This document shows, piece by piece, positions 1 through 64,000 of a stretch of DNA of 64,000 nucleotides. The translations under genes and the position numbers were made by a program. Each line of letters starts with the position of its first letter. Positions within the stretch are counted from its first letter, which is position 1. The stretch comes from Anadara kagoshimensis (taxonomy: Eukaryota; Mollusca; Bivalvia; Arcoida; Arcidae). Below the pieces are notes generated by a model. The model did not search any database and was not told the DNA's origin. It worked only from the letters and a program-made list of their open reading frames with translations. The stretch spans positions 40,302,843 through 40,366,842 of the forward strand of contig CM037867.1 of assembly GCA_021292105.1 (NCBI GenBank), read 5' to 3'.

Positions 1-1017
1 ATTGGGTACATGTGCACTCTATTGACCCAGATAACACAGTAGCTTACACAAACACACACGCTTATATAAATAAACATATACCCGATGGTTACGCTATCAG
101 CTTTGTTCAAATACTGATAGTAAAATTTGGTCAAATTCTGACCGTCTAGTTATCTAGAGGGAACAATATTGATATTTCGCCCCAGTCATATTTCTAACAC
201 TTACTTCGGAGGTGGCCGATTCTGGAGTGGTGGAGGAAACCGGAGCACCCCGAGAAAACCACCAATCTTCTGAAAGCAAACTTACAATCTTGCTCATATG
301 AAAATTTTACCGAGCAGGGTTTGATACTAGGCGACCAGAGTCGAAGTAATCCGTGATCCGAGCGGCTTTAGGCCACTAGGTCATCGCGGCAAGAAAGTAA
401 TAATTAACGAACAAAGCCATAATCTCAACTGCAGGTTTGATTGCTTGCAGATTGTATACTATAAAGGGAATTTAGCTCAAGTTTAACTTTCACATAATAG
501 ATGGAATACTAATTTTGAAAAGTTATGCTATACAGGAGTTGTTTACCCATCAATGGTGCTAAGCATAATATAAAAAAACAAGTTATGTCCAAAGTGTCCT
601 CTAAACGAATCCCAGTTGGGAAATCCATGTTTTACCAACCATGTTCGTCGTCAAAATTCGAGAACCCTATGACACATTTTTAAAGATTGTTAAAGATCTG
701 TTTTAAAAATAGTTTTCGAGAAAAAAAATAGCGGGCAAAATATTGACCGGAAAAAATAGTATATGAGAAATAACAATGCTAACAAATACTATGTTCAATC
801 TTAATATGACTGTCCATATGCAAAAAGGGTCCTTGGGTAAAAAATTTGGATTTTAACATTTTGCTATACTTTGAAACACCAAGATTAGGCTTTATAAAAT
901 TGTAAGTTAAGTGAAATTACTACATGTAGTTGAGTAGAAATTGTGGAAAAAATAAATAAATAAAAATGTTTTCATAACAGAATATATTTTCCATTCAAAA
1001 TATGTTTTCTGTATTAG
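1..1017. other. AT-rich non-coding stretch with one SINE-like copy
   Basis: No coding exon can be supported here. Apart from the SINE-B-like segment listed separately, the sequence is unstructured and AT-rich. Confidence 0.4.
195..405 (-). mobile_element. SINE-B copy (tRNA-derived, degenerate)
   Basis: On the minus strand a tRNA-like head (a 'gacctagtggcc' A-box-like segment, then a weak B box) is followed by a body that matches the element at 14335-14655, including the phrase 'ggtggaggaaaccggag' read on the plus strand. I call this family SINE-B. It is an old copy without visible target-site duplications. Confidence 0.4.
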
Positions 1018-1019
1018 TA

Positions 1020-1206
1020 CAGTTCAACCTGCCTTCAAGGCCACCTCTATATAAAGGACACCTGCTTATCTGCTTATAAAGCCCAGTAGACTTATATTAC
1101 AATTGTTCTTTATCCATATTATTTGAACCTGTATATAAAGACAACCAGCCCATATAGGCCACTTTTACTGGTTCCCTTGGGCGGCTGTTATAGACAGGTT
1201 TGAGTG
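1020..1206. mobile_element. MITE-A copy 1
   Basis: A short non-autonomous element whose ends are related inverted repeats (cagttcaacctg at the left, caggtttgagtg at the right), flanked by TA on both sides as for Tc1/mariner/pogo elements. Similar copies lie at 37997-38174 and 53421-53600. It has no coding capacity. Confidence 0.6.
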
Positions 1207-1544
1207 TATTACTTTGTATTGGTTTTTTTTTTCGCTTAAGGAACGTCATACATGTATATCAAATATGGGGGGGGGGGTCACTTAAGCTCTAAATTTAGTA
1301 TGAAGGATCTTTTTCCTTATTCCATCACTATGTAAAGATAGCTCTGTGCTCAATCAAAAAATCGGTATGTTACTTTTGACTAAAATACTCTAAGTAATAA
1401 ATAAAATGAATTTATATATACTGTTATCAGTGTCATGTCCTGATTTTGATTTTTTTATTAAACTAATGCATTCAAAATTATGTAAATATTCGCCTATTGG
1501 TCACGACGGTGATGGCATTACTTACTTTTTTATAAAATTATTTA

Positions 1545-1596
1545 TCTATTTATTTATTTTTTTTTTTTTTTTTTTTTTATTTTTTTTTTTTTTTAA
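1545..1596. repeat. T-rich tract
   Basis: Nearly pure T run interrupted by a few A bases. It creates a low-complexity Phe-rich frame that is not a gene. Confidence 0.8.
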
Positions 1597-2087
1597 GATT
1601 AGACAATAAGTGGAGATACAAGTACATTTGTAAATTGCTAAGTGGTGAAAAAACATCTAATATCAGTGCTGATTGTGAATGCATTATTTTAATAAATTTA
1701 AAAAAAACAGCACATGACAATACTTATAACTTGAACTCTGAATCAAAGTAATTTCGTTTCCATTTAAAATGGTAACATTTTGGGCTATTGTGCACTGTTA
1801 CAATAACGCTAGCTGGACAAAAGGGCAAACTTGTACTTACGTTTTTGAGAGCATCAGCCTGTTTTGGGCTTAAATCTCCGATCGTGCCACTCATTTTTCT
1901 CTTTCGGAAATAATTACATCTATTTAATGTGTGTGTTTATACTCGACAAAATTTAAACCACGAATGTCGCCCTTATCGGAAAATTTCATACAAGACCCGC
2001 CGCCTATCTATGGGACTTTATCTGGATACAAATTTAATATCCATTATAAAATAAACCCAGGGTTGATAATTAAAAAATGGTGTTTAC

Positions 2088-2089
<2 letters not shown>

Positions 2090-2123
<34 letters not shown>
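2090..2123. repeat. (CT)n microsatellite
   Basis: Uninterrupted CT dinucleotides, directly upstream of a SINE tail. Confidence 0.95.
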
Positions 2124-2124
<1 letters not shown>

Positions 2125-2136
2125 GTTAGTGTAAAG

Positions 2137-2335
2137 CGGGTGGATGAATTGAGTTGCGTAATGGTGTGTATCGTGCCAGTCAAGAATATTTCAATTATAT
2201 CGAGACGTCATCAGCTAAAGGCGAAGGTGCAGAAATATTTTGCCTGTGCATTGCGCTGATGGCATTATATAGCAGGGTTCTACGTGCTACGTCCGCGTGC
2301 CACTTACGCAGCGAGCACTTTACCAACAGATCTTG
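2137..2335 (-). mobile_element. SINE-A copy (internally deleted)
   Basis: The conserved SINE-A tail ('gtcaagaatatttcaattat' on the plus strand, then 'cagctaaaggcgaaggtgca') is joined directly to the remains of the tRNA-like head ('gcgagcactttaccaac'). The middle of the element is missing compared with the full copy at 54903-55243. Confidence 0.6.
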
Positions 2336-2419
2336 AATCGGAAGTGTCCCGGATGTTAAATGCTGCAATGTCAGTTATGTTACCTATACCACGTGTGTTT
2401 TCAAAGCATGAATTGGTTG

Positions 2420-3870
2420 TGGCCCGGGCGATAAAAAGCTGCAATAATTCCTATTCTCTTTGTGTCAACTTACACAGCAGGTATTGGTTGTTGTCCGGGC
2501 GATATAATACTGAATATGTTGCGGCCCGGGCGAAAAATTAAAGCTGCAATAATTCCTATTCTATTTGTGTCAACTTACACAGCAGGTATTGGTTGTTATC
2601 CGGGCGATATAATACTAAAGTGATATTATTTGCATATATAGGAATATGTTGCGACCCGGGCGATATAAAGCTGCAATAATCCCTATTCTATTTGTGTCAA
2701 CTTACACAGCAGGTATTGGTTGTTGTTCGGGCGATGTAATACTGAAGTGATGTTATTTTTCTGTTCAAAGGAATATGTTGCGGTCCGGGCGATATAAAAG
2801 CTGCAGTTATTCCTATATCGTTTGTGTCAACATACACGGGAGGTATTGGTTGTTGTCTGGGCGATATAATACAGAAGTGATTTTATTTGCAATTAAAGGA
2901 ATATGTTGCGGCCCGGGCGATATAAAGCTGCAGTTATTCTGATATCATTCGTGTCAACTTACACAGCTGCCATCGTTTATGGAACAGGCAATGTAATACG
3001 GGAGTAATATGTGGGAAAATGTTGCGGCCCGGCTGGTATAAAGTAGCAGTGAATCCTATATTTCATTTGTGTCAAGTTACAAAGCAGGGATCTGTTGTTG
3101 CCCGGGCGATGTAATACGGAAGTGAAATCATTTGTGTATATAGAAATATGTTGCGGCCCGGGAGATCTAAAGCCGCAGTGATTCCTACTTGTTCCATTTG
3201 TGTCAAGTTACAGAGCAGAAATCTGTTGTTGCCCGGGCGATTTAATACGGAAGTGATATCATATGCGTATATAGGAATATGTTGCGGCACTGGAGATATA
3301 AAGCCGCAGTGATTCCTATTCTGTAAAGTTACAGAGCAGAAATCTGTTGTTGCCCGGGCGATTTAATACGGAAGTGATATCATTTGTGTATATAGAAATA
3401 TGTTGCGGCCCGGGTGGCATTAAGCCGCAGTGATTCCTACTAGTTCCATTTGTGTAAAGTTACAGAGCAGAAATCTGTTGTTGCCCGGGCGATTTAATAC
3501 GGAAGTGATATCATATGCGTATATAGGAATATGTTGCGGCACTGGAGATATAAAGCCGCAGTGATTCCTATTCCATTTGTGTCAAGTTACAGGCGGCAGA
3601 AATCTGTTGTTGCCCGGGCGATTTTATACAGAAGTGATATCATATGTGTATATAGAAATATGTTGTAGCCCGGGCGGCATTAAGCCGCAGTGATTCCTAC
3701 TATTTCCATTTGTGTCAAGTTACATTGTACAGAGCAAGAATCTGTTGATGCCCGGGCGATGTAATACTGCTATGTTTTCTGGTATGGGTTGTGGTCCAGG
3801 GAATATAAACTTGTGAATATACATGACGTAAAGGAATGTTGCAACCCCGGCGATATAATGCTGCAGTGGT
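2420..3870. repeat. About 129-bp minisatellite, roughly 11 copies
   Basis: The phrase 'atgttgcggcccgggcgat' recurs at about 2518, 2648, 2777, 2905, 3021, 3150, 3281, 3402, 3533 and 3662, a spacing mostly of 116-131 bp. Each unit carries a second CCCGGGCGAT core in its other half and a conserved 'gtgtcaagttacagagcag' segment. The GC-rich cores contrast with the AT-rich surroundings. No coding function is apparent. Confidence 0.9.
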
Positions 3871-4043
3871 CCCTTTACACACAGAAATCCTTACTACCCT
3901 TAACGGCCCTTTTTGGAAGATAAAATTAGAAGAACTAATTTATAATTACAAACATTTTTATTGATCATCTTAACAAATACAAGAATAGAATAAAACCTAA
4001 CTAAAACTAATGAACAATAACAATTGTGTAGTTATACAAAATT

Positions 4044-4047
<4 letters not shown>

Positions 4048-4074
<27 letters not shown>

Positions 4075-4315
4075 AACACACAAAAAAGAGTATAATATAA
4101 TTAATACCAAAGTTTGTGTGTAAACACAACAAAAAAAAGAGTATAATATAATTAATACCAGTATAATATAATTAATACTAAAGTGTGTGTGTGTGTGTGT
4201 GAACACAACAAAAAAAAGAGTATAATATAATTAATACCAGTATAATATAATTAATACTAAAGTGTGTGTGTGTGTGTGAACACAACAAAAAAAAGAGTAT
4301 AATATAATTAATATC
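4048..4315. repeat. Compound (GT)n and AT-rich short tandem repeat
   Basis: Three or four runs of GT alternate with 'gaacacaacaaaaaaaagag' and 'tataatataattaatacc' blocks, giving a compound higher-order repeat. Confidence 0.9.
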
Positions 4316-4734
4316 AAAATTACAAAAAAGCTGAAATGAAATTAAGTAATAAAAAACCGACTATAATTCTAACTGCTTATTTTTTTATCAGAAACTGTTT
4401 CAAACATACTGCACAGTGTATGGGCGTACAGTCCACTAAACCGGATATTGCGAACTATACAGCGAGCGAAATAATTATTGCAAGACGGGTCAGCCTCAGC
4501 CGAGCGAGTAAAATACATCTGTTGTGTTTAAATCAATGAAAGCGAGATTTCAACACTATTCGGAGGTGAGAACATACATATAATGCTATGTAAATAACAC
4601 ATCTGTTAAGACCTAACTGATTTCAATTTGATGTTGGAGACAAAAATCATTGCAGAAATCATGGAGTCATACATGATTTACACATGGGTTGTTGTCGTAT
4701 ATAAATGATTTTTCACCATTACCTAACTCAGCTC

Positions 4735-4890
4735 AACTTTTTTTAATGCCCCTCTATTACTTTGTCGCCATACATATACACCTTTGGGTTCTTCCGTATA
4801 AGCCTCCTTAATTAATGTCAAATCCCTTTATAACGCCTAAATCTGACAGACCCAATTGTGACATGAATCAGGCTTTTACTGTACTATCAC
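4735..4890. mobile_element. MITE-B copy, left end degraded
   Basis: Shares the internal 'gcccctctattactttgtcg' and 'tttataacgcctaaatctga' segments and the right end 'ttttactgta' with the complete MITE-B at 15664-15849. The left inverted repeat is not intact. Confidence 0.5.
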
Positions 4891-5099
4891 CAAAACGGTG
4901 TTTTCCAACTTAGCCAACATTTTAAAATTTCCTATTCCCCCTTAGCCAACATGGTTAAATAAACATTTAAGATTTCACCTGGAAAGTTTTTGCTATAGTC
5001 TTTTTCAGCAAAATTGTTTTGTGGTGCTGAATATTTTAATTAGAATATCATTCTACAATTACATGTAGTTTAAAATTCAATATTTTGTTATAAAGTTAA

Positions 5100-5145
5100 T
5101 GTTAATATCGCATATAAATAAATAAATAAATATATAAATAAATAT
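5100..5145. repeat. (AAAT)n-like microsatellite
   Basis: Short run of AAAT/ATAAATA units. Confidence 0.8.
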
Positions 5146-5218
5146 ATAATGTGGTGCCGAGTATTTTATCAGACTTCCATCCTTGTAAGTGGGAATGAAC
5201 CCACCAAACTTCTTTATG

Positions 5219-5690
5219 ACACTAGAAGGGGGTTTTACCGGAATAATTGGACTATTTTAGGGTAAGTTTTCCGTAATCTAAAAATTCCGGTAAGTGTCTG
5301 ATTATTCTGGTAAAAGACTGATTATTACGGTAAAAGGCTGATTATTACGATAAAACTCTAATTATTCCGACAAATGTTCAATTATTACGAGAAATTTTCT
5401 ATAAATAATAAAAAAATACCGTAATAATTGGGCATTTGCCGGAATAATTAGAGTTTTACCCGAATAATCAGACAAATTAGCAGAATAATCAGACACTTGT
5501 CGGAATTTTTAGAATCCATAAAATTTAACGTAAAAATGTTCTAATTATTCCGGATTTTGACCAATTAATCTGGATTTTGTCTGATTATTTCGGATTTGGT
5601 CTTAAAATTTCGAATTTGATCTAAATATTCCGGATTTGATCTAATATTACAGAAATTCGCATTTATTTCGGCAAAACCCCTTTCTAGTGT
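5219..5690. mobile_element. Foldback element with nested palindromes
   Basis: The ends match as inverted repeats (acactagaagggggtttt at the left against aaaacccctttctagtgt at the right). The interior repeats short blocks around 'attattccgg' and its complement 'ccggaataat', so most of the 472 bp could fold into a long hairpin. There is no coding capacity. A fragment of MITE-B's right end (about 5690-5752) follows directly. Confidence 0.6.
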
Positions 5691-5752
5691 AATGCCAAAA
5701 TCTGGCAGAAGAAGTGGTGATGAATGTATCGAGGTTTTACTGTATAAGAAAC

Positions 5753-6227
5753 TCGCCATAACTTCACAAAAATAACAAATACTGCATATCATAGTTACTA
5801 AAACGATAATTTACACCACAGCTACTAGATATAATAAATAACGTAATGTTCTTTTTTTAATAATATAAAGGATATTCTTTTGTACAATATTAATATAAGG
5901 AATGATATTTTTATAACATAAGGCAAGACTTCCATTTGTGTAATAAAGAAATAAATACTAAAAAGGAAAATTTACACCACAGCTACTAGATATCATAAAT
6001 AATGTATTCTTCTTTTTATATATTCTTTTTATAATTTAAAGAATGGTATTTTTATAAAATTAGGCAAGATTTCCATTTGTACCATCCAAACATTTTAGAT
6101 TTCGACTGAAAAAGCAGAAAAATGAGGATATAAGCTAATTTGAACATTTCTGTGAAACATTTTTTTTAAGAAAATGCATTAATACCAAACTACAACAAGC
6201 ATTCTGAGAGTATTGCAAAACAATACA
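5753..6227. other. AT-rich non-coding stretch
   Basis: Contains an imperfect direct duplication around 'tttacaccacagctactaga' (about 5811 and 5969). Nothing else is recognised. Confidence 0.4.
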
Positions 6228-7785
6228 TAGTCCCCTACCGGTCGCATATTTCACTAATCCCAAAGTTTTAGGTAAAATGTACATTATTATATGGTACAAA
6301 GATTTATAGTTATAAATTATATGTGTTGTTCAAGATGAAAGCAAAACTTGATCATAGTAAAATCGAAAACCAGCAATGGAGTTCTCAAAAAATCATTATC
6401 TGCAAGCATGTAGAAAAAAGTGCAAAAAACTGAAATTTCATTGAATTTACAAAGTTCAAAGGGCCATAACTCCCATAAAAACTAGTGGAATGAAACGAAA
6501 CATAAACTTGATCTGTAACTCATCATGGTTGACCTACATACCAAAAAACAATTCATTAACTGCAAGCGTGTAGAAAAAAAGAGCAGAAAACTAAAATTTC
6601 AGTGAATTTTCAAAGTTCAAAGGGCCATAACTCCAGTAAAAATTAGCGGATGGAAACCAAACATAAACTTCAAGGTAGAGTCACATACCAAACATTAGTT
6701 CCATTTCTGCAAGCGTGTAGAAAAAAAGTGCAGAAAACTAAAATTTCTGTGAATTTTCAAAGATCAAAGGGTCATAACTCCTGTAAAAATTAGCAGATGG
6801 AAACCAAACATAAACTTAATCTGTAACTCATCATGGTAGACTTATATACCAAAAATCAGTTCATTATCCAAAAGCATTTAGAAAAAAAGTGCGGAAACTA
6901 AAATTTCTGTGAATTTTCAAAGTTCAAAGGGCCATAACTCCAGTAAAAATTAGCAGATGGAAACGAAACGTACACTTGATCTGTAACTCATCATGGTAGA
7001 CTCATATACCAAAAATCAGTTCTTTATCTAAAAGCATTTAGAAAAAAAGTGCAGAAAACTAAAATTTCTGTGAATTTTCAAAGTTCAAAGGGCCATAACT
7101 CCTGTAAAATTAGCAGATGGAAATGAACGTAAACTTGATCTGTAACTCATCATGGTAGACTCATATACCAAAAATCAGTTCATTATCTAAAAGCATTTAG
7201 AAAAAAAGTGCGGAAAAATGAAATTTCAGTGAATTTTCAAAGTTCAAAGGCCATAACTTCAGTAAAAATTAGCAGATGGAAACGAAACGTATACTTGATC
7301 TGTAACTCATCATGGTAGACTCATATACCAAAAATCAGTTCTTTATCTAAAGCATTTAGAAAAAAAGTGCGGAAAACTGAAATTTCAGTGAAATTTCAAA
7401 GTTCAAAGGGCCATAACTCCTGTAAAAGTTAGCAGATGGAAACAGAACGTAAACTTGATCTGTAACTCATCATGGTAGACTCATATACCAAAAATCAGTT
7501 CATTATCTAAAAGCATTTAGAAAAAAAGTGCGGAAAACTGAAATTTCAGTGAATTTTCAAAGTTCAAAGGGCCATAACTCATGCAAAAATTTGCGGACCA
7601 GAATGAAACGCTAACTTGATCTGTAACTCATCATGGTAGGCTCACATACCAAAAATCAGTTCATTATCTACAAGGGTTTAGAAAAAAAGTGTGGAAAACT
7701 GAGGTGTGACAGATGGACAGACGGACGGACAGACAGACAGAGCGCAAACCTAAAGTCCCCTTCGCTTTCGCCGGTAGGGGGACTA
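6228..7785 (+). mobile_element. Pearl-type repeat-bearing element
   Basis: The element is bounded by inverted repeats (tagtcccctaccgg at the left, ccggtagggggacta at the right). Inside are about eight tandem copies of a unit of about 160 bp, marked by 'caaagggccataactcc' at about 6459, 6619, 6767, 6927, 7088, 7246, 7406 and 7567. They are followed by a GACA/GACG tetranucleotide stretch (about 7711-7741). A core-repeat array followed by tetranucleotides is the described layout of bivalve 'pearl' elements. That assignment is from family knowledge and was not searched. There is no coding capacity. Confidence 0.65.
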
Positions 7786-7812
7786 ATAATAATAATAATA
7801 ATAATAATAATA
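7784..7812. repeat. (AAT)n microsatellite
   Basis: AAT triplets adjoining the right end of the pearl-type element. Confidence 0.9.
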
Positions 7813-8289
7813 CCTGTACTGGTCACACAACAATATATATGTAATACTAATTTAACAAGAAAAAAAGCAATCTATGAAATAAAACATGTTGTATATCTTA
7901 ACATAAAAAGTTAATGACTACATCAAAAATATTTATTAATTTTTGTAGAACATAAATCATATCATTTCATCTTCATTTCATCAACGAGACTTAATTTCAT
8001 GCAGAAAAAAAATTTACTTCTTAAAATCATTTGAAACAAGAAAAAAATAAGAACAAAATACAGAAGGTTTTATATTTTTTAGTTTTTGGATTTTAATTTC
8101 AATTTTTTGAGTATATGTTCAGTTATTGCAAGAGCAGTAAAGTAAGGACTACATTAGTGGCAAGTATAACATAATTCTAGTAACACTTAAATTCTTACAA
8201 TAAATTATTGCAGGAAAATCTTTTTCTTTCATGTGGAAAACTATGGGTTTTTTTCTGTAAAAATGTTTTTATGCGGAATTGGAAAAAAT

Positions 8290-8660
8290 AAAATCTTATC
8301 TTAACAGAAAATAAATATCAACTTGCAGATGTAACAATTAATCTCATGATATTGTTCTTGTATTTATAATAAAGAAAAAAAATGAAATCATATTTTAATG
8401 GAAAAAAAATATCAAACTGCAGAGGTAACAATTAATCTCATGATATTGTTCTTATATTTATAATAAAGAAATAAAATAAAATATTATTTTAATGGAAAAA
8501 AAATATCAAATTGCAGAGGTAACAATTAATCTCATGATATTGTTCTTATATTTATAATAAAGAAAAAAAAGAAATCAAATTTTAATGGAAAAAAATATCA
8601 AATTGCAGATGTAACAATTAATCTCATGATATTGTTCTTATATTTATGATAAAGAATAAA
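8290..8660. repeat. About 94-bp tandem repeat, four copies
   Basis: 'gtaacaattaatctcatgat' occurs at 8331, 8425, 8519 and 8611, giving units of 94, 94 and 92 bp that differ by few substitutions. Confidence 0.9.
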
Positions 8661-8739
8661 AATGACAAATTTGATTCATCATTGATGCTAACCATATCAT
8701 TTACAGTTGTAACAAGAGGGAAGAAACATCAGAAAAAAT

Positions 8740-8890
8740 CCATTACCTCACTGAGTGCCCTGGCTTAGAATTGAACCCGGCCCTCGGGTGAATTAATCAA
8801 GCATTCTATCACAAGGCTAAAAGATTCGGGTCAGAAAGTCTGGCAGTAAATCACTCTATCACGGCTAACTTAGCCTCGCTACATCGTCAT
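8740..8890 (-). mobile_element. Possible tRNA-related SINE fragment
   Basis: Read on the minus strand, a B-box-like 'gggttcaattc' follows an A-box-like 'tagccttgtgatagaatgc'. This resembles the head of a tRNA-derived SINE without a recognisable body. Confidence 0.25.
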
Positions 8891-8907
8891 TTGGGACACA
8901 CACATAT

Positions 8908-8957
8908 ATTTTAACTGCAAATATGGAACACAATTTTAACTGCAAATATGGAACACA
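8908..8957. repeat. 25-bp direct duplication
   Basis: The unit beginning 'attttaactgcaaatatgg' is present twice in direct succession. Confidence 0.8.
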
Positions 8958-9283
8958 ATAGAGAACAAGAATGACGACTTTGTCATTAACTAATTAACCT
9001 ACAAATTATGAAAAATTGTTCTTATTTGCATTTGTACTTTGGCAGACAATACACCTGTATGTGAAAAACGTATTAAAAAATGTCATAAATTGATGAATCT
9101 TTATGCCGAGAAAGCCATGTAAAACAAGGTTGTAAGGATGAAAACAAATTTTAATTTTATGTTTGTGATGTCATCATTGACATCATTTGTGATCAAACAT
9201 TAAAATCTGGAGTATATGGTTTTATATGAAACAAAGAAGGATTTTACAAATTGACCGCATGTCTTTGTATTTAATTTTGATTG

Positions 9284-9451
9284 TACTGTAAACGTATTTA
9301 ATACCACGTGTATTTATTTTTGCGGAATAGGAAATTTAGACATACCGGTATCTGCGTAGTTAAATTTTTGCATTTTTACACTACTATAAAACAATAAACT
9401 TAATATAATTTTCGCTCGACCACAAAAATAAATACATGTAGTTTTACAGTA
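9284..9451. mobile_element. MITE-C copy 1
   Basis: Short element starting TACTGTAAACG and ending GTTTTACAGTA, with 'cgtgtatttattttt' just inside. Related copies sit after exon 2 of two of the EF-hand genes (42488-42620 and 58612-58815). Confidence 0.55.
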
Positions 9452-9670
9452 ATTAATATGGAAGAAATGGCAGAAACAAAACAAACAAATAATATAAAAA
9501 TAGAAAAGTTAAATGTAGTGGAATAAATTTTTAAACTTAACAAATGGATTTTAAGAGAATGATTTCAAAAACAAAATTAAAAGAATGAAAACAGCAATAC
9601 TTTGTTGAACATTATGATGAAATGTGAAATCATACGTAGAATGTATAAAATTTTATTTGCAACAACTTAA

Positions 9671-12600
9671 TTAATTTTTCCTGACCCAATTTTCCCACTG
9701 AAATTTATATTGATATGTTATCTTATGTGTTCTTGCTAAAATTTCCTGCATCTCACAATATCTTTTTACGGGTTCCTTTAATGTGGCTAATTTGGAATGT
9801 GTTGCAAATTGTACATTCTTGAAATATTTTATAATATTAGTCTCAACCATAACTTCTAGTAAGTCATACTCGCAGCCTTCACAATTTATAGTAATCAAGT
9901 CAAATTCAACACATCCAACTCCTAACCGAATAAAAAACTCAGTAGCATTAGCCACCTTTAAGGAGCAGGTCCCTTTACCTGTTCCGAAAAAGGGTGAAGT
10001 TGCATCACCGAGGTTTCCTTCCATTTTGAGCATAAATTTTTCATTTTTCTTACCAACCCCAACATTATATAGGAAAACATTGTTCTTATCCTCAAACAGC
10101 TCAGTCAGTCCCTTATAAAGGAATTTTAGGGGTTCTAAAATAACATACACAGAGGGATTGTATCGCTTTATGAATCGTTCAGCATCGTAGCCGATATTAC
10201 CACCCACCTCGATCATTTTACTATTTTCATTTAAATATGTATGATGAGTATGGCGGATAAACTGTGTATCTCCGGCCCAAAATGTGTCATGTCCAATCCA
10301 GAAGTCGTTTGGATATTTCTTGATGCATTCAGAAATTCTTGCCTGTTCTTCCTGTGTAAATTGTCCTATTTCTGTTCTGTATATAGAATCCCTACATTCC
10401 CTGCCACCAACTGGTTTAACTTTTTCTAATCCTTCAAAATAATATATAAAACACCCTATTAGAAATTTCAGTAAAATTTTATTGACTGATTTATTTATTC
10501 ATTGATTGATTGATTAAATGGGGTTTAATTCCCAGTCAAGAATATTTCAATTATATTGAGACACCATCACCTATAGGTGAAATGACAGAAATTGTTACCT
10601 TTGGCCAAGGCATCAGTTTTTAAGGTCTCTGATGAAAACCCTGTGACTTTTATCTCTTAATGCCGAGTATCGTCGATCGTCCTAAAATTGAGAGCGTCCT
10701 AAGATTCGAGGCCATTTTTGTTTTCAGTTATTATACGCGAGTATCATCTCTGCAGTGACCATTTCATGCATTAAAGACAAAATTTAGGTATTTACTGTGA
10801 AACTATCCAGAAAAATCAGTAGTCTATTTTTCAGCTCTCAAATTCTTGTTGTGTTAGCAAATTTAGTTCGTTTTCTATTAAAGTCTCGAATCATGAACGG
10901 TCGAGGATACTTGGTGAAAGAACAGTCACTACCTATTTTCAAATCTTGGTCAGACTCAGCTGGGGTTCAAACCCATAACCTCCCACATATGTAGCAAGCT
11001 CTATCAGACTGAATTACCATAGTGGCTTCAGTAAAATAATGTATAACAGGTTATTTTGGCAGTCCTGTTAGTTTATTCATTTTAAAGTGTACTGGTTAAT
11101 CAATGTTAACATATTCAAATCAATGAGAAACAAGCAAATTCAGTGAATTTGGATCCCTAGCCAGGAAGTTATTTTTTTGTGATTTGCACATATGTCCAAA
11201 GGGCAATATCTCTCAGAAAAATGAGCACAAACCAACTTGGGTTAACAATTTGCACATCTCCTTTCAAGGTAGATGCTTTGCACCAAGTTTCATGAAAAAA
11301 TGTTTCATAATTTTGAAGAATTTGCACAGACAAGAATTTTGGATGGAAGGATGGATGGATAGAAACTTGATTTAATGACATGCTTCTTTTTTCTAATGGT
11401 GGGGGGATAATCACAATTGACTGACTGCCTGTACTTATTTCTGAAAAATTCTCTTTCAAAAAATAACCTATTTTTGTAAATTTATGACAAAATACTTAAA
11501 AAGGGATTTTATTTTCACAATTTTTTTTAAAATTTTTAATATAAATTTTTAAGCCCCTGTCAAGAATATTTCACATATTTTTAGAGCTGTCACTGATGAA
11601 AATTTGAATATCAATATATCGACTAAAAATATATTGATAAATTGATATCCATGTATCTAAATATCAGAAAAGTGATTAAAAGACTTTATTTTTTGTTGAA
11701 TTCTTTATAGACAGATTATTTTCCACCAATATTTGGCATTTCTGGTTTCTAAGTATTACATGCACACTGTTTTGTATGTCAGTTGGTTTTGGGATATATT
11801 AAAATGATGAGTGAGTGAGTAATGGTGTTTAACGTCCCAGTCAAGAATATTTCACTTATATCGAGACGTCTCCAGCTATAGGCGAAGGTGCAGCAGTTTT
11901 GCCTGTGCGTTGCGCTGATGGCATTATACAGCAGGGTTCTTTAGCGTGCCAAGCCCTCCGTGACACGGGACCTCGTTTATTTTAAGTTCCCATCCAAAAG
12001 AACCGTGACTTTCATTTCGTAATGCCGAGTGCTTGGCGAAAAAACAGTCACTACCCACTTTCAAGTCTTGGGTCAGACCCGGCCGGGGATCGAACCCACG
12101 ACCTCCCACTTACGGAGCGAGCACTCTACCAACTGAGCTACCGCAGTGGTTATATTAAAATGATGGGTTGTAATTATATTACATCTACAACCAGTTTAAT
12201 CTGTGTCATTGATTACTCCAACCTTAGTCATATATTGGCTGCCAATTTTTGTTGATATCAATACTCAAGAAATGTATCATCTTGGCAGCCATTTTTGTTG
12301 ATATCAATACTCAAGAAATGTATCATCTTGGCAGCCATTTTTGTTGATATCAGTACTTAAGAAATGTATCATCTTGGTGGCCATTTTTGTTGATATCAAT
12401 ACTCAAGAAATGTATCATCTTGGTGGCCATTTTTGTTGATATCAATACTCAAGAAATGTATCATCTTGGTGGCCATTTTTGTTGATATCAATACTCAAGA
12501 AATGTATCATCTTGGCGGCCATTTTTTTTTTATATTAATACTCAAGAAATGTATGATCTTGGTGGCCATTTTTGTTGATATCAATACTCAAGAAATGTAT

Positions 12601-14994
12601 GATCTTGGTGGCCATTTTTGTTGATATCAATACTCAAGAAATGTATGATCTTGGTGGCCATTTTTGTTGATATCATACTCAAGAAATGTATGATCTTGGT
12701 GGCTATTTTTGTTGATATCAATACTCAAGAAATGTATGATCTTGGTGGCCATTTTTGTTGATATCAATACTCAAGAAATGTATGATCTTGGTGGCCATTT
12801 TTGTTGATATCAATACTCAAGAAATGTATCATCTTGGTGGCCATTTTTGTTGATATCAATCCTCAAGAAATGTATGATCTTGGTGGCCATTTTTGTTGAT
12901 ATCAATACTCAAGAAATGTATGATCTTGGTGGCCATTTTTGTTGATATCAATACTCAAGAAATGTATCATCTTGGCGGCCATTTTTGTTGATATCAATCC
13001 TCAAGAAATGTATCATCTTGGCAGCCATTTTTTTTATATCAATACTCAAGAAATGTATCATCTTGGTAGCCATTTTTTTTTAATATCAATACTCAAGAAA
13101 TGTATGATCTTGGTGGCCATTTTTGTTGATATCAATACTCAAGAAATGTATCATCTTGGTGGCCATTTTTGTTGATATCAATACTCAAGAAATGTATCAT
13201 CTTGGTGGCCATTTTTGTTGATATCAATACTCAAGAAATGTATCATCTTGGTGGCCATTTTTGTTGATATCAATACTCAAGAAATGTATGATCTTGGTGG
13301 CCATTTTTTTTTAATATCAATACTCAAGAAATGTATGATCTTGGTGGCCATTTTTGTTGATATCAATACTCAAGAAATGTATCATCTTGGTGGCCATTTT
13401 TGTTGATATCAATACTCAAGAAATGTATCATCTTGGTGGCCATTTTTGTTGATATCAATAATCAAGAAATGTATGATCTTGGTGGCCATTTTTGTTGATA
13501 TCAATACTCAAGAAATGTATGATCTTGGTGGCCATTTTTGTTGATATCAATACTCAAGAAATGTATCATCTTGGTGGCCATTTTTGTTGATATCAATACT
13601 CAAGAAATGTATCATCTTGGTGGCCATTTTTGTTGATATCAATACTCAAGAAATGTATGATCTTGGTGGCCAATTTTGTTGATATCAATACTCAAGAAAT
13701 GTATGATCTTGGTTGCCATTTTTTGTTGATATCAATACTCAAGAAATGTATCATCTTGGTGGCCATTTTTGTTGATATCAATACTCAAGAAATGTATCAT
13801 CTTGGTGGCCATTTTTGTTGATATCAATACTCAAGAAATGTATCATCTTGGTGGCCATTTTTGTTGATATCAATACTCAAGAAATGTATGATCTTGGTGG
13901 CCATTTTTGTTGATATCAATCCTCAAGAAATGTATGATCTTGGTAGCCATTTTTGTTGATATCAATACTCAAGAAATGTATGATCTTGGTGGCCATTTTT
14001 GTTGATATCAATCCTCAAGAAATGTATCATCTTGGTGGCCATTTTTGTTGATATCAATACTCAAGAAATGTATCATCTTGGCAGCCATTTTTGTTGATAT
14101 CAATACTCAAGAAATGTATCATCTTGGTGGCCATTTTTGTTGATATCAATACTCAAGAAATGTATCATCTTGGTGGCCATTTTTGTTGATATCAATACTC
14201 AAGAAATGTATCATCTTGGTGGCCATTTTTGTTGATATCAATACTCAAGAAATGTATCAATATATTATTTATTTATGATATATCGATATATTGATCCATC
14301 AATGACAGCCATACACATTTTGAGATCTAGGCATTCAGTTCAGGGATTGTGGGGAAAACCGGGGTGCCCAGAGAAAACAAAGACTTGAATGACTGAACCC
14401 AGAAATGGAATCGGAGTGGGGTAATGGAGTATAAAGCCCAAGTGAAATTTTTTTTCATTTATTTCAAGAAAATAGGTTCAGGCATGGTGGAGCAAACAGG
14501 AGTGGCCAGAAAAAATGAAGACCATCTGTGAGCAAACTGGCAAACTTTCTCATACTAGGTTTTGTCCCAAGTGTGATTCAAACCTACTTGGTGAGAGGCA
14601 CTATGATCTGTTACCATGCCCTTTAGACCACTTGGCCTCTGACTTCATTCCAATGGGCTCAAACCCATTAATGAGTTGGGTTTTTTTTTTGTAACCCTAA
14701 CAATTCAACATTAACTAGGTGTTTGTTACCTTCATGACTCAATCATGCCTTCTCCAATTTTTCAGATATACCTGTTAAGTCCTTAGTTTCTTCCTCAAAA
14801 CAAATAATTTCTTTCTTTGGCTTTCCATGTATACCATAACATAAATCTCTGGTTAAGCTGACCCGAAACACGATGGCTAACAGCACCAGGACAGTCACGG
14901 TAAGACCGATGATAATATACCGGGAAGAAAACCCTGTACGCCTTAATAAGTAATCTTGTTTCATCTCTTTAAATAACAGCAGCATAAAACACAA
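9671..14994 (-). CDS. FkbM-type (Methyltransf_21) methyltransferase with N-terminal membrane anchor, two exons
   Basis: The proposed CDS joins exon 1 (14994 down to 14772) to exon 2 (10455, or 10431, down to 9671), giving about 335 or 327 residues. Exon 1 encodes a short basic N-terminus and a hydrophobic anchor near residues 27-46 (IIIGLTVTVLVLLAIVF), then a lumenal-type stem. This suggests a type II membrane protein, probably of the Golgi or ER. It ends at a good donor (ACAG|GTATAT) in phase 1. Exon 2 carries SAM motif I (MIEVGGNIGYDAERF), 'VILEPL' and the FkbM core 'FDLITINCEGCEYDLLE', and ends WVRKN-stop. Two acceptors, both phase-compatible, are possible. The family methylates sugars or small molecules; the substrate here is unknown. 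The intron of about 4.3 kb holds SINEs and a 46-bp minisatellite. The start among Met at 14994, 14985 and 14964 is undecided; the last directly precedes the charged segment before the anchor. That the two exons belong together is inference from phase, strand and anchor logic. Confidence 0.7.
10487..11025 (-). mobile_element. SINE-A (variant body) interrupted by a MITE
   Basis: Tail at the left ('cccagtcaagaatatttcaa') and tRNA-like head at the right ('gggttcaaacccataacct', then 'atcagactgaattaccatag'). The body is split by the insertion at 10670-10907. The tail ends in GATT repeats. Confidence 0.65.
10670..10907. mobile_element. Mariner-like MITE inserted in a SINE
   Basis: 238-bp insertion flanked by TA on both sides (10668-10669 and 10908-10909). 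The ends are imperfect inverted repeats (tcgtcgatcgtcc against ggacggtcgagga-like 'aacggtcgagga'). Removing it with one TA restores the SINE phrase 'gccgagtacttggtgaaag'. Confidence 0.65.
11140..11372 (+). mobile_element. Dispersed repeat E copy 1 with GGAT tetranucleotide end
   Basis: Segment from 'ttgtgatttgcacatatg' through 'gatgctttgcaccaagtttc' to 'ggaaggatggatggat'. It is shared with 15036-15290 and, inverted, with 48297-48500. The tetranucleotide end resembles the pearl-type layout. Confidence 0.5.
11810..12151 (-). mobile_element. SINE-A, full length with perfect target-site duplication
   Basis: 342-bp tRNA-derived SINE. On the minus strand, in order: the tRNA-like head with A box (tagctcagttggtagagtgc) and B box (gggttcgatcc), a body containing 'atgaaagtcacggttctttt', and the conserved tail ending in ACTC repeats. 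It is flanked by the 14-bp direct repeat atattaaaatgatg (11796-11809 and 12152-12165), as expected of LINE-mediated insertion. Confidence 0.9.
12245..14262. repeat. 46-bp minisatellite, about 44 copies
   Basis: The unit runs from 'ttgatatcaatactcaagaa' through 'atgtatcatcttggtggcca' to 'tttttg'. Copies differ mainly at three places: C/G in 'atgtatSatc', 'ggtggc' against 'ggcagc', and T-run length. Because 46 is not a multiple of three, short Met-Leu-Ile-Ser frames recur by chance. It lies in the intron of the FkbM gene, just past a young SINE. Confidence 0.97.
14335..14655 (-). mobile_element. SINE-B copy
   Basis: On the minus strand the head 'cagaggccaagtggtctaaa' (A box) and 'taggtttgaatcaca' (B box) precede a body ending near 'ggttttccccacaatccc'. 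This is the clearest SINE-B copy in the window. Confidence 0.6.
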
Positions 14995-15035
14995 ATCTGA
15001 CTAGATGTTGGCTTTCAGCACCTGAAATAAACAAT

Positions 15036-15290
15036 CAAATTCAGTAAATTATGGTCCCCCACCAGTAGGTATTTATTGTGATTTGCATATTGCACTTATG
15101 TTCAAACAGCCCACAAAATGAGCAAACCAACTCTGGTTAATGGTATGAGCTGTTGATGCTTTGCACCAACTTTCATCATACAGTGCTTTATAGTTTTGGA
15201 CAAGAAGTGTCCAATAACAAGGTTGAATTTAATAACCCCCCCCCCCCCCACCTCTTTCTTCAAAAAGCAGGGGACAAAAAATGAAACAAG
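15036..15290 (+). mobile_element. Dispersed repeat E copy 2
   Basis: Shares 'tgtgatttgca', 'gatgctttgcaccaactttc' and 'tatagttttggacaagaa' with 11140-11372. It ends near a C run (15238-15250). Confidence 0.5.
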
Positions 15291-15663
15291 TCAAGATTCT
15301 TTCATTTATATCAAGGTGGTCAGTTCTGGGATGGTTCAGGAGACCCTAACATCCCATTCCCCAAAAAATTACTTTTGGTAAAACTTCTGCCTTTAATTAA
15401 TGTTTTTAAATACTTTTCTTTTAAATAATAAAGTCAGAAAAGTTAACATTATGAAGAATATATATAAACAAGTATCCATTTGATTACAAATAAATCCAGT
15501 AAAATAACAAACAGCAGCTCGGCAAAAAGTAGGACTGTGTATTGAAGGAGCAGGTCCGATACAATATGTATCACAATGCACCTAGAGTAGAGCGATACAC
15601 AATATGATTGGCGATACAGATATGTATTTTACTTTTAATTACATTGGGTTTTTTTATTTTGTA

Positions 15664-15849
15664 CAGTAAAACCTCGTTATAATGCCCCTCGATAACTTTG
15701 CCACCTTGCTTATCGCCACACTATTTTGAAGTCACAAAATCTGTTTTGTTTATGTTTTTCTTCATGAGCCTCCCTCAGTTTTCGCCAAACCCCTTTATAA
15801 CGCCAAAATATGACTGAACAAATGGTGGCGCTGAATCGAGGTTTTACTG
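15664..15849. mobile_element. MITE-B, complete (pogo/Tigger-like ends)
   Basis: 186 bp with perfect 13-bp terminal inverted repeats CAGTAAAACCTCG and CGAGGTTTTACTG, flanked by TA on both sides. Such ends are typical of pogo/Tigger-type elements. It has no coding capacity and is non-autonomous. Confidence 0.85.
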
Positions 15850-15937
15850 TATTTGTGTTTAACCCAAATAATTATTGCCCTTGATACTCTTTTCATTCTG
15901 CTAGACTTAGATAAGCCAACGTCAGAGTTCAGTTGAG

Positions 15938-16622
15938 TAATGGTGTTTAATGTCCCAGTCAAGAATATTGTACTTATATTGAGACATCACCAGCTATAGA
16001 GGAAGGTGCAGAAATTTTGCCTGTGTGTTGCCCTGATGGCATTATACAGCAGGGTTCCAGGGATTTTTCTGGGTATCCACAGGGTCCAGTAAAGGGACCC
16101 ATTCCCAATGCAAAAAACATGCATTTTTCCCAATTCTGTAGTAAAAAATTTCCCAATTAGCTATGTTTATCAATTTTTTGAGAAAAAAAATTTCACAAGA
16201 TCATCAACATTATATTTGGAGGATATCTTGTTCTGATAACGATTTCAATCTATATTAACCCACATTTTGCTGGATGATTTATATAGAGACAAAAAAGACA
16301 GCGCTATTTTGCTGTGAACACCGATATAATTTGTTCAATTAACAGTATTCTAGTGGTCTAGAATTTCTAATATGTTGTTGTGATTTTTCCCAAAATTACA
16401 TTTTTGTTGAGCATTTTCCCAATTTCATCCCAAGGTCCTTTTCCTAAAAAGGTCAGAAAAATCCCTGGGTTCTTTATTGACTCAAGACCACTGTGACACA
16501 GGACCTCGTTTATTTTCAGTTCCCATCAGAAAGAACTGTGACTTTCATTTCATAATGTTGAGTCACTACCCACTTTCAAGTCTTGGGCCAGACCCTAAGC
16601 CAACGTTGGTACTCTGTAGACA
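15938..16622 (-). mobile_element. SINE-A split by a hAT-like MITE
   Basis: Tail and body at 15938-16057 and body/head remnant from 16468 to about 16622. The two parts join in register once the insertion at 16058-16467 is removed with one GGTTC. Confidence 0.75.
16058..16467. mobile_element. 410-bp MITE with perfect terminal inverted repeats
   Basis: The ends are CAGGGATTTTTCTG and its exact complement CAGAAAAATCCCTG. The sequence GGTTC is duplicated on both sides (16053-16057 and 16468-16472). The CAGGG start is typical of hAT superfamily elements, although those usually make 8-bp duplications and only 5 bp match here. There is no coding capacity. Confidence 0.85.
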
Positions 16623-16801
16623 TGGATCTGTAACTTCTGTTTACATCCGAGCAAAATAAAATGCAGGCATACATTTATTTCTGACTACTTTCAAAGCAAA
16701 TTATTTTCGATGTTATTGAATAATTTAACAATAAATAAAGCAATGAAAAAACAATATAATAATATTTTAGCAATGACAATATTGATGCTCATATCTGTTT
16801 A

Positions 16802-16830
16802 ATTTTTTTTTTTTTTTTTTTTTTTTTTTA
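16802..16830. repeat. Poly-T tract
   Basis: Almost pure T run directly before a LINE remnant. Confidence 0.9.
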
Positions 16831-16837
16831 GCGAGCT

Positions 16838-17075
16838 TGTTAAACATCAGAGGTGGAAATGGATTGGACACATATTAAGAAAGAAGCCAGATGAACATCC
16901 AAGGATTGCTCTGCAATAGACACCAGCAGAAGGAAAGAGAAGAAGGGGGCGACTGAAGGAGACCGGCACAGGACTGTTGAAAGAGAAAGATTGGATCTTG
17001 GGACATGGAGTGAAGCTGCTAAAATAGCTGCCAACAGAGATTCTTGAAGGAGAAAGATATCTGACCCAATAGGAC
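16838..17075 (+). mobile_element. LINE C-terminal remnant
   Basis: Plus-strand translation gives the LINE ORF2 tail signature RWKWIGHILRKKPDEHPRIA, then a premature stop in place of the usual Trp, then EGKRRRGR, followed by a frame change. 'W-GH-LR' followed by 'GKRxRGRP' is characteristic of the C-terminus of many non-LTR retrotransposons. The fragment is 5'-truncated and broken. Confidence 0.8.
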
Positions 17076-17130
17076 GTTTCTGGGTTACTTAATATCCTGT
17101 CCGGTTCTGTATTTTATAATACACTTCTGG

Positions 17131-17761
17131 GAAAAATTTTAGGCATACCTACTTCCGGTTTTTTGTTGTGAAGGAAGCATAAATGCAAATACCGGAAAAT
17201 TTGGTTGATTGTCAAATTGATTGTAGAAGGCAAAGTATTGGTGTGCGATACCGGGATGCAATTCCCATGGTAGGAAAGGTCCCAGAAAATATCCTTTCAT
17301 GGAAGATATTAATTTTTTACTGTTTCCAACTAAGAAAGACACAAGAAAAAGGAGGAAATGGTTAATAAATGCCATTAGACATCCTCTCGACTATGATCCA
17401 AAACCCTGGCACAGGATGTGTAGTCGGCATTTCAGTGATTCCTATTATCCAGAACTATTCCCATGGAATAATTACGGTGATGATACACCGACCAGGGCCG
17501 CCACTTCAATTTTAAATTGTGAAACCACCAGGAGTCCATGCAAAGACATAGATGATGGGTATGTCATGCAATTGTTTTAAGATCAACTTAAATTTATCAG
17601 CAAATTTCTAATCAAACTTTTAAGTAAGACAATTACAAGTATCCTTAATTCCAAAACTTAAGAGTTGACGAAATGCCATAATAAAATGATAATTTGAAGA
17701 AAGCTTTCGAAATCGTGTAAACGCGGAAGTAAACCGGAAGTACGAATGCCTAAAATTTTGA
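17131..17761 (+). mobile_element. Candidate P-like element fragment carrying a THAP exon
   Basis: The THAP exon lies between imperfect inverted repeats: 'aaaattttaggcat' with 'acttccggttt' at 17132-17162, and the complement in 'aaaccggaagt...atgcctaaaatttt' at 17731-17759. P-element transposases begin with a THAP domain, so an internally deleted P-like element is one explanation. No clear target-site duplication was seen. Confidence 0.45.
17227..17558 (+). CDS. THAP-type C2CH zinc-finger exon (partial gene)
   Basis: The exon reads from a 'gattgtag' acceptor through KYWCAIPGCNSHGRK, a middle with FLLFPTKKDTRKRRKW and then WHRMCSRHFSD. It supplies the four THAP zinc ligands (C-x4-C, about 50 residues, C-x2-H), the conserved Pro/Trp region and a basic stretch. 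It ends at a strong donor (GATGG|GTATGT) in phase 2. THAP domains bind DNA in host regulators and in P-element transposases. No start codon is in frame upstream before a stop, so an upstream exon is needed, and no downstream exon was recognised. The flanking inverted repeats favour a transposase remnant over a host gene. Confidence 0.6.
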
Positions 17762-18021
17762 CCACGTGACCCGATATAATACTACACAAAATGGGATTCC
17801 GGACTATCCCGGAAACGATCTACTCTCCACAAGGAGAGATGGACACAAGTAAGTCACATTATTTATATACAAATAATGTATCTTATGACTGTATGATTTG
17901 GCATGAGGTTAAATGTAAATTATCTCCCTTGACTCTGTCATCACAACCATGTGGTTAACACAGTTGGAGTGCGGCAATGATACAGTATAGTTGTACATGT
18001 ATGTATCAAGAATAAAATATA

Positions 18022-18209
18022 CAGTAAAACTCTATTATGGTGCCCCTCGATAACTTGGCCACCTCGCTTATCACCACACTATTTTGAAGTCCCAAAATCT
18101 ATATTTTGTTTATGTTTTTCTTTGTCTTCCCCCCAAAGTTATCACCAAGTCCCTTTATAACGCCAAAATTTGACTGAACAAATGGTGGCGATGAATCAGG
18201 GTTATACTG
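18022..18209. mobile_element. MITE-B copy
   Basis: 188 bp with ends CAGTAAAAC and GTTATACTG flanked by TA. About 85-90% alike by eye to 15664-15849. Confidence 0.75.
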
Positions 18210-18828
18210 TATATATAAGTTTGAACAAAGCCATGGTACATATCAGTATATTGATATATCATTACAGCTGTAACCATACAAAGAGGGTACTCTGCCCATA
18301 CTTGTCATATTTTTATGGGAGCAAACTGTGAGATTGGTGGCAATTTTAAGGGAGTTTTAACAAAATAAGGGAGGTTTTATGTAAACCTGTAATCAGGGCT
18401 CACATTAGATTTTGAAACAGGTTGAAACAGGGAGAAGTCACACAAGGAGAAGTGACTTCTCCCTCAGCCAAGATTTTTCTAAATAGGGAAAACATGTACA
18501 ATTTGTTTTAAAAACTAATGTTAAAAATACAATAGTTATAAACATAAAAAATACAAAAATAAATGAAAAATAAATAATAAATCTTGCACTTTTATTTCCT
18601 GATTGAGTAACCCCCTTGTTTTTAAAACCACATGGCATGGCTGCTTTCTGACTCCAAATTTCTAGAGATGATTTTACTCATTTTCAATCATTCAATCGGA
18701 AAATGCTTTTATTTATGGATTTCTTTGTGAGGAGGCAACATTCTGAGAAGGTCTGTTATTTTATTAAGTTTTCATACAAAAAACGATCTACTATTTTGTT
18801 CAATTCAAACCACCACCAACCCCGAAAC

Positions 18829-18854
18829 CCCCCCCCCCCCCCCCCCCCCCCCCC
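18829..18854. repeat. Poly-C tract
   Basis: Run of about 26 C bases, prone to length error in sequencing. Confidence 0.9.
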
Positions 18855-19034
18855 TCGGCCATACATGGATGATCTCAAGTGATGATAGTAATTTCCCGTG
18901 AGAAATCGATCTAAAGCCGGGAGTTTAAAAAATAAACAAAAATCTGTGAGGTTTTGTCTCACGGCTTGAGATATGGCATGTATGACTCTGTCAACTGAGC
19001 TATTGTAATGGTTTATTTTGGAAAAAGATTGAAT

Positions 19035-19525
19035 GATTGAATGGGGTTTTATGTTCAAGTCAGAGTCGAGCACATTTCACCAATATCGAGACATCACCAG
19101 CTATAGGTGAAGTTGCAGAATTTTTACATCCTCATCATGCACTCCGGGTAAATTTTGTGCAAGGAGGTTCTTAAGGGTGACCCAAAATACCGGATCAGCC
19201 AACATTCATGCGACAATATGAGGGCAGATTCGGCGCTGATCCGGTAATTCGTAGGCCAATCCAGTAAATGAGGGCCGATCCGGTATTTCTGGTTACCGGG
19301 TTCTTAAACATGCCTGCCTTGATGTGTAGTACAGTATCGGTTTTTAAATGTTTCTTCCAAAAGTCACATGACTTTCATTTCTAAACAGCTAACTGCCAAG
19401 TACTTAATGAAAGAACAGTTACTACATATTTTCAATTCTTGGTCAGACCCAGGCAGAGTTAGAACCCACGACCTTCTACACACGCAGCTAGCACTCCATC
19501 AACTGAGCTACTGTGTCAGTAGAAG
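19035..19525 (-). mobile_element. SINE-A (variant body) interrupted by a short MITE
   Basis: Tail at the left ('gagacatcaccagctatagg') and tRNA-like head at the right ('gagttagaacccacgacctt', 'tcaactgagctactg'). The body is split by the element at 19175-19299. Confidence 0.65.
19175..19299. mobile_element. 125-bp MITE with 8-bp target-site duplication
   Basis: Imperfect inverted ends (about 20 of 26 match, sharing 'aaataccggatc') and the direct repeat GTTCTTAA on both sides (19167-19174 and 19300-19307). An 8-bp duplication fits a hAT-like origin. Confidence 0.7.
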
Positions 19526-19529
19526 AGTA

Positions 19530-20205
19530 AACAAAGAAGTTATATGAGCGGTGGGCATAAAACAAATATAGGAACTTATTCTTTTCGTTTTACCTGGTAA
19601 AACAAATCAGCAAAAAATATCTTCAAATTCTTGACATTGCGTGTTTCTCAAATTGATGACAAATTACGAAAAATTGTGCTACCGGCAAGAAGTTGAAGAA
19701 AACGAAAGGTTGGAGGATACAGCGCTTGTATAGTAAGAGCAAACTTGGTCACGGAACGACCTGAAATGATATCCGGTGACTAACTTATGTGGTCGCCTTC
19801 GTCGACGACGTCAATATTGAATTGGTGTGATGTTTTTTTCTCTTTTTTGTTAAAGTTATTATTTTAAAGTAGCTACTTACGCACTACTAGTAACCGGCTA
19901 CTAATTACTAGTAACTGGAGCAGTCATGGCGGATACCCAGTAGCCAATCAAGTTAATCGTTTTCTTCTCGTGACGACAAGTCAGTAGCCAGCTACTAGTG
20001 ACTAAAGTCTGTTTACAACCAATTAGTCTCTTGGTTTTTGTCCCTTTTCATGGGGTTAACGTGTGAATAAAAATCATAGCTTTTTGCATCGTGAAAACAA
20101 GCCTATGCCGTAATGTGGCCTGATGTAACCGGCGTCTAATCTACCGTCTTGACTTCATATTAAAACTTTTTAATATCGCCTTCTATATCGCTATGTAAAT
20201 TGTTT
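19530..20205. other. Non-coding stretch
   Basis: Contains local repeats of ACTAGTA/TAGTAACTGG around 19880-20000. No gene is recognised. Confidence 0.4.
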
Positions 20206-20346
20206 TAGCCGGTCTGCCTAAATCATGTCAAGGGAGGATTTCATGCCAAGATAGACGCCAAGGGAAATGAAATGCGCCAAGGAAGTTTGTGTGCAAGCTA
20301 GAAACTTATTTTTTTTGTATACTGAATTATTAATGAATAAAGTATA
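20206..20346 (+). repeat. Long inverted repeat, left arm
   Basis: The roughly 140 bp from 'gcctaaatcatgtcaaggga' to 'gaattattaatgaataaag' recurs inverted at 22252-22393 with about 95% identity by eye. The arms enclose about 1.9 kb. Confidence 0.9.
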
Positions 20347-21368
20347 TTTTCTGAAAAAAAATGGAAATAATTTTTCGGTAAAAAGCCAAGTTATTCCAAC
20401 TTTGACCTTGTCCGTGTAAATTCTATGACGAAAGAGAGGTAACTCTCATACATGTATATAGTCGAACTGGTTTAACAATGGAATGTCATTGTTCAAATTA
20501 TAGTTATTATTATTATTAATAATCTTATTATTAGTAGTAGTATAATAAAAATCATAATGTTATTTCTTTGTTGTCTTCTAATAATGACCATTAATATTAA
20601 CTTATGCAATTAAAAGAAGATAATCCGTTATTGTATTTACATTTTTATCAGTAGTTTTCAGTGTATGTAATATTGAAAATATATTTCTAATTTTATTAAA
20701 TTATTATTATATCGTATTTTTAGCCTATTACATTTACAATTTTTACTGATTGAGCCCTAAAAATGGGGATCATTAATTACGTTAAGGCTATTAAACTCTA
20801 TCGTCATATTTTCATTAAAAAATTAGTATATAATTAATTGTAAAATAGATTTATTGTAAAATAGATTTATTGTAAAATAGATTTATTGTAAAATGAATTA
20901 TATTTATTTCGCCAAAAAATGAGTATTTCGTAACACATTTAAACAGGAAAATGGGACTCATTAGAGTTGGTATGGTTTCAGGCCACACGTGTGTATACCA
21001 AAGTTAATCCCATAATTGATAATTAACTGTAATTACCTGTCGCGTGAGAACACCTGGTTAATAAACAGGTATTAATCCGATAATTGATGGCCAAAAGATT
21101 CTTTAAACCCAGTTATTGACCGGCATGTACACGATGTCAAGGTAATTCACTTATATTTGTGTATTAATACACACATGAATTCTTATAACACCCCGTCAAG
21201 ATAATTCACTTATATTTGTGTATTAATACGCACATGGATTCTTATAACACATGGTCAAGATAATTCACTTATATTTGTATTAATACACACATGGATTCTT
21301 ATAACGCCCCGTCAAGATAATTCACTTATATTTGTGTATTAGCACACACATGGATTCTTATAACACCT

Positions 21369-21627
21369 GGCCCCGGTTTCACAATCATTCCTTAGCTAAG
21401 ATTTTCCTTAACTTAAATTTAGCAAATTTTGGTATTCTCTTTTTGGAACTATTGATGAATATTTTTGTCAAAACTAAATGCAAATGTTTTAAGCTTGATA
21501 TGATTTTAAAAATAACACCTTAAATTCCTGAAAATCTTGAAAATTAACAAAATTATGAAGATTTGAAATTTTGCAAGATTTAAGTTACGGAAAATCTTAG
21601 CTAAGGAATGATTGTGAAACCGGGGCC
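21369..21627. mobile_element. MITE-D, complete
   Basis: 259 bp with long terminal inverted repeats: 'ggccccggtttcacaatcat' and complement, continuing through 'tccttagctaagattttcc'. It is inserted in the minisatellite. Other copies are at 21767-21864 (half), 50456-50702, 50706-50926, 62174-62345 and 63025-63282. Confidence 0.85.
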
Positions 21628-21766
21628 AGGTCAAGATAATTCACTTACATTTGTGTATTAATACACAAATGGATTCTTATAACACCTGGTCAAGATAATT
21701 CACTTATATTTGTGTATTGATACACACATCGATTCTTATAACACCCTGTCAAGATAATTCACTTAT

Positions 21767-21864
21767 ATTGCATTTAGTTTTGACAAAAATATTCATCAAT
21801 AGTTCCAAAAAATTGCTAAATTTAAGTTAAGGAAAATCTTAGCTAAGGAATGATTGTGAAACCG
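21767..21864. mobile_element. MITE-D fragment
   Basis: One half of MITE-D in inverted orientation ('gcatttagttttgacaaaaa' to 'ggaatgattgtgaaaccgg'), also inside the minisatellite. Confidence 0.8.
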
Positions 21865-22251
21865 GTCAAGATAATTCAATTATATGAATGCCGTAATGAA
21901 ATGTATAGCTGTGTATTGACCCATCTCTATCAAAAAGAAAATGGCTGTATTACATTTAATAACTCATTAGGAAGATTTGAAACACTTATTTCAAAATTAA
22001 ATCAAATAATATTATTAACACAACTGTTTGATTTCTTCTTAATGTGATATTAAATAACAGCAGTCTTAAACCACATCATGCACATGAAAAGCTCCTTTAT
22101 TAGGAAGGATTTACCAAGAGCATGCTCCATTATAAGGAGGGATTTACCAAGAACAGCACAGAATAACGGCCATATTGTAACCAGTCAACGGTGCAATAAG
22201 AAATATTTAAATAAGCAATTATTAATCAACAAAATGACTAATAGAATTCAG

Positions 22252-22393
22252 AATATATTCTTTATTCATTAATAATTCAGTATACAAAAAAATAAGTTTC
22301 TAGCTTGCACACAAACTTCCTTGGCGCATTTCATTTCCCTTGGCGTCTACCTTGGCATGAAATCCTCCTTGGCATGATTTAGGCACACCCGTT
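22252..22393 (-). repeat. Long inverted repeat, right arm
   Basis: Complement of 20206-20346. Weaker similarity continues outwards for some tens of bases ('tatcgcc' and 'tttagcg' motifs), so the pair may be the same ends of two oppositely inserted elements. Confidence 0.9.
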
Positions 22394-23110
22394 TTAGCGC
22401 CATTTTCCTAACCTTTGCGGCGATACCAAAAACAGGAGTGAGAGGGTTTTCCATATGCTAATCAGTTTCTGTTACGGGTCATTAACACAATCTTAGCTTC
22501 TTCGACTGTACGAAGATAGTCACTCCCACAGTCCCAACCACGTGTAAAATTATATCACCATCAGTTTTCCTGAAACTCTTTTTAACTGAGTCTCAGTTGT
22601 TGATTTATCGTTTTTATTTAATTCATATTTTCTGCTACAACGATCAGAAATATTTGTTAACATACGCATCTAATTATAATCCGGTTACCTAATGGCTAAA
22701 GGCAAAGTTGACCGACTTTTACAACACGTGTACACCTGATCATGAATACGGTAGTTCTTGCCAACCACCAAGTAGATTAGACAAAGTTCTTGCAGTCTTA
22801 CTAATTATCCGTACACACGATTTATAAGTTTAATCAGTTACCATAATTTACCATTTCTTACATATTAGAATTTTACTTGTCAAAAAGTATCAAGTTTTCC
22901 ATGATCTATTAATCATAGAAATGGGGGAAAATAAAAATAAAAACAATTTATGAATAATTTAATTAAATATTTCGAAAAGGGAAAACCGTGAACACTTACT
23001 GTAATGAATTCAGACTTCTCGGTGGCATTTCTTTTATTTGTAGAACTTTTAATGAATCTATATAGTTATGCAAGTCCGGTCTTCTTCATTCAACGTTTAA
23101 AGTTTGTCAA
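22394..23110. other. Non-coding stretch
   Basis: No coding exon or repeat is recognised. Confidence 0.4.
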
Positions 23111-23116
23111 GTTTAA

Positions 23117-23275
23117 GTATGACCGTTCTTAAATGAATTTCAGTAAGAATTATGGTACAACGAGAGAGAGAGAGAGAAAGAGAGAGAGAGAAACGTTGTC
23201 TCAAATAATGATTTGCATGTGAATTGTTTTAAGTTTTTCAGGGTTAAGTATGAATTTCAGTAAGAATTATGGCAC

Positions 23276-23307
<32 letters not shown>

Positions 23308-23433
23308 AAGGAGAGAGAGAGAGAGAGAGAGAGAGAAACGTTGTCTCAAATAATGATTTGCATGTGAATTGTTTTAAGTTTTTCAGGGTTAAGTATGACC
23401 GTTCTTAAATGAATTTCAGTAAGAATTATGGCA

Positions 23434-23478
<45 letters not shown>

Positions 23479-23500
23479 TTGTCTCAAATAATGATTTGCA
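23117..23500. repeat. Tandem repeat with (GA)n cores, three copies
   Basis: The unit 'aaatgaatttcagtaagaat' + (GA)n + 'gttgtctcaaataatgattt' occurs three times with GA runs of different length. Confidence 0.9.
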
Positions 23501-24035
23501 CGTGAATTGTGGCAAGAATGCTATTTCGCAAAAACATCTCGTAAACAAGCATTTTTTGTACATGACATGCATTATAACACCATATGTATATTGATAACTA
23601 TTGATAGATTTAAACAATTTTGAGTAATTTTATAAACACATTTATGAAAACAATATCCGTCCTTGTCAATCATGTGTAGTGTTGCGTATCAACATATTGT
23701 CGATAAGTATTTCTTATGCAAATTATCTCAGTATTTCCCTGTCCGAAATGGTTTCGACCGAAATGTAGGACTTAGACAAAATAGCCGTTGCTCAAAATTG
23801 ACCAAAATTTACGGAGTATGGGGCAAAACTGAGAAAAGTTTAAGGATAGAAATATTAAAAATTAATTACGGCATGAATTGTATAATACATGTACGATTTT
23901 ACTTTTACAATAAAAAGTTTCGTTTTAGAGAATTTTACGAAAAACCAAGAGACTAAAGGATCGTAAATGGACTTTAGCTAAGTTGTCATGTAAGATAAAT
24001 AAATAAATATAAATAAAAAGTGTCTGTGTAGTACA
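23501..24035. other. Non-coding stretch
   Basis: A 97-residue open frame (23663-23956) has no recognisable domain. Nothing else is seen. Confidence 0.35.
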
Positions 24036-24037
24036 AG

Positions 24038-24312
24038 CTGACTGCCGGGTTGAATGAATGTTGCTCAACGTCGCATCTGCAATTTTTCAGCGAATCGTAC
24101 CTTATTAATTAATCTATGAATAATTTTGTGTATTCACGTGAAGCTGTACTGTGAAGTGTGATTGTGTTGTATGGTCTGGCTTGTAAAGGCCAACGGCAAG
24201 GAAAATTCACTTTCCCACATGTGGTATGAGCGGGGCCTCCGGGCTGACCATTTTTCATTGTCTGCCATTGAATTACCCTACTCGACACATTAACAATAGC
24301 CAACATATACAC
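24038..24312 (-). mobile_element. SINE-C copy, truncated
   Basis: Shares 'aatgttgctcaacgtcgcat' and 'gtaaaggccaacggcaagga' with the full SINE-C at 38274-38643, in the opposite orientation. The tRNA-like head is missing. Confidence 0.65.
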
Positions 24313-24494
24313 TTATTGATTTAAGTAAAAACCAGCTATTTTGTTTTCTTTTGAGATCACGAAAATAACTTCAGTTGAAAGAGATTAAATCCAGGCCGAA
24401 AGACATGCCCGATTTGTTTGAATTAGACTTATATTTTGAAAGGGTTTCGATTGTAGAAAAAAATTTACTAGCGCATAACCAAGCTATGATTTAT

Positions 24495-24660
24495 CACTAC
24501 GGTAGCTCAGTTGGCGAAGTACTCGCTTGGAATATGAGAGGTTGTGGATTGGAATTCCGACCGGGTTCTGAATAGTTAGTAATATAACTGCTCTTTCGCA
24601 CGGCACTCAGCATTTAGAAATGGTTATGAATCGTTCAGGAGACTACACATTGGCCTACAG
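24495..24660 (+). mobile_element. SINE-A head fragment
   Basis: Begins 'ctacggtagctcagttggcg' (A box) with 'ggattggaattccgaccggg' (degenerate B box) and 'ctctttcgcacggcactcag'. The tail is lost. Confidence 0.6.
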
Positions 24661-25289
24661 TACGTCTCTTTACCTACAAGTGAAATATCCTCGGCTAGAA
24701 CGTAAACATTTACTATATTTCCACAAATTCAGTGCACATGGAAAATGCAAGAATAAAGTAGTATTTTCCAACAAACTCACAAAAATTTTGTCAAAACTTA
24801 ATACAAAATATACTGACCTAACAGGGAAAATATTTTTCATTCATGTAAAAGTGAACTTAGTCTGTACATTGAGCAATTTTTTAAACTTTTTAACAAATCA
24901 ACAAATATTAAAAATGTTAAAATTACTCGAAACAACTATAAACGTTATGTTCATGATGATCACACCTGGAAAAAAACCGAACAACAATAACCTACCTGAC
25001 CTTAAATGCCCTGATTTAAGTTTGAATAAGGCCCAATTGGTGTATAAACTTGATCAAATTACCAAAATTTTCGCAAAATTTCTCTATGTACAGGAGAACT
25101 GAACAATAATTTTTTTAATTATAAATATGATTTGGTTAGGTCAGTGCATTTACATGTAAATGGATTTTATTGATAGTTTAATGGAAACACTTCAAATTGA
25201 AAGAAATTAAGAATAAAAACCATGTGCACTGAATTTATGGAAACACAGTAGTATAATAAATATAGATTAACCAGTTTAGGCATAGGACG

Positions 25290-25405
25290 AGCTACAAAAA
25301 GTTAATAAATAAATAAATAAAATAAATAAATAAAAAAATAAAATAAAATAAAATAAAATAAAATAAAATAAAATAAAATAAAATAAAAAATTCAAATAAA
25401 ATAAA
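25290..25405. repeat. (AAAT)n and (AAAAT)n microsatellite
   Basis: AAAT units followed by about ten AAAAT units. Confidence 0.95.
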
Positions 25406-25433
25406 TGCCATCTATAAATAATCCAGAAAGTTG

Positions 25434-25466
<33 letters not shown>
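25434..25466. repeat. Poly-T tract
   Basis: Run of about 33 T bases. Confidence 0.95.
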
Positions 25467-25467
<1 letters not shown>

Positions 25468-25935
25468 GATGGTGTTTATTTTTGGTCCAAACTATAGGAT
25501 TTTAACAAACACTTCTTAGCACAGTTGAAAATATTAATCGACTCACGTTTAAGCAGCAAACGTCAAATCAAAGTATTGATTTAGGCAGAGACATATGTCT
25601 CTGGTTAAGGACCCACTTCTAAGAAATCATTATATTATTCCAAAATGCAAAACCGGATTTATGAGTAAAGTGGGAGTAGATCTGATAATTCCCGGAAACA
25701 AATTAACTGTTTATCAAGTGAATTGCCTTGCATAAATTACACTGTAATAAACACTACTGTGATATATAATCCACACTTGCAGTCAATCTTCCAGTGCGTG
25801 TAGTGTCCTGGGGTAGTGTGAAATAAACACTGGTTTTGTATATTGCATTGGATCTTGGACTGGACTGGACTCCGGAATAAAATTGACTCTTTAACTGGAC
25901 TACCGATAGATATATAGTAGCTGCCGGAATTCTTT
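25467..25935. other. Non-coding stretch
   Basis: No gene or named repeat is recognised. Confidence 0.4.
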
Positions 25936-25936
25936 T

Positions 25937-26255
25937 GAGTTAAGTAATGGTGTTTAACGGCCCAGTCAAGAATATTTCACTTATATTGAGACATCGTCAT
26001 ATAAAGGCGAAGGTAAAAAAAATTGCCTGTGTGTTGCGCTGATGACATTATTCTGCAGGGTTCTTTAGCGTGCTAAGCCCACCGTGACACGGGACCCCGA
26101 TTATTTTAAGTTCCCATCCGAAAGAACCGTGACTTTCATTTCGTAATGCCGAATGCTTCCCACTCTTAAGTCTTGGTTCGAACCCGGCAGGGTTTCGAAC
26201 CCACGACCTCTCACATACGGAGCGAGCACTCTACCGACTGAGCTACCACAGTGGT
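25937..26255 (-). mobile_element. SINE-A, near full length
   Basis: Complete tail, body and tRNA-like head ('ggtttcgaacccacgacctc', 'ctctaccgactgagctacca'). A few small deletions are present. Confidence 0.85.
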
Positions 26256-26747
26256 TTTGGAATTTTGTCGAGATCTAATTAACGAGGGACCGAGATTTCG
26301 GTCGGTTCGACACGCGTTCGTTAGCTTCTCGTTAAACTTTCGTCAAGTCTGTATTGTACATACCATTTAGGTATTTAAAAAGTTACAGTATATTTCTGTC
26401 AAAAAAGTCACATTTAGGTTTCAGTCTAAAAAATAGATAATCCAAGCGTCAAACCCAGCACCTCAGCCCAAGAGTCTAATCCATAAAAACAATCCAGTTC
26501 ACATTTTACACGTTGCCTTGTTTGTAGCATGAACACGGAAGTAGCCATTCTCTCTCTATAAATATAATCTGCAACATGCATTAATGTAAAAGTATCATAT
26601 TTCCAAAAACATCCTGGACTGGACGCTGTTATTGATCTAAACTACATACATGTACATGTATAATAAAACCTCGAATCACTGTCACGATTTGTACCCTCAA
26701 ATTTTGGGATTATAAAGCAGTATGATCGATAAAATAACGAAGGAATG

Positions 26748-26905
26748 CTGAAAGTAAAACGTCCGTGTCAAGAATATTTAACTTATATTGAGACCTCGCC
26801 AGTTATAGGCAAAAGTGCAGACATTTCGCTGATGACATTATCCAGCAGAGTTCTTTATCGTGCCACGCATACGTACGTGACACAGGACCTCGTTTATTTA
26901 AAAAA
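26748..26905 (-). mobile_element. SINE-A tail and body fragment
   Basis: Starts 'gtccgtgtcaagaatattta' and ends within 'gtgacacaggacctcgttta'. The head is missing. Confidence 0.6.
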
Positions 26906-27089
26906 AATCGTGATAGAGAAAGAAATGGGAATTAAACTACGGAAAAGTGTGACGATATGCGGAGTAGCAAAATTATCGAGGATTGTATGAATATTGTTTG
27001 TGATTTTTAAAAATCCTATTTTTTTTTTTTTTTACATAAAATAAATGTTAAGTGAATAATAACATCAAAATATTTGCCACTTTACCTAT

Positions 27090-27171
27090 ATAGCTGCTGG
27101 TGACGTCTGACGTCTTGATATAAGTAAAATATTTTTGACTGGGACGTAAAACTCCATTCAATCAATCAATC
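27090..27171 (+). mobile_element. SINE tail fragment
   Basis: Carries the shared SINE tail 'gtcttgatataagtaaaata' and 'gactgggacgtaaaac', then CAAT repeats. Confidence 0.55.
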
Positions 27172-27226
27172 TTCTCCCCTCCCCCAATAAAAAAATAATT
27201 TAAAAAAATTAAAAATTTAAAAAAAA

Positions 27227-27355
27227 CCACTACAATAGCTCAGTTGCCAGAGCGCTTTGCTCCATATGTTGGAGGTCATAGGTTCGTACTGCTAAAGTGA
27301 AAATTTCACCGTCTTGATATAAGTGGGAAAAATATCCATTCCATCAATCAATACC
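27227..27355 (+). mobile_element. Short SINE (head joined to tail)
   Basis: The tRNA-like head 'caatagctcagttgccagag' with B-box-like 'taggttcgtactgc' is joined directly to the tail 'ccgtcttgatataagtggga' and ATCA repeats, making a minimal SINE without a body. Confidence 0.6.
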
Positions 27356-27372
27356 GGTAATATATAGGTTTA

Positions 27373-28781
27373 GTCTCACTTAGCATACATTTTAAAAATC
27401 CACAGTCTCACTTAGCATACATTTTAAAATCACCAGATTTTACCCGAGACGTGTAAACCTGGCTATAGTCTATTTCCTAAATATGCATAATTGCATCATG
27501 GTCAAATTTTAGTTTTTTAAAAAACAACAAAAAATAACAATTAAAGAATATCAATACAAAATAAAAATTAGTTAATTAATGATAAATAAATAAATAAATA
27601 AATAAATATAAATAAATAAATAAATAAATTCAAAGGTAAAAAATTAGAAAAAGAATAAATGATTTAAAAATAAAAATAAATAAATAAATAAATCACATAT
27701 TCAGTGAGGAAAAACATGTTTTGGTTTGGTGGTGTGATTCAAATAGACTTGAAATTTCACTTGTTTCATAATTTTTCACCTTTTCAATATTTTAAAAAAA
27801 ATATTCTCAGCTTTTTCAATAAATATATTCATTCATTCATTCATTCGTCCATCCATTCTTTCTTTCTTTCTTTCTTTCTTTCATTCATTCATTCATTTAA
27901 AAAAATCAGTAAAAGAATAAATAAATAAGAAATGTAAATAATTTAATCAGCTAATTAATAAAAACTAGTAAATAAAATGAATAAAAATGTGTAAATAATA
28001 AATAAATAAATAAATTATTAATAAAAACTAGTAAAGAAATAAAAATCGATAAATAAAGAAAATTAAAATAAATAAATAAATAAATAAATAAAATCAAGTA
28101 AAGGAATAAATAGATAAAATTAAATTAATAAACTAGTTTGATGAAAGGAAATATAGTCAAATTTTAGAAAAACAAAATTTTAATAAACTATAGCTACACC
28201 ACGATTTCTATCAATTTCTAAGAGATTTGTAATAACAATAACGATATCCAGTTTTGTTCTTTATTTAAAAAAAATCTTTTAGTTTTGTTTTTCTGACATT
28301 TAACTTTCCCTTATGTAGTGAGATTTAAGAACTTTGTAAAAAAAATTATTATTATTGTCTGTTTAAAGTATTCTGTACTTTTTTATTTATTGGTAATTAA
28401 ATTTAGTTTTTTTTATTAATAACCTGCTAATTATAGTGAAAATTCTGTCTTTTTTTCACAATTTGAAAATATGAATGCTAAAAAATTAATTTTGATTGTA
28501 TTATTATTATAATTTTTTTATAAAGATATTGGCTAACATCTTTAACAGTTTTCAGTATTCAGATTAAAATAGAATTGAACACATTTAATTCTTGTTAAAT
28601 TGGTTGGATGGTGCTTGTATAATTTTTATTAATGTCATTTTATTTTGAAACAGACTTTAGTTTACCTGTAATTAATTTCTATTGTTCTCTCCATGGTCCA
28701 CAACCATGTTCCAGTCTCACTTAGCATACATAAAAATCCTACCTTTTTACCTTGAAATTCCAAATGTATGCTAAGTGAGAC
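27373..28781. mobile_element. Candidate 1.4-kb inverted-repeat element
   Basis: The ends are GTCTCACTTAGCATACATT and its exact complement, both flanked by TA. Extra internal copies of the same end lie at 27405 and 28714, so smaller nested elements are possible. The interior is very AT-rich and holds only microsatellites; no transposase is seen. Confidence 0.45.
27580..28110. repeat. AAAT/TTCA-type low-complexity region
   Basis: Repeated AAAT runs with TTCAT and TTTC stretches, giving no credible coding sequence. Confidence 0.85.
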
Positions 28782-28784
28782 TAC

Positions 28785-29145
28785 AGGAATATATAAAACA
28801 GAGACCGGAGAAATATATAACTACTTATGTTACAGATGGATTTTTAAATAGATCAAAAGTAAAAATTTAATGATATTTGTCGTGCATTGGTCATTGGCGT
28901 TGCGTGCATATTAGCCAATAATTCTGTGTTTGCATATAATGTTTTTGATTCAAGTGCAGCTGTATCACTGTCTAGGTCTAAATAAAACAGACAATACTAT
29001 AATATTAATTTACTTCTTACCCATGCACATAGTGTTTTAGAATGCAGAAAAATGCACCAAATTGCCTAAATTTTGCAAAATTTTCCGGGAGAACATGCCC
29101 CCCCCCCGGAACCCCATAGGGTAGATGCGCGTTGTGTTGCTTTTG
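28785..29145. other. Non-coding stretch
   Basis: Contains a short poly-C tract. No gene is recognised. Confidence 0.4.
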
Positions 29146-29676
29146 GCATCAGGCTTGCACATTTAATTTACGCCACTGTTGGTGGCTGAGCAATTCCTTT
29201 TTAAAATGGTGGTAGTGGTATACGTAGACTTGTGGTAGTCAAATAAGTGATCACATGCAAAGCCACCAGCAACCGCACTTTACATATGCCTCATATCATT
29301 TTAATATAATTAATTATTCATTCTCAATTTCTTAAAAAATGGGCGATGCATCATAAATACTAACATTCAGGGAAATCTTGCGAAATAAAGGGTTTTTTGA
29401 TACACAAAAAAAGCATCAGGCTTGCACATTTAATTTACGCCACTGTTGGTGGCTGAGCAATTCCTTTTTAAAATGGTGGTAGTGGTATACGTAGACTTGT
29501 GATAGTCAAATAAGTGATCACATGCAAAGTCACCAGCAACCGCACTTTACATATGCCGCATATCATTTTAATATAATTAATTATTCATTCTCAATTTCTT
29601 AAAAATGGGCGATGCATCATAAATATTAACATTCAGGGAAATCTTGCGAAATTAAGGGTTTTTTGATACACAAACA
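29146..29676. repeat. 267-bp tandem duplication upstream of EF-hand gene 1
   Basis: Two direct copies, starting 'gcatcaggcttgcacattta' at 29146 and 29413, differ by only a few bases. They lie about 230 bp upstream of the gene 1 TATA box. Confidence 0.95.
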
Positions 29677-29909
29677 CGGATCCTGAAATGAAATTAGATA
29701 AACATGTGTGTTTATTTTTCACCAGTAAAGTAAGCCAAAGATCATTTGGTTTTAATTGTGTTGATAATTGATCCACAAATGACCGCGTTGTTCAAAGAAA
29801 CAGAATTTTTTAGATCCGTTGTCTGTTACTAGTATTTGATTTCTCAATCGTTCCAAGAAATTGTGAGTTTCCTGCAACAAAACGTGGCATTCTCTGCAGT
29901 TCTGACATG

Positions 29910-29917
29910 TATAAAAA
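29910..29917 (+). promoter_or_regulatory. TATA box of cationic/EF-hand gene 1
   Basis: TATAAAAA, followed 30 bases on by TCAGTT, a classical initiator, with A at 29940. All three paralogues share GTATAAAARCCCG here. A TTCCAAGAA palindrome (29851-29859) of STAT type lies upstream; its function is not shown. Confidence 0.7.
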
Positions 29918-29939
29918 CCCGGACTGAATGTGCTTGGTC

Positions 29940-30073
29940 AGTTACACTTCGACTATCAGCATCGATCATCTTGGTCAGTTAAGTAGTGAATAGATTTGGT
30001 CAGTTTAAAGAATTCAGAAGTACAGTAAAGTGCAAAGCAGTAAATAGACTTGGAAAAAATTTCTATTAAAAAG
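29940..30073 (+). other. Gene 1 exon 1 (5' untranslated)
   Basis: From the predicted initiator to the donor AAAAAG|GTACGT. It has no long frame and holds three copies of 'TTGGTCAGTT'. The same layout (TATA, short non-coding exon, donor) occurs in paralogues 2 and 3. Confidence 0.6.
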
Positions 30074-30509
30074 GTACGTTTTTATTTTTTGTTCCATCGT
30101 CTGTTTTGAAAAATCAGATATTGGTTATCAAACTAACACACTGGCGATTATTTATTTAATTAATTAATTATTTATTTATTTTGTTTTTTGTGATAAATTT
30201 CAATATACCTTGTAATTATCATTTTTATTTATTTATTTTCATTTTTTATATTAAATTTCAATTTATATATTTTTTATAATTACATATTTATTTATTATAT
30301 ATTATTTATTTATTTATTTATTTATTGTCAAAAGCATTTGTATTTTGCATTTATTGTGTAATTAGTACATTTTGTATAAAGTTTAAAAATGTTTGAGTTC
30401 AAGACGTCTCGATATAAGTGAAATATTATTGAACGAGACGTAATTTGAATCATAATCAATCAATTTGTTTCATTCTGTAATGGAAACAGATGAAAAATGT
30501 TTAATACAA

Positions 30510-30870
30510 GAGTTGAGTGAAGTAATGGTATTTCTTTCACTTATATCGAGACGGTCAGTTCAGGGATGGTGGAGGAAACCGAAGTGTCTAGAGAAAACGA
30601 TCGACCTCCGGTAAGCGAACTGAGCAAACTAACAAACTTTTTTTTCCTGTCAGAATGGTCACTTGCAAATAAGCGACCATCTAAACATAAATCCTTTTTT
30701 AGAATGTTCACTTTATTCTCATTGAGCAATAGAGTTTCCAACGAGTTACTGCTATTTCGCCAAGAACTCGTAAGAAATGAAAGCCAACGGGCATGAAAAA
30801 CCTAGCCCTGTACGTGTCACGGTAGGCGTTACGCCGCATCGCACCCTAAGGAGCCCTCCCTGCACATTGC
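30510..30870 (-). mobile_element. Composite SINE-B/SINE-A remnant in gene 1 intron 1
   Basis: 'cacttatatcgagacggtca' (SINE tail) is fused to the SINE-B phrase 'gggatggtggaggaaaccga'. SINE-A variant sequence 'aaggagccctccctgcacat' follows. Confidence 0.45.
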
Positions 30871-30948
30871 CCAACAAATTTTCCGAGAGTTACACAGAGA
30901 AGAGAGAGAGTAGTTAAAATACAGATCTTTCTTTTTAAAATATTCCAG

Positions 30949-31177
30949 ATGAAGCTCACAGTGTTATTTCTGATGTCCATTATTGCTATGGCAACCATTA
31001 CGTCAGTGAATGCTTGGCGCAGACGACGATCAATCAGGTTTCGAAGAATACTTAAACCACTTTGTCCTTTAGCCTGTTCTACTGCTTGTAGAGCCGCATG
31101 TTCCGGTTGTACTCCAGTGTGTGGTCCCGTATGTAGTCGAGTTTGCAGAGGGAAGCGAGAAGCTAACAAAGTACGGA

Positions 31178-31212
<35 letters not shown>

Positions 31213-34200
31213 TAATTACCCTTCCGGAGCGCCCGGCCTCACTTCCCTGGTGGAGGTTCACGTCTCACCTAACTTGTCAGTTCCAAAGTTTTTTCTTTGA
31301 TTCTGGATTGTGATTCGGACATGGATTAGTATGTTTGTATTTATTATTATTATTATTATTATTATTGCATGTTCCCCATATTTAGCATTGTTTTAAGAGA
31401 AACACGAGAGAGATACGAGTATATAGTATATCCACCACCATCATCATTATCGGTTTAATTATTGATGTTATCATGCAAATCTTTCCGGTGATTCTATTTT
31501 GGCGTTTATTGTGCTGTAACTTTCATTGCTGCTAGCAGTTTAAAGTTCAATGGTTATGTTTTCGTTCTTTTAAATCGTATTTTTTAAATCCTAAAATGAA
31601 TTTTAAACATGCATTTCTATTCGCTAGAACAGCCAATCAATGGTTTCATGCCTATATGAATCAACAAAAAGTGAGTGACGTCACTGTAGTAATGGTAATT
31701 ATACTCCCAAAGTTACGTCTGGTACCCAAACAGAGTTTAATACATTAAAACATCATACATGTAAATATTTTTCGTTGTTTTTCGTACACACGAAATTGCA
31801 TGTTAGCGAAATACTATATTATGTATATTACGACCCTACCTTAAATGGTAACCGCAAACCACGCATTTTCCAGCGTACGCAATGGTATGTTTTTAAGTTC
31901 ACATTAAGAGACATTATCGAGGCAACTCTATAACGATCAATATTATATTATTTCACTGTATTTCATATTCTAGGTATATGAAGATGGGACATTCTTCAAA
32001 CCAATGCCATGTAACTTTACAAGTTATGACCCAAATGGCGACAAGGTCATAACCCCTGCTGAACTTGGAAGTTTGACCAATGAATCTGGAGATGAAGATG
32101 ACGTCATAAAACTATTTACAGTCATGGACGTTGACGGTAATTGCTAGAAATACTGCCTCTTCAGAGACAAATTAAATACCCCCGATCCCAACATTTCCGA
32201 GTTGTAATTTCTAAGTTTTGACCTTAGTGTCGGGACTCTATTAAAACCAGTGAACATGAATTTGATATGAGACATATTGTTACATGTATGCAAGGTTGTT
32301 TTTCAAAATCTGTCAATAGACATGAAAGCCGACATGGTTGGACGGATGGGGTTATTTATTTATATTCCCCTTCACTTCCTATATACCACTGCGGTAGCTC
32401 AGCTGGTAGAGTGCTCGCTCCGTAATTGGAAGGTCGTGGGTTCGAACCCCGGCCGGGTCTTACCTAAGACTTGAAAGTGGGTAGTAACTGTTCTTTCGCC
32501 AAGCACTCGGCATTACGAAATGAAAGTCACGGTTCTCTCGGATGGGAACTTAAAATAAACGAGGTCCCGTGTCACGATGGGCAAGGCACGCTAAAGAACC
32601 CTGCTGTATAATGTCATCAGCGCAACGCACAGGCAAATTTTCTGCACCTTCGCCTATAGCTGGCGACGTCTCGATATAAGTGAAATATTCTTGACTGGGA
32701 CGTTAAACACCATTTCTCACTCACTTCACTTAAGAAAGGTTGTGAAAAAAAAATGCGGTGTGTAGGGATGGTTCTTTAACCTGTCATGGCACTGGGCATC
32801 AGTTTCTAAAAATCTCTTTCAAATAACCTGCGACTTTTATTTCGAAATCCCAAATGCTTTGCGTAAGAAAAGTCACTTCTTATTTGGAAGTCTTGGTCTT
32901 TTTGCTAACTTTAATTAGATACTATTATTTGATTTCGGTAAAATATATTTTGGTCCTTTGGATTTCTTTTCAACATCTTAAAAAAAGATTTCATTTTATA
33001 ATTTTGGTCCAAGCACTACTGATGAAGAATTGAATTCCGAAGGATCAGATTGTTACTGGTATAATATGGACTACACTTACATGTAGTTTCTGTCAAGTTA
33101 TAATCACGATTTGCGTTGGCTGTATTATATTATTGCTTGCTTTAGATATTTCAAACCACATATTTTTTAGATAAAAAAAATTCTATATTTCGTTGTATAG
33201 GTGATGGTGGAGTTACTGAAGAAGAATTTGAACTAGCACCTTTGATAAAAGACTGTGGAGGTCAAGGTCAGTTAGATATTAACTACAGTACAGACCTGTC
33301 TAAAGTTTAACACTAAGCTAACCAATACGTGCTGATTAGGCAGCTTATCTCGGCTACTCTGTACCTATAGGTACAGTACATACATGTCTAAAGTTTAACA
33401 CTAAGCTAACCAATACGTGCTGGTTAGGCAGCTTATCTCGGCTACTCTGTACCTATAGGTACAGTACATACATGTCTAAAGTTTAACACTAAGCTAACCA
33501 ATACGTGCTGATTAGGCAGCTTATCTCGGCTACTCTGTACCTATAGGTACAGTACATACATGTCTAAAGTTTAACACTAAGATAACGAATAGGTACCGAT
33601 TTAGGAGGTCATCTTGGCCCTTCATTACCTATATGTAGAGTACAGACCTGTCTAAAGTTTAACACTAAGATAACGAATAGGTACCGATTTAGCAGCTCAT
33701 CACGGCCCCTATTAGCTATATGTATTGTACAGACCAGTCTAAAGTTTAGATAACGAATAGGTACCGATTTAGGAGGTCATCTTGGCCCTTCATTACCTAT
33801 ATGTAGAGTACAGACCTGTCTAAAGTTTAACACTAAGATAACGAATAGGTACCGATTTAGCAGCTCATCACGGCCCCTATTAGCTATATGTATTGTACAG
33901 ACCAGTCTAAAGTTTAACACTAAGATAACGAATAGGTACCGATTTAGGAGGTCATCTTGGCCCTTCATTACCTATATGTAGAGTACAGACCTGTCTAAAG
34001 TTTAACAATAAGATAACGAATAGGTACCGATTTAGGAGGTCATCTTGGCCCTTCATTACCTATATGTAGAGTACAGACCTGTCTAAAGTTTAACACTAAG
34101 ATAACGAATAGGTACCGATTTAGGAGGTCATCTTGGCCCTTCATTACCTATATGTAGAGTACAGACCTGTCTAAAGTTAAACACTAAGATAACGAATAGG

Positions 34201-35584
34201 TACCGATTTAGGAGGTCATCTTGGCCCTTCATTACCTATATGTAGAGTACAGATCTGTCTAAAGTTTAACACTAAGATAACGAATAGGTACCGATTTAGG
34301 AGGTCATCTTGGCCCTTCATTACCTATATGTAGAGTACAGATCTGTCTAAAGTTTAACACTGAGCTAACGAATACAAGTCAAACCGGCAGCTCGTCTCGA
34401 CCCCTCACTAACTATAACCCGGCAGCTTTCCGGTAGCTGCTATCTATCTCTCGGAAAATACAACAAAGACATGTCTAAAATTCAAGTTTAACACTAAGCT
34501 AACGAATACGTGTGCCAATTCGGTAACTTATGTGGGTCCCTTATAATCAAAAACAAACATACTAATTCATGTCCGAATCACAATCCAGAAGCAAAGTAAA
34601 AACTTTGGAACTGATAAGTTAGGTTAGACACGTGAACTTTCACCAGGGAAGTGAGGCCGGATGCTCCGGAAGGGTAAGCACCTCCTGTTTAGCTAGCTAC
34701 ACCCGCCACGTGTGTAATCAAAATTGTGTGAAAGGAACATGGAACTATGGGACGTCAAATATATCCAGGACAATCTTGGACACAGAGACATCAAACTTAT
34801 CAACAATACTGTGATGACGGCTTTAAAACTTATGAGGGTCTTGATAAGCCTAGGCTTGCTTACATATTTCGGCTTCTCGACCGCAGACAATCGACTTTTA
34901 TCGGTAATGCCCCAGTCAAACATTCACGGATCACCTCGCCGTTACCACTACGGATTAAATTTCATGGATGACCCCGGAAAAGCCAATTTCCGTAGTCCAG
35001 CACGGATGCGATACGGACCTACTAGTACATAGTTAATCGTAACTAACCGTATAAATCCTTGACGATTACGGGCTTACTGATAAGCACGGGATAATACGGT
35101 TTTGATGGGGACTAAAACGGATCAGTACGTTCTTATACGGTTTAGCAAGGATATAATACGTTTGTTTGATCAGTGGTCAAAATTTGAACATGTTCGAAAA
35201 TTGTCACGGATATAGAAATTCTACTACAAATGACTACGTATGAGTATGGCTACTATACGGAAAGCTACGGACCACTACAGATTACCATGAATGATGCATG
35301 ACCGTATCCGTAGCTAATCCGGCGAGGTGATCCGTGAATTTGTGACTGGGGCCTAACTCGGGATTAAATTTACTTTCCTGGTTGAAGATCACGTGTTTAA
35401 CTTAAACAGTAAATTGTCCAGTCTTCAAAGTTTTTTAAATAGCTTTGAAATTGTGGTTAATTAGCCAAAGGTTGGCGTTTTTGTTTTTTTATAATTAATT
35501 TATTTAATTCTTTTATATGCAGGTGCTGAAACAGACATCGAGTTACAAGGGTTGGATGAAGGAAGCGAGGACGATGAAGAGTAG
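30949..35584 (+). CDS. Secreted cationic octacysteine/EF-hand precursor, gene 1
   Basis: CDS join 30949-31170, 31974-32136, 33201-33260, 35523-35584; 168 residues. All junctions are GT-AG and the phases (0,1,1) agree. Residues 1-22 are a signal peptide ending SVNA. Residues 23-38 are Arg/aromatic rich (WRRRRSIRF). Eight Cys at 39, 43, 47, 51, 54, 58, 62 and 66 have spacings 3-3-3-2-3-3-3. RGKR at 67-70 is a dibasic, amidation-type cleavage site. Canonical EF-hand loops follow at 93-104 (DPNGDKVITPAE) and 126-137 (DVDGDGGVTEEE), the second split by an intron. Cys 87 and 147 could pair. The tail is acidic (SEDDEE). Sequons are NFT (88) and NES (110). I infer a secreted precursor, perhaps antimicrobial, with an anionic calcium-binding pro-region. 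Cationic-peptide/acidic-pro-region layouts are known in mussel mytilins and myticins, but this Cys pattern and the EF-hands do not match any family I can name. This copy is the most complete. Confidence 0.8.
31171..31210. repeat. (ATT)n microsatellite at the gene 1 exon 2 donor
   Basis: ATT triplets start within 10 bases of the donor GTACGG and run to the following retroelement tail. Confidence 0.85.
31211..31350 (+). mobile_element. RT retroelement 3'-end fragment (intron 2, gene 1)
   Basis: Matches the 3' end of the reverse-transcriptase element at 38943-39945: 'cggcctcacttccctggtgg', 'cctaacttgtcagttccaaa' and 'ttgtgattcggacatggatt', followed by ATT repeats. Confidence 0.7.
32386..32737 (+). 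mobile_element. SINE-A, full length (gene 1 intron 3)
   Basis: tRNA-like head 'tagctcagctggtagagtgc' and B box 'gggttcgaacccc', a complete body, and the tail ending 'gacgttaaacaccatttctc' with CACT repeats. Confidence 0.9.
32935..33045 (-). repeat. Dispersed repeat K copy (gene 1 intron 3)
   Basis: 'ggtaaaatatattttggtcc' ... 'ttggtccaagcactactgat'. The same segment is found inverted at 42645-42870 and 61140-61380 and in this orientation at 51906-52025, so each EF-hand gene carries one. Confidence 0.65.
33271..34385. repeat. About 88-bp tandem array (gene 1 intron 4)
   Basis: About 12 copies of a unit containing 'gacctgtctaaagtttaaca', 'ctaagataacgaataggtac' and 'cattacctatatgtagagta'. The first three form a distinct subtype. 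Single diverged units occur near 36358, 38215, 40128 and 56140. Confidence 0.95.
34553..34900 (-). mobile_element. RT retroelement 3'-end fragment (gene 1 intron 4)
   Basis: The complement encodes remnants of the RT C-terminus. Shared phrases are 'catgtccgaatcacaatcca', 'gcaaagtaaaaactttggaa' and 'gacacagagacatcaaactt'. It is cut by the MITE at 34909. Confidence 0.75.
34909..35352. mobile_element. 444-bp MITE-F (gene 1 intron 4)
   Basis: Inverted ends of about 45 bp: 'gccccagtcaaacattcacg' at the left against 'tgaatttgtgactggggc' at the right, continuing through 'gatcacctcgccg' and its complement. Many TACGG motifs lie inside. No coding capacity. Confidence 0.75.
35365..35460 (+). mobile_element. 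Degenerate RT retroelement tail
   Basis: Weak match to the retroelement 3' end ('actttcctggttgaagatca', 'tcttcaaagttttttaaata'). Confidence 0.35.
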
Positions 35585-35851
35585 AATTTGAATCTGTTTC
35601 CATAGAGATGTGTTTAATTTTGATATTTATTTCAATTCAGTATATAACCATATTTACCGTTTTATGTTTTCAAAAACCCTTATTTAAAATATTTATTAAA
35701 AATGTACTGGGATTTATGATGCAAATGTTAATTTTGAAAGTAAATTTGGAGATCAAAAAGTTTTGTTTTTTTTGATAGTTTTAAAATTGTGTCAGCATAT
35801 ACACGTTTATACATGTATTTATTAAATTATGCATGTAATTTAAGTTTTCAA

Positions 35852-35857
35852 AATAAA
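35852..35857 (+). terminator. Polyadenylation signal, gene 1
   Basis: AATAAA, 268 bases past the stop codon. The 3' untranslated region would end within about 30 bases. Confidence 0.65.
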
Positions 35858-35951
35858 AGATGAATTTAATCATATGTATATTTCTTTATCATTTTAAAAA
35901 TTAATTTCGGTAAAAATATTTAACCAAAATACCGAGTAATCTATTCATATA

Positions 35952-36165
35952 TATATTAGACGCCCCATAGTTCCATGTTCCTTGCATTTTTTTAGTACAC
36001 ACGTAGTGGGTGAAGCTAGCTAAACTGGCGGTGCTTTCCCTTCCGGAGCACCCGACCTCACTTCCCTGGTGGAAGTTCACGTCTTTAACCCCATTTGCCT
36101 GATTCGAAGTTTTTACTTTGCTTCGGGATTTTGGTTTAAACATGGATTGGTATTTTTGTATTTAA
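35952..36165 (+). mobile_element. RT retroelement 3'-end fragment
   Basis: 'gacgccccatagttccatgt' to 'ttttactttgcttcgggatt', in plus orientation, just downstream of gene 1. Confidence 0.7.
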
Positions 36166-36246
36166 TTCAATATTTGATCGAAGTGTGTAGCATTATGTTG
36201 TGTCACTAGAAGGATTTTGCTACTATTTATCCTCTGGTTTCGCTTT

Positions 36247-36275
36247 TTTTTCTTTTTTTTTGGGGGGGGGGGGGT
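36247..36275. repeat. T-rich then G-rich homopolymer runs
   Basis: T tract followed by about 14 G bases. A C tract lies at 36643-36660. Confidence 0.9.
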
Positions 36276-36896
36276 GCGAATTCTAACTTGTTTCTCTAGT
36301 ATCGACAAGAACATTCATTTTTTTAGATTGGAAGAAAAAAGTCTGCAGCTACAATATGTAGAGTATAGGCATGTCGAAAGTTTAACAATTAACGAATAAG
36401 CAGCTCTGCAGAGTCGCATACGTCAACAAAAGTGTGTTTCAACACGTCTATGAGAGGAATTTCAACGCATAAAGAAGACACTTTTAAACGACAAAAAGGC
36501 TACATTCCGCCTCACATAAGCAACACCATCTTTATGCGTTGAACGCCACCTTATAAACGTGGTCGACCTTTGTATGCGTTGAAATTGTCGGCGCGTTTAT
36601 GCGGCAACACCGCTTTTTGCGACGTTACACAGATCATCTCGACCCCCCCCCCCCCCCCCCACTACGTTACCTCCATCTCCTCAGCTTTAACGTACCTGTA
36701 ATATTTTCAGCCACTATCTATATATAGCTGTCGTCGGGCTTCTCGGTTCTTTTTTAAGCTCAGTGTCTGTAATGTACTTAACAAAAGCAGCTAAAGCAAC
36801 CAAAATCATAAATCAATAAAAATAAATAAATAAATAAAAACTAAATGAGTGATAAAAGAAAATAGATTATTAAACTGTCGACTTTGAAGGGGCACT

Positions 36897-37422
36897 GTAA
36901 CAACTCCTAATGAAGTATTTACTATATGACTGTATCTCTCCGATGAAACATATTGCAATTCCCCAGAAAGACAATTGGGGTCATGACCCTTGATGTGTAT
37001 CAATTTTCCCGCAATATTACGCCATGTCCTACACAGGGGGGTCACGTGATCATGTGAGATACGCCGATATTGCGTGGCTTAAAATCCTATTTCAAATGAG
37101 CAGGTATGGAAGAAATAGCGCCAATAGTTAAAACAAATCAAAAAATTTATTAAAACAAAGAATTGTTAATATAAAAAATCGAATTTGGCACGCGCCACAC
37201 CATCTTGCATTACCCCTTAAAATACACATGTATGGAAGAAATAGCGCCAAGGGTTAAAACAAATCAAAATATTTATTAAAACAAAAAAAATTGTTAATAT
37301 AAAAAATCGAATTTGGCACGCGCCATACCATCTAGCATTACCCCTTGAAATACCACGAGCAGGTATTTCTTAAAATGAAGTCCGGATTTCATTAGGCGCT
37401 GGACTTCATTAGGAGTTGTTGC
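36897..37422. mobile_element. hAT-like MITE with internal duplication
   Basis: Terminal inverted repeats GTAACAACTCCTAATGAAGT and complement (one mismatch). The flanking octamers GGGGCACT (36889-36896) and AGGGCACT (37423-37430) look like an 8-bp duplication. Inside, a unit of about 122 bp ('atggaagaaatagcgccaa' to 'catcttgcattacccctt') is repeated twice. Confidence 0.75.
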
Positions 37423-37473
37423 AGGGCACTGGAGTAATATAGATGTCCAATGGTCGATGGTGAGACTTAATCA

Positions 37474-37499
37474 ATACTTACTTACTTACTTACTTACTG

Positions 37500-37530
<31 letters not shown>
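37474..37530. repeat. (ACTT)n microsatellite
   Basis: ACTT units with one GACT. It is probably the 3' microsatellite tail of the adjoining minus-strand LINE. Confidence 0.9.
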
Positions 37531-37533
37531 CTC

Positions 37534-37830
37534 TAATTCCCACTGGGACATAAGGTGTCCTCCATTTGTCTCTGTCCTTTGCCATATGTTGGGCTTGCCC
37601 CAGGTGTATCCCAGCTCCTGTAGTTCTATTTGAATGGTCCTCCTCAAAATGGTATGAGGTCTTCCAGGCTTTCTTTTTCCAGTTGGTGTCCAATTCAATA
37701 CTGTTTTTGGTATTCTCTCATTGGGCATTTTCATCACATGACCTAACCATCAAATAGTTTTATGGCGGTTGATAAGTAAAATGTCTCTGTGTCCAGGATT
37801 TGACGTGTTATAGTTCCAATTCTCAATTTG
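37534..37830 (-). mobile_element. LINE C-terminal remnant
   Basis: The minus strand encodes the LINE tail signature: a stop, then WLGHVMKMPNERIPK, then LNWTPTGKRKPGRP and ELQELGYTW. 'W-GHV-RM...GKRK-GRP' marks the C-terminus of a non-LTR element. It is 5'-truncated, with an ACTT microsatellite at its 3' end. Confidence 0.8.
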
Positions 37831-37996
37831 ATTTTTTGTAGCGGATGTAGCAAGCTAAAGAGGAGGTACTTATCCTTCCGTCGCATTTGGGGTGTGATTT
37901 GTACATGGATCTGAATGTTATTTATTTATTTATTTTTTTTTATTTATTTATTTATTCATATGGCATTTGCTCCACAGTCGTTTGAAAAAAGTCATT

Positions 37997-38174
37997 TGGT
38001 CAAACCTGTCTATAAAGTTCATCCAAGGGAACCAGTAAGAGTGCCCTTTTTTGGCAGGTGGCTTTTATATACAGGTTCAAATAATATGAATAAAGAACAA
38101 TTTGGATACAATTCTACTGGCCTCTATAGCAGGTTGCACTTATATAGAGGTGGCCTTGAAGGCAGGATGGACTG
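37997..38174. mobile_element. MITE-A copy 2
   Basis: Ends 'gtcaaacctgtctataaag' and 'ggcaggatggactg', with TA at the right. It is inverted relative to the copy at 1020-1206. Confidence 0.6.
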
Positions 38175-38273
38175 TACAAACAAATGATAATACGTGATCA
38201 CTCTGTACACAATACAGATCAGACTTCACGGTCGAAAGTTTAATACCAGTGCCTACGAATTAGTACCAAGAAT

Positions 38274-38643
38274 GCAGTGGCCTAATGGATAACACTTCAG
38301 TCTACAAATCCAGTGTATCTCATTGCTGTTAGTTCGAGTTCCGCTCCGACCACATGTGGGAAAGTAAATTTTCCTTGCCGTTGGCCTTTACTGGTTAACC
38401 TGGTATCAGTATAATGTGACTGGGGAAGTGGTACGCTTGTCTGCGGCGTACTGACTCCATGGGCACCTTAAAGACGCCTTCAATGCGCCTTAGTACACGG
38501 CAGACCATTAAACACACTTGCACTTCACATGCATACATGAACTTGTTCATAAATTAATGAAATTAAATTAATAATAAATTAGTTCTCGTCGTGAATAGCT
38601 GACAAAATGCTGATGCGACGTTAAGCAACATTCAACCAACCAA
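38274..38643 (+). mobile_element. SINE-C, full length
   Basis: tRNA-like head with A box 'gtggcctaatggataacact' and B box 'gttagttcgagttccgctcc', a body with 'tccttgccgttggcctttac', and the tail 'gatgcgacgttaagcaacat' ending in CAAC repeats. A truncated copy is at 24038-24312. Confidence 0.8.
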
Positions 38644-38942
38644 CCTACGAATTAGTGCCGAATCGCCAGCTTATCTCGGCGGCCCCTCGTTAGCTGTATC
38701 TCCCCGTCAGCTTTTTTGATAGTTGCTATATATCTCTTGGAAGTTTATGACCACTACCTTTCTATCAACAGCCAAACATTGACTCCATTTTTTTAGCTCA
38801 GTCTTAAATTTTCGACAAGTCTGCACTCTGCATAAATCTAGATAGAAATCTCTTTCGCCCTTTTGTGAATGGGCGGGGTCCAAACAATTGTGTAAATTAG
38901 CACAATAATGACCAAAATTGTGAAATAGAAAAGGTGATATCA

Positions 38943-39945
38943 AAAACAAACATACTGATCCATGTCCGAATCACAATCCAGAAGCAAAGTGAAAAAAATA
39001 CTGATCAATGTCCGAATCACAATCTACAAGCAAAGTAAAAACAAACATACTGATCCATGTCCGAATCATAATCTAGAAGCAAAGTAAAAACTTTGAAACT
39101 GATAAGTTAGGTTAGACAAGAGCTTACCACCAGGGAAGTGAGTAAGACTGAGTGCTCCGGAAGCGTAAGCAACTCCTGTTAAGCTAGCTACAACCGCCAC
39201 GTGTATAATCAAATCGTGTGACATGAATATGGAACTATGGGACGTCAAATATATCCAGGGCAATCCTGGACACAGAGACATCAAACTTATCAACAATACT
39301 GTGATGACGGCCATAAAACTTTTTGAGGGCCTTGATAAGCCTAGGCTTGCAATATCCCTGAGTCAACAATTTATTTGCAAACAGTCTGCTTCGCTGTGCA
39401 AAGTCCCTGTAGTGGGAACAAGCTCTACCATAGCGTATTAATTGGGAAACAAATTCACCATAAGCAGGAGAAGCAGGTATATTGCTGCATAGAAAAGGAA
39501 AGTTGATAATAGAAAAATTGAAGTCATCACGTTTGTCATAAAGTTTTAAATGTAGCCTTTCGTGGGCGTCATACTTCAGGTATAAGTCTAAATATGAAGC
39601 AGAACTTTAGCTTTTATTTCAAGCTCACTAGGATAAATGACATTTACAGAGTCTCCAAATTTATGATTGTTAAGACATAGAACGTCATTTATATCTCTGT
39701 ATGTTGAGTTGAATGATTTGGCGACAGTCTTCTCTCCAGGTTTAACAAGGTTTTGCATAAACTGTAATAAGAACCATAAGAATAAAGAAACACGGTTTTT
39801 AAACCTGAAATTAAAATAAATGATAAATGGCAAAGTGATTCTCAAAAGAAAACCCATAAAAGTTTTAATTGTGGAGGGGCAAAATATCGACCCCCCCCTA
39901 AAAAAAAAAAAAAAACCAGCGAGAGCTCGGCTAGATAACAACAAA
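38943..39945 (-). mobile_element. Reverse-transcriptase retroelement remnant (reference copy)
   Basis: The minus strand encodes 'NDVLCLNNHKFGDSV' and 'IYPSELEIK' (39588-39720, around the RT active-site region), then after a frame change an open stretch of about 110 residues from about 39565 to 39237. Key phrases there are LKLYDKRDDFNFSIINFPFL, SNIPASPAYGEFVSQLIRYG and KKFYGRHHSIVDKF. These are typical of an animal reverse-transcriptase retroelement whose clade I cannot fix. The 3' end (39047-39236) is non-coding, and its terminal 50-60 bp are repeated three times (38943-39060). About nine other fragments of this 3' end lie in the window. Confidence 0.75.
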
Positions 39946-40127
39946 TACAGGAAATAAGTGTTATACTAACAAATCGTAAATATTATTATGTTAACAGATT
40001 TTGTAACACAAGCACGTACACGGATGCTAAAAATGAAAATAGATATATATATGTATGTTTATATTGATAAGTTTTGTTTGATAAGTTAAGTAAAGTGTAC
40101 GACATTTGGTATTGATTTCGACGATAC

Positions 40128-40205
40128 AGTACAGACCCGTCGAAACTTTAACACTAAAGTAACGAATTTAAGTGCCATATATATCGGCAGTTCAACTCAG
40201 CCCCT
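40128..40205 (+). repeat. Single unit related to the 88-bp array
   Basis: 'gtacagacccgtcgaaactt' and 'taacactaaagtaacgaat' match the array unit of gene 1 intron 4. Confidence 0.5.
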
Positions 40206-40350
40206 CGAGCAACGGCTACATCCCTCGACAGTTTTCCGGTCCCTCTCTTGCCTACTTTTCTATGTCTGCTTTAATCGCTTTTTAGTTGTAAGCGTCCTCT
40301 GTAGAGGCCACAGGTGATCTACTCTCTTTCAAACTCTACAGAGGTGCACT

Positions 40351-40690
40351 GACTGAGTTGAGTAATGGTGTTTAACGTCCCAGTCAAGAATATTTCACTT
40401 ACATCGAGACGTCGCCAGCTATAGGCGAAGAAACCTCGTTTGGGTCTTACCAAGACTTGAAAAAAGGTAGTGACTGTTCTTTCGCCAATCAGTCGGCACG
40501 GAGTTCTTCTGAAGAGACTTTAAAAAACTGATACCCTGTGCTACGTAAAAGAACCCTCCCTGTACACTGCCCTTAACGCACCGCAAAGGTCAACATTTTT
40601 GCCACTTCACCTATAGCTGGTTACGTCTTGATATAAGTGACATATTCTTGACTGGGACGTAAAGCCCATATAATCAATGAATCAGTGTGT
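40351..40690. mobile_element. Head-to-head SINE-A chimera
   Basis: A minus-strand SINE tail (40351-40435) is joined without spacer to plus-strand SINE body and tail (40436-40690, variant body with 'gaaccctccctgtacactgc'). A further plus-strand tail lies at 40745-40830. Confidence 0.6.
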
Positions 40691-40974
40691 AACTTTCGAC
40701 AGATCTGTACTGTATTTTCAATTCATCTGAAACCTTATTTTTGATCTTTGTTGCCACTTCATCTACAGCGGATGACGTCTCGATATATGTGAAATATTCT
40801 TGACTGGGACGTAAAGCCCATTCAGTAAAACAATCTATGTTAAACTTTCGACAGGTTTGTACTGTATTTTTAATTCACCCGAAACCGTGTTTTTGATATT
40901 TGTTGAGAGGTGGTTTCGAAAGTGTTCCCTGTCAATAAAACGCCAACTGTTACAGAACATGACATTCATTGCAG

Positions 40975-40982
40975 TATAAAAA
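40975..40982 (+). promoter_or_regulatory. TATA box of cationic/EF-hand gene 2
   Basis: TATAAAAA in GTATAAAAACCCG, as in gene 1. TCAATT with A at 41004 is a plausible start 29 bases downstream. Confidence 0.7.
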
Positions 40983-41003
40983 CCCGACGGAATGAGTTTT
41001 GTC

Positions 41004-41065
41004 AATTCAAACATTTTGAATATCAGCGACGAGCAAAGTAGCGGAACAAAGAATTTCAAACAAAG
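41004..41065 (+). other. Gene 2 exon 1 (5' untranslated)
   Basis: Short non-coding exon ending at donor CAAAG|GTATGT. Position and layout match genes 1 and 3. Confidence 0.55.
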
Positions 41066-41715
41066 GTATGTTTTGATTTTAATAACATGTTCTGTATTTG
41101 GAAGTTAACTATTGACCTTGTTTTAAGCAAGGATGGCTTTTTTTATTCATTTATTTTTTTTATTTATTTATTTGTTGGAATTTGATATATGCTTTAACCA
41201 AAAACCATTTTCATTTCTATTTTGTATTTTTCTTACATCGTAATAGAGATTCGTGCAAAATGTTAAGAGCAAAGTAATGGTATGCGCTTTGTTTCGTTGT
41301 GACATACATGTGTATATGTAGATGGAATTTTACCAAAAGTAATAGTCAAAATTTTCATTGTCATATACAGAATGCTAAACATTTCTTTTTTCTATTGTCT
41401 CAAAAATTATCAGCTTCGTACAATAATAAAATATATTTTTATCAAACCATCATACAAAAATAATTTGAAATGATTTAGCATTAGTTTTTTAAAAGAAATT
41501 TTAGATGCAAGAAGCTAATGATTTTAATGATTTTTTTTAAATGACCCCAGCAAGTTTAAATACATATACGTTGAATTAAAGCAGTAACTTTCTGATGGTC
41601 GGTATTTTGACAAAATGTTAATTTCTTTTGTATCATAATAACATTTTTATCTTCACTGTTTAATAACGTGTGGAAAAATTGGATGTACATATATTTTTTT
41701 TCCAATAATATATTT

Positions 41716-42182
41716 ATGAACTTGCAAGGTACAATGGGTTGTCTCATATTGCATAAAAGGCGAAGCAATGCCAGTTTACTTTGCAAGTTCATAAAGGCAT
41801 TGAAAAATAACCTTATTTCTTATATTTACAATATTTATGAAAAATATTGCCGTCTCACATTTACATTTTCCATGTTAATTTAAAAAAAACTTTGAAATGC
41901 GCTGTTGGTGTTGGTGCACTTTCTCATAAAAACGGGTTGTCTCCTGTCAGTCAACGAGAACATTAGACATCTGATGTCATCACGTCAGTATGCGGAGCAA
42001 TGTCTCTATGAAGGTGCACCAAAAGCTCATTTCAAAATTGTTTTCAAATTAACATGGAAAATGTAAATTTGAGACGACAATAAAATTATTTTTTATAAAT
42101 ATTATAAATACATGGAATAAAGTTATTTTCAATGTCTTTGTGAACTTGCAAAGTATATATAATGGGCTGTCTCAAATGTTTG
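41716..42182. mobile_element. Large imperfect palindrome in gene 2 intron 1
   Basis: Arms of 150-190 bp (about 41738-41930 and 41995-42175) share 'tttacattttccatgttaat' and 'actttgcaagttcataaagg' with their complements around a spacer of about 65 bp. The right arm ends about 50 bases before the exon 2 acceptor. Gene 3 lacks it, so it looks like a later foldback insertion. Confidence 0.65.
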
Positions 42183-42232
42183 CACAAAACGCTTCCTTTA
42201 ATTCTTAAGGAGGGTTACTTTCAATGTTTCAG

Positions 42233-45200
42233 ATGAAGCTCACTTTGTTGTTTTTATGTCGGTTATTGTTTTGACCGCCATTACGTCAGTGGACGCCTGG
42301 CGCCGCAGATTCAGATTTAGAGCTCGGAGAGTATGGAACCCCGTCGTCTGTCGTACAGTCTGCACTTACAAATGTAGTAAAGCATGTTCAAAATGTACTC
42401 CTGTGTGTGGATATGTATGTGGGAAAGTGTGCAGAGGGAAGCGAGAGGTGAAAACAGTTCGTATACCTACCTTATCATTATCATTACTGTAAACATATTT
42501 CATTTCGCGTGTATTTATTTTCGCGGTTGAAAAACTTTAGACATATCCGCGTTGTTAAATTTTCGCGTTTTGTGAAATATGCACTATACCACAAGTAGCA
42601 TAATTTACTTTTCGCTTGGAATTTATTTTTTAATTACTTAATTTACTTCCTCATCAGTAGTGCTTGGACGAAAATTATGAAACCTAAATTGTGATCAAGA
42701 TGTTGAAAAGATACCCAAAGGACCAAGATATATTTTACCAAATTGAGCTACGAAAATACTTTGCATAAGGGAATAAACCTTAGTTTTTTTAGCAATTTTA
42801 ACTTTTAACAAGCAGCAAATTTAGACAATAATATATTTCTTACAGTAATACACAATTATTGCCTACTGAGTTTGTTAAACCTAATTTGACAGGTTAGAAT
42901 TTATCCTTTTCCTTTTGCTATGGAAACTTGGTTTGTTTTTTATTTTTGCGTAACTGGAATGATAAAAATTGCTTTTATATAGAGGATCTTAGACGAGTGG
43001 GGGTTTAATATGAAATTTATTAAACGAGTTTAATAATTAAATTTAACATATACTTAGTATGGTATTTCCCTTGATACTCACAATTTGGACCTGCACAATA
43101 TCACAGGTCAATCAGGCGATACAGGCCAAAATTTCCTAATGAAGGAAGAGACTGTTTGTATCGGCCCTAGAGCCGATACAAGCTGTATCGGACCGGCGTT
43201 CACATTTTCCCGTACTTTTTCTCAAATTGGTAACCACTATTCATATTTAACCTAGGTATAAATCATGATTCATTCAAAATAAACACAAAATGGGATTACT
43301 GTTTTTAAAAATAAAAAAATACTATGATTTAATTAATTTAAATGGATTAAATTATCCAAAAAGGAGAAATAAAAAAGTCCGCCAAAATGTCACACATTCT
43401 GTGTCATGCACTTGCATTCTAAAACAGTTTATTCTTCAAAATCAAAATGGAGGAGTCACCTGGAGAAAGAATGTTAAATTCATTGTCAAATAGAATTTTG
43501 GAATTGAATGGCATTATTGAACGCCAAAGACATGGGCCAAGTGGTGACGCAGCTTTAAATATTCCGGACGACACACAGGACTTTATAAATGGGATGAAAA
43601 ATGAAAACACATCAAGAAAAACTGATGGCAACGTAAAAAAACTAAAAAAATGGCTAGAAACGAAAGGGGAACACAGAGACGTTTTTGAAATCCCAGCACC
43701 AGATTTAAACATATACTTGGCTCGATTTTTTATGACGATTAAACAGGATAATGGACAGGAATATGAGCCGGACACGCTCCGCTCATTTCAAGGTTCATTT
43801 CAGCGATTTTTGCGCGATCATCATTATCCTATTGACATCATCAAGGACAAAGAATTCAGTCATAGTCGGGAGTTTTGAGTTCGAAACAAAAGCAACTGAA
43901 GAAAATGGGATACGGGAATAAGAGAAGGAAATCACAGGCAATATCGGAGACGGATTTTGAAGTTATGATGGGCAAACAAGTCCTTGGTTTGGGTAAGTTT
44001 CTTCGTTCTTCTCAACCGTCCATTTGTATTTATCTTCTTGACCCTTTCTTGAACTACCTTCAAGTAAACAGAGCACCCGCTGGCGCACCTTTCAATAATG
44101 TAACCCACCAAAACGTTGCCTGTTTTGGTAAAACATAACCGGAGCACTTTTTGAACTCGCATGAGAATAAGTTAAATAACACCAAGTAACTGTTAATTTT
44201 GACAAGATTTATAAGCAAAAGGTATCTTAAATCAGAGATGTATAACACCCTGGTTTTATACATCTCTGCTTAAATGTAGTAATATGATTAATTTGAGTTT
44301 TTTTCTAAACTTTTTTAGCAAACCCAGAAGCCCTCTTGAACACAATATATTTGAATAACTCCATGCATTTTGGTCTAAGGGGACGACAGGAGCATATAAA
44401 CATGTATTGGGGAGACGTTGAACAGAAAACAAACTCTAGTGGATGCAGATATTTGGAATTCAACGAAAGAGAAACCAAAACTAGAAATGGATGCAATGGT
44501 GAAACACGACCATTTTCACCAAAGATGTTTGAAAAGAAAGGTAAGAAAACTTATTATAAATAAATAAATAAATAAATAAATTTTTAATAAATAAATAAAT
44601 AAATAATGAACCTAATAATTATATAGTTATATATGTTTTTTTTCAACAGATGATCCCAACTGTCCTGTTAAAGCGTTTGAAGAGTACAAGAAACGTAGAC
44701 CTGAGAGAATGAATGTCCCAGACGCAAGATTTTATTTACAAATAAACCGTAACAGAAAAGATAATGGTCCAGTGTGGTATAAGTGTCGGCCATTAGGAAA
44801 GAATTACATTGGAGGAATGGTCAAAACCATGGCAGAAAAAGGTAAAATAAAAGATAAATTATCTGTTTTAAATTGAAACTATATAATATAATAATAATAT
44901 AATAATAATAATAATAAAAAATTCATCTTTATCACTTATCCCATATTTCATTTTCAGCTCAGATTACAAATAAAAGGCTTACCAACCACAGTGGCAGAAA
45001 GACAACCGTGACAAGATTACTTGACCAAGGATTCCAGGCAGCTGAAGTGATGTCTTTGACAGGACATAAAAATGTGCAAAGCATAAACAATTACAATACT
45101 GTTTCAGAAGCTAAACAACGGAAAATGTCTGAAACTTTAACTCTAGCCCCTCCAAGAAATGAAGCTTCAGCAACTACTAGTAACACTGATCTAGATTTAA

Positions 45201-48200
45201 CAAATAGCACTATAGTCGATTATGTTTATAATGATTCAGATTTAAACAATATCATAAATGAATGGAATACTGAACCTACAGACACAAACCAAATAAGTGA
45301 ACCCTCAGTAATTGACCTGCCTATCACTATAAATCAACAAGGAATTGCTGTTTCTCGCAAAACCTTGCCCTCACTTAATTTATTTACAGGAGCTACTATA
45401 AATGGCAATATTTCTATCAATTTTAACAGCAAATATTCTTATAATTGCAAATAAAGTTGTGCAGTATAATTTTAAATTTGTCTGAATAGCAGAAACAAAC
45501 CTGAGCTTACTGTTTAAGTATATGATAAATAGTTTATTACAAGGTTGTTTTGATATCGGCTCTGGTATCATGCCCAAGGGTGGTAGTATCGGCCCGAGCC
45601 CGTAGGGCATGTAATAATCTATATATGCCACAAGCCTTAGTGGCATATTTAATTATTGAACGAGTTTAATAAATTTCATATTAAACCCTCACGAGTCTAA
45701 GATTCTATATATCACATAACTCAAAATACCGAGGCATAATGACATGTACATATTATTTGATGCCATATCAGACGATTTCTATCTAGGTCAGACAAATCAC
45801 CTCCAAATTAACTGCGTAAGTAAGAATATAGTTCTATTTAGTTATAGTAAAAGTAAATTAGTCACCTAGAAAAAAAGACATAATCAGTATGTAAGTTTAA
45901 ATCATAATATTTTTCCGAATGCATCAAAATTATTTTTCAACGAATCGGAAAGTCTTCAAAAGTCTAAAAATAAACAACAGACCGACACAGTTTTCATATG
46001 ACGTCATTAGGCACGGCCACTACGTAAATCAGAAGAGTGATAACTGATTACGTCACAATCAAGTGATATGACATGGGTACCTGTGTAATACGAAAAATAT
46101 TGCACCGTTTTATTCCATCAATAAACAGGAGGGTTATGTGATATAAACCAATAAAGGAAAAATCCCTTTGTATTATCAAATTGACACAAATTAATACTCA
46201 TTCCTACTTTTAAGGTACCTTCCGTTTACCCACTACACGCTTAGGAAAATATAGTAAATTAATTCGTCATCACAACGTCACACGAAAGGCTCCGACATTG
46301 TTTAAATTTTAACCATTGTAAACCCCACCCAAAATATATTGTAGTGCATAATTTAATGCATGGATTATTTTGATATCTGGATTTTAGCATCGACTTGGCT
46401 TGTGTAAGTTAATGAATTGTTATTTGAACCCGTTCCATTAAAAATTTACAAAGTATTTGTTTTTGCTTTCCCTGAAGCAGGGTTTAAACACAGTAAAATT
46501 GATTCAGACATTTCTATGTCGATCATAATTTCCTCAATGTAAATGTATCTTAATTTATTTTTAGGTAGATGGAGATGAAACATTTATCAAACCGATGCCA
46601 TGTAACTTTACAACTTATGACGTAAATGACGACAAGGTCATAACCCCTGCGGAACTTGGTAATTTAATCAATGAGTCAGGAGAGGAACGTGACGTCAAAC
46701 AATTGTTTAAAGTCATGGATGCTGACGGTAATTGCTACAAATATCCATTAGAGAAGGTTTTGAAAAATGAACTGCAAGTGTGATGCTTATAATGTAAATC
46801 AAATGGGGTTCACCGCTGTACCATGTGATTAATAACTCCTTAACGTTTGTGCGGAATGTTTTAAAAAATGTCAAAATCACAAATTCCCGAATGAATTCGT
46901 TTTTACGGAAAAACGTCATCATATTCGATTCAATATCCATTGGAAATAATTGTTCCGCACAAACGTAAGAGGGCATCACGTGGTACAACGGCGAACTTTA
47001 TTGCTTACCATATACGGATAAATATAGGTCGAGTTAAAAGTTGAGTAATGAGGTTTAACTTTCCAGTCAAGAATATTTCTTGACGTCTTCAAATATAGGC
47101 AAAGGTGCAAAAAGTGCCTATGTGTTGCGCTAATGGCATTATACAACAGGGTTCTTTATCATGCCACGTGTGATGTGACACTGGACCTCGTTTATTTTCA
47201 GTTTCCATCCTATCCGAAAGAACATTGACTACATTACGTAATGCCGAGTGCTTGGCAAAAGAACAGCGACTTCCCACTTTCAAGTCACGGGTCAGACCCG
47301 GTCGGCGCTCGAACCAACGAATTCCCACCTACCGAGCGAGCACTCTACCAACTGAGCTAACGCAGTGTTGTCGGTAATTTGAAATAGTGCATTTCATAGA
47401 TCTACCTTATGGTAAAGCATGCAAAAACCCAACTGGTTAACGACACGGAAACACCAAACTGTGGTCCTTATATTCTCATGATAAATAGTTATCGAAATAA
47501 AAAACAAACATACCTATCTATGTTCAATCACAATCACAAACAACAAAGGAAAAGTTTTAAGACTTGCAAATACTAAGTCAAACACGTGAACACCCGCCGC
47601 AGAAGTGATGTGATACCTGGTACTCCGAAAGGACAATCACTTCCTGTTTAGCTAGCTTCACCCGTTACGAGTGTAATTAAAACTGATAATGAAAGGAGCG
47701 GGGGTTTTTTAGACGTAAAATATATCCAGGATAATTTTTTATAGAGACATTATACTTAACTGACGGCTATAAAACTTTTTAAGGGCCTTGATAAGCTTAG
47801 GCTTGTAATATCCCGGGGCAAACAATGCATTTGTAAACAGCTTGCTTATTTGTATATGTAGGGACTTTCTAGTGATATCACAGAACACATATGTAGGCAG
47901 AATTGTTGCCATGCGTCCAAGTATTTTATTTCATTCGTTGCCAGAACTGTTCAATCTGCATCCAAGAACACAGCCGTAGGCAGAGCTATCGTCATGTACC
48001 CAAAACGAATTGATTTTTAACTACATTTCCTTTCTTGTCAGAACAAAACATTAACACTACTCACTGGAATAGCAAAAACAACTTAAAATGCAAAAAACAA
48101 CCAAAGCACAAAATCTAGAATCATTGATACTAAAACTGAAGACTTTAAAAAATCATATCTTCTTCTCAAAACATTAACAGTACTCGCTGAAGAAGATATG

Positions 48201-51200
48201 ATTTTTCAGTCTTTAGTATTAGTATTACAAATTCAAGATTATGTGCTGTGCCTATTTATTGTGTTATATATGCAATCGTTATACCCCGTCGATCGAATAT
48301 GGTGTCCCGGCCTCCTTCCTTCCTTCCACCGTCCGTCCGCCCGTCTAAAATTCATGTCTTCAAAAATACTCCAACACTAAAAAGAACTCTTTCAAAAAAC
48401 AAAGCATCAACATTAATAGCAGAAGGGCATATCGTTAACTTGAGCTGGTTTGCTCATTTTCCTGGGAGTCATTGCACTTCGAATAGATGTGGAAATAAAA
48501 AAAACATGCTAGCGGGGGATCATTATTCGCTAAATTTGCTTTTGTTTAAAACTATTTCTAACTACATAAAAACATTCACTTTTTTCTTTATTTAACTTGT
48601 TCTTATAGGGTCCTTAATAAAACTACCCGCTGGAGAAATTGTTATGATTGTTCAAAGTCTTGCGTTTAAGCATTGTTAATTTCAGATTGTGTGGTTTTTC
48701 TTGTGATGTGCTAATGTATTATGTTATAATTTTTAATTATTTCCAACCACGAGAACAAAATCCTTTTTCTTTAATTCAACTTGTTCTTATCAGGTCCTTA
48801 GTAAAACAGCCCGCTGGAGAAATTGTTATGACTGTTTAAAGTTTGTTATGACTGTTTAAAGTCTTGAGTTTAAGCATCGATAGTTTCAGATTATGTGTTT
48901 TATGTGCTAATTTTATATGTTATAATTTTTTTCACTATATCCAACAACGAGAACAAAATCTTTTTTTCTTTATTGAACTTGTTCTTAACAGGTCCACAGT
49001 AACAATACTCGCTGAAGATGTTATAATTATTCAAACATTTTAGTTTTATTTTCAATTACTTCAGATTATGTGTTTATCTCGTGATATTCTAATTTATTGT
49101 GTTATAATTTTTTTAAGCATTTCCAACCACGAGAACAAAATCTTTTTTTTTCTTTAATCAACTTGTTCTTAACAGGTCCACAGTAAAAATACTCGCTAAA
49201 GCTGTTATGATTGATCAGACATTTGAGTTTTAGTTTCAATGATTTCAGATTATGTGTTTATCTCGTGATATACTAATTTATTGTGTAATAATTTTTTTAA
49301 TTATTTTCAACCACAACACAAAATCTTTTTTTTTCTTTAATCAACTTGTTCTTAACAGGTCCACAGTAAAAATACTCGCTAAAGCTGTTAAGATTGTTTA
49401 CACATTTGAGTTTTATTTTCAATAATTTCAGATTATGTGTTTATCTAGTGAGATTCTAATTTATGTAGCTAGCTAAACAGGAAGTGCTTACCCTTCTGGA
49501 GCACCGGGCCTCACTTCCCTGGTGAAAGTTCATGTGTCTAACCTAACTTGTCAGTTCCAAAGTTTTTACTTTGCTTCTGGATTGTGATTCGGACATGGAT
49601 TAGTATGTTTGTTTTTATTATTGTGTTATTTGTTGTTTTAGTTATCTTTTGATGTGCTTATTCATTGTTTTATTAGTTAGTTAAGTTATTTTCGACCAAA
49701 TGTTTCTTTTACCTATGTATATTATATTGTACACAGGTGATGGCGGTATTACTGAAAAGGAATTTGAAGAAGCACCCTTAATCAAAGACTGTGGAGGTAA
49801 GCTTACTATATATATACAGGTCCATCCTGAAAGTTTGGACACCCCCGTCTATAATCTTTGTAAAAGAGCAATGTTGATGGTCTTAGTACTTGGTGTTTTG
49901 TTAACTTATATTTGTTGAAAGACTACCTTGAATGTTTTTCAAATGGCATATATGATAAAAGTTTTCATTTTTAAATTAGTTTTAGTGAACATGTCATTTT
50001 ATCAGTTAAAATTCCTTCTGTGTTGAAAATACTAAAAAAAATTAGAAATACAGTAAAATTGAATTTTTGTTAGTGTATTGAACGATTATTTATTTTTCGT
50101 ATAACGTCTATTTCCTACTGCAAAAAGATGTTTTTAGTATTATTTGACTTAGAAAAACATTTTGTCTTATGCTTTGTTCTCATTGTTTAAAATCATTTTT
50201 GCCAAAGGACAGCCGCTTTTGTGTCTGAAATATATAAAGGGAGATAACAATGTCTTTTGCAATTTTATTGCGTCAAATTAACATTGATTAGATCTGATGG
50301 TATGCAAAATGAAAGTAACTATTAAACAAATCATTTATAAAGCATGTCAAAAATTGTTATAGCAAACAAATTCGTGGCTAGCTATGAATCACTTTAATGG
50401 GGTGTCCAAACTTTCTGGATGGACCTGTATATATATATAAACTTTGTTGCTGGATTAGGCCAAAGATTCACAATCATTCCTTAATTACAATTTTCCTTTT
50501 GATTTTAAATCTGGCAAATTTCAAATATTTATAATTTTGTTAATATCTAAGTGTAAGGAATTTAAGATGCCATTTAAAAAAACACTTTAACCTTACAACA
50601 TATGTTTCTAGATTTGTCAAAAAAATATTTGATGTCATAAAGGATTGCAAAGAGCTAAATTTATATTAGAGAAAATATTAATCAAGGAATGGTAACGAGA
50701 CCAGTGCCCGGTTTCACAATCATTCCTTATCTAAGATTTTCTTTAGCTTAAATCTTGCAAAATTTCAAATCTTCAAGTGTCATTGTTAAGGCTACTTCTA
50801 GATTAATACATTTGCATCTTGTTTTGACAAAAATATTTAACGCTAGATTTAAAAAGAGATTACAAAAAATTGCTAAATTTGAATTAAGGAAAATTTAAGC
50901 TATGGAAATATTGTGAAACTGGAGCCTGAACCAACAATATTGTTCTGCTTTATTGGAAATACACACCTTACTTATCGCTATGCATTGTCCTGGTTACGTT
51001 AGGGAACATGCTTTTATCAATGTTTATAAACTTATGCCAGTTTATGGACCAGGCAGTCAGACCCAAAATGATATGTGAATCAAAGCGGAGAGGACATAAT
51101 TTATATAACGTTCGGCCCGGAGCTTTAATATACGATTATATGGCCCGGAGTAGTTACAATGGTTTTCAGTATAAACTAAAATTTATGGTATAACATTCAT

Positions 51201-51495
51201 GTTTAAAGCTCATGAATCTAAAAAAAATACTTCATGATATTGATCATTTATGCAATCGAAAGCCTCGATGTTAGCATTCATGGTTCCTCACATTATAACA
51301 GAAAGCTGTGATTTTCTTAGGGAGGGCTCCCAGCCGCTGTTCATTCTAAATTTGAAAGAGTTCAACGATAGAGCTTTATTATTATTCATTTATTAGCATT
51401 TATTTATTTATTTATTTATTTATCATAAAGGTGCTAAGAAAGACACTAAGGAACGAGAGTTGGATGAAGAAGGCGAGAACGAAGAAGAGGTGTAA
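42233..51495 (+). CDS. Secreted cationic octacysteine/EF-hand precursor, gene 2 (frameshift in signal peptide)
   Basis: Exons 42233-42456, 46565-46727, 49737-49796, 51431-51495. Exon 2 starts MKLTLLF as in its paralogues, but one base is missing near 42244-42255 next to a T run, which shifts the frame. The original frame resumes at Met 42256, giving the shorter hydrophobic leader MSVIVLTAITSVDA. The Arg-rich segment (WRRRFRFRARR), the eight-Cys module with the same 3-3-3-2-3-3-3 spacing and the RGKR site are intact. So are both EF-hand loops (DVNDDKVITPAE and DADGDGGITEKE) and the acidic tail. The exon 2 donor is GTTCGT where gene 3 has GTACGT. Intact downstream exons argue for recent damage, a short alternative leader, or a sequencing error. 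Intron 2 holds the Crypton-like element. Confidence 0.65.
42488..42620. mobile_element. MITE-C copy (gene 2 intron 2)
   Basis: 'tactgtaaacatatttcatt' to 'tacttttcgcttggaattta'. It is shared with gene 3 at the same distance from exon 2, so it predates the duplication. The right end is lost. Confidence 0.6.
42645..42870 (+). repeat. Dispersed repeat K copy (gene 2 intron 2)
   Basis: 'catcagtagtgcttggacga', 'caagatgttgaaaagatacc' and 'aatactttgcataagggaat' match 61140-61380. Confidence 0.65.
42976..45711 (+). mobile_element. Crypton-like tyrosine-recombinase element with 65-bp terminal inverted repeats
   Basis: 2736 bp. The left end (42976-43042) and right end (45647-45711) are inverted repeats with about 90% identity, sharing 'gggtttaatatgaaatttat'. 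Just inside lie repeated GTATCGGC motifs: a GTATCGGC/GCCGATAC palindrome at 43158-43179, a further GTATCGG at about 43185, and TATCGGC at 45554 and 45587. A 9-bp-stem hairpin lies at 45623-45648. The cargo is a spliced tyrosine recombinase gene. Cryptons are generally described as lacking terminal inverted repeats, which makes these boundaries unusual. It sits in intron 2 of EF-hand gene 2. Confidence 0.7.
43447..45454 (+). pseudogene. Crypton/DUF3504-type tyrosine recombinase, four exons, one frameshift
   Basis: Exons A 43447-43992, B 44319-44540, C 44650-44841, D 44958-45454. All junctions are GT-AG and in phase 1. Exon A has a basic N-terminal region (KKLKKWLETKGEHRDV) and a SAM-like core (NIYLARFFMTIKQDNGQEYE). 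A missing base near 43866-43874 breaks the frame before LSSKQKQLKKMGYGN. Exon B carries the first catalytic Arg in MHFGLRGRQEHINMYWGDV. Exon D carries H-x-x-R in NHSGRKTT, the second His in SLTGHKN and the Tyr nucleophile in SINNY, so the whole R-H-R-H-Y set is present. The family is that of Cryptons and the Crypton-derived ZMYM/QRICH1/KCTD1 genes. AATAAA at 45450-45455 overlaps the stop codon. The host gene runs on the same strand. The frameshift may be real or a sequencing error. Confidence 0.75.
45712..46564. other. Remainder of gene 2 intron 2
   Basis: AT-rich; no exon or named repeat is recognised before the acceptor TTTTTAG|GTAGATG. Confidence 0.4.
46808..46996. mobile_element. Hairpin MITE just past gene 2 exon 3
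   Basis: 189 bp with inverted ends of about 50 bp: 'gttcaccgctgtaccatgtg' at the left against 'cacgtggtacaacggcgaac' at the right, continuing through 'aacgtttgtgcggaa' and complement. Starts 81 bases after the exon 3 donor. Confidence 0.75.
47039..47368 (-). mobile_element. SINE-A (gene 2 intron 3)
   Basis: Tail 'ccagtcaagaatatttcttg', body, and head 'gcgctcgaaccaacgaattc' / 'ctaccaactgagctaacgca'. Moderately diverged. Confidence 0.8.
47508..47860 (-). mobile_element. RT retroelement 3'-end fragment (gene 2 intron 3)
   Basis: Matches the reference copy from 'aacaaacatacctatctatg' through 'cttcctgtttagctagcttc' and 'gggccttgataagcttaggc'. Confidence 0.7.
48127..48232. repeat. Inverted repeat of about 35 bp
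   Basis: 'atactaaaactgaagacttt' with 'aaaaatcatatcttcttc' is followed about 40 bases on by the complement 'gaagaagatatgatttttca' and 'gtctttagtattagtat'. Confidence 0.7.
48297..48500 (-). mobile_element. Dispersed repeat E copy 3
   Basis: Begins with CCTT/CCGT tetranucleotides and carries the complement of the copy at 11140-11372 ('gagctggtttgctcattttc'). Confidence 0.45.
48590..49455. repeat. About 185-bp tandem repeat, nearly five copies (gene 2 intron 3)
   Basis: 'caacttgttcttaacaggtc' recurs at about 48597, 48779, 48977, 49161 and 49343. The units include 'tcagattatgtgtttatctc' and 'ccaaccacgagaacaaaatc'. Confidence 0.9.
49460..49640 (+). mobile_element. RT retroelement 3'-end fragment (gene 2 intron 3)
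   Basis: 'tagctagctaaacaggaagt' to 'gtgattcggacatggattag'. It follows the 185-bp array directly and ends about 100 bases before exon 4. Confidence 0.7.
49817..50427. mobile_element. 611-bp mariner-like MITE (gene 2 intron 4)
   Basis: Terminal inverted repeats of about 29 bp with one mismatch: 'caggtccatcctgaaagttt' and then 'ggacacccc', complemented at the right. TA-rich flanks on both sides. The same intron in gene 3 lacks it. No coding capacity. Confidence 0.85.
50456..50702. mobile_element. MITE-D, diverged copy shared with gene 3
   Basis: 'ccaaagattcacaatcattc' at the left end and 'aatcaaggaatggtaacgag' at the right. The same insertion is at 62174-62345 in intron 4 of gene 3. Confidence 0.65.
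50706..50926. mobile_element. MITE-D copy next to the former
   Basis: 'cccggtttcacaatcattcc' to 'atattgtgaaactggagcc', with a shortened interior. It abuts the older copy. Confidence 0.7.
51395..51424. repeat. (TTTA)n tract at the exon 5 acceptor, gene 2
   Basis: TTTA units run almost to the acceptor CATAAAG|GTGCTAAG and supply its pyrimidine-rich region. Confidence 0.8.
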
Positions 51496-51658
51496 AACTT
51501 CGACGTATCCATGGAGATGCCCTTATTCCATTAACGATAAATTGTCTAACAAACAATCATTTAAATTCAAATAGTTTATGCAAAATTTCAATTTTAAAAG
51601 TTATTTTCCAAAAGATGCTAAATTGGTTTTAATTCATGTATGTAATCTAAGGGCTTAA

Positions 51659-51664
51659 AATAAA
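51659..51664 (+). terminator. Polyadenylation signal, gene 2
   Basis: AATAAA within 'taagggcttaaaataaaatc', a stretch conserved in gene 3. Confidence 0.7.
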
Positions 51665-51769
51665 ATCTTAATTTAAACATTTTCTTTTTCATTTATGTCA
51701 GTGGCCATCCCTGACAGACCAAAAATCTGCAGTATCGTGATAAATGGTCTCACAAAGAATTAATCCCAT

Positions 51770-52175
51770 TATGGCCACAATCACAATATTGTTGATCAGT
51801 ATGATGTCTCTGTGTACAGGATTGTCATGGATATATTTGTCGTTCTTTTACTCCCAGTTTTGACTACACACATGCTGGGTGTATCTAGCTAAACAGGAGG
51901 TTCCTTAATGCAAAGTATTTCCTTGGCTAAATTTGGTAAAATATATTTTGGTCCTTTGAATATCTTTTCAACATCTTTAAAACAATTTTGGTTCCTAGCA
52001 CTACTGATGAGGTATTGTATTCCAAAACGGCCGTCTAATGCTGCAATATTAAAACTTGTATAACATATACGAAATATCCGACCTCACTTAGCTGCATAAA
52101 GTTTATGCCTTAAACCTAATTTACCAATTTCCAAAGTTTTTACGTTGCTTTTGGGTTGTGATTTGGGTTTTTTTT
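51770..52175 (+). mobile_element. RT retroelement 3'-end fragment split by repeat K
   Basis: The 5' part (51770-51905, 'gatgtctctgtgtacaggat') and 3' part (52080-52175, 'aatttaccaatttccaaagt') belong to the RT element. Between them lies repeat K (51906-52025, minus) plus about 50 bp. Confidence 0.6.
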
Positions 52176-52219
52176 AGAGTTTTACTTTTTGTGTGTTATA
52201 CATATAGCTCTTGGTTTCC

Positions 52220-52830
52220 CTTTTGGGGTGCCATCTTGATTTATCTGACGTTTACAAGATAATCCAGCTATTTTGATATGGAAAAAAAGAAAGACGAAGC
52301 ACACGTTTGTGCGTGCGTTCTTGATTTCCTGACCTTCAGCTGTATCGAAAACTTTTTATATGGAAAAAATTTGTAGCTAAGAAATATAAAGAAATGAACA
52401 TTGCAACAGATCCCACCTTTTTAGAGTGGTGCGATCTTGATTTCCCTGGCGTTGGCAAGATCATCCAGCTACAACAAGCGATTTTTTGAAGACATTTGCA
52501 TCTTAAATATGTAGTTGGCATTCCCCATTTTAGAAGGTGCGTTGTGCGTTTTTGTTTTCCCGGCGTTAGCAAGATAATTAAGATACGTGTATAACGAGCG
52601 GATTTTCGTTGTTATGGAAAAAGAATAAGCTAAAATATTAACTTAGCAACAACAACAACACAGACACCCAACCACAGACTTTTAGAATTGTGATCTTGAT
52701 TTTCCTATCGTTGACAAGGTCACCCAGCTAAAGCGAGCGGTTGATATTTATTTTTCTGGCGTTGGCTCTTTTTGGGGTTGCAATCTTGATTTTCCTAACA
52801 TTGGCAAGGTCATAAAGCTTTAACAACCTT
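52220..52830. repeat. Degenerate tandem repeat, about six units
   Basis: Variants of 'gatcttgattttcctagcgt' and 'ggcaaggtcatccagctaaa' recur every 85-135 bp. Confidence 0.6.
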
Positions 52831-52837
52831 TTTCTGT

Positions 52838-52870
52838 TTTTTTTTTTTTATTTATTTATTTATTTGTTCA
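52838..52870. repeat. T-rich and (TTTA)n tract
   Basis: T run followed by TTTA units. Confidence 0.85.
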
Positions 52871-53420
52871 TTTTGTATGGACGAGAGAAAATTGCAGCTG
52901 AGACTTGGCAACAACCAACGCATCCAGGAACACAAAATAGTAAAAATAAATGAAAGAAATGTTTATTGGGACCACTGATTATAAAACTAATAAAACTATT
53001 GGCTATAGCAAATGTCTAATGGTATAGGCAAACGACATTGGCCTGTCCGCTGGAACTTTAATTTAAATATCAATATTGAACCAGTACATTCATGCACATG
53101 GAACACAGGTGTTTATTTTGTCTGCATATCGGAAAACACATTGTTTATGTAATGTAATCCGAACATTATCCATGTATTGGGCGAAATATCGCATCATGAA
53201 TATTTGTAATGATAGGTCAAGCGGGCGGCGGGTCAATGTTGTTTGCATATAGTATTTGAGCGCTATTATTAACTCAACCCACCCAGCCAACCTAAACCAT
53301 CGGTGGTCCCCAATACTCCTTCAACTCAGCTTTTACAGTCGAAATAATGAAAAACATGGTAAACAATATAAGAAAGATCAAGTTCACAACTGAAAACATG
53401 TACACTTATTTTTTTCTAGT

Positions 53421-53600
53421 AAAGTTAAACCTGTCTATAAAGGCCATCCAAGGGGACCAGTAAAAGTGGCATTATTGGCAGGTGTCCCTTGTATACAGTT
53501 GCAAATGATATCAATAACGAACAATTGGGATACAATTCCACTGACCTTTATGAGCAGGTGGCCCGTATATAGAGGAGAACTTTAAAGCAGGTTGGACTCT
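53421..53600. mobile_element. MITE-A copy 3
   Basis: 'gttaaacctgtctataaagg' at the left, 'aaagcaggttggactct' at the right, in the orientation of copy 2. Confidence 0.6.
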
Positions 53601-53744
53601 TTAGTATTAAATGTGGAAGTGGTTTCCCGATACATAAATGTATGACATATATCGTTATGGTTCGTGCTGACACGCTGCTCCGATACATGTATTTCTTTTT
53701 GGAGGGTTCGTATCACAATGTTTATTTTGATGTGTATGGTTTGG

Positions 53745-54655
53745 GATTTTGACCTGTCCGCTTGACCTTTAATATAATGGACGAATATGACAAGGTGATA
53801 ACAATTGAAATATATATAGGCAAACAACATTGACCTGCCCACTTGACCTTTAATATAATGGACGAATATGACAAGGTGATAACAATTGAAATATATATAG
53901 GCAAACAACATTGACCTGTCCGCTTGACCTTTAATATAATGGAAGAATATGACAAGGTGATAACAATTGAAATATATATAGGCAAACAACATTGACCTGT
54001 CCGCTTGACCTTTAATATAATGGACGAATATGACAAGGTGATAACAATTGAAATATATATAGGCAAACAACATTGACCTGTCCGCTTGACCTTTAATATA
54101 ATGGAAGAATATGACAAGGTATAACAATTGAAATATATATAGGCAAACAACATTGACCTGTCCGCTTGACCTTTAATATAATGGACGAATATGACAAGGT
54201 GATAACAATTGAAATATATAGGCAAACAACATTGACCTGTCCGCTTGACCTTTAATATAATGGAAGAATATGACAAGGTGTAACAATTGAAATATATATA
54301 GGCAAACAACATTGACCTGTCCGCTTGACCTTTAATATAATGGACGAATATGACAAGGTGATAGCAATTAAAATATATATAGACAAACAACATTGGCCTG
54401 TCCGCTTGACCTTTTATATAATGGACGAATATGACAAGGTGATAATAATTGAAATATATATAGGCAAACAACATTGACCTGTCCGCTTGACCTTTAATAT
54501 AATGGACGAATATGACAAGGTGATAGCAATTAAAATATATATAGGCAAACAACATTGACCTGTCCGCTTGACCTTTAATATAATGGACGAATATGACAAG
54601 GTGATAGCAATTAAAATATATATAGACAAACAACATTGACCTGTCTGCTTGACCT
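53745..54655. repeat. 81-bp tandem array, about 11 copies
   Basis: The unit contains 'gacctgtccgcttgaccttt', 'aatataatggacgaatatga' and 'caaggtgataacaattgaaa'. Diverged copies lie upstream (53020-53060) and, inverted, at 53215-53250 and 54800-54840. Because 81 is 27 codons, long repetitive frames of up to 304 residues stay open on the minus strand. They are not considered genes. Confidence 0.97.
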
Positions 54656-54902
54656 TTGACTTAAATGTTTATTACGGACAAATACATTTTATTATTGGTA
54701 GCGCATGACAAATGTGCATTAATCATACGTACATGTTTTATTCGAGGATTCTAACACTACCCACGTTTTGCCTGGGTCATCGTTTTATGATTATTCCTAA
54801 TGAAAGGTCAATCAAACAGGTCATTGTTGCTTGCCTATACTGACTGAATATTGTGAACTCTAGTTAACATGACCTGCGTTTTCCTTCATATGAATCCCGA
54901 AA

Positions 54903-55243
54903 ACCACTGCGGTAGCTCAGTTGGTAGAGTGCTTGCTCCGTAAGTGGAAGGTCGTGGGTTCAAACACCGGTCAGGTCTGACCCAAGACTTGAAAGTGGGC
55001 AGTGACTGTTCTGTCGTCAAACACTCGGCATTACGAAATGAAAGTCACGGTTCTTTTGGATGGGAACTTAAAATAAACGAGGTCCTGTGTCACGGTGGGC
55101 TTGGCACGCTAAAGAACCCAGCTGTATAATGCCATAAGCGCAACGCACAGGCAAAATTTCTGCACCTTCGTCTATAGCTCGCGACGTCTCGATATAAGTG
55201 AAATATTCTTGACTGGGACGTTAAACACCATTACTCACTCACT
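54903..55243 (+). mobile_element. SINE-A, full length with target-site duplication
   Basis: Reference-quality copy: head 'tagctcagttggtagagtgc', B box 'gggttcaaacacc', body 'atgaaagtcacggttctttt', tail 'tctcgatataagtgaaatat' and TCAC repeats. Flanked by CATATGAATCC(C/T)GAA at 54887 and 55244. Confidence 0.92.
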
Positions 55244-55374
55244 CATATGAATCCTGAAGAAAACCAACCGTGGTTAAACAACGATACACCCATGGTTGAC
55301 GTCCCGTGCATTTTCTACGATATGCCTCAGGCAAATTATTTCCATAGAAACGATTTTGTATAGTTTTAACTATA

Positions 55375-55600
55375 CTACTACGGTAACTCAATTGGTATAA
55401 TCTCTCTCCACATGTAGAGTGCCGAGGTTGAGAGGTTTGGAACCTCGGCGCGGCCAGGTTTAAAATGAAAGTCACAAGTTCAGATGTGACTTTTAGAACC
55501 AATTCCCTAACACGTTAGGCATTGCAAATGTACTTGTAACTGGTAATGTTTCGATATATGTGAAGTATTCTTGGCAATCAATTGTTCCTTGGTACATAAA
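55375..55600 (+). mobile_element. Diverged SINE with tRNA-like head
   Basis: 'ctacggtaactcaattggta' (A box) then a palindromic 'ccgaggttgagaggtttggaacctcgg' region (given here only as its inverted halves, CCGAGGTT and AACCTCGG), ending in the shared tail 'tttcgatatatgtgaagtat'. Confidence 0.5.
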
Positions 55601-55869
55601 ACAGAGAGAAAGGATGTACACCTCCAATTAAACCGGACCTGATAAAGGTTAATTAGATTGATATTTGTTTGAGGCACCTTTTATTTCTCACAACTAAGTC
55701 ATGCATACGTAAGGATGAAATAAGTTTAAAACTGATTGTTTTTAAAAATTTGAACAAATCGTATCATAATAAACTACTATTAAAACAGAAATTATTAAAA
55801 GAAAATCCCCATTAAACAGTAAAACGGTTTCATCGCATCTTTCCGGGTGACAATCGCGTAACTATGGTG

Positions 55870-55938
55870 ATAACACACGTGCGCGCACACACGCACGCAC
55901 ATTTTGAAAATAATTGGGTTTATCTTATGAGAAAGCGC

Positions 55939-55995
<57 letters not shown>
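55870..55995. repeat. CA/GT-type microsatellites
   Basis: A short CACACG run (55875-55900) and a long GT run (55945-55988). Confidence 0.95.
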
Positions 55996-55996
<1 letters not shown>

Positions 55997-56232
55997 TTAT
56001 TTTTCTATTTGTAAAACAAAATAATCAGGAAATGTCGATATATCTTTTCAGAGAACAGATTGAGGAAATAACACATATGCATACGGATACTGAACTGAAA
56101 TTTAATATGCGTGTATTTGTTTGTTTTAAAATTGTACAGACCTGTTCAAATATTAACTGAAAGCTAACGAAAAGAAGCCGAAAACGGACTGCTTTGTGAC
56201 CAAAACATAGCTAGTATCTTTAAGCTGTCGAG

Positions 56233-56432
56233 TTGAGTTGAGTTGAGTAATGGTGTTTAACCTCCCAATCAAGAACATTTCACTCGAGACGTCGTCAGCT
56301 ATAGGCGAAGGTGCAGAAATTTTGCTGTGCGTTGGCTGATGGCATTATACAGCAGGGTTCTTTAGCGTGCCAAGCTCACTGTCACATGGACCTCGTTTAT
56401 TTTAAGTTCCCATCTGAAAATTTCCGCAGTGG
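56233..56432 (-). mobile_element. SINE-A with internal deletion and perfect 16-bp target-site duplication
   Basis: Tail and body run to 'aagttcccatctgaaaa', then jump to the last bases of the head ('ccgcagtgg'); about 140 bp of tRNA-like region is missing. The direct repeat TCTTTAAGCTGTCGAG flanks it at 56217-56232 and 56433-56448. Confidence 0.85.
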
Positions 56433-56669
56433 TCTTTAAGCTGTCGAGATACAAATATATACATCAGATGCCAAAAGATGCTGAGGGGCCAAAATGCAAT
56501 AATTCGTTAGCTTAGTATAAAACTTTCAACAGGTCTGTGTTATACAATGTAGTTTTATTCGAGGAAGTTATTGATTTTTTACTATTGATTCCCATGGTAT
56601 TCCAAAAAATTGCATTTTAAAAAATATTGTTATTTTGCGATCACCTGTTACCTAAAATTTTCGGACAAG

Positions 56670-56676
56670 TATAAAA
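56670..56676 (+). promoter_or_regulatory. TATA box of cationic/EF-hand gene 3
   Basis: TATAAAA in GTATAAAAGCCCG, aligned with genes 1 and 2. The likely start is near 56700 (CCAGATC). Confidence 0.7.
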
Positions 56677-56699
56677 GCCCGAAGAAATGAAATCTGGCC

Positions 56700-56766
56700 A
56701 GATCGAGAATCTAAAATACGCTGGAAACACCGTGAATAACCTTCTTGAAGAAAATTGAAATAAGAG
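56700..56766 (+). other. Gene 3 exon 1 (5' untranslated)
   Basis: Short non-coding exon ending at the strong donor AAGAG|GTAAGT. Confidence 0.55.
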
Positions 56767-56819
56767 GTAAGTTTTTTTTTTTGTTATACATGACTTTTTA
56801 CTATTAAGTTGTTAAGTTA

Positions 56820-57000
56820 TTTTTTTTAAATATTTATTTATTTATTTATTTATTTATTTATTATATATTTAAAACTATTTCCTTCATTGAACATATTTAG
56901 TTTTTACTTATTTATTTAGCCAGAGGGTATTTATTTAATTGCAGTCATTTAATTATTTATTTATTTATTTATTTATTGCAAGCTATTTAATTAAGTAAAC
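56820..57000. repeat. (TTTA)n low-complexity tracts in gene 3 intron 1
   Basis: Several TTTA runs. Similar tracts occur at this place in genes 1 and 2. Confidence 0.85.
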
Positions 57001-57054
57001 TTATTAATCTATTAATTCTTTTCTTTAATTTAGTCTTTTCAATTGAGCTATTAA

Positions 57055-57450
57055 TTAATTAAATTGGTTTTTACGTCCCAATCTATATCGAAACGTCACC
57101 AGCTATACGTGAAGTGGCAGAATTTTTTACCTGTGGGGTGCGTTCAGGGCAATGTGAAGGGTTAATTCTGTAAATAGCTATAGGCGAAGGAGAAGAATTT
57201 TGCCTGTGCATTTCGCTGATCGTTTTATACATCAAAGTTCTTTATCGTGACACGACTACCGTTATACGGGACCTCGTTTATTTTAATTTATCATCCGAAA
57301 GAACCATGATTTTCATTTCATAATGCCGATTGTTTGGCGAAAAAATGGTCACTACCAACTTTCAAGTCTTTTGTCATACCAGGTCGGGGTTTGAACCCAG
57401 GAACTTCCACTTACGGTGCAAGCACTCTACCAACTGATATACCGCAATGG
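57055..57450 (-). mobile_element. SINE-A, two joined copies (gene 3 intron 1)
   Basis: A variant tail (57055-57170, 'ccagctatacgtgaagtggc') is followed by a second copy from 'gctataggcgaaggagaaga' to the head 'gtttgaacccaggaacttcc' / 'ctaccaactgatataccgca'. Confidence 0.65.
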
Positions 57451-57852
57451 TACCTCCGAATATAAAGCAGTATGGTTGTGCATACACTATTTTTCTTGCA
57501 TCGTGATAGCAATTCGTGTCGAATGTTTAGGGCAAATTAATGGTTTGGTTTTGTTGTGACATTTGTAGATGGAATTTTACAAAAATTAATATTCAAAATT
57601 TCAATTGTCATATTCAGAATGCTGAAAATTTCTATTGTCACAAAAAACATTATCGGCTTCGAAAAAAATTAAAACATATTTTACAAATCCACATAAGGAA
57701 ATAATTTTTAAATGATTAAGAATTGTTTTTTCTAGATTTTTTATTTAGACGTTGATTAAGTTGGATAATTAATTTTAAATGACACCAGCAAATTTAAATA
57801 CACATACGCTGAATTCAGGCAATCACTTTCTGATGGTTCAGATTTTGACAAG

Positions 57853-57880
57853 TTTTTTTTTTTTTTTTTTTTTTTTTCTT
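57853..57880. repeat. T-rich tract
   Basis: About 28 bases, nearly all T. Confidence 0.9.
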
Positions 57881-58342
57881 TTTAAGGGGGGGTGGTTTTG
57901 GTATCATAATAACATTTTTATCTGTAAATCAAATGCTTCACTGTTTAATCCGTTTGGAATTAATTGGATGTATTTTAACTTTTAAATATTTTTGTTTTTT
58001 ACATGTGTATTGAAAATATCCAGTAGCATCCACTCAGACGGTGTAATGTAAATGCCTTACATTTCTTCAGAAATTCAATTCGTGTGACTAGACTCTGTGC
58101 CATGATAAAACACCATATAACATTTTCATTGTCATTAAACAATCTTGGAATAGTTTTTATTAAAAAGCTTGTTTAAGAACAGAAGGCACGCAATAGTCCG
58201 AATTAAATTTTACACCCTTGTTAATGATTCTCGGCGATGTTTTGCCCTTAAAACTGACGCCAGCCAAACCCCAAAAGATAAATCCGATTGCTAAAGCATC
58301 ACGTTACGTTATATTCATGGAAGGTTGTTTTCAATATTTCAG

Positions 58343-58816
58343 ATGAAGCTCACTCTGTTGATTGTTATGTCGGTTATTGTTTTGACCGCCATTACATCAG
58401 TGGATGCTTGGCGCAGACGCAGATTTAGGTTTCGATTACGGAGAGTATGGGCGCCTATCTGTCGTACAGTCTGCTCTTACAAATGTATTGCAGCATGTAC
58501 AGCATGTACTCCTGTCTGTGGTCTTGCATGTGGGAAAGTTTGCGGACGAAAGCGAGAAGTGAAAACAGTACGTACACCAACCTTATCATCATCATCATCA
58601 TCACCATCATTACTGTAAACGCATTTCATTTCGCGTGTATTTATTTTCGCGGTTGAAAAAATGTAGACATATCCGCGTAGTTAAATTTTCGCGTTTTGTG
58701 AAATATGCACTATACCACAATAAGAATATATACTTTTCGCTTGGAATTAATTTTCGCGCAAAATAAACGACCACAAATTAGCGAAAATTAGTGCACCGCG
58801 AAAATAAATTCTGTTA

Positions 58817-58855
<39 letters not shown>

Positions 58856-58945
58856 AAGTAAGTCGTTTCTCGCGTGTTCACCAATATTCAGTAGCGATTT
58901 GAAAGTGAAACGGAAAACTAACAGCATATCCATCATCACCATAAC

Positions 58946-58977
<32 letters not shown>

Positions 58978-61900
58978 CCATTAACATCACCATAACCATC
59001 ATCATTATCATCATCATTATTTTTGTACTAAGTGTTTTAAAAAACGTCTTTTTAAGAGAAGATGTTGATTATTTAAACAGTAGAAAAAAGTGCTTCATAA
59101 CCGTAAATTAGTTCTTTAAATATGTACAACCCATATAAATTAAGAAATGCTTAATTTGACCTGTACAACTTGATGAATAAATTCTTCCACCACTCCTAAC
59201 ATTTTCAAAATTTCTTCGTGATCTCCAGTAGTTTTTGAGGGCAATGATAACCCTAGGCTTTGCAATATCTCAGGATCAATAATTTATTTGTGAGCAGCTT
59301 GCATCATTGTACATTGTATAAAGTTCTCGTAGTGGGAACAAGCTCTACCATAGCATGCTAATTGTGAAACAAATACACCATATGTAGGAAAGTTGAGTTG
59401 AGTTGAGTAATGGTGTTTAACGTCCCAGTCAATAATATTTCATTTATATCGAGACGTCGCCAGCTATAGGCGAACGTGCAGAAATTTTGCCTGTGCGTTG
59501 CGCTTATGGCATTATGCAGCAGGGTTCCACCGTGACACGGGACCTCGTTTATTTTAAGTTCCCATCCGAAAGAACCGTGAATTTCATTCCGTATTGCCGA
59601 GTGCTTGGCGAAAGAACAGTCAATACCCACTTTCAAGTCTTGGATCAGACCCGGCCGGGGATCGAACCTACGACCTTCCACTTACGGAGCGAGCACTCTA
59701 CCAACTAAGCTACCACAGTGGTTCATATTAGGAGAAGCATGTACATATGACTACATAGAAGTGGAAAGCTGAGAGTAGATAAATTCGAGTTATCACGTTT
59801 ATTATACAGCTTTAAATACAAAATCTATAGCCTTTCGTGACCTTTCATAGTTGACGTATCGCCGGGTACGCCCACAATGGTTCCGATACTGACCGCCATC
59901 ACTCTACCAAAGCAGCGTCACGGCAATTAATGACGTTCTAGTGTCAGTGTCATCATTAAACCGCAAAACTCAGGACGAGTTTTCATTCTTTTTGCGTGTA
60001 ATTCAAGCATGTCGGCTCTTTGTCGGAACATAGTGGGCGTGGTCTGAGAAACGTCTATTGAGGTATAAGAGATTACATACAAAAGTGATGTTGTGCCGTT
60101 CAGTGAGCCAATTCCAAGTCGATCACCACGTTTTTAAAGTATTTTAATTTATTTTAGGTAGGCGGAGATGGAACATTTATCAAACCGATGCCATGTAACT
60201 TTAAAAGTTATGACGTAAATGACGACAAGGTCATAACCCCTGATGAACTTGGAAGTTTGATCAACGAATCAGGAGAAAAAAATGACGTCAAACAATTGTT
60301 TAAAGTCATGGATACTGACGGTAAATGCTAGAAACATTTATTTAGGGGATAACTGTCTTGTAATTTTCGATTTGCAGTTATACTGTCGCAAATTAGTTTT
60401 ATTGGCGACGCGTCAGTTATTTGCGATAGTATAATCACCGATATACGTCTGCAAATCAAAAATTACAAGACAGTTATCCCTATTCTAATTCAAAACATAC
60501 TTTAAAGGATCTGGTAAGCATTTTCTAAAAACGATACTATAAATAACTCGGTGATTTTCTAAATCCATTTGAACTGGTTGAGATAGATCACACGAACCAT
60601 TTCCCGCTTTAATTGGATTTCTCTAACTTTTAAATCTGATTCTACGAAAAAGTAAAGTGCCTTCCGGATGAGACACGATCACTTACAGACACTACATTGA
60701 TAACGTCATAATCATTTTACGCAAGTACGTCAACAAAATTTGATGACATCATTTTCCGAACACACGGACGGTGGCATGATCTGATGCAAATATTTGTTTA
60801 CAAATCGAGTTTTGGCGTCTGAGTAAAAGAATCCTACACCACTAACGGTGTAATATTTTCAATGACAGGAAATATTCATCCTCGATTGATATATCTCTGT
60901 CATACCCTGTGTAAGTTTCCATTAATTTATTAAGATGGTTCGGTACCGAATACGCACGTGCAAGTACCCGAAACATTTGAAGCAGTATATTGTGGTTTTA
61001 TTGTCGGAATTTGCGACAATATATCGACGATTTAACAGTCGCAATTTTTTTACGTCAGCCAATGAAAACGAGCGTTACATACAGAATGAATTAGAATTCA
61101 TATTATACACGATTCATTTTACAGCACTAGACGACCCTTTCGGAATACTATTCCTCGTCAGTAGTGCTTGAACCAAAATTATGAAATCAAAATTATTTTC
61201 AAGATGTTGAAAACATTATCAAAAGACCAAAATATATTTTACCAAATTTAACTAAGAAAATACTTTGCTTTAGGGAGTATACCTTCGTTTTTTAAGCAAT
61301 TTAAGATTTTAACTAGCAGTAAATTTAGACAATAGTATACATGTATTTACAAATATTGCCTACTGAATTTGTGATATCTTCGGAGAATCATCAATTTATA
61401 ATGTTTATAATATAAATAAAATAGCTTACCATATACGGATCGGTAGTCAGTCATTTGAGTTGAGAGTTAAGTAACGGCGTGTAGCGCCCAAGTTAAGAAT
61501 ATTTCACTTATATCGAGGCGTCATCAGATATAGTCGAAGGTACAGAAACTTTGCCTTTGCGTTGCGCACCGTGACACGGGACCTAGTTTATCTTAAGTTC
61601 CCAATAGAAGAACCGTGACTTTCATTTCGTAATGCCGCCGAGTGGCGAAACAACAGTCACTACCAACTTTCATCTTTTGGGTCAGATCATGTCGGAATCG
61701 AACCCACGACCTCACACTTACATAGCTAGCACTATACCAACTGAGCTACTTCAGTCAAATTGCAAATATTAGTTAAACACGTGAACACTCACCGTAGAAA
61801 TGAGGCCTTGTACTCCGGAAGGGTAAGCACTTCCTGTTAAGCTAGCTCCACCCGCCTCTTGTGTAGTTAAAATTGAAAGAAATAATGGACGTCAAATATA

Positions 61901-62118
61901 TTCAGGATTTTTTATATAGAGCAATATTGTAATGACTGTCATAAACCGTTTGAGAGTCTTGGTAACCCTAGGCTTGTGAAATCGCTGGGTTTTTAGTCAT
62001 TGGAACTAATTTGTGTCTTATACCTGTGTATATTTTATTGTATAGGTGATGGAGGAGTTACTAAAAAAGAATTCCAAGCAGCACCCTTAATAAAAGACTG
62101 TGGAGGTCAGCCTATTAA

Positions 62119-62158
<40 letters not shown>

Positions 62159-62675
62159 AACTTTTTTATTGGACTAGGCCAAAATTTCGCAATCATTCTT
62201 TAACTACATTTTTTGAATCTAGCAAATTTCAAATCTTTATAATTTTGTTAATTTCTAAGTGTAAGGTATTTAAGATGTCATTTTAAAGATCGCTTTAACC
62301 TTACAACATATGTTTCTAGCTTTGTTTATTTTTAATTTGAGTTCAATAAAGAATTAAAAAACTATATTTAAAGCTGGTCTTATAATTTTCATGAGTCTAA
62401 TAAATGTTCATCTTTACCATCGAAAGCCTTATTTATTCATGACTGTTAGCATTATAACACTAAGCTGTCACTTCCTGGGAAGGGCTTTCAGTGGATGATC
62501 TCAATTTGAAAGCGTTCACTAATAGAACATTAATTATTCATTAGCATTTATGTATTTATTTATTTATTTATTTATTTATATGTTTTTAATTATTTATTTA
62601 TTTATTTGTTTTTTATTTATTTATTTATTTATTTTTAGCATTTATTTATTTATTTATTTATTTATTTATTTGTTT

Positions 62676-62714
<39 letters not shown>

Positions 62715-62787
62715 TCATGCAGGTGCTGAGAAAGACACTAAGGAACGAGAGTTGGACGAAGAAGGCGAGAACTATGAAGAGGAGTAA
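58343..62787 (+). CDS. Secreted cationic octacysteine/EF-hand precursor, gene 3
   Basis: CDS join 58343-58567, 60158-60320, 62046-62105, 62723-62787; 170 residues with intact phases (0,1,1). Signal peptide 1-22 ends SVDA. The mature region starts WRRRRFRFRLRR. Eight Cys from residue 40 have spacings 3-3-3-2-3-3-3, ending at GRKR (furin and amidation-like). EF-hand loops are DVNDDKVITPDE and DTDGDGGVTKKE, with Cys in PMPCNF and KDCGG. The tail ENYEEE is acidic. The first sequon present in genes 1 and 2 (NFT) is NFK here, while NES is kept. The exon 2 donor is GTACGT. Introns 1, 2 and 4 align with gene 2, so these two are the younger pair. Function is inferred as for gene 1: secreted, possibly host defence or calcium-dependent storage. 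Confidence 0.8.
58612..58815. mobile_element. MITE-C, complete (gene 3 intron 2)
   Basis: 'tactgtaaacgcatttcatt' at the left, 'gcgaaaataaattctgttac' at the right. The same insertion is in gene 2 at 42488, there truncated. Confidence 0.65.
58818..58852. repeat. (ATT)n microsatellite
   Basis: ATT triplets. Confidence 0.95.
58925..59022. repeat. (ATC)n microsatellite
   Basis: CAT/ATC triplets with interruptions. It gives poly-Met and poly-Ile frames that are not genes. Confidence 0.95.
59215..59850 (-). mobile_element. RT retroelement remnant split by a SINE (gene 3 intron 2)
   Basis: Left part 59215-59392 and right part 59723-59850 match the reference copy (39320-39560) as one segment. The SINE at 59393-59722 interrupts it. 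Confidence 0.7.
59393..59722 (-). mobile_element. SINE-A inserted in the retroelement remnant
   Basis: Complete element from GAGTTGAGT repeats to 'gctaccacagtgg'. The flanks ATATGTAGGAAAG and ATATTAGGAGAAG look like a mutated target-site duplication. The uninterrupted paralogue at 39459-39475 shows the empty site. Confidence 0.85.
60347..60480. mobile_element. Hairpin MITE just past gene 3 exon 3
   Basis: About 134 bp. 'ggataactgtcttgtaattt' and 'cgatttgca' are complemented at the right end ('tgcaaatc', 'aaattacaagacagttatcc'). Starts 27 bases after the exon 3 donor. Confidence 0.75.
60481..61140. other. Non-coding part of gene 3 intron 3
   Basis: No exon or named repeat is recognised. Confidence 0.4.
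61140..61380 (+). repeat. Dispersed repeat K copy (gene 3 intron 3)
   Basis: 'gtcagtagtgcttgaaccaa' through 'caaatattgcctactgaatt', aligned with 42645-42870. Confidence 0.65.
61455..61757 (-). mobile_element. SINE-A (gene 3 intron 3)
   Basis: Tail, shortened body and head ('gaatcgaacccacgacctca', 'ctataccaactgagctactt'). Confidence 0.75.
61785..61995 (-). mobile_element. RT retroelement 3'-end fragment (gene 3 intron 3)
   Basis: 'gtactccggaagggtaagca', 'cttcctgttaagctagctcc' and 'ggacgtcaaatatattcagg' match the reference copy. It lies about 50 bases before exon 4. Confidence 0.7.
62120..62156. repeat. (GT)n microsatellite beside the exon 4 donor
   Basis: GT dinucleotides start about 15 bases after the donor GGAG|GTCAGC. 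Gene 2 has TA repeats at this place. Confidence 0.95.
62174..62345. mobile_element. MITE-D, diverged copy shared with gene 2
   Basis: 'ggccaaaatttcgcaatcat' to 'cttacaacatatgtttctag'. Aligned with 50456-50625; the right half is lost. Confidence 0.6.
62545..62715. repeat. Expanded (TTTA)n tract at the exon 5 acceptor, gene 3
   Basis: About 170 bases of TTTA units end directly before TCATGCAG|GTGCTGAG. The gene 2 tract is about 30 bases. Confidence 0.95.
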
Positions 62788-62969
62788 AATTTTGACGTAT
62801 CCATGGAGATGCCCTTATTCCATTTACGAGAAATTATTATAAAAACACCAACCAATTAAAATCAAATATCTAATGCAAATGTTAATTTTTCTAATTTATT
62901 TTTGGGATTCAAAGATATTTTCTAGAAGTTATATTGATGTGAATTCATGTATGTAATCTAAGGGCTTAA

Positions 62970-62975
62970 AATAAA
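62970..62975 (+). terminator. Polyadenylation signal, gene 3
   Basis: AATAAA in 'taagggcttaaaataaaatc', as in gene 2. Confidence 0.7.
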
Positions 62976-63024
62976 ATCTTAATTCAAATATTCCTTTTTT
63001 TTCATTCATTTTAACTACAGTACA

Positions 63025-63282
63025 GGCCCTAGTTTCACAATCATTCCTTAGCTAAGATTTTCCTTAATTTAAATTTAGCAAATTTTGGTATTCTCTTTTT
63101 GGAACTATTGATGAATATTTTTGTCAAAACTAAATGCAAATGTTTTATTCTACAGGTGATCTAAAAATAACAACTTAAATTCCTGAAAATCTTGAAAACT
63201 AACAAAATTATGAAGATTTGAAATTTTGCAAGATTTAAGTTAAGGAAAATCTTAGCTAAGGAATGATTGTGAAACCGGGGCC
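63025..63282. mobile_element. MITE-D, complete
   Basis: 258 bp with the same long inverted ends and interior as 21369-21627; about 95% identity by eye. Confidence 0.85.
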
Positions 63283-63311
63283 AGGCCTGTCAAAAGTTTA
63301 ATATTAAGCTA

Positions 63312-64000
63312 CACTCACAGGTCAAAAGTGTTTCCGCACAATGGCCGCTGTTGTTTTTCTTAAAACAACATTTCAAAACTGCAAAGTTGAATATCAGGGA
63401 AATAAGAAAACTATGACGATTTCTTACCTCAGTATTTGGAAATGGATCCATTTGCCCTGAATACTTGACGGATTCTGTTTGGAATAGAGGCATACAATGA
63501 CCGGATATAAGTTAAACTGATGGCGGCCCAGATTTCAGTAGCAGCATCAAACAGTTGTTGTCTGTTCCTAATGTTGTGCGCTCTTCTCTGCAGCCTGATT
63601 TTCATATACCTCCAAACATTTTCTATTATATTTATGTCTGGACTTTGCGCAGGCCATAACATTGTAGGTATAGAGTTTGTCTCTTTGAAATGCATAGTAT
63701 GCCGAGACCGGTGGGGGGTGGCATTGTCATCTTGGAATATCCAGGGGCGGTTTTCAAAAACTTAAGCAACAACTGGCCACAGATTTTCGTCCAAGATAGT
63801 AGTATACTTTTCTGAATTAATGTTGCCATCTACTGCTACCAAAGTCCCTACACCATCGTAGGTGATACACCCCCTAAACATTACACTTGTAACTACCTGG
63901 GGGGTTCCATAACTGCTTTCACCAAGACAGTATGATGACCATTTTTCACATTCTTTGCGCCACACATGACACTTACCACTCTTGCCCAATACAATCTGAG
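63312..64000 (-). mobile_element. Tc1-type transposon, right part cut by window edge
   Basis: The end 'cactcacaggtcaaaagtgt' follows TA at 63310-63311, as expected of a Tc1 terminal inverted repeat. The transposase gene runs leftward from beyond 64000. Confidence 0.75.
63429..64000 (-). pseudogene. Tc1-like DD34E transposase, C-terminal part with an in-frame stop
   Basis: The minus-strand frame carries GKSGKCHVW, VMFRGCITYDGVGTL, WIFQDDNATPHR (second catalytic Asp) and WPAQSPDINIIENVW (catalytic Glu). Thirty-four residues separate the Asp and Glu, the Tc1 DD34E spacing. A single TAA at 63762-63764 interrupts the frame. The first Asp and the DNA-binding domain lie outside the window. This is an old or recently disabled copy. 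Confidence 0.85.

Follow-up and report, generated by a model that had tools for sequence, protein, structure and literature searches.

Why should a bivalve carry genes that join an Arg-rich peptide with eight cysteines to an acidic partner with EF-hands, and do the two parts really belong to one gene? The question is raised by a stretch of 64,000 nucleotides (the window; C11:40302843-40366842) in the 1.115-Gb genome of Anadara kagoshimensis, where three such genes lie in tandem.

Three tandem genes with one plan

The three genes (g1, g2 and g3, all on the + strand) share one plan, as read from the window sequence. A TATA box is followed by an apparent short non-coding exon, by an exon 2 encoding a leader or signal peptide, a cysteine-rich head and a basic site at the end of the head (RGKR or GRKR), by two EF exons (a and b), which provide each gene with two EF loops having ligand residues at positions 1, 3, 5 and 12, and by an exon for an acidic tail. 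Exon borders were picked for AG/GT and for phase, and the resulting frames are open. To this extent the first-pass annotation, which had described three tandem genes with an Arg-rich eight-cysteine head, a basic site, an EF pair and an acidic tail, is borne out.

In g1, the TATA box (29910-29916, a direct reading, with comparable sites upstream of g2 and g3) precedes an apparently non-coding exon 1 (29940-30073; start approximate, donor at 30074). Exon 2 (30949-31170) encodes the signal peptide, the Arg-rich head with its eight cysteines and an RGKR site; EF exon a (31974-32136) encodes a PCxF motif, EF loop 1 and the start of EF loop 2; EF exon b (33201-33260) supplies the remainder of loop 2 and a conserved KDC; and the tail exon (35523-35584) is acidic and ends with the stop. 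The corresponding features of g2 are a TATA box at 40975-40981, an apparent exon 1 end at 41065, exon 2 at 42233-42456, EF exons a and b at 46565-46727 and 49737-49796, and a tail exon at 51431-51495. Those of g3 are a TATA box at 56670-56676, an apparent exon 1 end at 56766, exon 2 (signal peptide, Arg-rich head with eight cysteines and GRKR site) at 58343-58567, EF exons a and b at 60158-60320 and 62046-62105, an acidic tail exon with the stop at 62723-62787, and a poly(A) signal, AATAAA, read directly at 62970-62975. The three first exons, each with a GT donor, were judged by eye to be non-coding. The promoter end of g1 resembles that of g2 (40974-41035; E 5e-6), and its likeness to that of g3 covers merely 22 bases (E 0.10).

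The annotation had given all three genes a signal peptide, which is sound for g1 and g3 and doubtful for g2. Relative to g3, one base is missing from the signal-peptide codons of g2: the usual ATG (42233) is out of frame and leads to a stop, and the head, itself intact, is in frame solely from a second ATG (42256), which leaves a leader of 14 residues. This gene could be a pseudogene, it could have a leader that works poorly, or the lost base could be a fault of the assembly. The predicted products comprise 168 (g1), 170 (g3) and, counted from the second ATG, 162 (g2) amino acids.

A family of paired heads and EF exons

When g1 exon 2 was used as a query against the whole genome, 11 candidates were scored and 10 matches obtained (E 1.3e-42 to 1.6e-7), namely the three window genes and seven paralogues (h1-h7) situated at 138-398 kb on contig C8. 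EF exon a of g3 gave 21 matches among 32 scored, and the best ten of these (E 2.0e-31 to 1.2e-7) pair one-to-one, and on the same strand, with the ten heads (all of these genome-search counts are lower bounds). It is mainly because of this pairing that we assign head and EF exons to one gene. Gene models with open frames and AG/GT introns could be built for all ten loci (g2 from its second ATG, and with borders again picked for AG/GT and phase), and the exon phases are common to the window trio and the seven paralogues; an unspliced reading of exon 2 was rejected, the splice junctions being common to the ten paired loci. The family of genes with an octacysteine head and an EF-hand part is real.

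Both loci are tandem arrays. On contig C8 the copies form two blocks, of four and three genes, and since near-identical partners (h1/h5, h3/h6 and h4/h7) are found across the two, a recent segmental duplication, or haplotypes that were not merged, is possible. A head from this contig, used in turn as a genome query, gave 12 matches among 14 scored: the same ten, and two weak matches on contig C14 (E 0.17). A locus on C14 (L054) has a head with six cysteines; no EF exon for it was found in the remainder of the locus or in the next 2001 bases, and the genome searches with EF exons gave no match on this contig.

Comparisons within the window trio show that the head has diverged more than the EF part (dN 0.18-0.42 vs 0.09-0.14; dS 0.35-0.94 vs 0.31-0.49). 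Both parts nevertheless look constrained, because dN/dS is 0.38-0.53 for the head and 0.27-0.42 for the EF part. A 'faster head' in terms of dN/dS fails in the g1-g3 pair, in which the head has the lower value (0.38 vs 0.42). In the contig C8 genes, head differences lean towards amino-acid changes, though not significantly (13:3 for h1-h4, p = 0.34; p = 0.36 against the EF part, 5:3), and the idea of positive selection on these heads was dropped on these values.

The octacysteine head

All ten models have eight cysteines in the head. The spacing of 3-3-3-2-3-3-3, which the annotation had considered identical in all copies, is indeed so in g1-g3, but not in the wider family, the seven contig C8 paralogues (seven of the ten copies) having 3-3-5-2-3-3-3. 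At five of the eight cysteine codons there is synonymous TGT/TGC variation, cysteine itself being kept throughout. A chance origin of the pattern was rejected by shuffling of the g3 head: only 1 of 200,000 shuffles had at least six of the seven gaps equal to 3.

The head is rich in Trp and Arg, with an alternation of Arg and hydrophobic residues, and it is strongly basic: net charges in the ten models are +11 to +17 for the head and -13 to -24 for the part after the cleavage site. The site itself is dibasic in seven of the ten, and RGNR in the other three (h2, h3 and h6), and h4 and h7 have shorter acidic tails.

No Pfam family scored above cut-off for the five heads searched (g1, g2, g3, L032 and L038), and a comparison of the head profile (signal peptides included) with solved structures gave a best E of 0.34, to a structure unrelated by name. 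We read the Pfam matches below cut-off (MSSP, C_tripleX, Ribosomal_L22, TMEM100 and others), and likewise the NCBIfam ones (including XopAW), as chance or as cross-matches to EF-hands. The eight-cysteine CX3C ladder would be a compact scaffold without a match among the Pfam models or solved structures searched.

How might such a ladder fold? The array, CX3CX3C(X3 or X5)C-X2-CX3CX3CX3C, may form a helical hairpin, with rungs C1-C8, C2-C7, C3-C6 and C4-C5. The idea of a ladder recalls the plant alpha-hairpinins, in which four cysteines, arranged as CX3C pairs, accompany a helix-loop-helix, and the ascidian turgencins, which have six cysteines to the eight found here; in neither group do we know of an EF-hand part. 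Turgencins are described as having a C1-C6/C2-C5/C3-C4 pairing and a helix-loop-helix-like fold (PMC7024374). With both folds the head is consistent in its CX3C sequence spacing.

The EF-hand module and its other partners

The EF part is a recognizable pair of EF-hands. The three spliced proteins submitted, out of the ten models, all exceeded the cut-off of 30 bits for EF-hand_7 (PF13499, a pair model), with 40.8 (g3), 35.5 (h1) and 34.9 (g1) bits; EF exon a of g3 by itself passed for the single hand, EF-hand_6 (27.7 bits; cut-off 25), and fell below the cut-off for EF-hand_7 (28.8 bits). SPARC_Ca_bdg came near but stayed below its cut-off of 22 (18.9, 20.7 and 13.6 bits) and was rejected. Exon a starts in phase 0 and contains PCxF-x-x-[YF]-D; its last base is the first of codon 4 in EF loop 2, and exon b, which completes this loop, ends near the second conserved cysteine. 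The two together encode 74-76 residues. In h2, loop 2 is without an acidic residue at position 5.

Does this module occur only behind octacysteine heads? Sixteen further EF loci were examined, these being the 11 weaker matches of the g3 exon-a search (L039-L049) and 5 of 15 new matches (L050-L053 and L055). A head exon ending in phase 0 was readable in 12 of the 16 (in ten by a scripted search for phase-0 GT, and in L040 and L052, where the script's choice had failed, by likeness to siblings), and four other kinds of head, told apart by eye, precede the EF pair. They are a four-cysteine head, with ECEWVC...CGLKC and similar motifs (L039-L042, L044 and L045), an Arg-rich linear head ending in GKKRSA (L047), a head of Gly-rich repeats ending in FKRDL (L046, L048 and L051) and a few-cysteine head ending in NCGGCGKRKR or NCGSCGKRKR (L050 and L052). 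Of the remainder, the calmodulin-like L049 does not belong to the family, the splice of a candidate head in L053 is tentative, and no resolved head was found in L043 or L055.

Of the 15 loci scanned (all but L049), 13 have an exon a that starts in phase 0 and ends in phase 1, the exceptions being L043 and L055, and 10 of these 13 also had an exon b; the script accepted only such borders, so that these counts show that the borders exist, and not that others are absent. The printed splice contexts agree with the scripted phases. For L050, a candidate exon b that the script missed is visible by eye in the frames. In a tree of 22 EF sequences (four represented by the exon-a part only; L042, L043, L045 and L055 excluded), deep support was weak: the octacysteine genes fell into two groups, one of which had the calmodulin-like outgroup sequence as its neighbour (support 0.43), a pattern as compatible with a single origin as with more than one.

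What is new here is that the EF exon pair, with the same intron within the second calcium loop, stands also behind four other kinds of head. We found no description of several heads on this EF module in the open-licence literature searched. From these exon borders, the whole may be read as a precursor family with interchangeable heads and a constant EF-hand pro-domain. It is quite possible, although we advance it tentatively, that the EF pair serves as such a pro-domain in the stronger sense of a calcium-dependent chaperone acting in cis, to which at least five dissimilar heads (eight-cysteine Arg-rich, four-cysteine CX3C/CX3C, Arg-rich linear, Gly-rich repeats, and few-cysteine ending in KRKR) would have been joined through the exchange of exons at a single phase-0 junction; mytimycin would then be its sole named member.

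Relationship to mytimycin and other secreted peptides

Mytimycin, an antifungal peptide of mussels expressed chiefly in hemocytes (PMC8004829, PMC3210125), answers the annotation's statement that no named family joins a cationic cysteine-rich peptide to EF-hands; that statement has to be withdrawn, as the published layout is the same. In the mytimycin precursor as described, a signal peptide of 23 residues and a cysteine-rich mature peptide of 54 are followed, after a dibasic site, by an anionic extension of 75 residues with an EF-hand, the function of which its describers call unknown (PMC8004829). The same order, of signal, cationic cysteine-rich peptide, basic site and anionic EF-hand extension, was found in nine of our ten models (the signal peptide of g2 being doubtful, and three of the ten sites being RGNR, not dibasic). 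There are further likenesses in the reported signal peptide of 22-23 residues, non-coding first exon and multigene organization with pseudogenes (PMC8004829), and in the size of the EF extension (75 residues, against 74-76 here), which is a likeness of length and not of sequence.

The differences are equally clear. Mytimycins are reported to have 10 invariant cysteines and accessory ones (10-14 in total) in another array, whereas the head described here has eight, in a CX3C ladder that follows an Arg-rich stretch; the 10-cysteine backbone was found in none of the ten models, each with eight, and membership in mytimycin proper was rejected because the arrays differ. The two published mytimycin genes have three exons (PMC3210125), compared with four coding exons and an apparent non-coding one here, the last coding exon being an extra one for the acidic tail. 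The mussel CRP-I peptides also are multigene, secreted and cysteine-rich, with a dibasic propeptide site, but they have the knottin array C-C-CC-C-C and a mature peptide encoded in the last exon, and 'EF-hand' occurs 0 times in the text describing them (PMC10138031). With no CC pair, and with the peptide in the first coding exon, the genes described here were rejected as knottins of this type.

What might the precursors do?

We think it probable that these genes specify precursors of secreted host-defence peptides, with a mechanism of masking and cleavage. In the calcium-rich secretory pathway, the EF pair and acidic tail would bind the basic amphipathic head in cis, much as peptides of this kind are bound by calmodulin, and so keep it harmless; a furin-like protease would cut after RXXR or KR, releasing the head as a membrane-active, antimicrobial peptide. 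The idea of masking comes from the charge pairing of head and EF part and from melittin, an antibacterial basic peptide that serves as a common model for the binding of targets by calmodulin (PMC6162328). The annotation's suggestion of a charge-balanced precursor with a cleavable basic head holds for all ten octacysteine models, but is not general in the EF family: counted from residue 21, head charges are +13 for L047, +10 to +11 for the Gly-rich heads and +7 for L050, while for the five four-cysteine heads counted they are -2 to 0, and charge pairing is absent. In favour of a role in defence are the one-to-one pairing of head and EF exons, the eight retained cysteines, the opposed charges in all ten models, the larger dN of the heads in the window trio, the tandem arrangement of both loci and the shared order of mytimycin, an antifungal peptide. 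The non-basic four-cysteine heads count against it, as do the three RGNR sites, the short tails of h4 and h7, the change in loop 2 of h2, the fact that dS, too, is high in the head, the lower dN/dS of the head in the g1-g3 pair and the non-significant excess of amino-acid changes in the contig C8 heads.

Might the proteins function instead in the shell matrix, with an EF pair that binds calcium of the extrapallial fluid, a basic head that attaches to matrix, and no part in defence? Secreted EF-hand proteins do occur in molluscan shell formation, an example being the mantle-expressed Hdh-SMP5 of abalone, which also has a signal peptide and EF-hands; it is, however, described as an acidic protein of 134 residues, and a basic cysteine-rich head or a cleavage site is not mentioned in the description available (PMC10741955). 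The EF module of Anadara, moreover, stands behind several dissimilar heads, and we regard a calcification role as unlikely.

Slightly less likely still is that the genes encode hormone or other signalling precursors, in which the cleaved cysteine-rich head would act on a receptor and the EF domain would sort the precursor to dense-core granules. A signal peptide, a basic cleavage site and a cysteine-rich product make up the layout of hormone precursors too, and calcium-binding acidic domains promote granule sorting; but charges of up to +17, Arg/hydrophobic alternation, divergent heads in tandem and a probably broken copy fit effector peptides better. A toxic head, of the venom or deterrent type, for which the EF-hands would form the pro-domain, seems improbable, in spite of the same general layout and the divergent heads, as the closest published layout found belongs to an immune peptide (PMC8004829) and a venom organ is not readable from a genome.

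Returning to host-defence precursors, if the EF part does mask basic peptides in a calcium-dependent manner, it would be a device both for the storage of such peptides and for the self-protection of their producer. What has been an oddity of one mussel peptide, its EF-hand, may thus become a testable rule, of one calcium-binding pro-domain behind many peptides.

Repeats and transposon-like frames around the tandem genes

Three tandem repeats were found in the window. The 46-base unit (12245-14259) recurs in 43.8 copies with 96% matches, and an array of 12.5 copies of an 88-base unit (33287-34374) starts just past the second EF-hand exon (EF exon b) of g1, one of the three tandem genes. The third, of 11.3 copies of an 81-base unit (53749-54657), leaves an open frame of 312 aa on the minus strand that is probably spurious. 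The first coding intron of g2 holds plus-strand reading frames at 43423-43878 and 44918-45454, which by eye look like a tyrosine-recombinase (Crypton-like) element, and frames resembling by eye the mariner/Tc1 transposase lie downstream of g3 (63429-63829, minus strand). Another frame of similar appearance separates the head candidate from the EF exon at L053, an EF-hand locus elsewhere in the genome.

Other heads and octacysteine paralogues

At three loci on C19 (L046, L048 and L051), the EF-hand module is preceded by heads built of Gly-rich repeats that by eye recall attacins; a Pfam search with two of these gave no match above the cut-off. A search with one C8 octacysteine head weakly matched C14 (E 0.17) at 54523976 and at L054 (56855500-56857500, minus strand), where a predicted signal peptide is joined to a six-Cys head, CX3CX3C...CX3CX3C, ending in VVKRSAE; no EF exon for this head was found in the remainder of L054 or in the adjoining 2001 bases examined. 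On C8 itself, the paralogues at 136-400 kb (L032-L038) form two blocks that share near-identical copies, possibly reflecting a duplication or unmerged haplotypes.
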